A stretch of 64,000 nt of DNA from Antedon mediterranea (Eukaryota > Echinodermata > Crinoidea > Comatulida > Antedonidae). Below the pieces are notes generated by a model. It was not told where the DNA came from. It saw nothing but the letters and a program-made list of their open reading frames with translations, and ran no database searches. Both the position numbers and the translations under genes were made by a program. Shown one piece after another: positions 1 to 64,000 of the stretch (its first letter is position 1; each line of letters begins with the position of its first letter). Where the stretch lies: the NCBI RefSeq assembly GCF_964355755.1, contig NC_092671.1, positions 2,646,501 through 2,710,500 of the forward strand, given 5' to 3'.

Positions 1-618
1 TGCTGTGGCAATTGATCGTTCAATTGCTCTAGTTTGGGCACCGCTTCGTTATCACGCCCTTGTCACAACTAAGCGTTACATGATCACGTCAGTTTTGATA
101 CTTACGCTCCCTATCCTTTATGTGGTAATTCTTTACTATATAAATGAATTATATTTTATGTTGACAGTTTCTATCACAGTTTTACTGACAATAATAATAA
201 CGATTTTTCTGTACATTAACATTTATTAACATCTATTAACATCTATTAACATCTATTAACATCTATTAACATCTATTAACATCTATTAACATCTATTTAA
301 AACTACAGAAGAATAATTCTCCAGCATTTGGTAACAAAATTCATGAATTCAACAAACTATTTAAAACATTTACAATTATTATTGGAGTTTTTGTTATAAC
401 ATGGGGACCAAGCACAATTGTTGTCATAATATTTTTTTCAACTTAATTGCTCTGAAATGCCAAAAGAACTACAGCTTGCTATGCCTATAACATATTCATT
501 TCTTATCTTAAATTCTCTTGCAAATCTGATTGTCTACTGGTTTCATCTTAAAGACTTTCGCAAATCATTTCATGATTTAAAATGCTTTGGAACTTGTTAC
601 CAAAACATACAAATTTAA
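1..618 (+). pseudogene. Class A GPCR pseudogene (receptor copy A), cut by the left window edge
   Basis: The visible part begins just before the end of TM3, with AVAIDRSIALVWAPLRYH, the signature shared by all receptors in this array. TM4 and TM5 follow, up to the LYINIY residues near the end of TM5. A 10-bp tandem repeat (215-294) then brings in a TAA at 227-229 and shifts the frame. Beyond it the ICL3, TM6 (VITWGPS) and TM7 regions are still recognisable up to a stop at 616-618. A second break lies in ECL3: an in-frame TAA near 445, after which the match continues in another frame (CSEMPKELQ). The usual NPxxY has become NLIVYW, so the TM7 proline is lost. This is seen by alignment to the intact copies at 2851 and 7621. 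It is almost certainly non-functional; the 5' half lies outside the window. Confidence 0.9.
215..294. repeat. 10-bp minisatellite inside a receptor coding sequence
   Basis: Eight units of ATTAACATCT (the first reads ATTAACATTT) lie head to tail. The intact paralogue has a single such stretch, encoding Ile-Asn-Ile-Tyr at the end of TM5. The extra seven units add 70 bp, which is not a multiple of three and creates a stop. The repeat is therefore an expansion of the gene's own codons. Confidence 0.95.
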
Positions 619-718
619 TATTGGAATATTAAAAGTTTATAACTATATAAATAAAAAAATGTTTTTAAATATTTCTAACATAGTAAAATGTATATAAATT
701 AATCTACTGGTTATTTAA

Positions 719-1724
719 AGGAAAGGAACACTCTAATATCTTACCTAACTATTATATAAGTAACCCTACCAACTTAATATTCAGCACAATTTATGTTTAA
801 ATCGGATTTGTAGTTTTCTAGTAAACAGGATTTTAAAGCTGTTTTCAAGACATTTGAAAATCGCCATCTTGTGCTCATAGCAGCCTGTTTGTGACGTCAG
901 ATACGGCCGACGAAAATTTTAAGATTCGCGGTTGCATTTGGCGATTCTATTGGCTAAGCGAATCCGCTAATATGATTGGCTAATAACGCGACATGCGGTC
1001 ATGCAGGACGGCGATGACACGGTATGAGCATGCGCTGACTTGGTAAACAAACCTTCAATCGATCTTTTCTTCTGCAAGCCAATTCGTAAATCTTTCAGCT
1101 ATTGTTAATCTATTGTTACTTTTATTGCCTAGCTGTTTCAAACGGGATTTGGTAGGGGAATTAACTGGCAAACCTTCCAAACGGAGGCTGTTGGTTGACG
1201 ATGCAGTGTCTACTTTATTTTCGTTCAACACGAGTTCTAGGCCTAGTAAGGCATACAGTACAGATAGACTGGCCGAAAGTACACCATTCTTCGACGGCTT
1301 GTTTGTTATGCTCGAGAATGTTCTTTTTTCCTCATCAGCACGACGCAAAACTAACTCACTTTCTGTATATTCTGGTTCCAAATTTTCTTAATTATAAAAA
1401 CTTCAAGCCATATTCCGAAAATATTAGGTATGTTAGGCTATTTAATTGATTTTATTTTATGGTTATATCCCGCACTTCCATATTGAAATACTGTACTAAG
1501 ACGATGGACGCTTGGATTTGCTTGAATGCGTCCACCTAATCTGACGTCACATAATTGCTCTTAACCTGTCAAAATGGCGCTGTTCAATTTCCGATATGTT
1601 GTCGTTTAAAAGTCTATTTTTTAACTAAATTGCTTACTATTGTATCTTGAACCATTGTAATCATGTTTTTATTACATTTATCTATAAGCACAGTGGCACA
1701 TTTAGCCCAGGGTGTTCCTTTCCT
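719..1724. mobile_element. TTAA-flanked non-autonomous DNA transposon, about 1.0 kb
   Basis: The element is bounded by TTAA at 715-718 and 1725-1728. Its terminal inverted repeats read AGGAAAGGAACAC on the left and the exact reverse complement on the right. About 180 bp inside each end is a second inverted block with GCCAT followed by a perfect TGACGTCA palindrome (about 892 and 1541). The interior has two overlapping opposite open frames of about 100 codons (1055-1381 minus, 1113-1391 plus) that I do not recognise as transposase. The TTAA target is typical of piggyBac and Kolobok superfamilies, but these termini do not start with the CCC of classic piggyBac ends. I infer a MITE-like deletion derivative; the superfamily is open. 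Confidence 0.75.
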
Positions 1725-1740
1725 TTAAGTCTTAGTCCCA

Positions 1741-1860
1741 GTTTGTGAGCTTGATAAAGAGATTTGTGAGCATGTGCAGAGGTTTGTGAGCATAAGCACA
1801 AGTTTTAGAGCGTGTGCAAAGGTAATTGTACATATCTTCAATTTGTGAGCAGAAGAACGA
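1741..1860 (+). repeat. Degenerate TTTGTGAGC-type repeats upstream of a receptor copy
   Basis: The motif GTTTGTGAGCATGTGCAGAG and relatives recur four to five times here. The same wording appears again at about 4355-4410 (GGTTTGTGAGCAAGTGTAGA and GACATGTGCAGAGGTT). Both blocks lie upstream of GPCR copies (1891 and 5103), so they were probably carried with the duplicated unit. No function is implied. Confidence 0.5.
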
Positions 1861-1890
1861 AAAGTCTAGGAAAGTTATCATATCTTTAAA

Positions 1891-2235
1891 ATAGATAATT
1901 GTACTGGTATAGTAGTGGTAATAAAGATTATATTAATAAAAGAAGAATTATGCTGTAATATGTTTGTTCATTTTGTTTTATTGAGAAACTATTGTAATTA
2001 TTTTAATAGCAATTAATGAAAGAATCTATTCATCGACCTATTACCAATTTTTAACTCAACATCAAGCCCAATTATTATGCTGGGATTACTTAATCTGAAT
2101 GGTGTCTATTCTCTTATTGTAACTGCTTGCAGTACTAACAGTCTGTTTATATCTTCAGCATTGAAAGTAGCTATTGATCATTCAATTGCTCTGTTATGGG
2201 CACTTCAACATTTTAGTATTATTATCAAATATTTT
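1891..2235 (+). pseudogene. Class A GPCR pseudogene (receptor copy B), badly decayed
   Basis: Nucleotide alignment to the copy at 2851 shows the N-terminus (DNCTG), TM1, the TM1-TM2 loop, TM2 and TM3 in order. The start ATG has become ATA at 1891-1893. Deletions remove part of the N-terminus and the basic KLRKIQN loop. The TM3 end now reads VAIDHSIALLWA, so the Arg of the DRS triplet is His. Similarity fades after about 2235, and TM4 to TM7 are missing. It is a relic that can only have been made by duplication of a neighbour. Confidence 0.85.
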
Positions 2236-2850
2236 CCAAATGCTACAATAGGAAGTCACAAACCTTCACGGCATGCATAGTTTTGAAGTAAAAATATGTA
2301 ATGTATATTTCATTTTCATTTCAAGAACATTTCTTAATTTCAATAATGGCAAAATACCAATACGTATAATATAATTAAGACATTTTAAAGACAATTATTA
2401 GGGATACTGTATTAGAAGAAAACTAGTTTCTTGTCACATGCAGTAACCTAAAGAAAAGATAAAAAAAAAAAAATTTTCAGAAAAATCATGTGCTTATAGC
2501 TTATTTTAAAGTATAAATGTTATTAGTAATTTAAAATTGTAATGAAGATAAATATTGATTTAGCGTTTTTAAACTGTCGAGTTTATTACATGTTCGTGGA
2601 CCTCTATTTAACGATTTTTGCTAATATGTAAAAAAGTAAAATACTTAATTAGTTTTGTTAAAAACATATTACACTTTCATTTAATATCACATATCAATTC
2701 AAGACATTATTAGCATCCATCAACTGTCATTCAAACTAAACCTGAAGTTAGTGAGCTAAATTAAGAAAGATATTAAAGCATTTTACAACATCGCTGGCAA
2801 CAGAAGAACAATTAAAAGTATTGAAGAAGGAAAACTTGAAGCTGAATGAA

Positions 2851-3741
2851 ATGGAAAATTGTACTGGTGCTGTCGATTGGTATGGCAGCATTTTAAATAA
2901 AGATGCTGTAAATAAGGCAAGATTGGTGTTATACTGTGTCTGTACATTTAGCTTAATTGGAAACCTACTTGTTATTATTTTATACGCAACTAATGAAAAA
3001 TTACGTAAAATACAGAATCTCTTCATCGGCCTACTAGCGATTTTTGATGCAACATCAAGTTTATTTATAATGCCGGGATCACTGGTTTTTAGTGGTAATG
3101 ATTCTCCAATTATTCTATTGACTGCTTATGGTACTAACAGCATGTTAATATCTTCTGCATTAACAATTGCTGCAATAGCTGTTGATCGTTCCATCGCTCT
3201 GGTATGGGCACCTCTACGATACCACATTATTGTAAATCTTAAGCGTTACATTTTTGTAGCATTCACAATCGCAATACTACCATCTATCTGGGTATTGACT
3301 GTATATATTGTTCATAGAGATGGTGTCCTTTTGCTCTTTTCTTCACTTATCTTTGTTATATTGTTAGCAACTATTTTTCTGTACATCAATATCTACATAA
3401 AACTAAAACAAAATCATACTACTGTAAACTTAAGCACCAATGATATTGGAGAGTTTAAAAAAGTGTTTAAAACATTTGCTATTATTATTTCAGTGTATGT
3501 GATCACATGGGGACCAAACACATGTGTTACTTTTGTTTATTTTTCTGGACTTTTTATGCACTGCTCAGATATTCCAGAAGTTATGCAACTTGTTTTGCCA
3601 ATGACGTATGTCATTTTAATTGTAAATGCATTTATAAATCCAATAGTTTATTGGTTTCATCTCACTGAATTTCAAAGATCCATGAAGGAGCTACTTTGCA
3701 GAAGAATTAATCCACGAAGAACAAGAATAGATATTTTATGA
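2851..3741 (+). CDS. Intronless rhodopsin-class GPCR (receptor copy C), intact
   Basis: This is a 296-residue seven-helix receptor, expected in the plasma membrane; the ligand is unknown. Class A landmarks are present: GN in TM1 (N38), D66 in TM2, DRS (112-114) in place of DRY, TWGPN in TM6 (W220, P222) and NPIVY in TM7 (263-267). The Asn-Cys-Thr sequon at residue 3 is a possible glycosylation site. There is no Cys at the start of TM3, none in the very short ECL2, and no Pro in TM5. Cys residues instead sit in the N-terminus (C4) and in ECL3 (C238). These absences resemble the melanocortin/EDG/cannabinoid branch of class A; that placement is inference. The start is ATG 2851, matching the MENC and MDNC starts of the paralogues; no in-frame ATG lies upstream. 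There is no intron. The tail is short and basic. Confidence 0.92.
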   Translation: MENCTGAVDWYGSILNKDAVNKARLVLYCVCTFSLIGNLLVIILYATNEKLRKIQNLFIGLLAIFDATSSLFIMPGSLVFSGNDSPIILLTAYGTNSMLISSALTIAAIAVDRSIALVWAPLRYHIIVNLKRYIFVAFTIAILPSIWVLTVYIVHRDGVLLLFSSLIFVILLATIFLYINIYIKLKQNHTTVNLSTNDIGEFKKVFKTFAIIISVYVITWGPNTCVTFVYFSGLFMHCSDIPEVMQLVLPMTYVILIVNAFINPIVYWFHLTEFQRSMKELLCRRINPRRTRIDIL

Positions 3742-4469
3742 ATTAAAAGTTTGCCATTAAGATAATGTTTGAACAAACCACTAATTTCAGCTATAATATG
3801 ATAACACATTTACTAATTCAGATCGTTCTATCCACTATATTTATATTTTCATATAATTGTGGAACCACGGCAAAGATTCTTAAACGTCTTCTACTTCATC
3901 ATGTAACTATGCAACAGATAAAAGTTGAAGTTTTCATTGACAATTTGCAACAAAATTAAACATCTTCTACTTCTATTTTGAAAAGAATTCTTCTACTTGT
4001 AACAAAGTAACTAGAAACAAAAACACCAACAGCACTGTTAGTATAATTCTCAGAATATTCCAAAGGATTCTTGACATATTTGGATGGAAAATTATAAGGT
4101 AAAAACTATATTTTGATAATTTACCAAAATAATGACAGAGAACAAAAATGGAGTTTGGTAAACTCAATATAAAGTTTGCAAAGAAAATACGGCGTGTGAC
4201 TGATCGCATAAGAAAAACAATGTTTTAACTTATAAAATGTTCGCAAAATATTTAAAGATGTGAAAATGAAAAAAAGACTTTTGTCTATATAAAAACTGAA
4301 AAAATTGTTGCTGTTTAAAATGTTGAGATCAATTGATATGATTTTTAAAAAAAGAGGCTTGTGAGGTTTGTGAGCAAGTGTAGAGATTTTTGGACATGTG
4401 CAGAGGTTGCGAATTATAAAAACTAAAATTGGTTTATTTGGAATATTGCACTCGGAGTCATATTTCATT
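3742..4469. other. Receptor 3' flank, no gene seen
   Basis: AT-rich sequence downstream of receptor C. Small open frames are present but none shows a domain or paralogue match. The right part holds the TTTGTGAGC-type repeat noted at 1741-1860 and, at 4448-4460, a CACTCGGAGT string resembling the 3' hairpin of the next element. Confidence 0.5.
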
Positions 4470-5048
4470 ACCTCCGCCAAGGAGGTTATGTTTTCACCCT
4501 GTATGTTTGTGTGTGTGTTTGTGTGTTTGTGTGTGTGTTTGTGTGTGTGTCTGTGAACAGCATGGAGGCCACAGTTTTTATCCGATTCTAACCAAATTTG
4601 GACACAATGATCTATGCCCAAAAAGCTTGGACGAGTTCGAATTTGAGGGGGAAAGGTCATAGGTCAAGGTCACAACTAACAAAAAACTATTTTACTGTCT
4701 AGAGACCACAGTTTTGATCCGATTCTCACCAAACTTAGCCACAATGATCAATGACACATCATATAATTGTGGTTACATTTTGAAGGGTCAGGGTCAAAGA
4801 TCAAGGTCCATAAAAAAAAAATAAAAAATAAAAAAATAATGAAAAAAAAAAACCTCAGCGACGTCAACTGTGAGAGGCTGGATACATAACCATTACACCA
4901 CACTGTCATCCCCAACTTTGTAGTGTGCAGTTAACATATTTACACTTAGAACTAATAAAAAAAAAATGTTAAAAAAAATATTCAGGGGCATTTTATGTAG
5001 AGGAATTTTACAGTAGGCGGAGGTTTGTACTCTCGGAGTACCCTCTAG
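4470..5048 (+). mobile_element. Helentron/Helitron-like non-autonomous element, copy 1
   Basis: The 5' end is a small hairpin, ACCTCC and GGAGGT around GCCAA, followed almost at once by a GTGT/GTTT microsatellite (about 4505-4552). The 3' end has GGCGGAGGT, an inverted copy of the 5' ACCTCCGCC, then a terminal hairpin (GTACTC-TCG-GAGTAC) and CTCTAG before TT. A diverged copy at 15554-16081 shares the same 3' end and the GGxTACATAACC segment. A 5' hairpin, a microsatellite, subterminal inverted repeats and a 3' hairpin match known Helentron-associated (DINE-1-like) elements; the assignment is inference. No coding capacity is seen. A downstream opposite-strand frame full of His-Thr is only the translated microsatellite. 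Confidence 0.6.
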
Positions 5049-5102
5049 TTTAATATATATCTATATCACAGATCAATTCTGAAGAAATTAATAGTCTATC
5101 AA

Positions 5103-5980
5103 ATGGAAAATTGCACTGGTGCGGCTACTGAATGGTATGGCAACATTTAAATAGAGATGCTGTAAATAAGGCAGGATTGGCATTATGGATTGTCTGTCCA
5201 TTTAGCTTAATTGGAAATCTACTTGTAATTATTTTATACGCAACTAATGAAAAATTACGTAAAATACAGAATTTCTTCATCGGCCTACTAGCGACATCAA
5301 GTTTGATAATAATGCCAGGATCAGTGGCTTTTAGTAACTTCTCCTATTATTCTATTGGTTGCTTATGTTACTAAGAGCCTGTTAATGTCTTCAGCATTGA
5401 CAATTTCTGCAATAGCTGTTGATCGTTCCATTGCTCTGGTATGGGCACCTCTCAGATACCATGCTATTGTAACTCTACAGCGTTACATTTTTGTAGCATT
5501 TACAATTGCAGTGCTACCATTCATCTACGTGTTGACTTTATATTATGTTAATAAAGACAATGTCTATGTTTCTATTTCTTTAATTATTCCTTTTTCATTG
5601 TTAGCAACTATTTTCCTGTATATCAATATTTACATTAAAATAAAAATCGTACTACTACAAACTTAAGCAGCAATGATATTGAAGAGTTTAAAAAATTGTT
5701 TAAGACATTTGCTATTATTATTTCAGTGTATGTAATCACATGGGGACCAAACACATGTGTTATTTTTGTTTATTTATCTGGACTTTTTATGCACTGCTCA
5801 GATATTCCAGAAGTTATGATATTTGTTTTGCCATCAACTTATATAAATTTAATTGTAAATTCATTTTTAAATCCAATTGTTTATTGGTTTCATCTCACTG
5901 AATTTCGAAAATCTATGAAAGAGATATTTTGCAGGAGACTAAATCCACGAAAAACAAGAATAGATATTTTGAGATTGTAA
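5103..5980 (+). pseudogene. Class A GPCR pseudogene (receptor copy D), four lesions
   Basis: This copy is closest to receptor C and full length, but broken. A 1-bp loss in the N-terminal region (AACATTTAAAT, about 5146) makes an immediate stop. A 12-bp in-frame deletion near 5290 removes Ile-Phe-Asp-Ala, including the TM2 aspartate. A net frameshift lies in ECL1 near 5335-5355, and a 4-bp loss in ICL3 near 5640 shifts frame again. TM3 to TM5 (AVDRSIALVWAPLRYH) and TM6-TM7 (VITWGPN, NPIVYW) are well preserved, so silencing is recent. The start ATG is intact at 5103. The stop is at 5978-5980. Confidence 0.92.
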
Positions 5981-6045
5981 AAGTTTAGCCATTGAGATAA
6001 TGTTACCTCCAGTTTGATCAAACTTCTAATTTGACCTACTTTGAT

Positions 6046-6146
6046 TGAATCAACAAATAGAAAAAAAATTAAACTACTAAAAACATTTACTATTGTTTTT
6101 GGAGTTTTTGTTATATAACATGTGGACCAACTATAATTGTTTTTAA
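6046..6146 (+). pseudogene. GPCR relic, ICL3-TM6 only
   Basis: About 100 bp align with the ICL3-TM6 part of receptor copy A: an ESTNR/EFNKLF-like start, AAACATTTACTATT, then GGAGTTTTTGTTATA and a TGTGGACCAA that corresponds to the WGP motif. An inserted TA in the helix and an upstream stop break the frame. It lies directly after copy D and is probably all that remains of another receptor. Confidence 0.7.
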
Positions 6147-6599
6147 ACAATAATTAATTCTTATTTTAGATTGTGTAGTTTTATCTGAAAGATAAAATTC
6201 ATTTTATGAGTTAACAAGTTTTTAATTTTTCCCAATTATACCTAGATATTTTTATTTTATTGAGGGTTACTCTGTACTATAAAATCTTAATCTTAATTAA
6301 GTATAGTAGTTACATAACTTAAGAAAATAAGCAATTAGTCCATTGTTGACATTAATTTAAATTTATCACGCACGCATCAAATTTCATAAATATACCGACT
6401 TAATGACCTGTCAATCAAAACTAGGAACAAGATTCATAAAAGTTGAAAAAAATCAATATTACAATAATTGATGGTCATATATTTTTAATTAAAGACTAAA
6501 ATACTCATACAACAAGCCAATCATGTCATACAGTATATGCTACAGTGGATTGTTGATCACGACGTAAGGTTCTTCTGAAAAAAAATGACATATATGATT

Positions 6600-6830
6600 T
6601 TACTTTGGAGACATTTTCTGAGTTTTTTTTTGTGAATTCAACAAAGGAGCTAAACTATTCAAAATGGTGCAATCAAGTTCTGCAAGATTGATGTTTCAGC
6701 TTTTAAACAATATCATGGGTTTTGGAACCAGTATTTAGTATTTTAGACGGTACTTCCAATGATATGCCGTTTGTACAACTGGGTAATAACAGACAAACAG
6801 TACCCTAGGAAGCAGACAAAGTTAGATCTG
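6600..6830. repeat. Intergenic segment duplicated with the receptor genes
   Basis: This segment (TTTGTGAATTCAACA, then TTCTGCAAGATT, TTTCAGCT, TGGAACC, TTTAGTATTT) reappears upstream of the next receptor at about 9065-9190, and in a more decayed form at 8860-8980. The duplicated unit therefore included upstream DNA as well as the reading frame. Confidence 0.6.
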
Positions 6831-6833
6831 AGC

Positions 6834-7154
6834 ATTTACATATACAACTCTGAAACATTTGCTAATCTGTACCATAACTTCTATTGACATAAATTAAATG
6901 ATTCAATGTTTGGTTCTTCAAAATAAAGTAAACACTTGTGTTAAAGGAAGGAAATATTTGCTGTGTGATGGAAGTACAATATTTTACAGAAATTTACATA
7001 TACAACTCTGAAACATTTGCTAATCTGTACCATAACTTAATTCTATTGACATAAATTAAATGATTCAATGTTTGGTTCTTTAAAATAAAGTAAACACTTG
7101 TGTTAAAGGAAGGAAATATTTGCTGTGTGATGGAAGTACAATATTTTACAGAAA
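6834..7154. repeat. Tandem duplication, about 158-bp unit, two copies
   Basis: The block beginning ATTTACATATACAACTCTGA at 6834 is repeated at 6992 with few changes; the second copy has a short TAAT insertion. Each copy includes TTAAAGGAAGGAAATATTTG. It is a recent local duplication in the 5' flank of the intact receptor at 7621. Confidence 0.9.
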
Positions 7155-7263
7155 ACGAGGAAAAGACAGCTAAAAGAGAATAGATGAAACAAAAATAAAA
7201 AGGGGATGTGAGAACATGAATTAACTGTTAATCAAGATTCCAAGAACCGTTGGTAAACATTTA

Positions 7264-7303
7264 GTTATAGCAGGGAAGAGTATTAACTCTTCCCTGGTTA
7301 TAG
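7264..7303. mobile_element. Ultra-short hairpin insertion with 7-bp direct repeats (copy 1)
   Basis: A perfect hairpin (arms CAGGGAAGAGT, loop ATTA, 7271-7296) is flanked on both sides by GTTATAG. The 26-bp core starts CAGGG. Similar units lie at 45850-45888 and 57011-57049. Confidence 0.75.
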
Positions 7304-7620
7304 ATAGGTGAGGTTCAATAAACAATTGAAATCAATGGTTTATGATTATTTGATCATATTTATTGAACAATTAATTAAATCAATATTGTTTAAATTAAAA
7401 TCAGTGAATTTCCAGGCAGTTTTATAGTTATGAACAATTAATTACATTCTTAAGATCAGAAAAGGTATAATATGTTTATAAAAAGTAAAATATATTTAGA
7501 TATTAGATATTGGGTTAGAAACTTTGATAAAGATTATGTACGAATTTAATCAAACATGATTATTTAACAAATCCTGAAATTAAACTATTTTTTTTAGATT
7601 GAGTCAAGGTAAAGTTTATC

Positions 7621-8496
7621 ATGGATAACTGTAGTACAGGAGATGAGATTAATTTCATTGATAAATCTATGTTCGATTACATAATAATTATCGTATACGT
7701 ACTTGCACCAGTATCATTTATTGGAAATCTTGTTGTTGTTGTTTCATTGTTGATAAACAGAAAGTTAAGAAAAATTCAAAACTTTTTTATTGGTTTACTG
7801 GCATTAATTGATACATTGTTGAGTATATTATTCATTCCATCTTATCTTAATTTGTTTTACGATTTCCATATATTGCTTACATATATAAATTTTATAGGTG
7901 ATGGACTTATTCTTTCATCTACTTTGACAATCACCGCCATAGCGGTTGATCGATCAATAGCTCTTGTGTGGGCGCCGCTTCGATACCACTCCATAGTTAC
8001 AACGAAACGTTACATAATTGTATCCCTTCTAATTGTTTTAATACCAGCTTCAACAATCATAATAATGAGAAACATTTTTGAGGAGAAAATATTCTTTGTC
8101 TTTGCTTTTACTGGAATCGTAACAATAATTTTCACAATCTTCCTTTATGCTAATATCTACAAGAAACTTCAGAAAAATCGTTCTGAATTACATACAAGTT
8201 TAAACGAAATAGAAGAATTCAAAAAGATATTTAAAGTTTTTATTATCATTATCGGGATTTTTGTGATAACATGGGCGCCAAATACAATCTTACTTTTAAT
8301 TGGTATGTTCTTTGAGTGTTCGTCTATTCCAGATATTTTCAAGACTTCTATTACAATTACTTTTAGTACTGTTTTTTTTAATTCATTAGCAAATCCCATC
8401 ATTTATTGGTTTCATTTAACAGAATTCAGAGACTCTTTGAAGAATTTAATTTGTAAAACAAATCAAATCTCATTAGTCAGTGGACTAAAGGTATGA
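7621..8496 (+). CDS. Intronless rhodopsin-class GPCR (receptor copy F), intact
   Basis: This 291-residue seven-helix receptor starts at ATG 7621 (MDNCSTG) and stops at TGA 8494-8496. Landmarks are N36 in TM1, D64 in TM2, DRS 110-112 followed by IALVWAPLRYH, TWAPN in TM6 (W218, P220) and NPIIY in TM7 (258-262). The Asn-Cys-Ser sequon is at residue 3. As in copy C, there is no TM3 or ECL2 cysteine and no TM5 proline; C4 in the N-terminus and C233 in ECL3 are kept. ICL3 carries a KLQKNRSELHTSLNEIEEFK stretch shared with the copy at 9491. It differs from copy C throughout, so the array has at least two subfamilies. Ligand and tissue cannot be read from sequence. The gene is intronless and at full family length. 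Confidence 0.93.
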   Translation: MDNCSTGDEINFIDKSMFDYIIIIVYVLAPVSFIGNLVVVVSLLINRKLRKIQNFFIGLLALIDTLLSILFIPSYLNLFYDFHILLTYINFIGDGLILSSTLTITAIAVDRSIALVWAPLRYHSIVTTKRYIIVSLLIVLIPASTIIIMRNIFEEKIFFVFAFTGIVTIIFTIFLYANIYKKLQKNRSELHTSLNEIEEFKKIFKVFIIIIGIFVITWAPNTILLLIGMFFECSSIPDIFKTSITITFSTVFFNSLANPIIYWFHLTEFRDSLKNLICKTNQISLVSGLKV

Positions 8497-9490
8497 ACAC
8501 CGGGCTAGTATAAATATTTTCCTATCTGTTTCCTCCAAATCGAAACCATTTATTAATTTTATATAAAATGATCACGATACCGGAAATTATTTTCTTAAAG
8601 TATATTTATTGTTGATGCTTCTAGTATAAAATCTTTTAATACACTGCCAATTGCCAACCTGTCAATTAAATCTAATAACAAGAATTTTAAACAAATCAAT
8701 ATGTTATTAATTTTAACAAATACTCGTTTAAGTGATCAGCTAATAATGACAGGAGATTACAGTATCTTCCGGTTTTTACAGTGTGAGGTTGTCTATCATT
8801 GGTTTGAGACTCACGTTTTTCTGAAAATTTGAATTAATATCGGTTTTCTTCAAGGAAAACTTGTAGTGGTTTTCTAAGTAGTTCCTAAAATTAAATGAAT
8901 ACCACAACTCTATTTGAAGAAAGATTTTTGATGCAATAAAGTTTTGCAAGATCCTACTTTTCTGGAAATTGAGACATGCCATAAAGATATTACAGGTTCC
9001 TTGGGGCAAAAAGATTTTTAAAATTTGAAGCGATATTTTTTTCACGGGCAAACTAGTTTCTTAAATGAAGTTAAGTTTTGTGAATTCCACAACTCTATTT
9101 CAATAAAGTCTTTTGATGCAAAAGTTCTGCAAGATCTGTGTTTCAGCTGGAACCTGGATTTAGTATTTCATAGTACAGTAGTTCTCTTCCAGTCAACAGT
9201 GCCTAATTGTACACAACCGGACTGAAGGTAGATTATAACTTCACTGTACATAGAGTTGACAAATTGTTTATTCATGGACATCAATTGTGTGACACTACTA
9301 GTCTTTAGGCCTATATTTTGGTTCTTCGAAAAAGTAAAATTGTGTCAAAAGAAGTAATCGTTTTCTGCAATTCAATCTTTTTAAAAACACACCAGTATGA
9401 GCACTATGAAAGAATGGGCTTTGAAAGAATATTATCTGATAATATATTATTTTGACACAATTCCTTGTATTTTGTAAATGGTAAATTATC

Positions 9491-11598
9491 ATGGATAACT
9501 GTACAGGAGACATATTTGACATGCTCGGGCGATCTAGTTTGGATTTTGTACTGAATACATTTTCTGTATTTGCACCACTGTCATTTATAGCCAATTTGTT
9601 AGTGGTCGTTTTATTGTTGACAAATAGAAAGTTAAGAAAAACTAAAAATATTTTTATTGGTTTATTGGCAGTAATTGATGCTTTGTTGAGTGTATTAGTT
9701 ATTCCCGGATTTCTTAACATATATAGAGATTTTCATATATTGTTTGAGTATTTAGCATTCATATGTGATGGATTTTTATTGTCATCTACTTTGACAATCA
9801 CAGCCATAGCGGTGGATCGATCAATAGCTCTTGTGTGGGCGCCGCTTCGATACCACAACATAGTCACAATGAAACGTTACATAATTGTATCCATTTTAAT
9901 TGTTATTATGCCATTTTTAATACTTTTAATATTGAAATATATTATTGATGGAAACGCATTTATTATCTTCTCTTCTATTGTAATTTTATCTATGATTACA
10001 ACTATTTTCATCTATGTTAATATTTATAAGCAGCTTCAGAAAAATCGGTCTGAACTACATACAAGTTTAAATGAAATAGAAGAATTCAAAAAGTTATTTA
10101 ACCGATTCACCACGATAAGCGCTTAAAGCGCTCAAAAGGTTAAAAGTCAAGGTCATTGTAAACAAATTTTCAACAAAAAAAAAGTAAATCGAATTTACAT
10201 GCGCAGTTTGCTGTGCATGAATCGTAACAACAAATTATACAAAATACTCACAACTTTTTTTTTAAAAATATGCTTCTAAATATATAAAAACAATTGTTGA
10301 AGTTAGTTTGAAAATAAAATTCGAAAATATAACCGTTTTTCGAAGCACGCTGTTCGAAACGCGACAGGCGCGTTGAATGAATCTAGGCCTAGACATACAA
10401 CGTAAAATCGTCTAAAATCCATCTTTATTTCTAATAATCACTATTTTGAAGCTTGTATACAATAAATGTATAATAAATAAAGATTATGTATCAGTTACAG
10501 TGTCTAAATCGTCATATTTCCATGTAAAAATGTGATTTTTCTACCGGAGAAAAGTCGTGAAGATGTCCTCACAAGGGCCGCGCCATATTGTTTACCTTTG
10601 ATTGTAATATGAACCCTGACATGTCAGATGCATTATGGGCATGAAATATTTGTTCAAACTCTGCGCAAAGGTCAGTTTATTGAAGCATAACTTTTGACAA
10701 ACATTTTGATACCAAACTTGTTTTAATTTCATAAGTTTTCGACGCATTTTCGTCAAATTTTCTGCAAGCTACACGTCTAAAATAGCGGACTAAGCTCCCG
10801 AGGGATGCCGGTGCGCGTGGGAATCGCGAATTCCAAGTCGCTTTCGGGATGTTTTTTTTAACATTCCCGGTGAACAAACAGCGGCGAGGACGCTCTCGGG
10901 GCGGCTCCCGATAGGCCTAGGCCCCATATGGTCATCGTCGGATGAGTCAGTCTACTAATTTCTTCATAATTTCGAAACCGGTCATTCATAATGGTCAAGT
11001 TTGGTCTTATTTTGAAGAGAAGAAATAGGTTCTGATGAAGAGATGAGTTTTATTATGAAATATTTATTAATTTTTGTGCATTTGGTAGTCAAAGATAAAT
11101 TACAAATTTTTAATAATTTTCCTAAAATATTTCTAAAATTTGCATAATCCATACTCCGCCAAAATAAGTTGTAACACAAATTTGAAAACATATTTGGAAA
11201 TAAAATGTCCTTTGCATTATTTTTGTTTTTTAATTTTTTTAATGTCTGTGTTTAGAAAAAAAGTTAGGGTTAATTATATGACATATGCTTTTTGGGTCCC
11301 AGGGGAGCAAAATAAACTTAGGGGTCAATGGGTTAAAGCTTTTAGTATTATTATCGGAATTTTTGTGGTAACATGGGCGCCAAATGCAATCTTACTTTTA
11401 ATTTTGTCATTCGTAAGTTGTTCATCTATACCAGATTTTATTAAGACCATTACTACGATTAGTTTTGCTACTATTATTTTTAATTCATTAGCAAATCCTA
11501 TCATTTATTGGTTTCATCTAACGGAATTCAGAAACTCGTTGAAGAATTTAATTAAAAAAGAAAATATTAATAAACTATTTACTGTAAGCAATAATTAA
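9491..11598 (+). pseudogene. Class A GPCR (receptor copy G) split by a TTAA-flanked element
   Basis: The first part (9491-10101) encodes MDNCTGD through TM1-TM5 and the ICL3 up to KKLF. The second part (11337-11598) encodes the end of ICL3, TM6 (VTWAPN), ECL3 with Cys (SCSSIPD), TM7 (NPIIYW) and the tail. Between them is a 1231-bp insertion with TTAA at both junctions. The two coding parts total 873 bp, exactly 291 codons with the stop, and no other stop or frameshift is seen. The insertion therefore appears to be the only lesion and should be recent. As it stands the reading frame ends inside the element at 10124-10126, after TM5. A spliced reading was tested and rejected (see rejected items). 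It is the sister of the copy at 7621. Confidence 0.9.
10102..11332. mobile_element. piggyBac-like non-autonomous element, 1231 bp
   Basis: Direct TTAA repeats flank it at 10098-10101 and 11333-11336. The left end reads CCGATTCACC and the right end, in reverse complement, CCCATTGACC: eight of ten positions match and both start CC. TTAA targets and CCY-type termini are hallmarks of piggyBac. The interior has no long reading frame (the longest are under 70 codons) and includes GCGCTTAAAGCGC palindromes near the left end, so movement would need transposase supplied in trans. It sits inside the ICL3 of receptor copy G. Confidence 0.85.
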
Positions 11599-14500
11599 GC
11601 AAGTGATGCAGTTTCAGGAAATATACAGGAGCTGGCTACCGATTTATTACCTTTCCTACCGCCTACTCATTTAGTCCCCTGTTTTTACCAGTTTCTTAAA
11701 AAATTAATATTATTACTACTTATTAATTTGATAACCCATATCATTATTATATTAGTAATGAATAGCGCCCCATGTGTTGATAACACAATTTTTGAAAGTG
11801 TTTGTCATTGGAACTTTCCAGCTATTTCTTGTTTCTTTTTTAAATGAATATTAAAGCCAAATTGTCATCTAGTGTAGGCAGACTTTGACATACATAGATG
11901 TCAAAGTTAATCAGTCAAACATGATATATTGTATTGTGTACTAATACTGTATTGTTATCTAGTGTAATCATATTTGTATCAATATTATCAAACCAAATAA
12001 GTTACTAAAGCCTGGTATAACACAGACAATAGAGGGGGCTATACTAATTTTATATTATAGATTATTTTATGTTATGTAACCATTGATGAATATAAAATAA
12101 TTTTGAAGCATAATTCAAAGCTATATCTACCTCACATAAAAAATGGAATAATATTTATTGGTACAATCAAATAGGTATTTGTGAATAATATTTATTCAGT
12201 ATATTGTTTAGAAATAAATTGATATTAAAATAATTGATTAGAATTGCTATTGGTAAAAAGTTATTAGATGCTAAAACTATAGAGGGGGTAATCATAGTTG
12301 ATACATATGTCAAGAAAAGGAATTGAAAGTCTGTGTATTTACAATAACAAGTAAACCTCTCACAAATAGGATTATTGTCCCATTGGGATTGTACAGGGAC
12401 ACAGTGGTCACACAATAGATATTTTGGGAGAGAATTTACAGTAGTAACGACTATTTGTGTTTTTTTGCTTGTTTTTGTCAGCTTTTCATTTTATTTCCCT
12501 TGCAAGAATAGTAATAAATAAATATCAAATTTAAATGTATACGCATATACAAATTTAAATATTTCTGTGTTATTTTTTCCAATAAATATTTTTTTTAATG
12601 AAATTTGTCTTGGATTACTTTACATTTGTTAAAACCATTACAGTACATGATTAAGTATAAACCCTCAACATTTAGCTTAAATTATACTGTATTTGGTCAT
12701 GTAGTACATCTTTAAATTTCCCTTACTTGCACAAGTTGTATCTTACCAGAAATTCTTCAACAATTTCCAAAAAGGAGAGGGAATTAAATTTAATTAGGAG
12801 GTTGGCTTATACTCTGACATGGGATTACACTCGGTCACTCGGTTTATCTTGAAAAATCAAATGGCCAAAATATGAGTTTCACACATTCAAATGCATTTTA
12901 CACAAATCCCAAAGCGCCTGGTTTTGAGGTGGCTGTACACATATAAAACAAGTATGTCTTACCAGCGAATCTTCTTCAATTTCCAATGACCAGTGACGAG
13001 GGCCTACAGGGGGGTAAGCAGACCTGTACCACCAATATGAGGCCATTGTGCACCTTATATCCACCACAATAGTAATTCCTATGTGTGCATAACTTGAACT
13101 GTTTTTATGTTATATTCCAAATAGTATTATCCATCAAAAAGGCAAATATGCTATTTCAGTCAATCCATTATTTAACATTACTTCCATGTATATTATTTTG
13201 AGTATAAAACCATGTTGAGTTATTTTTGTAGATTATCAACAGCTATACGCACATTCTACTTCAAATAATCATAGCTTTTTGCAGTTCAATATGTTGACAA
13301 ATGAGACATCAATTGAAAATGAAATTAAACTTCCAAAGGCTTTATAGTTTGAAAGAGTCATAGACATTCAGTTTTTGATTATTTCTTGACAAAATGCGTT
13401 GAAAAAAATCATTATGTAGCAGACAATCATAATCCAACGATAAAATAGTTATTTTTAGAAGTCATCAAAAGTAGCTTTATTGATCATTATAAAGAAATGT
13501 TCATCCTCATCTTGGAGACTGCTACAATCCGTAACCATAAAATATTCTGTTATATGTTTTTCTCTCTACCGACTTGTAATAAACAATTAGTAAACAACTC
13601 GCAAATTGTAAATTAAAGACGTTCAACTTTTAATGGTGATGACTTTTAGTAAACCTATGGTATGAAATGACATTATGATGAAAAAGAATACTAGCAGTAC
13701 ATGAAAATTACATTTTCTGTAGACATTATTTGAAACAATTAGAAAGAAGGAAACAAATTAAAGTCTATGTGGGGAGGGAGGGGGAGTTTATTCAAAGCGG
13801 GAGGCTTATTCAAATAAATATGATAGGCTATGAAAATAATTCAGGTCAAATTATTTTCATTAGCTAAGTTTGATGATAAATTTTAACCTTCATCTTATAA
13901 TTGGTCATGATTGATAAATAAAAACAAATGTCTTACCTGAATTTTTATAAATTGAAATTTTTAATTTCAAGTATAATTAGCTTTGTTGGACTTATGATAA
14001 AATAAAAATTTCTTACCTGAATTCTGTCAGTAACTTTTAAATTTAAAGTTCACTCCTACTAGCATTACACTATTTCTAGCAAGACTATAACAGCCTCTAA
14101 TTTAATACCATAGTGTACCAATACAAGAGTATCATGGCTTTGCTTCACAAAAAGAAAGGCTAGCAGTTTAATCCAATTTGTAGCTTGAAAAGACAGAGTT
14201 CTTGTGTTTCTTGCCGACCAAACAACTCTTACAATAGAAAGCGTCTTATTCCAATAAATATATAATGTGATTAATTCCAATGATACCCTATAATATTTAA
14301 TCTTAAAATCTAGTAATATAATAAGAGTTCAGTGGTAAAGTTTCTATTTCCATTTTTTTATATTTCACAATATTTAGTGATTGTAGTGGTCTTTATATCT
14401 GCCAGTCCAAAATAGGACCAAATGAAAAATGTTGAGAAAAAAGACTGGAATGAACAGTTGAAAAGAAATCAAGTAGCAAGTATGCTTAACTAGAGTTAAG

Positions 14501-15553
14501 TCTGCATATAACTGAATTAAGCGGGGTTAAGCCTATTCAAATCATATCCGATTTACATCAACATAATCGAATGAGTGATTGGTTTACTCTCTTGTTCACA
14601 CCAGTATTACTTTGATGTACCAACAGCTTTGTACAACCGTGTAACGTTTGCCCACACACATTAAACTTTGTCTTATAGTCCCAATACTGGTCACACACAA
14701 ACCTGATTACCTATGTTTTTGCTAAGCCTTTCCTATTCTGACAACTGAACACACCTGTAGAAAGAATACCACACAAGTGCTCTATATTTTTAACAAATGT
14801 AGGCCTAGATTCGTTGACTAAACACACAATGTAAAATAATGATAATTACCTGCATGCTTCTATAGTAACAGTCAAGCTATATATCTCACTTTTATGTTAT
14901 TACTGACCTACATATAATGTAGTTATAGCATATATTCTGCTACACAAAGCTTAGATGGCGTTACCAGCTTTCATACGTAATTATAATACATCAGTTATGC
15001 ATTTTATTTATTAATGTATAACGCTGAGTTTAACACCAGGTAAGCAGTACGGTACCACACCAGGCTAGTAATACGCTTAAACTAACGAGTCTAACAACAT
15101 GAATAATTATATTACAAAAATTATAATTTTGTAAATATTAATAATAAAAATTATTAAAATGAATTTTTTAATATCAAAATATATGTCATCATTGGTCATC
15201 TAAAGAAAAACACGGTAAATTTCTTATTACAATTAAGATTATATCACCTACTTAATATAAATCCATTGACCTTGAAACTGGTATTAATTACGCAAATATA
15301 ATAATTTAATTTCATATTTATAGGTGGATAGATTTTTTAATATAACAACTACGCAGTATTATTAAAATGTCTGAATTTAAGGTATGACGAGGGAAGGTGT
15401 GGAAATTTGATAGATGTTACCAAAATAAAGAATTATTATAGAGATTAAATAATACTAGCAGATATATATATTCATATACAAGACATCTAGGAGCGATACT
15501 CATTAGCTTTAACCCTCTGATCATAACTTTACTATTATTACTTTATATTATTT
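11599..15553. other. Long AT-rich stretch with no firm gene
   Basis: No domain is recognised here. Scattered short frames exist. The only stretch with coding character is on the minus strand around 12963-13046, entered separately. The region 14065-14280 has a 71-codon minus frame with no recognisable motif. Confidence 0.5.
12963..13046 (-). other. Candidate minus-strand exon, unidentified
   Basis: An open stretch of 28 codons starts at ATG (13046): MASYWWYRSAYP, then PVGPRHWSLEIEEDSL. It ends exactly at a good donor, GTAAGA. Its last 40 bases are echoed in diverged form at about 12741-12785 (GGAAATTGTTGAAGAATTTC), which also ends at a GTAAGA. This could be an exon with a decayed duplicate, or part of an unrecognised repeat. 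No partner exon was found, so it is only a candidate. Confidence 0.25.
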
Positions 15554-16081
15554 ACCTCGGCAAAGGAGTGTTTGTTTGTTTGTTTGTTTGTTTGTTAGCA
15601 GGATTACTCAAAAAGTAATTACAAGATCTTTCCCAAAATGCAATTCTGGACCACTTTTAACAATTATTTTCAGAAATTTCAAAAGCCGGTGCAGTCTTAA
15701 TTAATAAGTAAACAAAAATTGTATTTTCTCTAGAACTACTTGTCCAAAAAACTTTATTTTTGTACAAGAGGCAAGAATTATATGTTGTGATTTGTACCTT
15801 TAAAACATAATTACATTTAATGTATAAGTTTTTTGTTGCGAGTAGTTTAAAAACCCTATTTGTTTGTTTTTCGCGTTTCTGTTCTATTGTTAGTCGGCTG
15901 AAGCTATTGTTAGTTGAAAGGCGGGTTACATAACCTTTACACCAAACTCGCATACATATGCTTGTAGTGAAATTAGCCTAAATCACACACAGCACTAAGA
16001 CACACACTTTACGGTGACTAAATCTGATGTAGAAGAATTTTACAGTAGGCGGAGGTATGCACTCTCGGAGTGGCTTTCTAG
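15554..16081 (+). mobile_element. Helentron/Helitron-like non-autonomous element, copy 2
   Basis: This is a diverged relative of the element at 4470-5048. It opens with ACCTCGGCAAAGGAGTG, followed at once by (TTTG)n. Near the 3' end it shares GGTTACATAACC, ACACCA, AATTTTACAGTAGGCGGAGGT and a terminal hairpin CACTC-TCG-GAGTG, and it ends TCTAG before TT. A 98-codon minus frame (15657-15953) crosses it but shows no conserved domain. Confidence 0.6.
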
Positions 16082-18480
16082 TTCTTCATATTTTTTAGCT
16101 GTATTAAATGACTACAGTACTACCATCTTCTGTTAATTGTCATAGTTTACTATTTCTTTCTAATCACTAACTAATTATTTTATTGAAATTGGTGATATTG
16201 ATAAGTAATGTATTAATTTGTGTGTTTAGAAATATCTAAATGGTTAAATATTAGTTTAACAGTAGGTATATTTCTATTAATCCATACTGTGTAGTGTTCA
16301 TTTATTTACAACCAAAATTGAAAAAAAAAATAAATGGGAGAAAGATTAAAGATTCGAGAAATGTTATTGGTTTAAAAATAAAAATGTATGCCAATATATC
16401 TCGTATACACTCTGTTGGGCCCTAAAGGTGTCCCCCTAATAGGGGTTCTATTGTACTATATAATATAGCCTACCTTACTATGAATGCTTCAGTTCGTCCC
16501 ATATCTATACTACTACAACTTTGTGATATAATACAGTAGCAAGGTGGTGAGAATTATGATGTATTTGTATATTCTCTTAAATCAATATTGATAATCTATA
16601 CTGAAACACTCCTCAATGTTTATCAACTGTGTTACCTGTACAAACCATATGTCACCAAAAACGTTACCAAATGTGATGTCATTATGACGCAAAATAAGCA
16701 TAAAAGGTTAAAAGAGAATATTTTTTGTTCAGAACATAAATCAAATTATTAATAATTACGATTTACAAAATAAAATAAAATGTCAGAAAAATGTGAGTTT
16801 TTAAAGTTGCCTGAAAATGACGTTGTCGGACATATATTGTTGTTGTTGACCGATAGAAACGCTTAAACCAAATTTAAATGGTTTCCCAACCATTTTTTAA
16901 CAAATGTAAATATTGGTGGTCTGGGTCAATCATCAATATAGATTTTAAATCTTAACCTTAAAAGTTTTAAAACTTAATGTAACTCATTGTAACTCACCTT
17001 TGACTGGAAAACAGACTTTATAGTTCAAAGACTAAAAGACATGAGTAGCCTACATCGTTATTGATGACATCATAGAGTAAAACAAAACTAATATCAAGAA
17101 TAAAATACTTTTTAAATCATTACCTTGCTTCATACTATATTTCCATTTGTCTATTAACAATCTCTGATAGAACAAAGTAGTTTTCAGTTGCCTGAGATTG
17201 GGTTTTAGGATCAAGATTGATTACCAGGTAGAAGTACTGTACCTCTAAAAATCAATACTAGCAACCATTGATTGATACTGTACACCAACATAAACATAAA
17301 GATATTGTTTCTTATTAATAATAATTATATTATCCAATTAGGACAAGCTAATGCAATGATGTAGCCACAAAGAAATAAAGTGGTGCTGTTTTTGCACGAA
17401 AGGGGAACAATCTATGTTCAAGCCACTGGGTTGTCAAAGGCCCCTGTGAAAAAGTGGTCAGGTTGAAAAATTACCAACCATACTGGTGGCTATGACCCTG
17501 CAATGGAAGACACATTAAAAGTTTAAGATAAATATTTTTCTGTGTATATAGTTAAAGACTACACAAGTTTGTCTGTGACGTTATCAAGCTTGGTTTGGAC
17601 TTGGACGCAACGCAATGACATTGGCACAACGAATTGACCAATTGCAAACGACAGGGTTCAGCTTTATAGTATACTCCATAAGAATCTTATTTTTAAATAG
17701 AATCCAAATAATTATATGATATTACTTACTTTGCAACAGTAACTTTACTCGATATGTAAAAATATATAAAAAACACCCCGATTTTATCTTTTACATTACG
17801 TATCTTACTACTGTATATGCTCAGTATTTTTTAAATACTTACGCTATAGTTGGTTCCGTAGTCGTAACTCCTAAGATACACAATTTACCTGACAAATGAT
17901 ACCTACTTTACTTATATGCAATCGATTGTTATACAGTGATCCCTTTAATGGCTTTAGCAAATAAAAGCAATCAAGATGTTTACATTGCCGAATCTATTTG
18001 ATCAGGAATCAGATGGGAATAAAGGAAAAAGGTCAGGAATTAATATTGGAATAGCCTAGGGATAAAGTAAGATAAATGTAAAGTTATGAAAACATTGTAA
18101 TAATATGACCCAAATGAATAAGTGCCTCGCTTCAATAATAAACCAATATAAAGTAATGTAATTATAAGTAATATTCATATACATTTTGCTAAATACTCTT
18201 TATGTTATGAAATTCTAAACAATTTTACATTACTTTATTTTTTTAACTTTTTTTTTAGAATTGAATTCACAAAATGCTTTCAGCATAATTTGCCTTATTA
18301 CTGATGGCACTTTTTTAATTTACTTAAAAAAAGGGTTTTAGGCAATTTTAGATATTATCAATCAAACTAAAGTGCATTTTTAAAACAGAAGATAAAACAG
18401 AACACATTCTACAACTGAAAATTTTATCTTTATGTAGTATATTATTATTTTTTGTTTATGAAGAAGGGTTAAAATGAATG
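16082..18480. other. No gene seen; one MITE fragment
   Basis: AT-rich non-coding sequence. At 17588-17650 there is a partial copy of the AAGCTTGGTT...GACCAATT..CAAACGAC MITE family found more completely at 55638-55743. A GTGTCCCCCTAATAGGGG-type short inverted motif lies near 16428. Confidence 0.5.
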
Positions 18481-18574
18481 TACGGTGTAGTACAATGGCT
18501 CGCTAGTTGATTAGCTGTACCGGTACAACAAACACATATCTGGACCTATTTGAATTGCCTTATTTAACAACATA

Positions 18575-21500
18575 ATGACTCTATTTAGTTGTTTGATGAC
18601 GTTACTCTGCACATTATTTCTGAGATCAATCATATTTCAACCAGGTTCATTTGATTGTCTGGTTCGTCAACTCAGCTATCATAACGAAAATGTTCACTAT
18701 AACATCCGTGTCGGTGAGTCATGTTCTCTTTTTTTGCATACATGTGCTAGCATTAATAACACCACAAGAAAACGATATATAAGTAGGCCTGTGAGATATT
18801 ACGCCAATCATTATTCGACTTTTAACCTATGTTTGTTGGTTAGTGGCGACATTCATCCTCACCCAGGCCCAGAGCTGATGCATAGGAACAAGAGCCAGCA
18901 TATTGGAAACGGTAATAGTACGAAGAATACATGTGAATCTTGCGCTAAAACGGCGAGAAGCAATCAAAAATGTCTGATTTGCTGTGAATGTCATCACATA
19001 TTTCATATCAAGTGCATACCTATGAGCAGCGATAGTTATGTGTTTTATCAAGATAATCCATGGGCGTGTAACATCTGCTCCCTACCACAACTATCGGACT
19101 CATTTTTTGACAACTCATTGAACAACAACAACAGTATATTGTCACTTGCATCCAGCAATACATCAACTGATTCTTCCATCTTTGAAACTAACCTTATTCA
19201 AGTTGCTTTATTTAACGCCAGAAGTGTGGTGAATAAGATCGAAGAATTCCATGCGCGTATCGCAATTGATGAATTGGATATCTTGATTGTCACAGAAACG
19301 TGGCTGGACTCCTCTATTGATAGTACGGAACTGTTTCCAGACTCATTCGTTGTGTACAGAAAAGACCGTTCAAGACACGGTGGTGGTGTTCTGTTAGCTT
19401 TGAAGAACGCATTTAAATCCTCTATTGTTGACTTTCCTACTAACATTGAGGTCAAAATTATTGAAATAACTGTAAATAACAATTTTAACGTTTTAATATG
19501 TGCTGTTTATAGGCCACCGAGTTCAAATGACGATTGGCTCAATCAATTCCACGATGTCGTTGATTTTATCCTTTCTATTTTACATAAGTACTGTGGTGTA
19601 ATTTTAACTGGTGATTTTAATTATGATTACGGTGTTGATAGTCCCTTAGTTTATAAGAAATTTAAAGAAATTATTGCTCCACTTGATACCATACAATTTG
19701 TTGATTTTTTTACTCGTGTATCTAACACCAAAAGTAGCATTATTGATCTGGTCTTGTGCAATAACCCTGACATTGTATGTAATTTCAGAAGTCATCCCGG
19801 TCTCAGTACAAGTGACCACCTTGGGGTTTATTTTAATATTAACGCTAGATGCAGTAAAGTTAAACCTGTAGATAGATATTATTATCAATATAGTAAATGT
19901 GACCATGACGATCTTTTTACAACGTTGGGGGCGGTTCCTTGGGGACTGTGCCTGGAACAATCAGACTGTGAGGAAATGTGGGAAAATTTTAAAGACCTCT
20001 TTCTCGCCACTATCAACGATTGTATCCCTAAAGTCAAAAGTAAAAAAAGAAACAGGCCAGCTTGGATAACTCAAGAAATGGTTACCATGGCTCGTAAAAA
20101 GAAACGAATGCTAAAAGAGGCTCATCGTCATCCTCATAACCTAAATAAGATGGACAAATATAGAAAGTTTAGTAATAAATTAAGAAACCTAACAAAAAAA
20201 GCTCATTTACAATATATTAGGAAATTAAGTGTCGCCTGTGTAAATGGTGACTCCAAACGTTTTTTTAGTTATGTTAAGACAAGGCGTAAGACTGGACAAG
20301 TCAAAAACTTTGTTTTTAATGGTATACCCTTGGTTTCCGATATCGATGCGGTAAATGCATTTTCCACATTCTTTGCGTCAAACTTTAACGAACCTAATCG
20401 TAATTTCAATGTTAACCATGAGATCTGTAATTGTGTTCACCCAGATATTGTTCCCCTTAATAACATTAATATTACTGAAAAAACTATTTTCGAGGCTCTA
20501 TTGTCATTGAAACCCAACAAATCCCCTGGACCAGACGGGATTACACCTAAAATGTTATCCATGTCAGCTCCAATTATTGCCCCAGTGTTGTGCAAAATGT
20601 TTAACAAGTTCTTAACGGATGGCTTTGTACCAAAAGATTGGAAACTCGCAAATGTCACTCCTATTTTTAAGTCAGGTAATCGTAACGATGTTAATAATTA
20701 TCGACCCATATCGCTATGTTCTATTATAGGTAAGGTTTTTGAACGTATTATAGCAGATAACATTCTTTTTCATCTTCAATTTTTTGGATTTATAAGTCCC
20801 ACGCAACACGGGTTTTATCCAGGTAGATCGTGTGTTACACAGGCCTCAGCGTTATATCATGATTGGTCACAAACAATGGATGTTAGACAACCTCCTGTAA
20901 TTGATGCAATATTCCTTGATTGGGAGAAGGCCTTTGACCGTGTTCCCCATGATTTAGTAATCAAGAAACTGCACAACATGGGAGTATGTGGATCTCTCCT
21001 AAAGTGTCTTCACTCCTTTCTCAGTGACAGATTCCAACGTGTTGTTCTTAACAAGGAGCATTCTGATTGGGATAGAGTGGGCTCGGGTGTTCCTCAGGGA
21101 TCAGTGTTAGGCCCGCTTCTATTTAATCTCTTTGTTTATGACCTACCTCTAAATACCTCTTCTGTTATGAAGCAGTATGCAGATGATACTGTAATTTATA
21201 AACCTGTATTCAGTCGTCATGATGCACTTACCTTACAACAGGATCTTTGTAAAATTTCCAAATGGTGTGAGGATAATAAAATGAAATTAAATGCAAAGAA
21301 GTGTAAAGTCATGCACATAACTAGGAAACGTAATTATATCCCTCATTTTATTTATACAATCGAATCCAATCCCCTTGAAGCTGTTAATTCACATAAATAT
21401 CTTGGTATTAACTTCTCACGTGATTTAACATGGTCTGCTCACGTTAATGATGTATCGATGAAATCAATGAGAATGCTTGGGTTTATCAAACGGTTTGTAG

Positions 21501-21982
21501 GTTTCAATGACACCGAAATTTTACTACGACTTTTTAATGCACTATGTCGACCTGTTATTGAATATGGTGCTCCTGTGTGGGATCCACATCAAAAACAACA
21601 TAATATAGCTATTAACAAGTCATTAAGACGGGTTACTAAATTGTGTGTTGAAGGCGATTTCACTGACAGGCTTAAGATACTAAATTTACCAGATATGGTT
21701 CAAAGAATGAAATTTCATAGTATAATTTTTGTAGTTAAGTGTTTGCATAATTTAATTGATTTTGATATATTTGAATACCTTACAATTAATTCTCGGTATC
21801 CTGAGTCGCTCACCTTTAAACACATGTATGCTAGAACTAATGCATTTAAATACTCCCTGTTTGTTAATTTTCCTCGAATATGGGAATGTATCCCGCATGA
21901 AGTTCGTAACAAAGTCCTGTTTAACTTTGGGGGGTTTAGAAGGGATTTGAAAAAATGTATTACTGATATCGAATTCATCTAG
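18575..21982 (+). CDS. LINE polyprotein: 2A-like leader, PHD-like finger, APE endonuclease, reverse transcriptase
   Basis: One uninterrupted frame of 1135 residues encodes a non-LTR retrotransposon protein that would nick target DNA and copy element RNA into it. Residues 1-90 are hydrophobic at the start and end in SGDIHPHPGP (90-99), a degenerate 2A-like motif. Residues 120-168 form a Cys/His finger of PHD type (CESC, CLIC, CHHIFH, CNIC). Residues about 205-430 are an APE-type endonuclease (FNARSV, TETWL, RRDR-like KDRSRHGGG, GDFNYD near 346, SDHLG near 413). Residues about 640-930 are a reverse transcriptase (NKSPGPDG, NYRPISL, GVPQGSVLGP, YADDT at 868). The C-terminus has the Trp/Leu-rich end typical of CR1/L2-type LINEs. 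The start is the first ATG after upstream stops. The clade (CR1/L2-like) is inferred. The intact frame implies a young copy. Confidence 0.93.
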   Translation: MTLFSCLMTLLCTLFLRSIIFQPGSFDCLVRQLSYHNENVHYNIRVGESCSLFLHTCASINNTTRKRYISRPVRYYANHYSTFNLCLLVSGDIHPHPGPELMHRNKSQHIGNGNSTKNTCESCAKTARSNQKCLICCECHHIFHIKCIPMSSDSYVFYQDNPWACNICSLPQLSDSFFDNSLNNNNSILSLASSNTSTDSSIFETNLIQVALFNARSVVNKIEEFHARIAIDELDILIVTETWLDSSIDSTELFPDSFVVYRKDRSRHGGGVLLALKNAFKSSIVDFPTNIEVKIIEITVNNNFNVLICAVYRPPSSNDDWLNQFHDVVDFILSILHKYCGVILTGDFNYDYGVDSPLVYKKFKEIIAPLDTIQFVDFFTRVSNTKSSIIDLVLCNNPDIVCNFRSHPGLSTSDHLGVYFNINARCSKVKPVDRYYYQYSKCDHDDLFTTLGAVPWGLCLEQSDCEEMWENFKDLFLATINDCIPKVKSKKRNRPAWITQEMVTMARKKKRMLKEAHRHPHNLNKMDKYRKFSNKLRNLTKKAHLQYIRKLSVACVNGDSKRFFSYVKTRRKTGQVKNFVFNGIPLVSDIDAVNAFSTFFASNFNEPNRNFNVNHEICNCVHPDIVPLNNINITEKTIFEALLSLKPNKSPGPDGITPKMLSMSAPIIAPVLCKMFNKFLTDGFVPKDWKLANVTPIFKSGNRNDVNNYRPISLCSIIGKVFERIIADNILFHLQFFGFISPTQHGFYPGRSCVTQASALYHDWSQTMDVRQPPVIDAIFLDWEKAFDRVPHDLVIKKLHNMGVCGSLLKCLHSFLSDRFQRVVLNKEHSDWDRVGSGVPQGSVLGPLLFNLFVYDLPLNTSSVMKQYADDTVIYKPVFSRHDALTLQQDLCKISKWCEDNKMKLNAKKCKVMHITRKRNYIPHFIYTIESNPLEAVNSHKYLGINFSRDLTWSAHVNDVSMKSMRMLGFIKRFVGFNDTEILLRLFNALCRPVIEYGAPVWDPHQKQHNIAINKSLRRVTKLCVEGDFTDRLKILNLPDMVQRMKFHSIIFVVKCLHNLIDFDIFEYLTINSRYPESLTFKHMYARTNAFKYSLFVNFPRIWECIPHEVRNKVLFNFGGFRRDLKKCITDIEFI

Positions 21983-22165
21983 ACTATCACTGTGTTTTTT
22001 TGTCTTTTGCGTTTTTCGTACTATTAGTTGGGAAAGCCACTCGACAGTGCAGTTCTTTTGAACTGATCCACTTTTGGTTACCCGCAGGTGCTGATTGTAC
22101 TTTGTTCTGTTTTGTTGAATGATGCCGTGCCTTGTTTATGATTTTTGTATGTTACCTGGAAATTG

Positions 22166-22202
22166 AATAAAATAAAATAAAATAAAATAAAATAAAATAA
22201 AA
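22166..22202 (+). repeat. LINE 3' tail, (AATAA)n
   Basis: Seven or so AATAA pentamers follow the short 3' UTR of the LINE that ends at 21982. A short tandem tail in this place is the usual 3' end of CR1/L2-like LINEs and marks the insertion boundary. The 5' boundary is not clear; I found no convincing target duplication. Confidence 0.85.
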
Positions 22203-23796
22203 TGTTTATACTATCAAATGTATACTAACAAACTGTAAGTGACAAAAAATGTGATGTGCCCATATGGATATTTGGACATTTTAGTGTACAGTAGACAGAG
22301 CTGAAGGTTCACGATTTGATAATGGTTAATGCTTAAGTGCAGTACTTCTATTATTAATGTGTCGACCGCTACGTATACCCCACTCTCTGTCAGGGAGGCC
22401 CAAGCCTGTTGCAGGAGAATCAGAAAATAATGTGTATATTTATATAAGAACTTAGTTTTTTTACTTTTGGATTTCTTTTATTAATCAGCTTTATTGAATT
22501 TTCCATGCCACTACACTCCTTTAAAATATAGTCATTTATTTAAGATCTAAAAGATGATAAAATAGTATTTAATTAAAAGACACTTTATTTATGTAACTTC
22601 AAGTATAAACAAATCAACAAACATGTTATTATTATTTTTATTTGTTTTATACATGTGGGAGTTAAGTAAATAGAAATTGGAACCAAAAGTATACAGATAG
22701 ATCTGTACTCGCCCATAAGAGTAAACAAAAAATACATTCCTTAAAAGCATGCATAAAGAAAATAGAAATGCAGCAAGGAAAGTGTTTATGTCGGGGAAGA
22801 ATACCTGGTAATTTCAATAAACAAAAATATTTATTTGGCCAATTTTTATTATTATTATTATTTTATTTATATAGCGCTTTTCCAAATTAGTGTAAAATGA
22901 TCAAAGCGCTTTACATCAGCAGACCCAACAATGAGTTACTTCTTAGGAAATAGATGTGTTTTGAGGGCTTTTTTAAATTTTTTAAAACCGTGGTTTTTTT
23001 CTGAAAATGTCTCCATCATGTACAATGGAAAGAATGGTAGAATGTCAGCAGAATGTCTAGGATTTTAAAATAAAAATTATACAAACCAGAAATGGTGTTT
23101 GTAGTCTATGAGTGTATTTCTACCTTGTTGATTTAGAAACGAGGGCAATGGCTTATGACGGTTTATCCAGGTAAATTATAGACATGATATAGGCACGGTA
23201 TAGACTGTGAAATTAAGTATTGAAATTCATTTAATGAATCTAATCTTATCCTTTGGATTTTAATTTATTATTGGGGCTCATCTTGTTGGATCCACCTACA
23301 ACACTTACTTTTGCTGTTATAAAGTATCAAACAGATCAAGTGGCTTAATTAAAATTACTATCACTGTCTACTGCAATAACATAAAGGTATATAGAAATAA
23401 ATATCCAATTATCATCAAATATAAATACTTCTTTTGATACGGGAACAAAGTAAGTTCCTATTTGTGAGTAGACGAGTGTGAAATACCACTAACTTCTTCT
23501 CAAAGGCATTCGATTGGAAATTATTGACAGAATGCTCGCCAATTAGTAAGAGTAACAGGTTTGTGATGAAGCGTAAAAGTAAGAATTTGTTAAATCATGT
23601 GTTTAATTTAATGACAAGAAGCCACTTCTTGAGATTCAATCAATCAATCATTTTTAACGCTGAATTTGAGACATCAAGTCTAATTGTAATGGGTTTGTTA
23701 AGGTCAATGGCGTGGTAAGAAAAAAGGTAAATCACAAAAATTTGAACTGCTCTCTCAAAACAACTGTTCAAAATAAGTAGACTACAAGACTTCCCT
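22203..23796. other. Repeat fragments, no gene
   Basis: At 22208-22290 there is a partial copy of the MITE seen at 27243-27365 and 46469-46612 (GTGACAAAAAATGTGATG.GCCCATATGGA). At 22846-22935, on the minus strand, is a SINE-type tail: AAAGCGCTTTGATCATTTTA and GGAAAAGCGCTATATAAAT followed by (AAT)n. At 23160-23180 is a GGTTTATCCAGGTAA piece of the MITE at 40553-40778. No coding region is seen. Confidence 0.6.
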
Positions 23797-23985
23797 TCAT
23801 GATGACCAAATAGATAGAACCTTACATGATGGTAAAATAGTATTTTATATGATAGTGAAATAGTACCCTTCATGATGGTCAAATAGATAGAACCTTACAT
23901 GATGGTAAAATAGTATTTTATATGATAGTGAAATAGTACCCTACATGGTGCAATAGTATCCTACATGGTGCAATAGTATCCTACA
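23797..23985. repeat. Nested minisatellite
   Basis: A 72-73 bp unit beginning TTCATGATGRYCAAATAGA is present twice (about 23797 and 23870). It is built from shorter TACATGATGGTAAAATAGTA subunits and runs into TACATGGTGCAATAGTATCC repeats. The structure suggests stepwise expansion of a subunit of about 20 bp. Confidence 0.8.
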
Positions 23986-23994
23986 TAATCAGCT

Positions 23995-24070
23995 TGTGTT
24001 CACTTAAAGAACCCAGTGCATCTTTCAGAAAGAGTAGGGAGTTACCTTGGTGTTCCATTTCAGCCCTTCA
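23995..24070 (+). mobile_element. SINE body fragment
   Basis: The string CACTTAAAGAACCCAGTGCA, followed by CTTTCAGAAAGAGTAGGGAG and GGTGTTCC, matches the body of the tRNA-derived SINE on the minus strand at 57540-57801 (TTTAAAGAACCCA and AAAAGTAGGAGTTTCC). The head and tail are missing. Confidence 0.55.
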
Positions 24071-24164
24071 TTTATCAACCATTGAATCATTTTGTACGGA
24101 AGCCATGACAGTTACCCTGTCTCAATAGGATGTTCAGGATCCAGATGAGTACATTCATTATTAT

Positions 24165-24326
24165 ACAAATAATGAATGTTTATGAGTGCAATGGTACAAA
24201 TAATGGCACGAGGTGAATGATGAAAGGTTATATCAACGAGGCAAAGCCGAGTTGATATAACCTTTCATCATTCACCAAGTGCCATTATTTGTACCATTAC
24301 ACGAATACAAAACATTCATTATTTGT
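24165..24326. repeat. Long foldback hairpin, about 75-bp arms
   Basis: The left arm runs from ACAAATAATGAATG through GGTACAAATAATGGCAC and GATGAAAGGTTATATCAAC. The right arm is its near-complete inverse. The loop is about 12 bp (GAGGCAAAGCC). It looks like a foldback MITE. There is no coding capacity. Confidence 0.85.
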
Positions 24327-27300
24327 TTTATATAACATCTAGACGTTTTTTTTTCGTACACAAAAATGTTTCAAAAAGTACTATTTAACGATCGTTGAAT
24401 AGTGCGTACTATTGCACGCCATGTGACCCACATTCGTCCAATCAAATGACAGGAATTTATTTAGGTGTTATATAAAAACTATTATAATAGTGTACAAAGT
24501 TCTGTGAATGATGTTTCTATCTATCTTAAAATACATTTTACAAACCTTGTATCAGATTTTCCACAGATCCTGCTTAAATAAAGTCTATCTCCATGTTATT
24601 TAAAATGTTTTTTTTACCTACCATATTTTCAATATTTTGCCACAATATTCTAAACAACAGCAATTCTAGATTTTAATCTATAAACAATCATGACAGCTTC
24701 AATTTTTATAACTACAGGATAACAATAATAATAATTACACATGACAATTTTCCAGATAAAATTGATAAATTATATAGAACGATTTCTAATAATGAAAAGA
24801 AATTTAAAAAAAATGTACTATACCTTCAATCAACAATACTTAATTAAACGTGACCTACTTATAAAAAACAATATGAAGCTACTAACATTTACGGAGGAGC
24901 CAGCAGGACTGATGCAGCGCAGGATCTATACTCTGTCTCATCGAGTCCAGTAACTAATAACGGTATACATTTCAAAACATTTGTTTTGGCTCCGAGCCAG
25001 ACAGCGCCATGGGATTCCAATACACAGAATAAGTGGCATTTAACTCTATTGTACCCATTGATGCTCAATAGGTAGATTATGTTAGCCTAGTTAATCATAT
25101 AATTAGACAAGCTTTATTATTATGAACCATATGCTGTTTTAATTATTAATAAATAGAACGTTTTAATATTGCTATAAATAAGTATTATTAATGATGAGTT
25201 ATAATACTGTAGTTTTTTAACACGCATGAGTACATCCTTGCCATTTGATTGGTTCAACTACAAATGGAAAAGTGATATTTAATGGAGATAGTTAATGGTA
25301 CTATTGCATGTTTTGTAAACATTTTTACTCTTGAAGCTATTGACTATTGCACATTCGATAAACAACTTTTGAGTGCGCCTGTTCTATGTATACCTGTTTA
25401 AAATGAATAATATACAGTAAATATTTCAAAAGATGTATAAAAAAAAAGGCAAATTACTTTTAAAATGTAGAAAATCTTGAAAAAAAAAAGAACAAAAGAG
25501 TCAACTAGACACCACTGAACGAAAAAACGTGGCCAGGGTATATGCTTCATTTAATTAATTTATTCATCCAAAGAGAAAAGAAAAAATATCATTAAAAACA
25601 TAGAAATACTGTATATCAAAATATGAAAAGGTGTATCAACAAAAAGGTAAAAGCTTGTACATAGATACTTATATGCTTGATTCTCATTTGCACCCAATGC
25701 AAGGAAGTAGATCAAAGTTAACATGATGGATAATAATTGAGCATTCTTGCACCCAACATGTGGAAACAGAGCTTTAGTGTGTCAAATAATTAGTTGTAAA
25801 AAAATAGAGGGCAGCAAACTGGTTTTAGCAGTAATCTACATTACAAATTGTCATGCATCAATGATTATTAGTTAATAACCCTAATAAACTATACAAGATT
25901 AAAGTGCATTAGCACAAATTATTCAGTCATTTATAAGTTTAATTTATAATCACAAATTGTGAATTAAAATTGTTAAAAAACTTTTTAGTTAATGTGTGTT
26001 AAATCGTGCTGAACTAATTTGTTTTCCCGATGGTAATTTTTAGTAATGATTTTATGTTTCAGTTGTAAAAATGAATTTATTGGAAAATATAAATTTAGTA
26101 AAAATAAGCTCTAGTGATGAGATAGCAGTTTGGTATTCACCTCAGTTAATCTTTCACTCATGAAATTCTCTTCATTCTACTTATAAACAATCAACAGGGG
26201 ACAATACATGGTCACACTTTTCATTTGACAGGTAAAATAAAATTATGAACTATTTTTTTATATCTAAATATTTTTGACACACTGATAAAATTATATGTAG
26301 CGCTGCCGTTTGAAAAAAAAAAAGCAGATTGCAAAAAGATTGAAGTGCCCATTACATTAGTGATGTTATTTATTTATTTTATGATGAGTGCAAAATATTG
26401 CAAAATTGCGAAATCATTGGTGAGCCAATAAAAAGCTACTCTAAAAAATATAAATAACCAGGTACATATAGCATATAATCTAAATTGCGTGTACATCTTG
26501 ATAATGCACTCTCACATCTCACTGAAGAATGACTATCTTCGACATGTCATTATTGATGATAATATCATATTGCAAAACAGCTCTAAAATCGTAACACGCT
26601 TGATTACAGTGCTATTATACTTTGAAGCAGCTCAAACAAAAACAACAAATATTAAATAAATGGCATAATCTATAATCTTATGTTTATACTACTGTACAAG
26701 TGCGTGTATGGTTTTAGAATAAGAGTTTTTTAAGTGAATGATGAAAATGATCTTCAATTACGAACTATCTGTTACAATTTTCAACTCAACTAAATGGGAT
26801 AAAATCTTATGTTAGTGTGATTTTTCTTTGTATTATTTGTTTTGTACCTGGAATTTTTTTTTTCGGAACTAAAGTGGTCAATCAATCAATTGTATCAATG
26901 AGAAGCTTTCTATAATATATAAATTCTTCAGAAACGTTGAGACAATCTCAACCATACTTTTGATCCATTTTGAAACACACAGTGTACTATACAGAACCAC
27001 AATTAAACAAAACTAAGCAAATTTTTATCATAGAGGCATTATAGTGAATATAATATCTCTATGCTTTTGTAATTATGAGTAAGTAATAAGATATCCTTTA
27101 TTAATTATAAATTACAAGGGTGACATCTTCCGGCGACAATATCTATAAAAACAGAAAAATACACACCTATTATGATTCATCTTTTAAAATTCTTAATTTC
27201 TACAAACATTTTTGACATTTTGTAAATTTTCATTTTAAGCCTTGTCTACACCATCAAACTTTATGTGACAAAAAATGTGATATGCCCATATATGGACATG

Positions 27301-28650
27301 ATGTCTTATCACTACCATATTTGGGCATATCACTACCATGTTTGGGCACAGTACAGTACAATAATATTCACTGGTCATTTGAGGTGTATAATAAAAGTGG
27401 TATAACGTTTTAGGCCTTGTGATAGATACGGTAGATTTTAAGTCTACTTCTTATTTTACCTTGGTTTTCAGACAAGGCATAAAAGTTCACATTTTAGTGC
27501 AAATAAACGTCCTGTTTTAAGTGTTTGTACTAAATACGAACATGGGGGGTGGGGGGAGGGATTGGTGAATGGGAGATAGGAAATACAGTAGTATTAAAAT
27601 ATGAAGTCATTCTACTCCAAATGTTATAAGGGAATTGGATGTAAAACTACATTTTTCTTTTATTTGGCAGTGGCAGATCGGAAGAATACTCTATAATAAT
27701 TTTTTGATTAAAATAATTATTATTCAATTTTGGTGTGTATATCAAGCTAGCTACTGTAATTCATTGACCAGCATAAAACAGGAAAAATTTGTTTTAAAAT
27801 GAGTTAAATTTTATCTAATCAGACTGGAAGTCAAAGGTCAAATGTTTTTATTTGTACCTGTCAGCAGTTTTTAATGACGTCAATATGTGATAAATTATTT
27901 TATTATAATGACTTTAGGTGTTGTGAGTGACAGGTATAATTCTCTACTTCATTTAAGTTGCCAGGAAATATGAATTAAGAAACAAATCTATAAATCAAAA
28001 TATCAATGCCTGCAATGCAATAAATTATTCAATTTTTAAATTTGTGAAATAATACACCATGCAATAAAAAATAATTGCAATAGCATTACCACAAGCCTAT
28101 GTAGTCATTTGTCTCATAAATAAAATATTTAATTTAATACCTTTGAATGAAATATCAATATTCTCAAAATAAAACTATACTTTAAATAAAATTATCTTGC
28201 AATTTGTTTCTTTTGCATTTTTTTGTTTATATAGTAAATTGATTCAACCTGTTAGTGGCGGTTTCATCGCTGTTGGTTGACAACTGAATAAAACAAATAA
28301 ATAATCTTTTATTTAAAATAAAAAACATAAGAATGTACCAAACATCCCAGGTCACAGCTTGGGGGATCAAGCACATGCAGGGAAAAACAAGACAACAAAT
28401 ACAAAACACTTAAAATAATAAATTATAGACACAATGTTCTCTGAAATAAAATAATTTAAACGAAATGAAAGAAATGAATGAAAACAATAGGGAATAACTT
28501 TACAGCAACAGGAAAATATTTTGGACCCCATTTGTTTTTTAATCAGACTCATGTTGAATAATACATAAAAAATATTAATTATTGCGAAATGCATTTCCTT
28601 ACAGTACTCAAAGGCACTGATCTGCTGAAAAACAAAGTTGCTGTTTATAC
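24327..28650. other. Repeat-rich AT stretch, no firm gene
   Basis: No supported exon is found. At 24890-25010 there is a short GC-richer open segment on the + strand (EEPAGLMQRR in one frame) without recognisable homology. A MITE copy lies at 27243-27365, entered separately. At 28235-28290 the minus strand has a short open piece after an AG (QLSTNSDETATNR) that may or may not belong with the candidate exon at 28651. Confidence 0.4.
27243..27365. mobile_element. MITE copy, GTGATATGCCCATATATGGA family
   Basis: It shares CTACAC.ATCAAACTT.ATGTGACAAAAAAT, GTGATATGCCCATATATGGA and CACTACCATATTTGGGCAT with the element at 46469-46612, and in part with 22208-22290. The longer copy ends in TTTTTGTCAAACTAGTTTGATA, an inverse of its start, so this is an inverted-repeat element without coding capacity. 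Confidence 0.7.
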
Positions 28651-28729
28651 ACATTTTTTGGTCTGACTGAAAAGTGGGATCATCCTGCCTGGTGGAGGTT
28701 GATATTTTCTCTTCGACAACCTCCAGCAT
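28651..28729 (-). other. Candidate minus-strand exon, unidentified
   Basis: An open stretch reads MLEVVEEKISTS, then TRQDDPTFQSDQKMC, after an AG acceptor at 28730-28732, with an alternative acceptor upstream that would add TSLVQ. Composition differs from the surrounding AT-rich DNA. Its entry phase fits the donor of the candidate exon at 30995-31105, so the two could be consecutive exons of one gene. The donor at 28645-28650 (GTATAA) is ordinary. I do not recognise the protein. Confidence 0.3.
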
Positions 28730-30994
28730 CTGCACCAGTGAAGTACTGCCATTAAACAAATTAACAGTACAGCTAAATAAATTTCAATTTCTTAAAGTTT
28801 TATCAGATGAAAAATTTAATCAAATATCTGACTGTCCTGTCCAATATAAAGTTAATAAACTTATTAAAAATAATAAGCAAAATCATGTGATCTTTATCTG
28901 TGATAGTTTCCTAATGTTAAAAGATAAATCTTTGTATTATAAGTAAATCTTGGAGTATTTCACTTTGTGATTGGTCAGTTTTTATTCTCTAGGGGACTGG
29001 CATTTATTTTCTTTTTCTGTTTAGAATCTGATAACCATTAAAAAAAAAAATTATACATACTCAAATCCAATAAATGATAAATAAAACAAAGAAATGTATA
29101 TTACATTCTATTTCTGTTTCTTAATATTTGTCTTAGTAATAAATTGTGGTCATAAAGTGAATTACAAAAAAAATAAATATATGTACAACAAAACAGATCT
29201 TTAATATTTTTTTCTTGTACGTTATATTCTGTGGTATTAATATTTAACAACATTATTTTAGAATTATGGGAAAAATAACCTCCTAGGCCGAGGTAATTAT
29301 TGCTAGAAATATATAATGTTCTTTTAAATAAAGCGTATTTTTCTTGTGTATGATAATGGTTAAAAAACCCACCTACACTGTCCTATAAAATTGAACTTCA
29401 GTAAAAATCTCAGGCAAAAATGATCTATGATCACAAGACAAGCATACTAAATCTTTACTACATGTATTACTGTATGTGAATAGTTGGTTGAGTATAAGAC
29501 ACTGTAGCCTACATAAAGTGACTTCTGTGAAGAAGTATCTTGTACAATTATCCTAATAGCAAACAGCAATAAATGTGGTTTTATAACATTGACTATGAGA
29601 AACTAATTGAGGCTAGCTTTCACTATTTTATAAAAGGTCAATCTTGACCCTTTGTTATAAGTACAATCACCATTACAGCATCATTTATTTATTTTATTAT
29701 GATTTTTATCACAGTGTATTAGACTGTTGATTCTTCTGAAAATGTAAAACAAGCCCGGGTAGTGGTTAGGGGTTTGGGGGTTATGGGGTTGGAGGAGGGG
29801 GGGTCTATGTTGGGTAGAGTAAACATACCCACAAACAGAGATGTTACCATTATGGAATGTGAAGACCTGATAAATTAAGATTAAGAAACGGAACATGAAC
29901 ACTTTTTCTCTATATATGTTTTAGCCATACATTTGATTATAAATAACATTTGACAACTGTTGAATAAACAATAATAAATACAGTAAAACTATTAATTAAG
30001 CACAAATGTGATATTTGTAAAAATATTAATCTTTCAAAATAATGTGAATGATCATTGATATGATTAAGTACATTATTTAAAAAAAAGCAATATGTTTATA
30101 CCAAATTGATGTACACTCTAAAACTAAAGAGTTAACATTATAGAACATTATTGGCTCTGTTTAGATTATAACAAATGTATTTTAAAACTCAAACTCTGAA
30201 CGATGATACATTGGATATATGTTTCATTAGTTTTATAAAGGACACATTAGGTTTGATCAACTGCGTTCAATCAAACCGATATGTCATGCTTTAGTCGACA
30301 AAGTACACACACACTTAAGCTAAATCATAATAGTTCAGTATATTACATAAAATTTTACTAGTGTATAATAACATTTTACTCAGCATCCATGGTTATTTTA
30401 TGTTCATATAGCGTGCAGTCATGATGCAATAGAGGCCATGTATACCGAGTCTCAAGGGCCGTTTATACCGCTAGGCCTAAAAGGCATGTTATCTAGCTGT
30501 TTGTCCGATCTATTGCTGTTCCGATAATTTCCTGAGCTGTGAGGGCACCCTATAGTTTAGGTACACAGTAGGTTCATGGGTGAGAACTTTGTAATGATAA
30601 TATATATAGGTCTGTATAGTGTTATGTTTTAGTTGATAACCAGCTTTCCATAAATGGATGGTGAAAAAGAGACAATTTTTATTTCATTCTATAGTTCTCT
30701 TATGAATTATCATGAAATTATTTCAATAAAATCAAACAACACAACTACTGCTGCATAAATTTAACTTAGCTGTAGGTGGATTGATATAGTGTCAACATTT
30801 TGGCAACACAAATACAAAAAAACCAATATAAAACATTATTTAGTGATTTACAAATCAAGGGTCAAAGAACAAGCAAAGAGGTACAGTATCTGATATTGTG
30901 AAAGATACCATAATATGGAAAAAGGTCCAAGATCTCAATTTTGATAAAATTAATTTTCAGACATAAAGTTTATTGAACAATTATAATTACTTAC

Positions 30995-31105
30995 CTCTCC
31001 CAGTATTGTGTCACTTGTTGCTGGAATAGTACTGTAGATGTGCAGCTCTTCTGACCACTTGCTGGCCAAACGCTGACTTTCTTTAAACTTCGCCCACATT
31101 TCCAT
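30995..31105 (-). CDS. Candidate first coding exon of an unidentified minus-strand gene
   Basis: A 37-codon open block starts MEMWAKFKESQRLASKWSEE and continues LHIYSTIPATSDTILGE. It ends in phase 0 at a strong donor, GTAAGT (30989-30994). An in-frame TGA lies six codons upstream of the ATG at 31105, so this is either the first coding exon or has a hidden acceptor close by. Codon use and amino acid content (amphipathic, Lys/Glu/Trp) look like real protein rather than translated AT-rich noise. The next exon may be at 28651-28729. I do not recognise the family and propose no function. Confidence 0.45.
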
Positions 31106-31599
31106 TTGGTCATGGAGGTATCAATGTGTCAGTTGGCAATCATGACACTGTAGTGGCTCTATTATTACCCTGATATGATGAAAGTCTGACTACTGAATCC
31201 TGATGGGGTAGGATTTTCAAATTGTAAATTCACTTTCAAAAGAATTGTTTTTTTACATCAAATACTTCATTATAGATTCTTGATTAAAAAACCTAATTAA
31301 AAAAACATACGTACGTAATTGCACTTGAAAAACAATCGAAGAAAATAAAACCATTCATTTTTCACAAGGCAGGGGCTCATGGGATACAAAAACATCATGC
31401 ACAAATCGACCGAGTGGTGTGATACTTACTGCGACGTAAATGTAGGCCTAGCTAGTAAAGTTAAAACATCGCTAAACATACATAAAATATCAAATTGTAG
31501 TGCTCATAATTGCAAACGCTAAATATAATTACCGGCTGGCAAAATTCCTTGTTTATCAAACGTCGTGGCAAGATAATAAGATGATAAATATGTTTATTT

Positions 31600-32398
31600 G
31601 TTATGCGCGATTTGAACGATTTGCGCAATTTGAAATTGCGCAAAAAAAATCCTTGCGCAATTTGAATTGAAACATGTGTTTCAAATTGCGCAAGCAACGT
31701 ATTAAATTGCGCAAGTAATCTGCAAATTGCGCAAGGTTTTTCGACAGATTGTGAAATCATGTACACCCATATTTTTATAGTAATTTCTAAGAATGATTCA
31801 AATTTAAAGATAAATATCGCATTTCCTTATTTTAGTAGTGCAAATATTGTTATAAGTTAGCATACCGTCGAAGAACCGACGAAGGAAAACGAAGCGGTGG
31901 TGTTCCACCAGGCGGGCGCGGCGCGGGCGGCCGGCTATACTACTCTAGCCTAGCTAGGGTCTGGACTACTGATACTGACTAGGTTACATGGCCTAGCTTA
32001 AACTAATATTAAAAACTTAAAAAGTGAGTATTAAACATTATCTTCATTGAAATGGTCTTATTTATATAATAAAATACTAAATTTTAAACTCCTCTGCCTA
32101 GGCCTAGCCTATAGCCATGTATGGGAAAATTTACAGTTCGTTTTCAAATTGCGCAAAGGTGTCATATTGCGCAAGAACTATCTTGCGCAATTTACAAATT
32201 GTGCAGCGCAATTTAAAATTGCGCAAAGATTTTCTTGCGCAATTTGAAATTGCGCAAGTTGATTGCGCAATTTGAAATTGCGCAAAAAAATCCTTGCGCA
32301 ATTTGAAATTGCGCAAATAATTCTTGCGCAATTTAAAATTGCGCAAGGATTTTTTTGCGCAATTTCAAATTGCGCAAATCGTTCAAATCGCGCATAAC
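31600..32398. repeat. Palindromic element built from TTGCGCAA octamers
   Basis: Both ends read GTTATGCGCGATTTGAACGA inward, and about 65 bp of each arm match with only one indel and one or two changes. The arms consist of TTGCGCAA separated by AATTT-type spacers, many pairs forming perfect palindromes centred on TTTGAAA. I count 20 exact TTGCGCAA octamers: 6 on the left (31620-31735) and 14 on the right (32146-32380). The core (31880-31940) is unusually GC-rich for this window (GCGGGCGCGGCGCGGGCGG). TTGCGCAA is the core of the optimal C/EBP-family bZIP site; that is established for vertebrates. Whether it binds anything here is unknown. No target duplication is evident. Confidence 0.9.
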
Positions 32399-32635
32399 AT
32401 ATTCACCGAAATGTGTGTCAGCCTTCTTGTTTTGATTTTGGAGCTGGATTTTAAACTATATAGCGCCACCATACGGCAGTCTTATTATAAATTTGCTTTC
32501 CAAAATCTCATCAGCTTTTTCCCCTGAAAAAAAACATTTTTAGTCCTAATTTCCGAATCCGAATTCATTGACCGTTCGTTATTAGCACGACTCTCTGAGA
32601 AGATCATATTAATTATTTAGTACAATAATGTAACA
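32399..32635 (-). mobile_element. Probable 3' LTR remnant of the Gypsy element
   Basis: On the minus strand a purine-rich tract (AAGAAGAGGGA, about 32636-32646) is followed directly by TGTTACATTATTG at 32635, the usual arrangement of polypurine tract and LTR start. The pol gene lies upstream in the same orientation. The far end of the LTR is not defined, because it runs into the palindromic element at 32398 and no second LTR is present for comparison. Confidence 0.5.
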
Positions 32636-32998
32636 TCCCTCTTCTTAAGGAAAAGTTGCGGTTATGCATAAGTGGATATTATATAATAATAAAGAGTTTA
32701 ATATTATTATGTTGTCTGTGGTCATTATTGTTATTCTCTTGTTATAGTTAACATTAATATTCATAAAAACAATCACTGCTCAAATTACATAAGTGTTCAT
32801 TATGATTATTGTCCAACATAACTGTATGTCCATGTAGAGTATGGTTATCAACACTAAAGTCTCAAAACGATAATAACTCACGAACAGTCATTGTTCATTA
32901 AACGTTTTCAAACAGTATAAAAATTAACTTTCTCTCTAAACAGTTCTGTAACACAACTATTTACAAACGTGAAGTATCATGGGTGCTTATATTGTAGT

Positions 32999-35385
32999 TT
33001 ATTCCATGATGTGGTCCTTGAATTTCTCTGGCATAGTGTGGGTTCGTTCAGGTCTCGTTTGCTGGGCTGGTATGATGTTTGTCTTTTGTTTCCCAGTTAT
33101 TTGTGGTGTGATCGCTTGTTTTTCACTAGGTTGTTTGCTCAGGGTGCTAGTTGGTGTAGGTCGTATTTTTATTCGATCTCGCTGGTATTGTACACCTTTT
33201 GGTGTTATTACTGTGTAGTTGCGGTCGGAGGTGCATTGAACAACTTTGGCTGGTTGCCACATACTTTTTGGTGCTTTCTGGAACCTGCATTCCTTGCTGA
33301 CTTCAAGTGGTGGTGGTTCAGCATGATATTGAGCGTATGCTTCTGTACGATGTGCTTTAGCTTGGATATGATTGTTGTTTCTCTGAGTTGGGAAGTTTAT
33401 GCTTGGTACAGAGTTCTTGACTTTCCTGTTGCACATTAATGTATATGGTGATGGAATGTCTGATGATATGGGGGTATCTCTCAATGCGACAAGAATTTCA
33501 TATAAACTCTTTTCCCCTTTCTTTGATTTCTTTAGCATGCTTTTGAGTGTTTGTATGCTTCGTTCAGCTCTCCCATTTGCTTGTTGGTGGTGTGGTGCGC
33601 TTGTTCTGTGGATGATTTCGTGGTTGTTGCAGAATGCTTGCAGTGTTTCACTTGTAAGCTGCGATCCATTGTCTGAAATGATTGTAGTGGGATTTCCAAA
33701 CAGTGAGAATATTGTTTCGAGCTTGTTGATGACTGTATTGCTCGTCGTGTTTATCATTTGGTCTGCCCATATGTATCCTGTGAAGTAGTCAGCTGTTAAT
33801 AGGTATTGCTTTCCTTCAAATTCAAACAGGTCGATTGCAATAATTTCCATAGCTTCAGATGTATGAATGGGTTTTACTGGTAGTTTTGATTGGCTTCTTT
33901 GGTGGGTTTGACATGCATCACAATTGTTTATGATACGTTCTATGTCTGCGTTAATTCCTGGCCAGTATACTGATTGTCTGGCTCTCAGTCTGGTCTTCTC
34001 AGTTCCTTTGTGTTGTTTGTGGAGTATGTTTAGGATTCTTGGTCTCATCTCTTTTGGTATGATGATTCTGGAGCCTTTGAGAATTATACCATCGTGTATC
34101 GCTAGTTCGTAACTATGTTGCCAATACGCATTTGTAGTTTCGTTTTTTCGTTTGGCCAGCCATTCAGTATAATTTTGCTGAGTTCTTGTAGCATGTTGTC
34201 TGCTGCGGTTGCTTCTTTTATTTTATCTAAGACGAATAATTTCGTATCAGTCAGTTCGTTAATCTGGACATCAAGATCAGGAATTTGAAATGTTCTCTGA
34301 TTAGTGTCTATGCAGCGCGAGAGGCAGTCTGCTATCGGGACTTCTTTGCCTGGTACATATTTGATTGTGCCTTTGTAATCCTGCATTTGCAGCATCAGTC
34401 GTTGGAGTCTGCTTGGCATTTTTGAGATGTCCTTCTTGGCGATGTCTTCTAATGGTTTGTGATCAGAGCAGATTGTGAATTCGCGTCCAAACACATAATA
34501 TCTGAAGTGTTTTATGGCCCATACGACAGCTAGTGCTTCTCTCTCAATGTTACTGTAATTTTTCTCTGCAGGAGTTAGCGATTTTGATGCGTAATGTATT
34601 GGTTTATCTTGTTGCATGAGCACTGCTCCAAGGCCTTTCATGCTCGCATCACATTGGATTGTGATCTCTTTCCTGGCATCAAAATAAGCGAGGACTGGAG
34701 TGTTTATGATGGCGTCTTTTATGTTGTCGAGCGCTTTGTCATGGCTCGATGTCCATTCATATACTGCATCCTTCTGTAGGAGCTTCCTTATAGGCTCTGT
34801 TAGATGGCTCAGCTTCGCAAACTTGGACAGATATTGTACTAGTCCCAAGAGCGATTGCAATTCCTGTTTGTTGGCAGGTGCTTTTATGTTCTGTATTGCT
34901 GTTACCTTTGCTGGATCGGGTGCAATTCCTTCTTTGCTGAGTACATGTCCGAAGAGCTTGACGTTTCGCTTGTTAATTTGGCACTTATCAGGGTTTAGTT
35001 TGATGTTTTCCTTTCTACATGCTTTCATGACATCTTGTATGGCCTTCTCATGTTCATTATTGGTTTTGGCTGCTATTAAGATATCATCTTTGATGCAGAA
35101 GACATTAGGAATATTGCCAAATATGCCATCTAGGTCCACTTGGAAAACGTCTTGTGCAGATATCAGTCCGAACGGTAGTCTTGTGAAACAAAATCTCCCG
35201 TAAATTGTACTGAATATTGTCAATAGTTGTGATCTGTTGGTAAGTGGTATATTCCAATACCCGCTTCGGAGGTCTAGCGTTGAAAAGTATTTCGCCTCGC
35301 GCAGATCTGGGAGTATGTCATCTAAGGTTTTCGCGTAGTAGTGTGGTCTTTTCACAGCCTTATTGAGGTCATGAGGATCATCAAA
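32999..35385 (-). pseudogene. Ty3/Gypsy pol remnant: RT, RNase H and integrase
   Basis: Reading from 35385 leftward, the frame enters inside the reverse transcriptase (DPHDLNKAVKRPHYYAK, TLDLRSGYW, RLPFGL). It passes the catalytic block FCIKDDIL, the tether and an RNase H (QCDASMKGLGAVL, NIEREALAVVWA, SDHKPLE). A frameshift at an A6 run near 34142-34149 then puts the integrase in another frame (34048-32999). The integrase has the HHCC finger (HKQHKG...CDAC), core residues in AIDLFEF, SDNGSQLT and NGRAERS, and stops at 32999. Protease, gag and the 5' LTR are absent; the break is at about 35385, next to a small MITE. The residue before the catalytic DD is Lys, where Gypsy enzymes more often have Ala, Val, Ile or Tyr-X. 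It is a defective copy. Confidence 0.92.
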
Positions 35386-35390
35386 TTAGA

Positions 35391-35484
35391 AAGTCAAAAT
35401 CATAGAGGGGATCTGCTAATACTATAGGGGTAAGGGGATAGATTAATTGACTGAGCCCTCTATAGGAATTAATAGTTTTGACTT
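35391..35484. mobile_element. Small inverted-repeat element at the pol break
   Basis: The ends are inverted copies: AAGTCAAAAT.ATAGAGGG on the left and CCCTCTATA..AGTTTTGACTT on the right, spanning 94 bp. It abuts the truncated 5' end of the Gypsy pol. It has no coding capacity. Confidence 0.6.
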
Positions 35485-36233
35485 CCTAGTTTGGAGGGGG
35501 CACTGCTCCATGCTGTGAAATGGCGTCACCCAGTTTGACCTTTTAACCCTGTATTTCGATACTGTGTTTTGAATGCAAATTGAAGATTGCCCGAATGGAA
35601 GCTGGATAAAAGCTGTTACGAAACCTAGAATAATGGACTGGTAACGCTTACAGTTACAGTACGCAACACCTCAAAACATTATGCATGGGATGAGTGAAAT
35701 CTTACAATATATAATTGTTTTCTTAATCAATCAATTTTTTAAAAACAGATACAATAGGGCTCTCATCAATTCCAATAATACGTGACAACGTTGTAGATCT
35801 GAATTATTTTTACATAAAAAGTAGGCCTATTGTAGTGAATGACAATACAATTTAATACAGTAGGCCTACACAGTTGATAATACTAATTTAGTGCTAAAAA
35901 AACTTCAATGCATTATATTGTATTATCCACTCAGATGAAGAGATGAAGAAATTGCTTGAATCTTAATCATAGATAAATTGAGCAGCAGTTTATTTTTTAT
36001 CCATAAACAAATGTTCAACTTTTAAAGAAATGTAAGATGTGGTCTCACTCACACGTCAGTTCCAGTAACTTCTATCTCCTCTAGTTCCCGTCGTAACTAA
36101 CATTATCATACTCCATAATTACGTCACACGCGATCAATCTGCTCGACTCAACTTGAGGGCGCTCACTCAAAGTTAAGCATGTGTCTTTTATTGCCTGAAT
36201 TTAGTAATATTAGTCTTTTTAACTATCAGTAAG
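35485..36233. promoter_or_regulatory. Upstream flank of MRPL23
   Basis: No gene is seen here. The 250 bp before the MRPL23 ATG become less AT-rich (CGATCAATCTGCTCGACTCA, then GAGGGCGCTCACTC near 36160) and lack a clear TATA box at a fixed distance, so the promoter is probably here. The start site cannot be placed from sequence alone. Confidence 0.35.
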
Positions 36234-38182
36234 ATGGCAAATATATCTAGAAAGTATGTGTAGACGTTTATTTTTAATTATGCAATATGTTTATTCTAAT
36301 TTATTTATATTTATTGTGCTGTGATGCCTAGTCTGGTCGTAAGAATTCTGTAGGCCGGCGATTTTGGTTTGCTTCTTTCCCATCCATCCAGCCTCCAGGA
36401 GGGGCGGACAATCACATACATTATGCGGTTGTTGTTCTGAAAGTCCAGGCCTAGGCTAGTCACAACAATTAAGTCTTAAATACCGCAAAGCATAGGATAG
36501 TGCCAGCTATTAAGCTAGGAATTTTAAGACAAAAAATAATGTATAATGATTCCAGTTATATTATTTTGGTCCGGCGGGGGGGATAGTTTTACCTTAGGCT
36601 TAGTTAAGCATAATAGTTAAGCTTAGGCCTAGTTATATATATATTTTTTTTCACATTATTGATTGTCTCCATCCCCGAAACCTCGACTAAGAAATACCGG
36701 AATGGTGTCCGGCGGGGGATAGTTTATTACCATTAGTTAAGGTCTAATGTAAAGCACCTAGAGGGGTCAGTGATCCATTAGGCGCTATATAAATACTGTT
36801 TATTATTATTATTAATAAAAAAAAATATAAAAATAATTAGGCCTAGGCCTACAGTACTACTTACTAGAGCCTAGGCCTAAATAAAGAAAATAAATTCTGT
36901 AGGATAAAATAATATTAATAGGCCCTAGGCCAAAGGTCATTATCGCATATACATTATTTATGGGACGGTACTGATTTTTATTTATTTTAATCTTCCATGC
37001 ATATAGATATCCGTTATATGTGGCTGGGAATCCACAACTCCGGATATTTTTCCCAAAGTTTTGGATGAAGATTGTGAAATGGAAAGAAAGCAGACCTGTG
37101 CCTCCAAATGTCGTTACATTTAATTGTTCTGTAGAGTGAGTAATTCTTGAATCTTGAATATATGAATACAGTAGAACCCTACATTTAGCATACTCCTATT
37201 ATTTGCTTGATACTTTGCTTGATGTTAGTTAACGGGTCGGTTAACAAGCTAAGTAGCTTATATGACCCTTCCTTTTCTTTCTATGCAACAAAACTTTAAT
37301 TACTGTATAGATGTTTGGGGATCTGGGTATGAACAATATTTGTTTTATTAAAAGATATCAGTAATGACAATATTTGAGTTTGGATGTTACTGCTATTTGA
37401 TGTACTTATAAATGTGAAAAGGGGAAAGTGTCATAGACATAAAAATGAGGCAATATCATGCTTTTAGGTAGGGTGCAGAAGGTGTCCCTTTAATAAGGGA
37501 TTCTACTGTATAAAATACATTATTATACATCATATTCTAGCTCGTTCTATTACAATCGCATAGTTTTCTACTCTAGCACCCTCTATCACAGCAATTTAAT
37601 TGCTTGTATACTGTATTATACTTGATCGTAAAAAAAAGTAACCCCACATGAAATTTTTTAACTTATTTTTGTAAACTTTTTTCCGATATCCAGAATGACA
37701 AAGTTTGATATTCAAAATTACCTGGAGAAAATTTACGGTGTGGAAGTTGCGCAAGTGAACACCTTCATTAAGTACGTGAGCTTAGCACGTGATCATCGTA
37801 ATAGGAGATACAAACCGAAGGATGATTTTAAAGTTGCATTTGTTACACTGGTATGTATAAAGGCTTAAAAGTGCCACCTAGAATGAAACTCCAATTTCAT
37901 CAACATCTGGGTGGCACTTATAAGCTTCCATATACTTGTACTAAAATATACAAATGATCTATTTAATGTAATTTTTGATTTAGCAAGCAATTTGTTAATC
38001 TATACCTCGTTTTTTTAAATCCCATTTTTTAGGCTGGAGAACAGACGTTTACTTTCCCGGATTTATTCCCAGAGAAAGAATCGGAAGAAGATAAATTGAT
38101 TGAGGAATTAAAAGAAAAACAAAAAGAAAGTGAACTAGAATTAAAGCAACGTGGTGGCGTACCAAGCTGGTTTGGTATATGA
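36234..38182 (+). CDS. MRPL23: Mitochondrial large ribosomal subunit protein uL23m, four exons
   Basis: The exons are 36234-36253, 37007-37135, 37694-37850 and 38033-38182. All introns are GT..AG with matching phases, giving 151 residues, close to the usual length of about 150. The protein reads MANISRKYPLYVAGNPQL, then EMTKFDIQNYLEKIYGV, RDHRNRRYKPKDDFKVAFV, TFTFPDLFPEKE, and ends in the family hallmark RGGVPSWFG. uL23m sits near the polypeptide exit of the mitochondrial ribosome; the nuclear-encoded product is imported into the matrix. The start is the only ATG that gives the basic N-terminus joining in phase to YPLY. The gene converges on NDUFB8. A fragment of a SINE tail lies in intron 1. 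No defect is seen. Confidence 0.95.
36741..36820 (+). mobile_element. SINE 3' fragment in MRPL23 intron 1
   Basis: TAAAGCACCTAGAGGGGTCA is followed by TTAGGCGCTATATAAATACT and (ATT)n. The same tail occurs in the fuller SINE at 59901-60280. The tRNA-like head is missing, as in a 5'-truncated copy. Confidence 0.65.
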
Positions 38183-40285
38183 TACATCAGACTGTTTTTA
38201 TAGAACAATTATGTTATTGCTGGATGAATAAGTTTGGTTAAAGCTTGGTTAGCGCAATGGATGTGAGTTGACCAATTACAAACGACAGTTTGCTTACGTC
38301 CTCGTTATTTGTCAGACCATTTTTTTTGTGAACAGGAACTTTGTGCTCAACAGAAATGCATTTAAAAAAAAAATTAACCAAGATATAATTTATTAAGTAA
38401 TAAGACAGTTATTGGTGTATTCGATTTGATGTTTAATTAAACAAACAATGAATGAAAAATTCAACGTTGAATACACCAAAACTTTGAAGATTTTTTACTG
38501 TATAAACAATGTTGGATCTTTCCATATGTGATTAATTATAATCGGTATGGACTACTGTAAGGGGCCTTTCACACTGGTACCGGCTGGGCAAATATAATCA
38601 CATCAGATCTCAATGTTTTTACGCGATGGGTGAATAACTGAATGGCTTGTTGTGAATGGTATATCCGCAATTTGACCCGACCCTGAAGTCATGATTGCAA
38701 CACAAAATAAATAACATTAATTCAAAAAATAATAATAACCTTGATTTAAATTGTGTATTTATTGCAACAACATACTGTAACTATTTTGAAGTTTATTTTA
38801 CATTAAACAGAGATGCATTCTAATAAATGGATAAAAATAAAATGAATTTCTTTAGGGATCATGTCAAAATTATTCTACTGCAGTAACATGTGATCTTAGT
38901 TTGTTCAATTTAGAATTTTATGATTCATTAACTGCAATACATGGTTTGTATGAATACTTACAAGAGGCTTGATAAATATTTTCTAACCAGGTTAAAGAGT
39001 CCTACTAGGATGCAATAACGCATGCACAAGATGTTCCATCGTGATATGATTGGTCATTGGGCTTGCGTTTGCATCCAAGTTAGAACAAGCTTTAGTTAGT
39101 ATAGTTACTGCAGTAACTGCAAATAATAATTTTGACATGGTCCAAGTTACTATAGTTTCAATCTGGTTGAGTTTGTCAATTTAGGTTTGCTTGCAGTTGT
39201 GCAGGATGTCTCGTGTTCATGAAAAATGTCATTCTACTAATAATTCCTCTCTAGTATGTAACACCTCATAAATTGGTAGTATTCCAGAGCCCATGTATGC
39301 TGGGCCTTACGAATGTAAACCTCATGGATGTTTACTACTACATGTCTGTCTACAGTATTTGTTTTCTAATAATCATCAACCACCAGGTTGTAATTTATAG
39401 TGATATATTGGTGTAGTAGCGATGCAATAGTTGATATATTTGTGTAGTAGCGATGCAAAAGTTTCATGGTGATCAACAAATATCTTCTGATATTCATCTT
39501 CTAGTTGTACAACCAGCTGCAAAGTTTTCTTTTAACATCCGATATTATAACAGCATTCATTGTCAATTTTCAATATGTATAATTCATTCCACCTAAACAA
39601 AAATCTAAAACTTATAATGCGTCTTTCCATGAGATGCTATTACGCCCTGGTTCGGTATTACTTTGTTGTTTTCGGGATACTGTTTCGGGACCTATAAGGT
39701 ATTAATTAAGCGTGTTAATTAAAATTGAATATAAAAATGTAAATAATATAGGAATATCTGCAGGCGCTATGATGTAATCGTCATTGGTTTAATTGCTTGT
39801 ATCCTTCAACAAGATACTTCACTTTAATTACCTCTTTCTTCGGATGGGACATAAAACTGTGTACAGACATTGCACATGTGATGATGATAAAGACTATGGT
39901 ACACTGTTCAAGAATTGTCTATGTGTTTATCATGGTGCTGTACTTGGCCTTCTGGGAGAACAGTAAAGAAGAAGTCACCCGGTATAAAGAAATGAATCCA
40001 AAGGGGCCCCAGCCCAGCTAGGTTTTAGAAATTACAAGTAAAAGACAGGCCATTAGGCTAAGTTGAGCACTTAGTTTTAGGCCAGCCGTCAGCACCCTTA
40101 TTTAAATATCCTGGATCCGCCAACAAGACTGTCCATATTACATACTTTTCCCCCTTTCTTCTTCTTAGGTATAAAGGCCCCTCCCCACTCTAAAAAAAAA
40201 TCCCCCTCACTCATTTGTTTTAGCCAAGGTCAACTAAACAGAAATTGAAAAATATTTGTCGATTAGTAATAGTATCAACACTTAC
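38183..40285. other. Space between the convergent MRPL23 and NDUFB8 genes
   Basis: It should contain the last NDUFB8 exon, but I could not identify it. Fragments of the AAGCTTGGTT MITE lie at 38250-38300 and 38995-39090 (CCTACTAGGATGCAA...GATTGGTCA). A short inverted-repeat piece with GGGCCTTTCACACTGG is at 38575. At 39785-40010 a SINE-like body (TTGCTTGTATCCTTCAACAA, GGATGGGACATAAA) makes a 74-codon open frame that I regard as non-coding. Confidence 0.5.
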
Positions 40286-42015
40286 TGCAGGTAAAAACCA
40301 CTTGAATAAATATCCAAGATAATAAATGAAGAGAATAATTCCAAGAAAACCAAAAAACATGCCAGCCTGTTGTTTCCTGAAATACACAAAAAAAAACCAA
40401 TCAGAATTTATACATGTTAGGCTTTTTTTCAACATTAATAGTAAATATAAATTATTTATTATAAAACAAATAAAAGATCCACCTCTGGAGTCAATGGAGA
40501 TTATTCATACTCAGTAGTATAAATTACACAAACTAATAGTGATGTTAGTATAGTAGTCTATTTCGTGCCCAGCTTACCTGGATAAACCAACAATAGCCTA
40601 TGCTCTCCAGAGGGAGGGTTTAGATACGAAAAGTTAAAGTTCTTAGAGCACTCCTGGACCATAATGGACTAGTACGCAACCATGCCCTCATGTGGAAACG
40701 TTCCACTATCATCATTTCGGAGAGCACGGGCTATTGTCGGTTTATCCAGGTAAGCTAAGCTTGAAATAGACTACACGGTTGCCAAGAGTTCACACTGTAT
40801 TCTAAATCCTAAATTTATAGTTCGCCATCATACTGTAGCCATACCTTGAATATTTCATTGTTTTTGTAGTATTAGGTGTGTATCTTTTAAGAAAATCTTC
40901 TTCTATGTGTAACTGGGGAAAAAGAAATTATAAATTAAAACGGTAAGCAAGAAATGAAATCAAAAAGCTTGTTGAGTAAGGGATGTTGTATGATTATGTA
41001 TGACTTATTCATACGAACATATAAAACATGACAATTTATATAAAGTTCTTCTACAAGTATTACCAAACATATTGTCGAAACATAACACACCCCACATCCA
41101 CTGGTTTATATTGACATTGTGGCTTCGGTCTGGTATCAGGAAAGGAAATGGATACAAGTTCTCCATTTCTTTTGAAACTTAGGGGCTGGCGATAAATAAT
41201 GTGGGTGTAACTGACCAAGATTAGCATCAAACAAGAGGCTTAGTAGGTATGTTTAATGAAGGAGTAAAAACAATAACAAAAACATACAACATCTCCAAAA
41301 TTTCTTCTTTCCTCTGGGAAATCCCAGTCAGCATGAGGATTTCTAGAATCCTGATGAACTTTATCAAACTTTGGATAATCTCCCCAACCTATTCCATCAT
41401 CTGCATAAGGTTCGTAATCTTCTAGTCGTATGTTGTACTTCTTGGCAGCTGCAATTCTGTCAGCTTCTGTCTTGGGATAAAGTTTAGGCATTCCTCTTTT
41501 GGAGCTGTCTCCAAAAAATGAATCTGAACCTGAAAAATATTGTCATCAATTAATTTTGTTTAAATGAATAACTAATTAATATTTAATAGATAGGTCTAAC
41601 AACTAGTAGTAGTAGGCCTAGGGCTAGCTAGGCGAAGTTCTGTGACCTCTCTAGTGTAAGCATGAATGGTGATGGGGCTAACTTACTCAATTATAAATAT
41701 ATATTTATTAGGCCTCTAGTCTTAGTAGACTACCTAGCTAGGACTAGCCTAGAGTAGATCCTTTCCAACTCAGCCTAGCCTCCTAGGCTAGGCTAGCTAG
41801 CTAGGCCTAGGCCTACCTAGGCCTACACTTACACTAGCCCCTAGCTAGGCCTAGCCTAGTAGCTACCTATACCTAGGCCATATCTACACAAATTACTATA
41901 ATAAGCAATTAAAAAGATATATATGCAACTTACTCATGCATGCTTTTTGGGATACACGGACATTTTTCAGCAAAGAAAGACGAAATAACTTGGAGAATCG
42001 ACCGGCTAGCGCCAT
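40286..42015 (-). CDS. NDUFB8: Mitochondrial complex I subunit NDUFB8 (last exon not found)
   Basis: Minus-strand exons are 42015-41934 (start), 41529-41288, 40912-40845 and 40376-40286, all with GT..AG borders and consistent phases. The N-terminus MALAGRFSKLFRLSLLKNVR is a basic, Ser-rich presequence. Exon 2 carries the family core (YPKTEADRIAAAKKYNIRLE, DYEPYADDGIGWGDYP, NPHADWDFPEERRNFGD). Exon 3 reads LHIEEDFLKRYTPN. Exon 4 is the single membrane helix (GMFFGFLGIILFIYYLGYLF). NDUFB8 is an accessory subunit of the complex I membrane arm in the inner mitochondrial membrane. The family normally continues about 30-40 residues past the helix; that exon should lie left of 40280 but was not recognised. 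Exon 4 ends in phase 0 at a good donor (GTAAGT), so a further exon is expected. Confidence 0.93.
40553..40778. mobile_element. Inverted-repeat MITE in an NDUFB8 intron
   Basis: Terminal repeats of about 57 bp face each other: TAGTCTATTTCGTGCCCAGC and CTTACCTGGATAAACC on the left, and the inverse GGTTTATCCAGGTAAGCTAA...GAAATAGACTA on the right. Fragments with GGTTTATCCAGGTAA also occur at 23160 and TTTATCCAGGTAAGCGGC at 53898. A TA target is possible but cannot be proven. Confidence 0.7.
41585..41880. repeat. TAGGCC/CTAG low-complexity stretch in NDUFB8 intron 1
   Basis: Dense repeats of AGGCCTAGG, CTAGCTAGG and GCCTACCTAGG. It is simple sequence with no coding character. The same short motif is scattered elsewhere in the window (36890, 58690). 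Confidence 0.8.
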
Positions 42016-44360
42016 TTTGTTGGTTCACGATCGAGTCTCTCTTTCTTTTTCTGCAGTGCGCCCTCTCTATAAATCTATCTATATCATCAAAGATCTTACA
42101 TACTATACTAATTATCGTCGTGCTATCTTATAAGCTCTAATATCTTTGATATTATGATATACCCAAATATTTATGTTCCCAACCCTCCCCCATTTTTTAT
42201 TTTTTTGATAAGATTTCTATAACAAAAACCAATGTAAAAAATGGGATGGTTAATGAGACTGAAAAAAAAAATTGTTTAGGGCCTAGCCTCTATTAATTAT
42301 TTATACCACAAGTGACAATCATACCAAAATAATATTATTACAATACAGTACTACTAGAATTAAATCAGGCAAATCATAATCTAATCATAATCATATCATA
42401 AAAACAACAATAAAAATGATTTTAGTTTAATAGTACTGCATTACCAAAGCAGAATTCAAATACTATAGGATGGCATACTAGTATAATTTTAAGTGAAAGA
42501 AGAGGGTAGAAGGAGTCCTGATAGATAATTAATGTTTCATGAAAGTCCTTAATGCATCTTTATTTTTTATAGACATAAAATGCATAAAAAAATTCAATCG
42601 ATCACTCTTTTTATAACAGTAAACAAACAGAGCGGCATGGCCTTTGATCAAAGATCACGGTTTGTCTTTTTTGATCTTATGAGATAAAAATGTGGTGGTA
42701 AGGTGCTACCGTTGAGGGTGCACTTCAGACAGCAACACACAACAAACCAAGTGGCTTCAGTTTTTGCATGATTAGCAATGAGAAGTGTGAAATCTGTTGA
42801 CGTACGAATGAAATCCTCTAATAATTCTTGATTCATTGGGAACTTGTTGATATTTTAACCGCCCGTAAGTATTTATATGCTGTTTGATTATTTTCACCGC
42901 TAAAATTAAATATTTGATGTTTTGTAAATCGTTGTGTGGGGTTTGATTTTGACAACCGTTGGTCTGTAAAAAATAAACGGTAAACTGTCACACATATCAT
43001 GGACTTTACTCCATGCACATATTCAGACCACACAAGATTGTCAGTACACTGACTGAATCATAAAAAGATGGGACTATTTAAATTTTGGACAGAAGTGGTG
43101 GCCTACCTACAGTAGTAGTTAGTGTATTGTAGACCTAGAGCACAGAGATTTAAAAATTAGAGATACTGTAGATCCCACATATTATCAACTAAATGTTCGG
43201 TAACTTTATGTTTTTCTCAGCCTTTAAGTACAGTATACATACAGTACGTACAGTGAGTAGTAGTAGACTAATAATAATATAATACGTGCTGTACATGTCT
43301 CTTCATGGTCTTTTCATATCATAGTCATACTCTAATTTCCATGTAATCATATTGTGTTCTTTCATACATGTATGTACTCGTTCACTAAGTCTACCTCTTC
43401 TTCCACCATCCTTGCTTGTCCGATAGGTCATCTCAAAAGATGTGGCGATCGTTCCTAATGTCGCTGCTTTGAAACTCTAACTTTTAAAATCCTAGATCAA
43501 TTCCTATCTTTTCCATTTGTTTTAAATAATTTTGCATTTATTTCGTTAAAATTTTCATTTATTTGGCATTGCTTGTGGTTTTTTAAGTGCATAGAACCAG
43601 TTTACTGCCTGTATTATTTGATCACATGATCTTTTTATTTGCCTTTTTTAATATCATTTGTCCTTTTCTGTGTCTGCACTTGACAGACTTATGTACACAA
43701 TGAGTTAAGCACCTGAAGAATAAACATATCTACAGGCCTATGTTAATTTCCATTAAAATTGCGATTTTTGTTATTGTAAATGTACCGATTATGTATGCTT
43801 ATTGATTATTGATTCATGGTTTATTGCAATTACTAATTGCATAGATAGACGCCATCAGAGCCACTGTTGTCTCGGTGTTTAAGAGTTTGCAAACAGACTA
43901 CTGTCTGGACCTATGTGCTATGAGTAAATACATAGATAATAGTGCATGAATAAATTACCATTACCAGAATCTGGATTTTAAATGATGTTTTGAAAATAAC
44001 CGATGCAATAATGTCACTTAACCGGATATTGCTGTGCAACATTGAGCAGAAATAATGGTAGTTATTATTATGACCGCCATTGATCAAGTACTGTAGCATC
44101 TTGACCGTTCGACCGTCTGAGTGCATCACATTTTGGGTATATTAACATTTTAGTCGATGACCACTCACTGATGTTAGGATCATATATTGTATACTTCACA
44201 GAATGCAGTTGATCATTACTGTATAATGTATTGTAGGCTACATTAAAAAAATAAACTGTATAAATATTTTAAATTAAACCTAAAATATGTAGCAGAAACA
44301 GGCCCAATTGAGACATTTAGATCCCAAAAAGCAATTGTGTTAACTACACAGCATCCAGAA
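42016..44360. other. Non-coding stretch upstream of NDUFB8
   Basis: The first 60 bp right of the NDUFB8 ATG must hold its 5' UTR and promoter. Two minus-strand frames overlap at 42648-42836 and 42833-43033 (the second ends AVKISTSSQ; the first reads ELLEDFIRTSTDFTLLIANH). They could be one decayed gene or chance; no family is recognised. The rest has no feature I can support. Confidence 0.4.
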
Positions 44361-44374
44361 GAAACCTCTACACA

Positions 44375-44594
44375 CTAGTTGGTCCAAATATCTCGAGGCT
44401 CAACTTTTAAATTAAAGAAACCTAGATGGAACTCAACTAAACGGAATAATTTTTTTGATACTAGAGTAATTAACAAGTGGAACTCGCTGCCCAAATCTGT
44501 TGTCAATAGCAAGAGTGTAAATTCATTCAAAAACAAACTTGACAAATACACACACATACACACATATGAGAGAAGAGGCTCCCTACGAGTTTAA
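44375..44594 (+). pseudogene. LINE reverse transcriptase C-terminal fragment
   Basis: The frame reads SRGSTFKLKKPRWNSTKRNN, then FFDTRVINKWNSLPKSVVNS and SFKNKLDKY. This is the Trp-Asn-Ser-Leu-Pro end found at the C-terminus of CR1/L2-type LINE proteins. Only this 3' end is present. It is followed by short direct repeats (ACTAAAGGTAAGAA, twice) that probably form the 3' tail. It is a 5'-truncated dead copy, unrelated in detail to the intact LINE at 18575. Confidence 0.75.
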
Positions 44595-44682
44595 AAACTC
44601 ATTGCCTTGCCTCTTAACTTTACTAAAGGTAAGAATTACTAAAGGTAAGAACTAGAGAGAATAAACCTATATTTTGCAAGCA

Positions 44683-44732
44683 CAGGGAGGTACTGTATAC
44701 TGTACAGGTACAGAACATACTGTACCTCCCTG
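44683..44732. repeat. Hairpin with CAGGGAGGTAC arms
   Basis: Arms CAGGGAGGTAC and GTACCTCCCTG enclose a GTAC-rich loop. The arms resemble the ultra-short hairpins at 7271, 45857 and 57018, but this one is 50 bp and lacks flanking direct repeats. Confidence 0.7.
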
Positions 44733-45849
44733 CCCCTATTATATTCTACATAGCATATGTACAAAACAACAAATTGTACAATTGAGTTGTGCCAACACAA
44801 TTGTACTCTACATGGTGTTCACATTGATTTACTTCACATGACATGATGATTGGCCTCCAGACCTGTCTGTGAGGAAGTCTGCAACAGTCAGCATTATCTC
44901 TCCAGTGACTCCTTCCAAGGTTCTTAGGTCCCACATGTGCTGACTGATGAAGTGTGACAACAATGGTATTGTAAAAACAATAGGGCTTGTGCAGTGATGC
45001 GTGATGTAATCATTCCGACAGGGGTGTACTGTACATTGAATACCATACTGTACTATTAAATCTCTTATTTTCTCACATACAGTATATTACTTGAAAAATT
45101 ATTTTTTTATCTTTTTAATCTTAGTGTATGCCTACTAAATAGTGCTAGTGTTTATACTTTCGGATATGTCAGCAATAATATAAAGATAAAACAACTTTGA
45201 ATACAGTACACAGAAGGTATAGTATAGTACTACTGTAGTAGTACAACTAGTACTGTATAGTTACTACAGTATAATTATGTACAGTATCCATATCAGGAGA
45301 TTATTCTCTACCATTTGTTCAATGTTATTTAAAAAGACCATCAACTTACAATAATATCTCATTTGAATGATGTTAATATTAAATACAAGTTTATGAATCT
45401 GTAAAATTTTAACCAAATTCACTAAGAACTCAATTTTTATGCTGGTATTTTTTTGTATTGAAAATAGAATATCAGCTACAACTATATCATATTGCAGTGT
45501 TACATAAATACATTTTAAATGTTCATTTTTAAAATTTTACTATACTGTATTGTCAATTTGAAAAAGTGTGCACTTATTTTCAACGATGAACGTCAATTGT
45601 TATTCACTTAATGTGTTTGCTGAAATCACAATGACTAAACTTTTACCATTGTTTACCATTCTCAAACTGAGTTTGTGAAGTGAAGCGTGACACCATCTGC
45701 CCGCCGACAGGGGTATGCATTACGGCCACATTTTGACAAGCAGACACCATCACGTCTACTTTCGGTACCACCAGTCCACCACCACAAGTTAACTAAAATT
45801 ATACAGATTTTGCTTAGTAATGTTAACATAACAATTGTGTAATTCATTA

Positions 45850-45888
45850 CTTACAGCAGGGAGTTGTTATTAGACTCCCTGCTTACAG
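45850..45888. mobile_element. Ultra-short hairpin insertion with 7-bp direct repeats (copy 2)
   Basis: Arms CAGGGAGT and ACTCCCTG (45857-45881, 25 bp) are flanked on both sides by CTTACAG. Same plan as 7264-7303 and 57011-57049. Confidence 0.75.
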
Positions 45889-46468
45889 TAGAATTATTAA
45901 TGTTTACATACAGAGGTAATTTTCTGATTTAATAACTCGCATATAAAATTGAAATAACGTACAGTACTACTGTAGTTAGTACAGGTATAGTGTTTTTTTA
46001 AAGTTTAACTATAGTAGTGCTGTATAGTACTGTAGAAATATAAATAATTAAAAGATATAAATCAATAAAAGTCAATTAATGCCCTACATTTACTTATCTT
46101 AACTGTTAAACTGATGGCCATAATATTATACATCGATGCATTTTGCCTGCTAAAAGTTCAAAATACTATATTTGGTATTAATTAGGTTAAACAACTCGTG
46201 ACTTAATTAATATCAGTACGGTATGATTATACTATACAAGCATTTTTTTAAATAATTTAATTAATCTCACTTAGTGTTGTACTTAATAAACACAAAGCTG
46301 GTTGACTATAGATGGAAAGAAGCCAACACCAGACAATGACCGTCGTGCTGTGTAGAGTAATCTGCGGGTTTAGAATGTTGTCATAACACAGTTAAAAGTT
46401 CTATAAAGGGATACTAATGAGTCACTCATCCTCATGTGTTTTAAAAATGTCAACATCCTTGCTCTGTC

Positions 46469-46612
46469 TACAAAAGTACACTATCAAACTTAATGTGACA
46501 AAAAATATGTGATATGCCCATATATGGACATGATGATGTCATATCACTACCATATTTGGGCATATCACTACCATATTTGGGCACACTATTTTTGTCAAAC
46601 TAGTTTGATACA
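46469..46612. mobile_element. MITE copy, GTGATATGCCCATATATGGA family (fullest)
   Basis: It starts CTACAAAAGTACACTATCAAA and ends TTTTTGTCAAACTAGTTTGA, so its ends are roughly inverse. The middle has GTGATATGCCCATATATGGA and two CACTACCATATTTGGGCA repeats. Related copies are at 27243-27365 and 22208-22290. An 83-codon frame across it (46509-46760) is repeat-derived. Confidence 0.75.
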
Positions 46613-46858
46613 GGTTGCAACTTGCCCAACTGTTCTAGTGGCTAAAGCCTTGTTCACACTGAACTTGAAAAATGGTAAATTTAACCACGCTACTAGACAT
46701 TTAGTAACTAATGTCATGGGAAGATTTGATCACTTGGATATTTTCACGCAGTTACAGTAGTTTTACTGTAATTTTACCAAAATTTAACCGTGATGGACTC
46801 GCATATGTTAACATGATTCGTACGGATTGGACTTTTGAGCCGGGTAGTTAGTTTTTAC

Positions 46859-46903
46859 CATGGAGGTACCTCCATGGTTTTACATTGTAAAACCATGGAG
46901 GTT
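46859..46903. repeat. Overlapping perfect palindromes, CCATGGAGGT
   Basis: CCATGGAGGTACCTCCATGG (46859-46878) is a perfect palindrome. Its right half is also the left arm of a second hairpin, ACCTCCATGGTTTTAC with its exact inverse, ending near 46903. The same half-site can therefore pair either way, as in a cruciform switch; no function is known. Confidence 0.85.
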
Positions 46904-48333
46904 TTACTTGGCAGGCAGTGGTCAGTAAAAGTAACTACCTATATTGGACTCAACCCTGTGGGAATTTCTTGGTCACTTTACCCGGCGACTTGGTAAATAA
47001 TTTGACCGAATTAAGTCCAGTGCGATCGAGACTTAATGCCGTTTTGGCCGATATATTTTGTAACTAGGTTGTAACTTGTGTTTGTATACAAATAATCATC
47101 AATTGCTCTGGTTAAATATCACAATGACCATTAAACACAATTGACCAGCTGACGTAATTGTACGTTTAAAAACCGACTTATACCTTCATAGTTTTTATTG
47201 ATCATTCCACAAGAAATTCCTGTGGTTAAACGACCTCGGACACATTTGAAATAATAAAAGCTGATCACACTCAAACAAATTTTATTTGTAAATCCTGTTA
47301 TAAAAGACAGATTGATTGTTTGTTTAGATCTGTTTTGATAACATGTGTCAAAGAATTTAACGAGTAATCCTTACCTGTAAGAACAAGTAACAAAAGAAAT
47401 TAAAAATTGTGATTTGCTTTAAAAGTGTACTGTTTCAATTTTAGCTATTTTTATTTATTGAATAAGAAAACGTTTTACAGTACTGTAGATCTGTTTTGAT
47501 AACATCAAATGTCAAAGAATCTAAAAAGTAATCATCCTTATACCTAAGATTTATAAGAACAATTGAAAATAAAAGAAAATCACTTGTATCGTCTCAACTT
47601 ACAGTAGCTACAGTATTTTTTTTTATTGAATAAGAAATTATGCTTCCACAATTTGTTCCACATTTTTTTCTTGAAATCTTGATTTTTTCCAGTTTTCCAG
47701 TCTTGTTATGGGTCGTTTTACTTACAACAATTCTAACTAGTAAATTATTATTTTTTTTGCTGTAAATCTGTCAAACATTTCATAGCATCAGGGGATCTAT
47801 TTGAAAGTAATGTGTTTAAGAGATTTAATATCGTTCAACGAATTGATCCCATAAGTAAACCACTTAAATCGCGTTTTTTTTTTGTTTCTATGAAATGTGC
47901 TGTAATTCTATAATTTTCTGACTTGAATGTTTTAAAATGTGATAGATCTTTCTTCTTAGAGATCAATACAGTTGATTTATTGTAACTTTACTGATGTTAC
48001 AAACATTAATGCTTTATAATTGGATCACGTTAGACTTATTAATGTTTTATAGAATAAATTGTTAATGTTAGTTCACATAGATAATTATCATATTATTCTT
48101 TATACTAATGATAATAACATTGCTGGACAACAAGATTCTACTGTAGTGTATGTAATTGTAAATGTTTTTCGAGTCTAATAGTGGTAGGATTTTACGTCAA
48201 AATCAAATCTCTTTTTTGATGAAACTTGTGGTACACTATCTTTACAAATGGCATCATATTCATCTTTTCTCTGAATTTTGGATCTCTTGTAAATCTACCT
48301 TATGGTCTATCTTGAACTGTATTCACCTACAGT
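46904..48333. other. No gene seen
   Basis: AT-rich flank upstream of the GAS2-like gene. It holds some local repetition (AGATCTGTTTTGATAACAT occurs at about 47325 and 47488) but no coding or RNA signal that I can support. Confidence 0.45.
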
Positions 48334-48683
48334 ATTAAATAAAGTATGCAAGATTGGTTGCTTTGATTAAACTTAGTCTTATTAAATAAAGTATGCAAGA
48401 TTGGTTGCTTTGATTAAACTTAGTCTTATAAATAAAGTATGCAAGATTGGTTGCTTTGATTAAACTTAGTCTTATTAAATAAAGTATGCAAGATTGAAAA
48501 GTGTTGCTTCAATTAGTCTTCTTAAATAAAGTATGCCAGATTGAAAAGTTTTGCTACCATGAAATGTAGTCTTATTAAATAAAGTATTCAAGATTGTAAA
48601 GTGTTGCTTTGATTAAACTTATTCATAAAATAAAGTATGCAAGATTGTAAAGTGTTGCTTCGATTAAAACTTACAGTAGTCTT
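48334..48683. repeat. Minisatellite, 46-53 bp unit, seven copies
   Basis: Units contain TAAATAAAGTATGCAAGATT followed by GGTTGCTTTGATTAAACTTA. The first three are nearly identical; the later four have diverged and contain GAAAAGTGTTGCTT. It lies about 500 bp upstream of the first recognised GAS2 coding exon. Confidence 0.9.
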
Positions 48684-49181
48684 GTCTATTTTATAGAAAA
48701 ATTACAAATCCTTCTTAAATGATAAATTAAAATACTTTCTTAGAATTTCATAAAAACAAAATAGATTTACAGAATTAATTGCAAACAATCAATGCTCTCA
48801 TGACAAATGGTATGATTTACTCACTAACTACTGTTTAGCCTTTAGCTTAATTAATTCTGGCACTTATTTTACATCATAGATATCTTTGAAGTCCAACATT
48901 CAAATTTATGTTGTGCCGTAAATGAATGTGTAAAGACTGTACTACTGTAACAGTAATGTATTTCATATTCCATTTACTTGAATGTTTCGATTAATGTACT
49001 GAAAACTAACTGTACTGTTGCAGTAAAAGAGTTTTATGCTACTATGCATTGCTAATTGTATTTTCCTTCTTTTTCAGCTACTGTACCCCCACTGTTTTTT
49101 GATTGATCACTGAAGAAAATGTGACTGAATGAATCGATCAAAACAATCTCATAATTTTCGTTGTAAAAATCTCAATTTGAG

Positions 49182-52100
49182 ATGTTTAATGGTACTATGA
49201 CAGAGGATCATACAGTCTTGGAACTATCCACTGAGATTGCTAAGGCAGCTGAGGCAGCATTGATCCCGCTACAGGATGATCTAGCAGAATGGTTGTCAAG
49301 AGTTCTAGGTAAGTGCTTATGCTGGCATCACAGTGTGCAGAAGGACTAGCTTATGCAGTGGTACAGTTTGTTGAATATTCTGTGCACTACAGTAACTTAG
49401 GTACAGCAAGACAATCAAACAACAGAAAGTTGTTGGTAGTTGTCGAAGCCAGACATAAGATAAAAGGACTGTTAGGAGACTAGACTAGGCCCTAGAGAAC
49501 AGTTGCTGCACAGAAGAGGTCACCCAGTATAAAGAAGACATGCATCAAATAAGCTTGGTTACCACTATAGATCCAACATACCATTGACTTACACTCAATT
49601 TGTTGATCTCCCCTGAGGTCCTTCAACGAGATTAACAATGGATTTCATTCGTATCCTCTTTCTCTGTATTCATATTAAGATGTGATTGAAAGTTGTTAGC
49701 AAAGTGAAACATTTTATGGTACACCAAGTAGCGGATTATTGTCACCAACATCACTCTTACAGATTGGTAATGAATACGGACTTTTGGTATTACAGCCAAA
49801 TAAAAAGAACAAGATAAAATATTAAAAATAGTACTAAATTTAGATTTGAACATATGGTTTTGCTGGAATTTGAAGTTATTAATTATTGACTCGATACCAT
49901 ACAAGTACAAATACAGATAAAAACGTAAAACTGTAACCGTTTTTTTACAGTATGGTACTAGGGATAGCCCTCTAAATCTCCAAAAGGGGATTTATATTCT
50001 AAAGAGTCTCTGAAAATTTATAAACAATGTTTGTTCTTCATTCTCAGAATAAATACTACAGTAGATTTGATTAAATAATAGTATTTAATTAATACAATAT
50101 TTGATTTTAAGATTAATTATACACAATAAGTCAAGTGTGCAGTAGGTTACGGTACTGTGATTGCATAGATAGATTTAGTTGATTATTTCTTAATTATCTC
50201 CTGAGAAATCTTGTCCTGTGCTGTACAGTTTGAACTTAAGATCTTCTAAAATGAATTTGGAAGAATTACAGTACTTTTTATCAATTGAACTAGAACCCCT
50301 GTTAAGGGGAAATCTTCAGAACCCAACAGTCAGTGTCCCCTTACAGTAATATGAGTTTGGTTGTACAGTAGTGTTAAAACATAATGTTTCCCCTTGTTCA
50401 TTTCACAGGAAAGTGTCCCCTTAATGTGTTTTAATAGAAGTGTACAGTAGATTACAAATCCATTAAAAAATTCTAATTATTATTATACGAAAAATAAAAT
50501 TATATTTTAAAAAGGGTATTTAAAATATGAAGTAACTTAATTCTGAAATGGCTAAGGATAGCTCTAATATTAGAATGTTATGATTACAGACTTGATAAAT
50601 GAGACCATACCATCATTATATAAACCATATAATGGTAAATAATACAGTATGCAATTGCACACCAAGTCACGTCTTCTCCCCATAGCATTAACTTACAATG
50701 TAGTTAGTAACATATTGATTAGGCTATACATTTCTCCAGTACTGTTCCCATGACCTTGATTTTAACTAGGCACGTTGTAATTATGTCGTTGACAGTATTA
50801 GGCAAATTGACATTGATATTTTATAACTTAAGATCTATTTTTATGCTGGCTATCAATATAGTTTTTATTGTAATCTCTCAATTTTGCTTCTGTGTTTGCT
50901 GATAAAATTGTAATCCTGATGATAAGGTTCTTTTATAAAATATTCATAAACATTGTGTTGGGTTTAGGGTAGACTTCAAATGGGCTTATACCTGAGTATA
51001 GAGTAGGCCTATATTTTACCAGAGGTGAATTTTACTTTACTTTTATCGTACTTACTGTAAAGGTACAGTATACTGTTGTTAGATTTGCTTATACAGTAGT
51101 TTGCCTGCTCTTACCGAATTCAAGAGAAAAAGATGAATTTGTCCTACCTACGGTATAGTAGGCCTACTGCAAAAATCTACATGTAGTATACAATATATCA
51201 TTGGATTGTACAGTACAACTGTATTACTGTACATACTTCAGCCTACTTGTTTTCTCTCTACCAATCTCTATTTCTATTAGTAGTAATAACAGTAATACCA
51301 CTGCCACTATCAACCCTCATCTATCACATTGAGCTGTCAAAACAAATGAATTAATATGTTAATTCAATAAATTAATAACAAAACTAATTTTGATAATAAT
51401 CGTAAAATACCAGATGCTTTTAGTCCAAAGAAACGACATTGATATCACAAGAAATTATGTATATATGGCAAAAAACAAAAAAAATCACCTTTAAACATTT
51501 ATTTTCGGTCATCAAATGCATGCTGCAATTTATGTTTTTTTAAGTTAAATGGCGGTTAACTATAAAAAATGAAATATTATTCATAATTAAATATTATATT
51601 AAAATCATGAATATGACATGTATTTGAACTAGAACCCCTGTTTAAACAGACATCTTCAGAACCCAACAAATGATCCTCTTAATAGGAGTTTTGTCGAGGT
51701 AAAACATACAGTACAGTACATTGCCCCTCATTCTTCCTACGTAGACTTAAATCATTTGGTATAAATTCTGAAATAATGTCGTCCTTCTAGGTCAGTTATA
51801 GAGAGTGTCATAACGTATTCTTTAACGGTATGGTTCGGTAGCACTACCGAAAATGAAAAGCGTGACCTAAATAGAATAGTCAAGACCGCATCGCGTATAA
51901 TTGGATCTGCAAAATTGCCTTTGGAGAACATATTTTCGGATTGTCTTCTGAAAAAGGCAGTGGCTATCAAAGATGATCAATTTCATCCGGCCTCTAGTAT
52001 GTTCCAGTTGATGCGCAGCAGTCGACGATTTCGTTCTATTAAGGCCAATAAGGCACGATTACAAATAGTTTCTTTCCAGGAGCTATTAGAGCCTTAAACA

Positions 52101-55100
52101 TCATGTAGACACTTTTTTGTAATGTTTTTGTTTTTGAGTTCGTGTTGTGTCCGTTGGATATTGTGCTCCGCCAACAGAGCAAACAGAATTTCTATGTTAT
52201 TTCTTTAAAAAAATGATAATAAATGATACTTGACTTGACTTGATTCATTTCACTGGTAATTGGCCCCTTAATGTGTTTACGAGTGTAGATTACAATCCAT
52301 TATTTTAAAATTCTAATAATGTATTATAGATACGAAAACATTTTAATATTTTAATAAAGGGTATTTTCAATAGGAAGTAATTTTTTGATATGTTGTATTT
52401 GGTTTATTAATTGTTATACTGTTGGCTACTTCCTTTACTGTACATGCCCATGTCTTGTCCGGAATATTTCCTTGTAATTGTATTCTGTCTACATGACCAA
52501 AACATAGTTTCTTATGTTCGAGATCGCAATATCCTTGTAGAATTATCTTTTCCTTTTTATTTCCTTGTCTTTTTTGCACCAGTAATTTACAGTATATCAG
52601 GTAGAAGCATAATTCATCAATACAAAATGGAGGTTACTTTTAATATGAAGAAAGCATTTGAAATATAACTACACATTTACAGTGCACATCCATGCATAGT
52701 ATTATCACGTCCATTGCCCATCCGATGCTAATTTATATCTGAAATATTTATGCTATTAGGATCACGAATGATATTCTTAATGTACTGTAAATGTATGTCA
52801 CAAAGATTTGAATTATGAATTGAATATCGAGTTCTAAGAATTATTAGCTGTGTAAGAAAAATTAGATGCATAAGATTTCATAATCATAGTGAGATTTCCA
52901 GTGCCGGGAAAACACTATTAATTCGTTTGAAATTATTAATATTGCAAAATAAAATAATGCAGTGCGGTATTAGTGGTCTTGTAGTATGTTACCAGGCTTT
53001 TAATTTGAAAAGTATGGGTACAAATCCTACCTATGTATAGTACCATAAACATTTTTGTTATTAAGATAATTTGACAGGTTACAATACAGTTACATCACAA
53101 ATTGGTAACATTAAAATAGATTTTTGAACAATTTATTTTTTTTATTTATGAAGATTTTTGTTTGTTTTTTTTGTCATTTCATAATATATTTCTCATAAAA
53201 ATTAATCATAACTTTATTTTGAAAAGATTCATAGTCATTATTATCATTAAGTAAATCATTATTATCATTTATTATTTAGCTTGCTTTCATTTTATTTTTC
53301 GCATCACCTTTCAGATATACATATCTCCGCAAGTAATTTCATGGAGTCTTTATCTGATGGTGTCTTACCGTGTAAATTAGCTCAACTACTACAAAACAAA
53401 GCGGAAGAATGCAAAAAACAAGGATTAATCGCACAAGTAAGAACACCAGTGTATAATTATGTAATAATTACTGTATTGATTCAAATAAAAGCCCACCCTG
53501 GGATAAATTTTTACATTTGAGTAATTGTCTTAAAAATTATTTTTGTTAGAATAAGCGGACTCATGGTGGTCCTCTTGTAAAAACTCATCCTTATATAATT
53601 TTGTGTTTTTTTTTTATAATTTAAGGACTTGCCAAGGTCAAGGGTGAGATACCGAGCGAATGCAAGAAGAGGGTCATTTTTCGCAAGGGACAACACAGCT
53701 AGCTTTCTTCAATGGTGCCGTGAAATTGGTTTAGAAGATACCTGTTTATTTGAAACTGAGGGCTTAGGTAAGTACTGTGTACAGTTTACTATGTTATAAA
53801 AATAAATTATTAGAGGTGTGTTGGAGGATTAGTCCATTATTATAGGGGGATGTTCAAGGAATCTTTTTACACAATTCAGTAGCTTTCTCCCTTGGAAGAT
53901 TTATCCAGGTAAGCGGCACTCATCATATATGTTTTTTTTACTACAGAAATGTCATGATGCGTAGTAGTACAGTACATAATTGGTTTCAATTGATAGAAGA
54001 TTACATACAATAGCTATTTTAATGCCAATACTATTATTTTGAATCTCAGTTCTCAGAAAATCTGGTTTAAAAAAATTATTTTATTCAAAGAAAGTTTTAA
54101 ATTACTCTTCAATAGAACATGACACTCTATATTTGCATGATAAGTTTGTTTTTCTTCAGAAGATGGTTGATGCATTTTGAGATTTCCTAGCTCTCTTTAT
54201 TGAGATAATGTGGTATTTTACCGCAAACAGTATTTTTAGTTGGAGAACAAAAATCACTTACACTAGTACATTAATGCATCTTTGTTTTACTGTAAGCGCA
54301 CTTTCTCCATTTTTTCTACAAAATCACTATAATATCGATAATGGGAAAGTGATCTTTCCTATGAGACGAGACCTGATGTAACTATCAGATCTAACTTCTT
54401 ATACTTTACCAATTTTTCTTCAAAATCAACACTTTAATATCAGTAATGGGAAACTGAGCTGGCCTTTGAGAGTAGATCTGAATTTATACATAACACATAG
54501 CTATTGAAGCCAATTAACTGTAGGCACATGTCTGTATGTTATATTCTATTTTGAATTCAATACAAAGAGAGGCTTGTTTTATATTCATGTATTATGCGTA
54601 GCCCTAAGGTCACATCATTAACATTGATAGTATCAAGCAATCACAATGATTTGCTACAGTATGTGCACAGAATCGAGTCTATTCTCATTTTATTTAGGAT
54701 GGGTCTTACTCAATGGATGAATTATTCGTCAATTAAATGATTCAATATGTTGCGATATCATCTGAAAATGCATTGAAAAAAGAGATTTGTGTCAGCAGAG
54801 TCCAGGATAAAACAAATAAAACAAAACACCGAACTGGAAACTGGATTATAAATGACGAAACAAACTAAATATGTAAAACTAAAGTAATAATAAAGGGGAC
54901 AGCCACCTTATACACATCTCAATAATTTGGTGAAAAATGTCTTTTCTTCAAAATATAAACGGGTTGCAAAAACAAACGACTGATTGTTTGATTTGTTGAT
55001 CCCTTTTAAAAGGAAGTAAATTATAACAAAATGATTTGAATGATGATATCACTTATTTTAATAATATTCATAAACAAACAGATGTGAGTAGGGAGATTAG

Positions 55101-58100
55101 ACTAGCTACTTAACATCCCTGTTACCCTCACCTATCATCTTCCACTTTGTCTTTTACCACAACATCAACATTTATACATTTTCTCCTCATAACATCATCA
55201 TGTTAAGCTTGACGGATTTTCCTTTCACAAGAGAATCTTTTAATAATTTGTAACTAATCCTAAAGGATAGATCATGCAATTACAGATTGATTATTTATTA
55301 CCACTTAGTTAAAAAAACCTAAAACCTGTTCTACGTCAAGAACACATCTCTGTTATCTCGTTGAAATCATGCTAGACTTAACTACGGATAAAAGTATTAG
55401 TGTTTTAGAGAATTTATTTCAACAAATTAAGTCTTTATCCGTTTCTGTGTTTTTTTTCTCCTCATAACTATGGGATCAATGAACTGAATGTTATGGCTTG
55501 ATGTGATATTTATAGTACTTTTTGATACAGTTGTAAATAATGTTTTTATAATATACTTTTATAGTAGCATTATTGTACATAATAGTTACTACTGTACTTT
55601 CGTTATTCACTAATTTATGTATCATCTATTCAGTTAAGCTTGGTTCCTACTAAAGAACGCAACATAAGTAATTTGCTTGTGATTGGTCAACTTGTTTGCG
55701 TTGCATCTGTGTCCTTGCTTTGCGTCTCTAGTGGGAACCAAACTTAAAAAGGCCCTCTTTTGTGACACCCCTATTCATAAGGGGAGAACCTACAGGAGAT
55801 TAAGAAGATGTTTCTCCGTCAAATGAATGAGGGAAATAAATGTCTTAGATTTATCAAAGGGACACTTTTTTTTGTGTCCCCTTTCAGTACATGATGGAGA
55901 GAATAGTAACTTTCACACATTCGTACCAAGTTAACAATTTGGTACAATATGTTACAGTTTGTGATGTTTTGTGTGAATTGGATATACATTGAGAAATATT
56001 ATGTAATTGAGTGCATCCAGAAGAATTTATGACAAATTAAAATGCAATGAATAGGAGAGTTGTCTCATGGTATTTAGATAATTTTAATTCATATTTAATA
56101 TTTCCACCCTAATTTGGTAAATCAGTTTTCGGATGATACTAATCAGTCATGTGTGAAACTATTGTTTACTATAATGAGGTGAATTAGGCTGTCAGGCATC
56201 TGGCTATTTGTTGAATGTCCTCCAAAACAATTAATTCTTTTAATAAAAAATGGTAATGTCCACATATTAATATAAATCAGGCAGCACCTTGTTCTTGAAT
56301 GATTATTCACTTTATGAGCACAATTTGTCTGCAAATTAGAGTTGTGTCAATCAAGTTTATGGACTTTAAGTCCAAAGATGATGGTCATTGTCCATTTACT
56401 GATTGAAAATGCCACTGGCTAGGTGTATTACTGTGTTTGGTAATGTCCATTTGATTATTGACCAAACGAACTGCAGAAAAATAATCCTATATTTATGATA
56501 ATTTTATTACGGTCTTTATTTATTTGTCAGCAAAAAATGACATACTTTATAAAATGATTGTTAGAAATAGCCATGCAATGTTGACGATGTTGCCTTTATA
56601 ATATTAGAGAGCTCCTGATTTCTCACGAGCAGAACATGTAATTGATGCATTACATCATGTGTACAGGTCATCGTCCAGCTCTGCTATGCTAGGCGGTTAA
56701 GGCAGGGGTGCCATAAAATCGGCAAAGGTTCAAGGCTCTCCTCGATCTTTGTTTTGTTGGATAAGGATCTTAAGCTGGAGGTCCAGTTTCCACATCTGAC
56801 TTACAGTATGTGCAGTTTAAGAAATTAATGAATCTTGAGTAAAGGGTTAACCTCTGTGTACTGGTCTACACTGTGACTTTTTTGAGTATGTACTGTACAG
56901 GGTCTAATCCGAATTTCCATTGAGGGCAAATAATGTAATATGTGATAACAGAATTCAAGTTCATAACCTGAACCTAGAATCCATTGGGTCCGGAGACAAA
57001 TATTATAATACCTCTACCAGGGAGTTGTAAAATAACTCCCTGCCTCTACTGTATATGATGTTATAGACCTTTAGATGGCAAATCTATTGGTGATGTTGGT
57101 GGTGATAGCTAGGTAGCAATATAGCATGATAAAGAAGCAACATGACAATAATTTTTATGCGCAGAACATTTGTAAAGATACAAATATTATGAAGATTTAA
57201 AATAATTGTATGACATGACAGAAATCTAACTTCTAATACCATCTGTTGTCTTTATTCTAAAAAGTAATTAATTATGAGTCATGTCTTTGAAAATTCACAA
57301 TAATTTGTCATTAATCTATAAAATGAAATGTTCCAATACGTCATTAATAAAAGTACTTTTGTGCTCACTGTATACAGAAATCATCAAGTAACCTCGTTGT
57401 TACACATAATAGTACTGTATATGCAAACTCAAAAAAATATATCAGCAATCATATTTATTCTAAATTAAGAACATTGAATATCGTTCTGTCTACTGAATAT
57501 GAATAATAATTTCACTTTTCTAAATTAATCATTGTCCTACAGTATCGGATATAGGAGGTGGTAACCCCCTGATACAGGGGCTTGTGAACCAGCTCACTGG
57601 GGAAACTCCTACTTTTCTTGAATGATGGGTTCTTTAAACTGCACACAGGCAAACTATGTACACTGGACCTATGGTTTATAGTCCCTATTCGAGAAGAATT
57701 GTTCCACAACAAGAACTAGGAGCGAGTTGGCTTCGAACCTATTCAAATATTGTAGGTTCTTTAGGTACGGCGCCCTTGCTTAAACCACTCAGCCATTTCA
57801 CAGCAGAAAAACTATCTTTACCCAGTTTGTTTGATATTTGAAAATTACATTAATCGGTTGAAGCATTAATAAATTATTAAATTTTATTTTTACATATTTG
57901 TTTGTTTTAATAAATAAATAGACTGTTTCCTTTATTGATACTAGACAAGCTGTTTGTGTTACTATGGCAATACCAAGGTGTGTTTAAAGAATCCGAAAAT
58001 TATGCTAGAAATAGATCGCTGATTGTTAGAAGGCTTTATCCGTTATTGTCTGTTTACGTCTGTAGCTTGTTCCTTTCAGAACGGAAAGCGAGGGAGAATA

Positions 58101-61100
58101 TTCTGAATTGTCGTATTCGATTGGGAACTTTTCGTTGTCAACATAAAGATTCGTTAAGTACTTTTTGTATTTCAATGGTAAATTGTAAACAGATTGTGCC
58201 CAACAGAAAAGCATCCAAATGGAAAACATTAACAATGCAAGCTTTTTCTTTAAGAACAATCTCAACGCTCAAAATACTCCGTTAAATAACTACGAAAAAA
58301 CTATATTCTATGGTAAAACTCCCAATCGAATAGGACAATTGGCAATTAGTAAAGATTGTTAACGTAAAATCTTTAAAAAACAATGATTTCATACACATTT
58401 AAAAGTGAGGAAATTATCAGGGAAAAATTTCATAAAAAAATTTTGTTTAGCAATATTGCTAATCAAACTGATTTTTAAGTCGAGAAACATAGTTTTGTAT
58501 TGTATTTTTTGCTACACAATTTTAGAAATGTATAGCAATAAGGTTGTTTTGTATAGCTTTTTGCTATGCTACACTGTCGAAAATGTTCCCATCACCAATT
58601 CCAGGATGGATAAACAGAAATGTTTAGGGAGTGGAATAGAAATATAATAATCTTGAGTTACAACCCTTGTAGTAGGCCTACTGTACAGTTACAGTAGGCC
58701 TACTGTTAGGTCAGATGGGAAACCCCCACCAAACTATCCATCTTCTCCACAAAAATCACTTTTTATACATAAATTTAATACATTTTTCCAAGCCATTAAA
58801 GTATATGAAATCATAAATGCCAAATTTGTCTGAATTAACATTTAATAATACGAAACAATTTCAATTTGATAAATCATTTTGTACATCATAAGTAGAAACC
58901 TATAAACCATTTCATGCCTACTTTTAGGTGAGTACAGTACAGTACATTAATTCTGTTAGGCCTACTTAATTAACATTTATAAACTAGGCCAAATATAGGC
59001 TGAGGTCCTGAGGTCAAAATTTTTCACTTTCAGTGTTACTTTCATATTAGACATCAATTTTGATGATAACACTTGGATTTAATGAGTATCAATAAATTTA
59101 ACACAAAAAATTTATGATCGAGACAGAAAGGGACTTTTTTGCAGAGATATCGGTTATAAGACGGTGGATAAAAAGGGGATGCTAAACACCAAGAGCTTAT
59201 TAGGGTATCTCTGAAAAGTGGGGGAAATATACAGTAGGTTGGTCACCTTACCAACTCCAGCACAACTAAAAGTATGTGGATGTACTTTTATTGCGCTTGC
59301 AAAATGCTTAAAAATTGGCCAAAATATGATCTGAAAAGCTATTGCAATGGTTGCAGGAACAGGTTACTGCAGGGACTGTTGCTAATAAAATCATTATTAT
59401 TATTGTATCAGTTACAATTGATAGCAAGTTGATACAGTTGTTGGTTTTGATATACGTTATTTACGATTGACTTGCGACGCTCTCACAAAACTTTATCGGT
59501 TTAATGAGTCGTAAAGGTCTCCCCTTTTTCTGTCTGTTCACTTCAACAACTTCAATTATTTCCTTCTCATTTCTGGTCATTAGTTAATTGTTCTGAATAG
59601 GAAGTTATACATCCAGAAATATAAGCTTTAAAACCCACTAGACAAACGTCGTGGTTGAGTGAGCACAAGACCTGTGTGCTCAGATACCAGCTTATGGAGT
59701 AATCATGCGTAACACGGTTATGATGTAATTAGACAATACAAATATTGTTTAGTATTTTTAAATAACTGTAATACTTGCCTTTTAGGATTAGTAGTTTCAA
59801 CAATGAAATTTATTATAACAATACCATTTATTTATATTTTATCATAAAAGACCTTCTCAATATCCTTCCTGTATAATTCAATTCAACTTTATTTCGTTCG
59901 GACGTGTGGCGCAATGTGTTGGACTACTGATCGTGAGATCGAGGTTCGATTCCAACTATCGCCGCATTGCTTGTATCCTTAGGGCAAGATACTTTACTTA
60001 CTCTCTCCACCCAGATGTATAAATTGGAACCGGGTTAGATCAAGACACAACTTTGTGGTGATTACTAGCTGCATTATGGGAGTAGAATGAAATAGATTGA
60101 AATATATATTTATACTGGGTAACCTCTTCAGTCAAAGACTGGTCTCCCAGAGGGCTCAGTTGGTGATGTGTATGTTTCCATACGTGTTTGGTCCAAAAAT
60201 AAATGACCGGGATAATAATGTTCAGCGCTTGGAGGTTTCACAACCTTAGGCGCTATATAAATCCAGGATATTATTATTATACTGTAGTGCCAACACATCA
60301 TTCTTCCCGAGGACCGTGTAAATACAAATACAATTTCAACAATCTTAAAACAATATTATGTAAAGTGACGTATCAATATAAATTTTAAGACGTTTGAATA
60401 AAGTTTAAATGATTGTAGAATCATAGACAAGTGAATGTCAACAACAAGATTGTTTATAATTTATATGCAGTATATACAGTATATATGGACGAATAATTAC
60501 CAGCAACAAAGTTTTCAATGTGGTACTTACTGAGATAAAAGTGCTAAAGTTGTTTTAAATTATTGATAAAAGCTTTGCATGGTGAAGAAACACAATTATA
60601 GCCATTTTGAATTTAAGTGATTTTTTGCTGGTGGTTTAGGATGGTTATAGTTTAAAATAATTAAAAATAGTATAAATGTGATAATTAACAATGAGAACAT
60701 GATTTGAAGTTTGAGTTCACTTGAAGTTGCTTTACAAATATGTTTTTAGTTTTAAATGTGTCGTAGGGCCCCTCAGTAGAGCAGTTTTACTTTATTACTG
60801 AGAGGGTTACCCTATTGAAAGAAAATGAAATAAATAAATAGATAAATAAACCACTATAATTTTGATTGTTCAGAGTAATTACAGATGTTGGGAAATTTTG
60901 GACTAATTATGAATGTTTAGATATTCTCAGCTGACTGAATAACTTTTTATCTTCTTTGCTCTATGTATGAGTATACCATAAGATGTTTTTATGTACAGTA
61001 AACCCCTTTGTGGGAACTACATGGTAGAGAAGTATCTCACACTTCCCTGATGTTATCTGTATTTTTTATGCGAATATTTAAATATTAAACTTAAGTCAAT

Positions 61101-63609
61101 ATGTAGAAATACAACTTTAAATCTTCACGTAAGCTCATGTACTGTACAAGAAATTGCGTCAGATATTATTAGAAAAAAAACGTTTATGTTTATTTGTAGT
61201 GACATTTAGTTTGACCTAGTTGTCGGTAAACTGTATAATAAATTTGCTGGTTGAATAGTGGCTATAGCTGGAAGGGTTGGACATACAACTGCTGAATCTG
61301 ATCAGTCTCTGCTCTATTTAACAATCTCTGCTCCATCTTACGATCTCCGCTCCATCTCATAATCTTCGCTCCATCTCATAATCTCTGCTCCATCTCACAA
61401 TCTCTGCTTCATCTCACTATCTCCACTCCATCTCCTGATCTCCGCTCCATCTCACGATCTCCGCTCCATCTCACAATCTCCGCTCCATCTCATAATCTCT
61501 GCTCCATCTCACGATCTCTGCTCCATCTCACGATCTTTGCTCCATCTCATAATCTCTGCTCCATCTCACAATCTCTGCTTCATCTCACGATCTTTGCTCC
61601 ATCTCATAATCTCTGCTCCATCTCACAATCTCTGCTTCATCTCACGATTTCTGCTCCATCTCACTATCTCCACTCCGATCCATCTCACAATCTCCTTCAT
61701 CTCACTATCTCCTTCATCTCACTATCTCCTCTCAATTTTGATACACAATATAACACCTAGCCTCATTCACACACTATCATAAATATTAAACGAGTTGTTC
61801 AAACACAAAAAAATAATTTGAAAACAGTTAAATGATAAATCAGTTAAATTCACTGATGCAGATCAACATAAAATGGTTCTTTACTTTGAACCGTTCATGC
61901 TTGTCAGGTATAGAATAGAATGAGTGTCATTATTGCTTATTTTAGGTGTTTTTATGGTTTTTATTATAATTATCATAACAAAGAAAATCCTGTTTTAGGT
62001 GTTTCGTATGATGGCTTAACTGTAAGCTTTTTGTTGGTTCTGTGAAAGAGATATTTATTCGTTATACAGAGTAAATAGTTCTAATATGTACTTTCTGTAG
62101 TTTTAAATCATTTCCAATTGTTATATACAGCCTCTGTAGCTTACAAAATAGCCTACAAATTAAAGCTGTTTTTACATAGTAGTATCATAGAGGAAAACAT
62201 ATTTTCCTCCATGGTTGTATAACAAATATAACCATGTAAATTTTTCAGGATGAATGGTCACCCCTGTTATGCTGCTGTCTAGAAGGGAGAGGGGGGGGGG
62301 GTCAATCCGAAATATGCAGTATTCAGATTAAAACAATAAAATCAGACTTTAAATAGGAAATTTTGCAGTTTTAATAAATTATTCAATTCTGTATAAAAAA
62401 ACAAAAAAATATTATTATTTCACTTATAAAAAGACAAAAGAAACGCTTAATTTTAACCAAAAACCATTTTCAGACAGATATTTAATTAATTTTTTTTGTT
62501 GCTTTAAATTACATTTTTTTCCAATCCAGTTTTTGCTCAAGTGACATTAAAATGGCATATTCAACAAAAAATAAAAAGAACAAAAATTGTTTAGGGGGAC
62601 AATATTTCTTTATTAAAACAGTTGACATATAATAAATACATTGGCAGTGATGTTTAAAGATATAGAAAGTTAACTCATTTTCACTCTTTCTTTCTCATTG
62701 TAGTTTTACAGAAACAGCCCAAGGATGTATTAGTATGCATATACGAGCTAGCTAGGATAGCTGGAAGATACGGCATCGAACCGCCAGGCTTAGTTAAACT
62801 AGAAAAGGAGATTGAAAGAGAACAGACGAACCCTAGGCCAGTCTCAGCAGTACCAAAAGCAAAGAAGAGTCCCGTTGGTGCCTTAGATGTTGAAGTAAAT
62901 ATCATGATAAAATGCTACTAAAAATGTGTTTAAAGGTTGACCCAAATTGTAAATCAAATAAGAACATAATTAACATTGTATCGAAAAATAGATAAAAACA
63001 TCTAGGAAAGCATTTACTTGTTTTTTTAATGCTAACCCAATTTATCATCTATGTGTTGTACTAGTTCATGTATAGCTTCCAATATGTGACGATCTATACC
63101 CTAACTTACGCATATTGTGTTGTTTGTCGTTGCCTGTACCTAGAATCCGCCAAGATGAATGTTGATGCGTACGCACAATGAGTTACATGGGGTAGCTGGG
63201 TCATACAGTATAGGTCACTGCAAATCAGAAATAAGCCTGGTAGTTTGACCATTGACCCTTTGGTACATAATTGCTACTACCAGTATTATTAGCAATAGTC
63301 CACAATTTTTATTAAAATTAATTAAATGTAAATAGTAAAATCAGCATAGACATCTGAACCTACTGTATAGTATTTGATATTTTTTAAGTATTTGAATTTC
63401 AGTTACATTTTTCTCCTTTTAAACAAAACAAGGTGTATTATTTTATGATAAAACACTCTCTAGAAAGGACTAATGACAGGGATGTTTTTTGTTTGTTTCT
63501 CTCTTCATGTTAGGTAATGAAGGTAGCAAATAAATCAGGTCATGGCTTAGAAATTAAGAGGATCTCAGAGGGCCGGTATAACATCTCAGGAAAAGTTGTG
63601 TTTGTCAGG
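49182..63609 (+). CDS. GAS2-family cytoskeletal linker, 5' part (CH domain and start of GAS2 domain)
   Basis: The coding exons are 49182-49308, 53315-53436, 53626-53767, 62704-62894 and 63514-63609, all bordered by GT..AG in phase, giving 226 residues before the window ends. The first coding exon probably begins at 49078, after an AG, so a 5' non-coding exon lies upstream. Residues about 27-150 form the calponin-homology domain ([88 protein letters not shown]). After a basic linker, exon 5 starts the GAS2 domain ([19 protein letters not shown]). Family members bind actin by CH and microtubules by GAS2. The Cys pair that precedes this core in vertebrate GAS2 is not seen. More exons must follow to the right. 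Paralogue identity (GAS2 or GAS2L) is not settled. Confidence 0.9.
50278..50540 (+). repeat. Dispersed repeat, uninterrupted copy, in GAS2 intron 1
   Basis: It begins TGAACTAGAACCCCTGTTAA and includes CAGAACCCAACA, GTCCCCTTAATGTGTTTTAA and AAAAAGGGTATTT. A second copy occupies 51628-51733 and 52239-52380, split by a LINE fragment. Pieces of the CCCCTTAATAGGGG type also occur near 16428, 37485 and 55770. Confidence 0.7.
51735..52238 (+). mobile_element. 5'-truncated LINE 3' end inserted in a repeat (GAS2 intron 1)
   Basis: A frame from about 51795 to 52097 reads [20 protein letters not shown], then [35 protein letters not shown] and ends QELLEP. This is the C-terminus of a non-LTR reverse transcriptase (the [15 protein letters not shown] end). 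The protein's domains before it are absent. It is followed by an AATGATAATAAATGATACTT tail with ACTTG repeats. It interrupts the repeat whose intact copy is at 50278. TCATT at both junctions could be the target duplication. Confidence 0.75.
52381..53314. other. GAS2 intron 1, remainder
   Basis: Overlapping frames at 52367-52668 on both strands have no recognisable domain. I see no exon, RNA gene or repeat that I can define here. Confidence 0.4.
53768..55633. other. GAS2 intron 3, left part
   Basis: No coding exon fits between FETEGL and VLQKQP, which join in phase across this intron. A TTTATCCAGGTAAGC fragment of the MITE at 40553 lies at 53898. Two parts near 54300-54470 resemble each other (AATATCGATAATGGGAAAGT and AATATCAGTAATGGGAAACT), suggesting an old local duplication. 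Confidence 0.45.
55638..55743. mobile_element. Short TTAA-flanked MITE in GAS2 intron 3
   Basis: TTAA at 55634-55637 and 55744-55747 flank 106 bp. The ends are inverse: GCTTGGTTCCTACTAAAGAA on the left, and CTCTAGTGGGAACCAAAC on the right. Diverged pieces of the same family occur at 17588, 38250 and 38995. It has no coding capacity. Confidence 0.75.
56665..56800 (+). mobile_element. tRNA-derived SINE fragment
   Basis: The order of AGGCGGTTAAGGCAGGGGTG (A-box-like) and AAAGGTTCAAGGCTCTCC (B-box-like), 25 bp apart, resembles a decayed Leu/Ser tRNA-type SINE head. The following TTGTTTTGTTGGATAAGGATC is compatible with a SINE body. No clean tail is seen. Confidence 0.45.
57011..57049. mobile_element. 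Ultra-short hairpin insertion with 7-bp direct repeats (copy 3)
   Basis: Arms CAGGGAGTT and AACTCCCTG with loop GTAAAAT (57018-57042, 25 bp) are flanked by CCTCTAC on both sides. Same plan as 7264-7303 and 45850-45888. Confidence 0.75.
57540..57801 (-). mobile_element. tRNA-derived SINE, minus strand
   Basis: On the minus strand from 57801 the head reads GTGAAATGGCTGAGTGGTTT (A box), then GGTTCGAAGCC (B box), like a Leu/Ser tRNA. The body contains TTCTTGTTGTGGAACAATTC, TTTAAAGAACCCATCATTCA and AAAAGTAGGAGTTTCC. Body parts recur at 23995 and, in altered form, at 39785-40010. The tail end near 57540 is not sharply defined. Confidence 0.7.
57802..59900. other. GAS2 intron 3, middle part; no confirmed gene
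   Basis: Overlapping open frames lie at 57935-58285 (+) and 58026-58265 (-). The minus frame from its first ATG begins [20 protein letters not shown], which looks signal-peptide-like, but it has no family match or splice support. I leave it unannotated. The rest is AT-rich. Confidence 0.35.
59901..60280 (+). mobile_element. tRNA-derived SINE, nearly full length
   Basis: The head GTGTGGCGCAATGTGTTGGA (A box) and GAGGTTCGATTCC (B box) form a tRNA-like start. The body contains GCATTGCTTGTATCCTTAGG and ACTGGGTAACCTCTTCAGTC. The end is AGCGCTTGGAGGTTTC...AGGCGCTATATAAATCCAGG and a short ATT run. The tail type is shared with 36741-36820. It lies in GAS2 intron 3. Confidence 0.8.
60281..61302. other. 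GAS2 intron 3, no gene seen
   Basis: AT-rich sequence. A CCTCAGTA...TACTGAGAGGG inverted motif lies near 60775-60806. No other feature can be supported. Confidence 0.45.
61303..61733. repeat. 19-bp minisatellite in GAS2 intron 3
   Basis: About 22 head-to-tail units of CTCCATCTCAYRATCTCYG, with variants at two or three positions arranged in higher-order blocks (for example the ATAATCTCTG / ACAATCTCTG / CTTCATCTCACGATCTTTG trio repeats). The pyrimidine strand is the + strand. An 81-codon frame across it is only the translated repeat. Confidence 0.95.
61734..62703. other. GAS2 intron 3, right end
   Basis: Non-coding. Small inverted pieces occur near 62195-62232 (GAGGAAAACATATTTTCCTC, then CATGGTTGTAT...ATATAACCATG), echoing the CCATGGAGG palindromes at 46859. 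The acceptor of exon 4 (TTTCTCATTGTAG) closes the intron. Confidence 0.45.
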
Positions 63610-64000
63610 GTAAGCAATTCTAATTACCTTATCACATTTTTCCTAGAAGTACAAATGAAGCGCCCAGTATTAGCTACTTGGTAGGAGGATTAATAATGAC
63701 ATTCGTAGTATTAGGAGTTTACTAGATACTTTTTGAACATGTCTCCCAAATTGGCCTGTTTGAAACAATGACCAATTATGTACAGCCCGATTTACTTCCC
63801 ACCGTAAAGATTGGTATTGATATTGTTTACCAATTGAACGAAAACACATCATTGAGAAGCCATGAACAGACTTTAAAATAGCAAAAACACAATGCCACAA
63901 TGCAAGTCATGTTGATGTTTTCTTGTGATCAATACATTCAATAAAACTGATATACAGTATGTGCATTCACTATTGGAATGTACACGTTCCACAGCAGTCA
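62895..64000. other. GAS2 intron 4, exon 5 flank and window end
   Basis: Apart from exon 5 (63514-63609, included in the GAS2-family entry) there is no further exon before 64000. The rest of the GAS2 domain must lie beyond the window. Confidence 0.5.

Follow-up and report, generated by a model that had tools for sequence, protein, structure and literature searches.

Hairpins of roughly 20-45 bp bordered by 7-bp direct repeats, which occur in the window (the whole 64,000-nt stretch of DNA analyzed here) and elsewhere in the genome, are in all likelihood end-joined excision footprints of cut-and-paste transposons of the P superfamily, a reading drawn from sequence analysis and given a probability of about 0.92. 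Insertion of such an element would duplicate 7 bp of the target, as seen both in intact copies and in scars. On excision, the transposase would cut at the element boundary on one strand and about 18 nt into the terminal inverted repeat on the other, leaving the donor site with both target copies and a protruding tail of about 18 nt from each end. Drosophila biochemistry has shown that P transposase makes a deep staggered cut, and we infer the cut positions and the tails from this mechanism together with the limit on the depth of the retained ends. The tails would then be nibbled and joined via a short overlap or filler; junctions of this form were observed, and such a repair pathway would account for them. 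The two tails have one sequence in inverted orientation, so that the joined product would be a hairpin of roughly 20-45 bp, and the scars themselves would be immobile. The kind of scar is already known, and here it would be present at striking scale and be readable across several families.

Hairpins and 7-bp flanking repeats

The window was scanned for hairpins of 14-80 nt starting with CAGGG or CATGG and having arms of at least 6 nt, with 100 first-order Markov sequences as controls. Eight hairpins were found, of which four had an exact flanking 7-bp repeat and one a repeat matching at 6/7 positions, as compared with a mean of 0.81 and a maximum of 3 hairpins in the controls (n = 100), none of which had a flanking repeat at ≤1 mismatch. 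The hairpins described below are all unstranded.

7264..7303, family C-like scar: 26-nt hairpin at 7271-7296, with GTTATAG at 7264-7270 and 7297-7303; the end has genome-wide relatives
42991..43022, probable scar, ends family D-like: CATGGACTTTACTCCATG (hairpin 42998-43015) inside exactly paired CACATAT; family judged from the outer 6 nt
44683..44732, 50-nt hairpin: related CAGGGAGGTAC ends and a repetitive, filler-like middle, without target duplication
45850..45888, family A scar: hairpin 45857-45881, made of 17-18 nt of the left end and 7-8 nt of the right end, with CTTACAG twice; intact family A end as reference
46852..46883, family D scar: CATGGAGGTACCTCCATG (hairpin 46859-46876), flanked by TTTTTAC and GTTTTAC (6/7); intact family D end as reference
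57011..57049, family B scar: hairpin 57018-57042 inside paired CCTCTAC

The three hairpins carrying GTTATAG, CTTACAG and CCTCTAC were exactly as described in the original prediction, as was the longer hairpin at 44683-44732 with its duplication absent; our guess is that the latter is an old or rearranged scar. Those at 42998-43015 and 46859-46876 had been overlooked; the scan found both, and they belong to the same class.

Three end patterns each matched hundreds of hairpins genome-wide. Flanks were read at 134 sites, comprising 84 sites (103 minus 19 copies with common flanks), 12 of family B, 19 of family C and 19 of family D, the filter for common flanks being applied to the 84 only and the 12, 19 and 19 being unfiltered; outside the 134 stand L032 and L034 (for which the script rule gave no right end), the ten loci L047-L056 (fetched for one end), the array L057 and one further locus set. 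An exact repeat was 7 bp long at 96 of these sites, 6 bp at 2 and 8 bp at 2, with none of 4, 5, 9 or 10 bp, and 105/134 sites had at most one mismatch in 7. Permutation of the right flanks (n = 2,000) gave exact 7-bp repeats at 1.0 sites on average and at no more than 6; the excess over controls that had been proposed as a check is therefore present, and a chance origin of hairpin plus flanking repeats was ruled out by the Markov controls and this permutation. Family C duplications were less regular, being exact at 9 of 19 sites. The repeats behave, as had been supposed, like target site duplications of a DNA transposon, borne by intact elements and scars, and have a palindromic consensus near GTTWAAC. 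That the flanks might be remnants of a longer palindrome, the outcome that was to speak against duplication, proved true for 1/134 sites (L002, at ≤3 mismatches in 12), and palindromic flanks were ruled out as a general cause; they were also seen outside the 134, at a 427-bp element of family C (L187). A 37-bp tandem array bearing ends of family C was considered as a scar plus duplication and rejected, the array unit having proved otherwise.

Intact elements and their transposases

Longer elements with CAGGGAGTT ends, which the original prediction had proposed to look for, do exist. Six intact family A copies were read, with the 7-bp duplication exact in five and 6/7 in one: 1) four elements of 2,533-2,554 bp with scar-type ends and exact duplications, 2) a copy of 4,014 bp with the 6/7 duplication, and 3) a copy of 11.6 kb with an exact duplication, ATATAAG. 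For family D, element copies at two loci (L127 and L128) were aligned, each with a single D end in the part that was read. The sole reference element of family C was the 427-bp copy, which has no direct duplication. No intact family B element was found among the 10 of 72 matches of the 19-nt B end that were read inward, up to position 2.2 Mb of contig C4; the inward-read matches that could be resolved by eye look like scars in which the second end was lost or altered, and two are copies of one repeat with common flanks. For family B, neither a transposase nor an intact element could be linked, and family C likewise had no linked transposase.

The transposase gene beside the family D end at L127 matched RNaseH_N and the P-element HTH over cut-off, with RNaseH_C in the same locus, and had 6p5a (Drosophila P transposase) as a PDB match; of the groups named at the outset, P-type elements are the relevant one. 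For the family A copy of 4,014 bp, RNaseH_C was the sole catalytic-domain match, and the N-terminal zinc domain of family A is related to that of L127. A 5.5-kb element with unrelated ends (L067) had the full RNaseH_N/GBD set and RNaseH_C below cut-off, and its second gene matched neither a Pfam family nor, convincingly, any solved structure. The THAP domain, which is typical of P/THAP9, gave no match at E ≤0.1 in the three transposases scanned (L067, L127 and L131), and a zf-AD-like domain was detected just below the curated cut-off in L127 and L131. The source elements are regarded as members of the P superfamily by their catalytic domain, which in P-type transposases is an RNase H split by a GTP-binding insertion, and are not claimed as "P element proper".

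Retained ends, junctions and alternative explanations

Intact family A and D ends continue beyond the point, at about 18 nt, where the arms of the scars stop. At 53 family A sites, arms of 18 nt occurred 16 times, of 19 nt 5 times and of 23 nt once (L035), with no others above 19 nt; at 60 family D sites, 13 arms were of 18 nt, 5 of 19 nt and 1 of 20 nt, and none was longer. Family B kept 18 nt in 53/86 arms, and the base that follows had no consensus (G16/T16/A12/C9). Contig C1 has 24 matches of the family A 17-mer, all of which were read; 6 turned out to be the ends of three intact elements, and the arm stopped at 17-19 nt in 17 of the remaining 18. A depth of 17 nt was rejected and 18 nt fits better, base 18 of family A being the A of the element in 21/26 arms and base 19 its T in 5/21. 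The depth is 18-19 nt in families A, B and D versus 17 nt in Drosophila P, and family C goes past this limit, with 20-24 nt in 30/112 arms. Some family C strings also have the look of duplicates of a single event. The arm limit in A, B and D, the 17-nt cut of P transposase and the same anatomy in Drosophila products together lead us to read the hairpins as probable excision footprints.

Junctions were of the overlap, blunt-join or filler type and differed between sites; as in a footprint, two target copies surround shortened ends joined with overlap or filler. Three uninterrupted paralogues of a scar site, all unstranded, were located in the window and speak for the excision reading.

27232..27291, empty site: uninterrupted paralogue of the repeat with scar L124 and, elsewhere in the repeat, scar L140; one ATCAAAC
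46477..46523, second uninterrupted paralogue of the scar L124 site; one ATCAAAC
22221..22265, third uninterrupted paralogue of the scar L124 site, more diverged

Deleted P elements are known to arise by interrupted gap repair, and the hairpins could be internal-deletion derivatives formed in this way after excision instead of by direct joining of tails. The 23-nt arm of L035 with its repeated end fragment, filler of at least 4 nt at 12/53 family A and 8/60 family D sites, and the family C arms of 20-24 nt are all as gap repair would have them; however, resynthesis should often pass 19 nt, and this length was exceeded by only 1/42 long arms in family A and 1/21 in family D. Because of this depth limit gap repair is disfavored for A, B and D, and overall we consider it very improbable.

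The original prediction had taken the hairpins for transposed elements in themselves, that is, 20-45-bp miniature mobile elements moved by a transposase in trans and making 7-bp duplications. Exact 7-bp duplications do surround them, and identical hairpins recur, e.g. a 24-nt family A palindrome and a 42-nt family C palindrome. However, the 24-nt form, where its flanks were read, belongs to a single amplified repeat whose copies have common flanks, and other interiors vary from site to site, each side being a differently shortened end of a long element joined by overlap or filler, with A, B and D arms ending at about 18 nt. According to an extract of PMC7776569, the binding sites of P transposase lie inside the element, and if this applies here they would be beyond the reach of a 25-bp hairpin. 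No homogeneous short sequence at unrelated sites was found, the recurrent family C strings having been read with flanks in part. Mobility of the hairpins is thus not upheld and appears extremely improbable.

An origin as hAT footprints or remnants, suggested by ends starting with CAGGG as those of hAT elements also do, is rejected as scarcely credible, given duplications of exactly 8 bp, the hAT length, at 2/134 versus 7 bp at 96/134 sites, a P-type transposase adjoining the related family D end, and long retained tails that, to our knowledge, are not expected from hAT excision.

Implications and comparison with known P-type systems

Tentatively, and at a little short of even odds, the observations may be read jointly as follows: 1) the elements form a distinct P-superfamily clade marked by an N-terminal zf-AD-like domain and by a second gene (about 340 aa) that converges with that of the transposase, 2) the cut offset is unlike the 17 nt of Drosophila and varies by family (about 18-19 nt in families A, B and D and perhaps 20-23 nt in family C), hence cleavage geometry would have evolved within the superfamily and be readable from genome sequence alone, and 3) germline excision is mostly end-joined, leaving many more scars than intact copies. 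If the hairpins are excision footprints, one genome would offer a natural record, in several related families, of transposase cut positions and break joining, and both the universality of the 17-nt offset in the P superfamily and the dominant end-joining signatures would become testable from sequence. Short hairpins with flanking duplications should then be screened as scars before being named miniature elements. Searches of open-access literature listed no genome-wide catalogue of P-type footprints.

In Drosophila, P transposase cuts 17 bp inside the element end (extract of PMC7776569), and repair products of laboratory excision from one insertion, with 8-bp target copies and 17-nt tails, have been sequenced (extract of PMC2895639). 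Like those products, the hairpins keep both target copies and end pieces up to a fixed length and have overlap or filler junctions, whereas they are natural scars of several families with 7 bp and about 18 nt in place of 8 bp and 17 nt (same extract). According to PMC10983969, zebrafish Pdre2/THAP9 is likewise a P-type transposase system outside insects with demonstrated excision, but differs by an 8-bp duplication and 13-bp terminal repeats, and larger flanking deletions are reported where zfTHAP9 acted in Drosophila S2 cells. Galileo, also of the P superfamily, makes 7-bp duplications whose consensus, GTANTAC, is palindromic, as is that near GTTWAAC observed here, although the ends of the elements differ (extract of PMC4168063).

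Hairpins and flanking repeats in the window and the genome

Re-reading of the sequence reproduced exactly the three hairpins and flanking 7-mers of the original prediction, located at 7271-7296, 45857-45881 and 57018-57042 and assigned by end sequence to families C (C-like), A and B, respectively; it also agreed that the 50-nt hairpin at 44683-44732 carries no duplication. A scan of the window (G+C 0.29-0.38) returned eight CAGGG/CATGG hairpins, with an exact flanking repeat in four and a 6-of-7 repeat in one, while the 100 Markov controls averaged 0.81 hairpins, none of them with a flanking repeat at up to one mismatch. Two of the eight (42998-43015 and 46859-46876) had not been predicted. 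The window was also seen to contain clustered, nested palindromes composed of TTGCGCAA and TTTGAAAT units (31600-32400) and, by eye only, open frames resembling a cluster of related G-protein-coupled receptors (2755-11598), a non-LTR retrotransposon (18554-21982) and an LTR retrotransposon (32999-35385).

The assembly (354 Mb, 18 contigs) was searched with three mutually exclusive hairpin patterns, and the reversed control of each gave 0 matches. CAGGGARNT...AACTCCCTG had 530 forward and 535 reverse matches, CAGGGAAGAG...CTTCCCTG 460 and 478, and CATGGAGGTATA...CTCCATG 516 and 567. Since the forward and the reverse search both hit a palindromic site, the distinct matches number at least the larger strand figure per pattern (1,580 over the three), which is not the number of independent scars, i.e. 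hairpins between two 7-bp target copies; part of the matches are copies inside amplified repeats, and a small number are composites or lie in tandem.

Removal of 19 shared-repeat copies from 103 sites left 84, among them one more repeat copy (L077) that slipped past the filter and was counted among the sites lacking a 7-bp repeat. An exact 7-bp repeat flanked 63 of these 84 sites, 8/12 of a further family B set, 9/19 of family C and 16/19 of family D. The genome-wide excess of such repeats implied by the original prediction was thereby borne out, with 96 exact repeats among 134 sites, where permuting the right flanks (2,000 rounds) yielded 1.0 on average and never more than 6. Other exact lengths were 6 bp (two sites) and 8 bp (two), with none of 4, 5, 9 or 10 bp, and the 96 duplications had a palindromic consensus near GTTWAAC. 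An origin from hAT elements is rejected on the duplication length of 7 bp. It was also noticed that the flanks of one hairpin (L002, C1:584626-584715) are inverted, not direct, repeats (12/12 nt), as are those of a longer element (L187, C1:3582060-3582600), and therefore a minority of sites have a different history.

Empty, composite and multiplied sites

A 29-nt scar with the duplication ATCAAAC (L124) lies inside an interspersed repeat, and three stretches of the window align with its two flanks as if directly joined, the insert being missing:
27232-27291, uninterrupted match with a single ATCAAAC
46477-46523, uninterrupted match with a single ATCAAAC
22221-22265, uninterrupted match, more diverged
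These empty paralogues show that the scar was added to an older unbroken sequence. Another scar (L140) interrupts the same repeat at a different point, with an imperfect duplication.

Adjacent family A and family D scars were seen at L030 (C1:2816700-2816860); GTCAAAC stands on the outer side of each as well as between the two, a pattern suggestive of a second hit on one target copy by another family. In a 19-site cluster (L006, L008, L070 and others), many copies of a single interspersed repeat share a 24-nt family A hairpin at a constant position, and thus the scar was carried along as the repeat multiplied. L057 (C3:297600-298700) is a tandem array whose periods are 45 bp and 61 bp; since its 45-bp unit is exactly a 38-nt family B-type scar plus the 7-bp target copy ATTGGCT, this minisatellite seems to have been seeded by a scar. 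The minisatellite at L188 (C1:23594150-23595900), mainly of 37-bp period, has a family C end in every unit and one complete hairpin at the array edge; its unit is not simply a scar plus a target copy.

Source elements and transposases

The 17-nt family A arm (the retained part of the element end) had 93 forward and 76 reverse matches. The intact end runs on ...ATGGAGTAACA, and its 28-nt form occurred 19 times, as eight facing pairs, six of which were read, and three single ends. Longer elements with these ends, which the original prediction proposed to look for, do exist: four intact copies of 2,533-2,554 bp and one of 11.6 kb have exact 7-bp duplications, and a 4,014-bp copy with a 6/7 duplication encodes a TNP-like RNase H C-terminal domain (E=1.7e-8), a P-type domain. 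One 2.5-kb copy (L023) has an open frame with a zf-AD-like zinc domain (21.6 bits, below the cut-off of 28), akin to the N-terminus of a 617-aa P-type protein at L127 (E=7.9e-13). The latter contains RNaseH_N and P-element HTH domains, both over cut-off, and matches the Drosophila P transposase in the PDB (E=3.1e-9); the repeat holding its gene is 99.5% identical at L128, and each of the two loci shows one CATGGAGGTATA (family D) end, with no second D end in the stretch read. A 5.5-kb P element with other ends carries a 794-aa transposase frame, and each of its two copies examined is bordered by an exact 7-bp duplication. No THAP domain was found in the three transposases scanned. The source elements of families A and D are assignable to the P superfamily by catalytic domain and duplication.

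Several P-type elements (L067, L127/L128, L129, L130, L131 and L025) were observed to carry a second gene on the opposite strand, convergent on the transposase gene, with frames of 337-350 aa in L067, L127 and L131 and fragments in the others. The second proteins of L127, L131, L067 and a family A relic are mutually related and gave no convincing Pfam match.

Retained ends, junctions and relation to P excision

Arm depth in family A was scored at 53 sites (106 arms), comprising 48 strings (69 places listed, less one local copy and the 20 that belong to the repeat cluster) and five longer ones found via the 17-mer; 18 nt were retained in 16, 19 nt in 5 and 23 nt in 1, with no others beyond 19. 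Among 60 of the 64 family D places listed (two composites and two extra copies omitted), the counts were 13 at 18 nt, 5 at 19 nt and 1 at 20 nt, with none longer. The 86 family B strand-level rows listed, in which an array is counted once and a composite is omitted, kept 17 nt in 67 and 18 nt in 53, followed by G16/T16/A12/C9 as scored without an intact B end as reference. Patterns with a gap of up to 30 miss derivatives longer than about 50 nt, a limit from which the 17-mer set of contig C1 is free: of its 24 matches, all read, six are ends of three intact elements, 17 arms end at 17-19 nt and one at 23 nt (for one locus, L034, the second end was not found in the stretch read). A limit of about 18 nt therefore holds for families A, B and D. 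It is not demonstrated for family C, whose arms disagree (112 arms at 56 places listed: 20 nt in 11, 22 in 5, 23 in 13 and 24 in 1, all scored against the single 427-bp reference L187 with its inverted flanks). Some family C 42-mers recur identically as pairs separated by about 2.9 kb, so part of them are probably copies of one event.

Junctions in family A (53 sites) showed a 1-2 nt overlap in 26, were blunt in 11 and had filler of 1-3 nt in 4 and of at least 4 nt in 12, the filler being inflated because a few strings with a B-like second arm were scored against the A end alone. In family D (60 sites), the corresponding figures were 33 (overlap of 1-4 nt), 11, 8 and 8. According to PMC2895639, Drosophila P excision yields these junction classes too, and potential templates for the insertions could almost always be located in flanking sequence.

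As described in a review (PMC7776569), P transposase makes one cut at the element 3′ end and a second, on the opposite strand, 17 bp into the 31-bp inverted repeat, while its insertions create 8-bp duplications; the Drosophila donor site is therefore left as a target copy with 17-nt tails, the form in which sequenced repair products are written in PMC2895639. The hairpins here have the anatomy of these excision products, but the target copies measure 7 bp instead of 8 bp and the retained ends about 18 nt instead of 17 nt. By analogy, the source elements would be cut at an offset of about 18 nt, a repair pathway would join the tails, and the resulting scars would themselves be immobile; the mechanism may extend to families B and C, which have the anatomy in common and no linked transposase. 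The original prediction was thus sharp and correct in its observation and misassigned the cause, having read as extremely small transposed elements what are, judging by their anatomy, most probably P-type excision products. A 7-bp duplication with a palindromic-type consensus is also described for Galileo, a P-superfamily transposon (PMC4168063), with GTANTAC there and near GTTWAAC here. Scars of this kind are already known; new within the literature searched are their scale, the several families and, apparently, the different cut offset.
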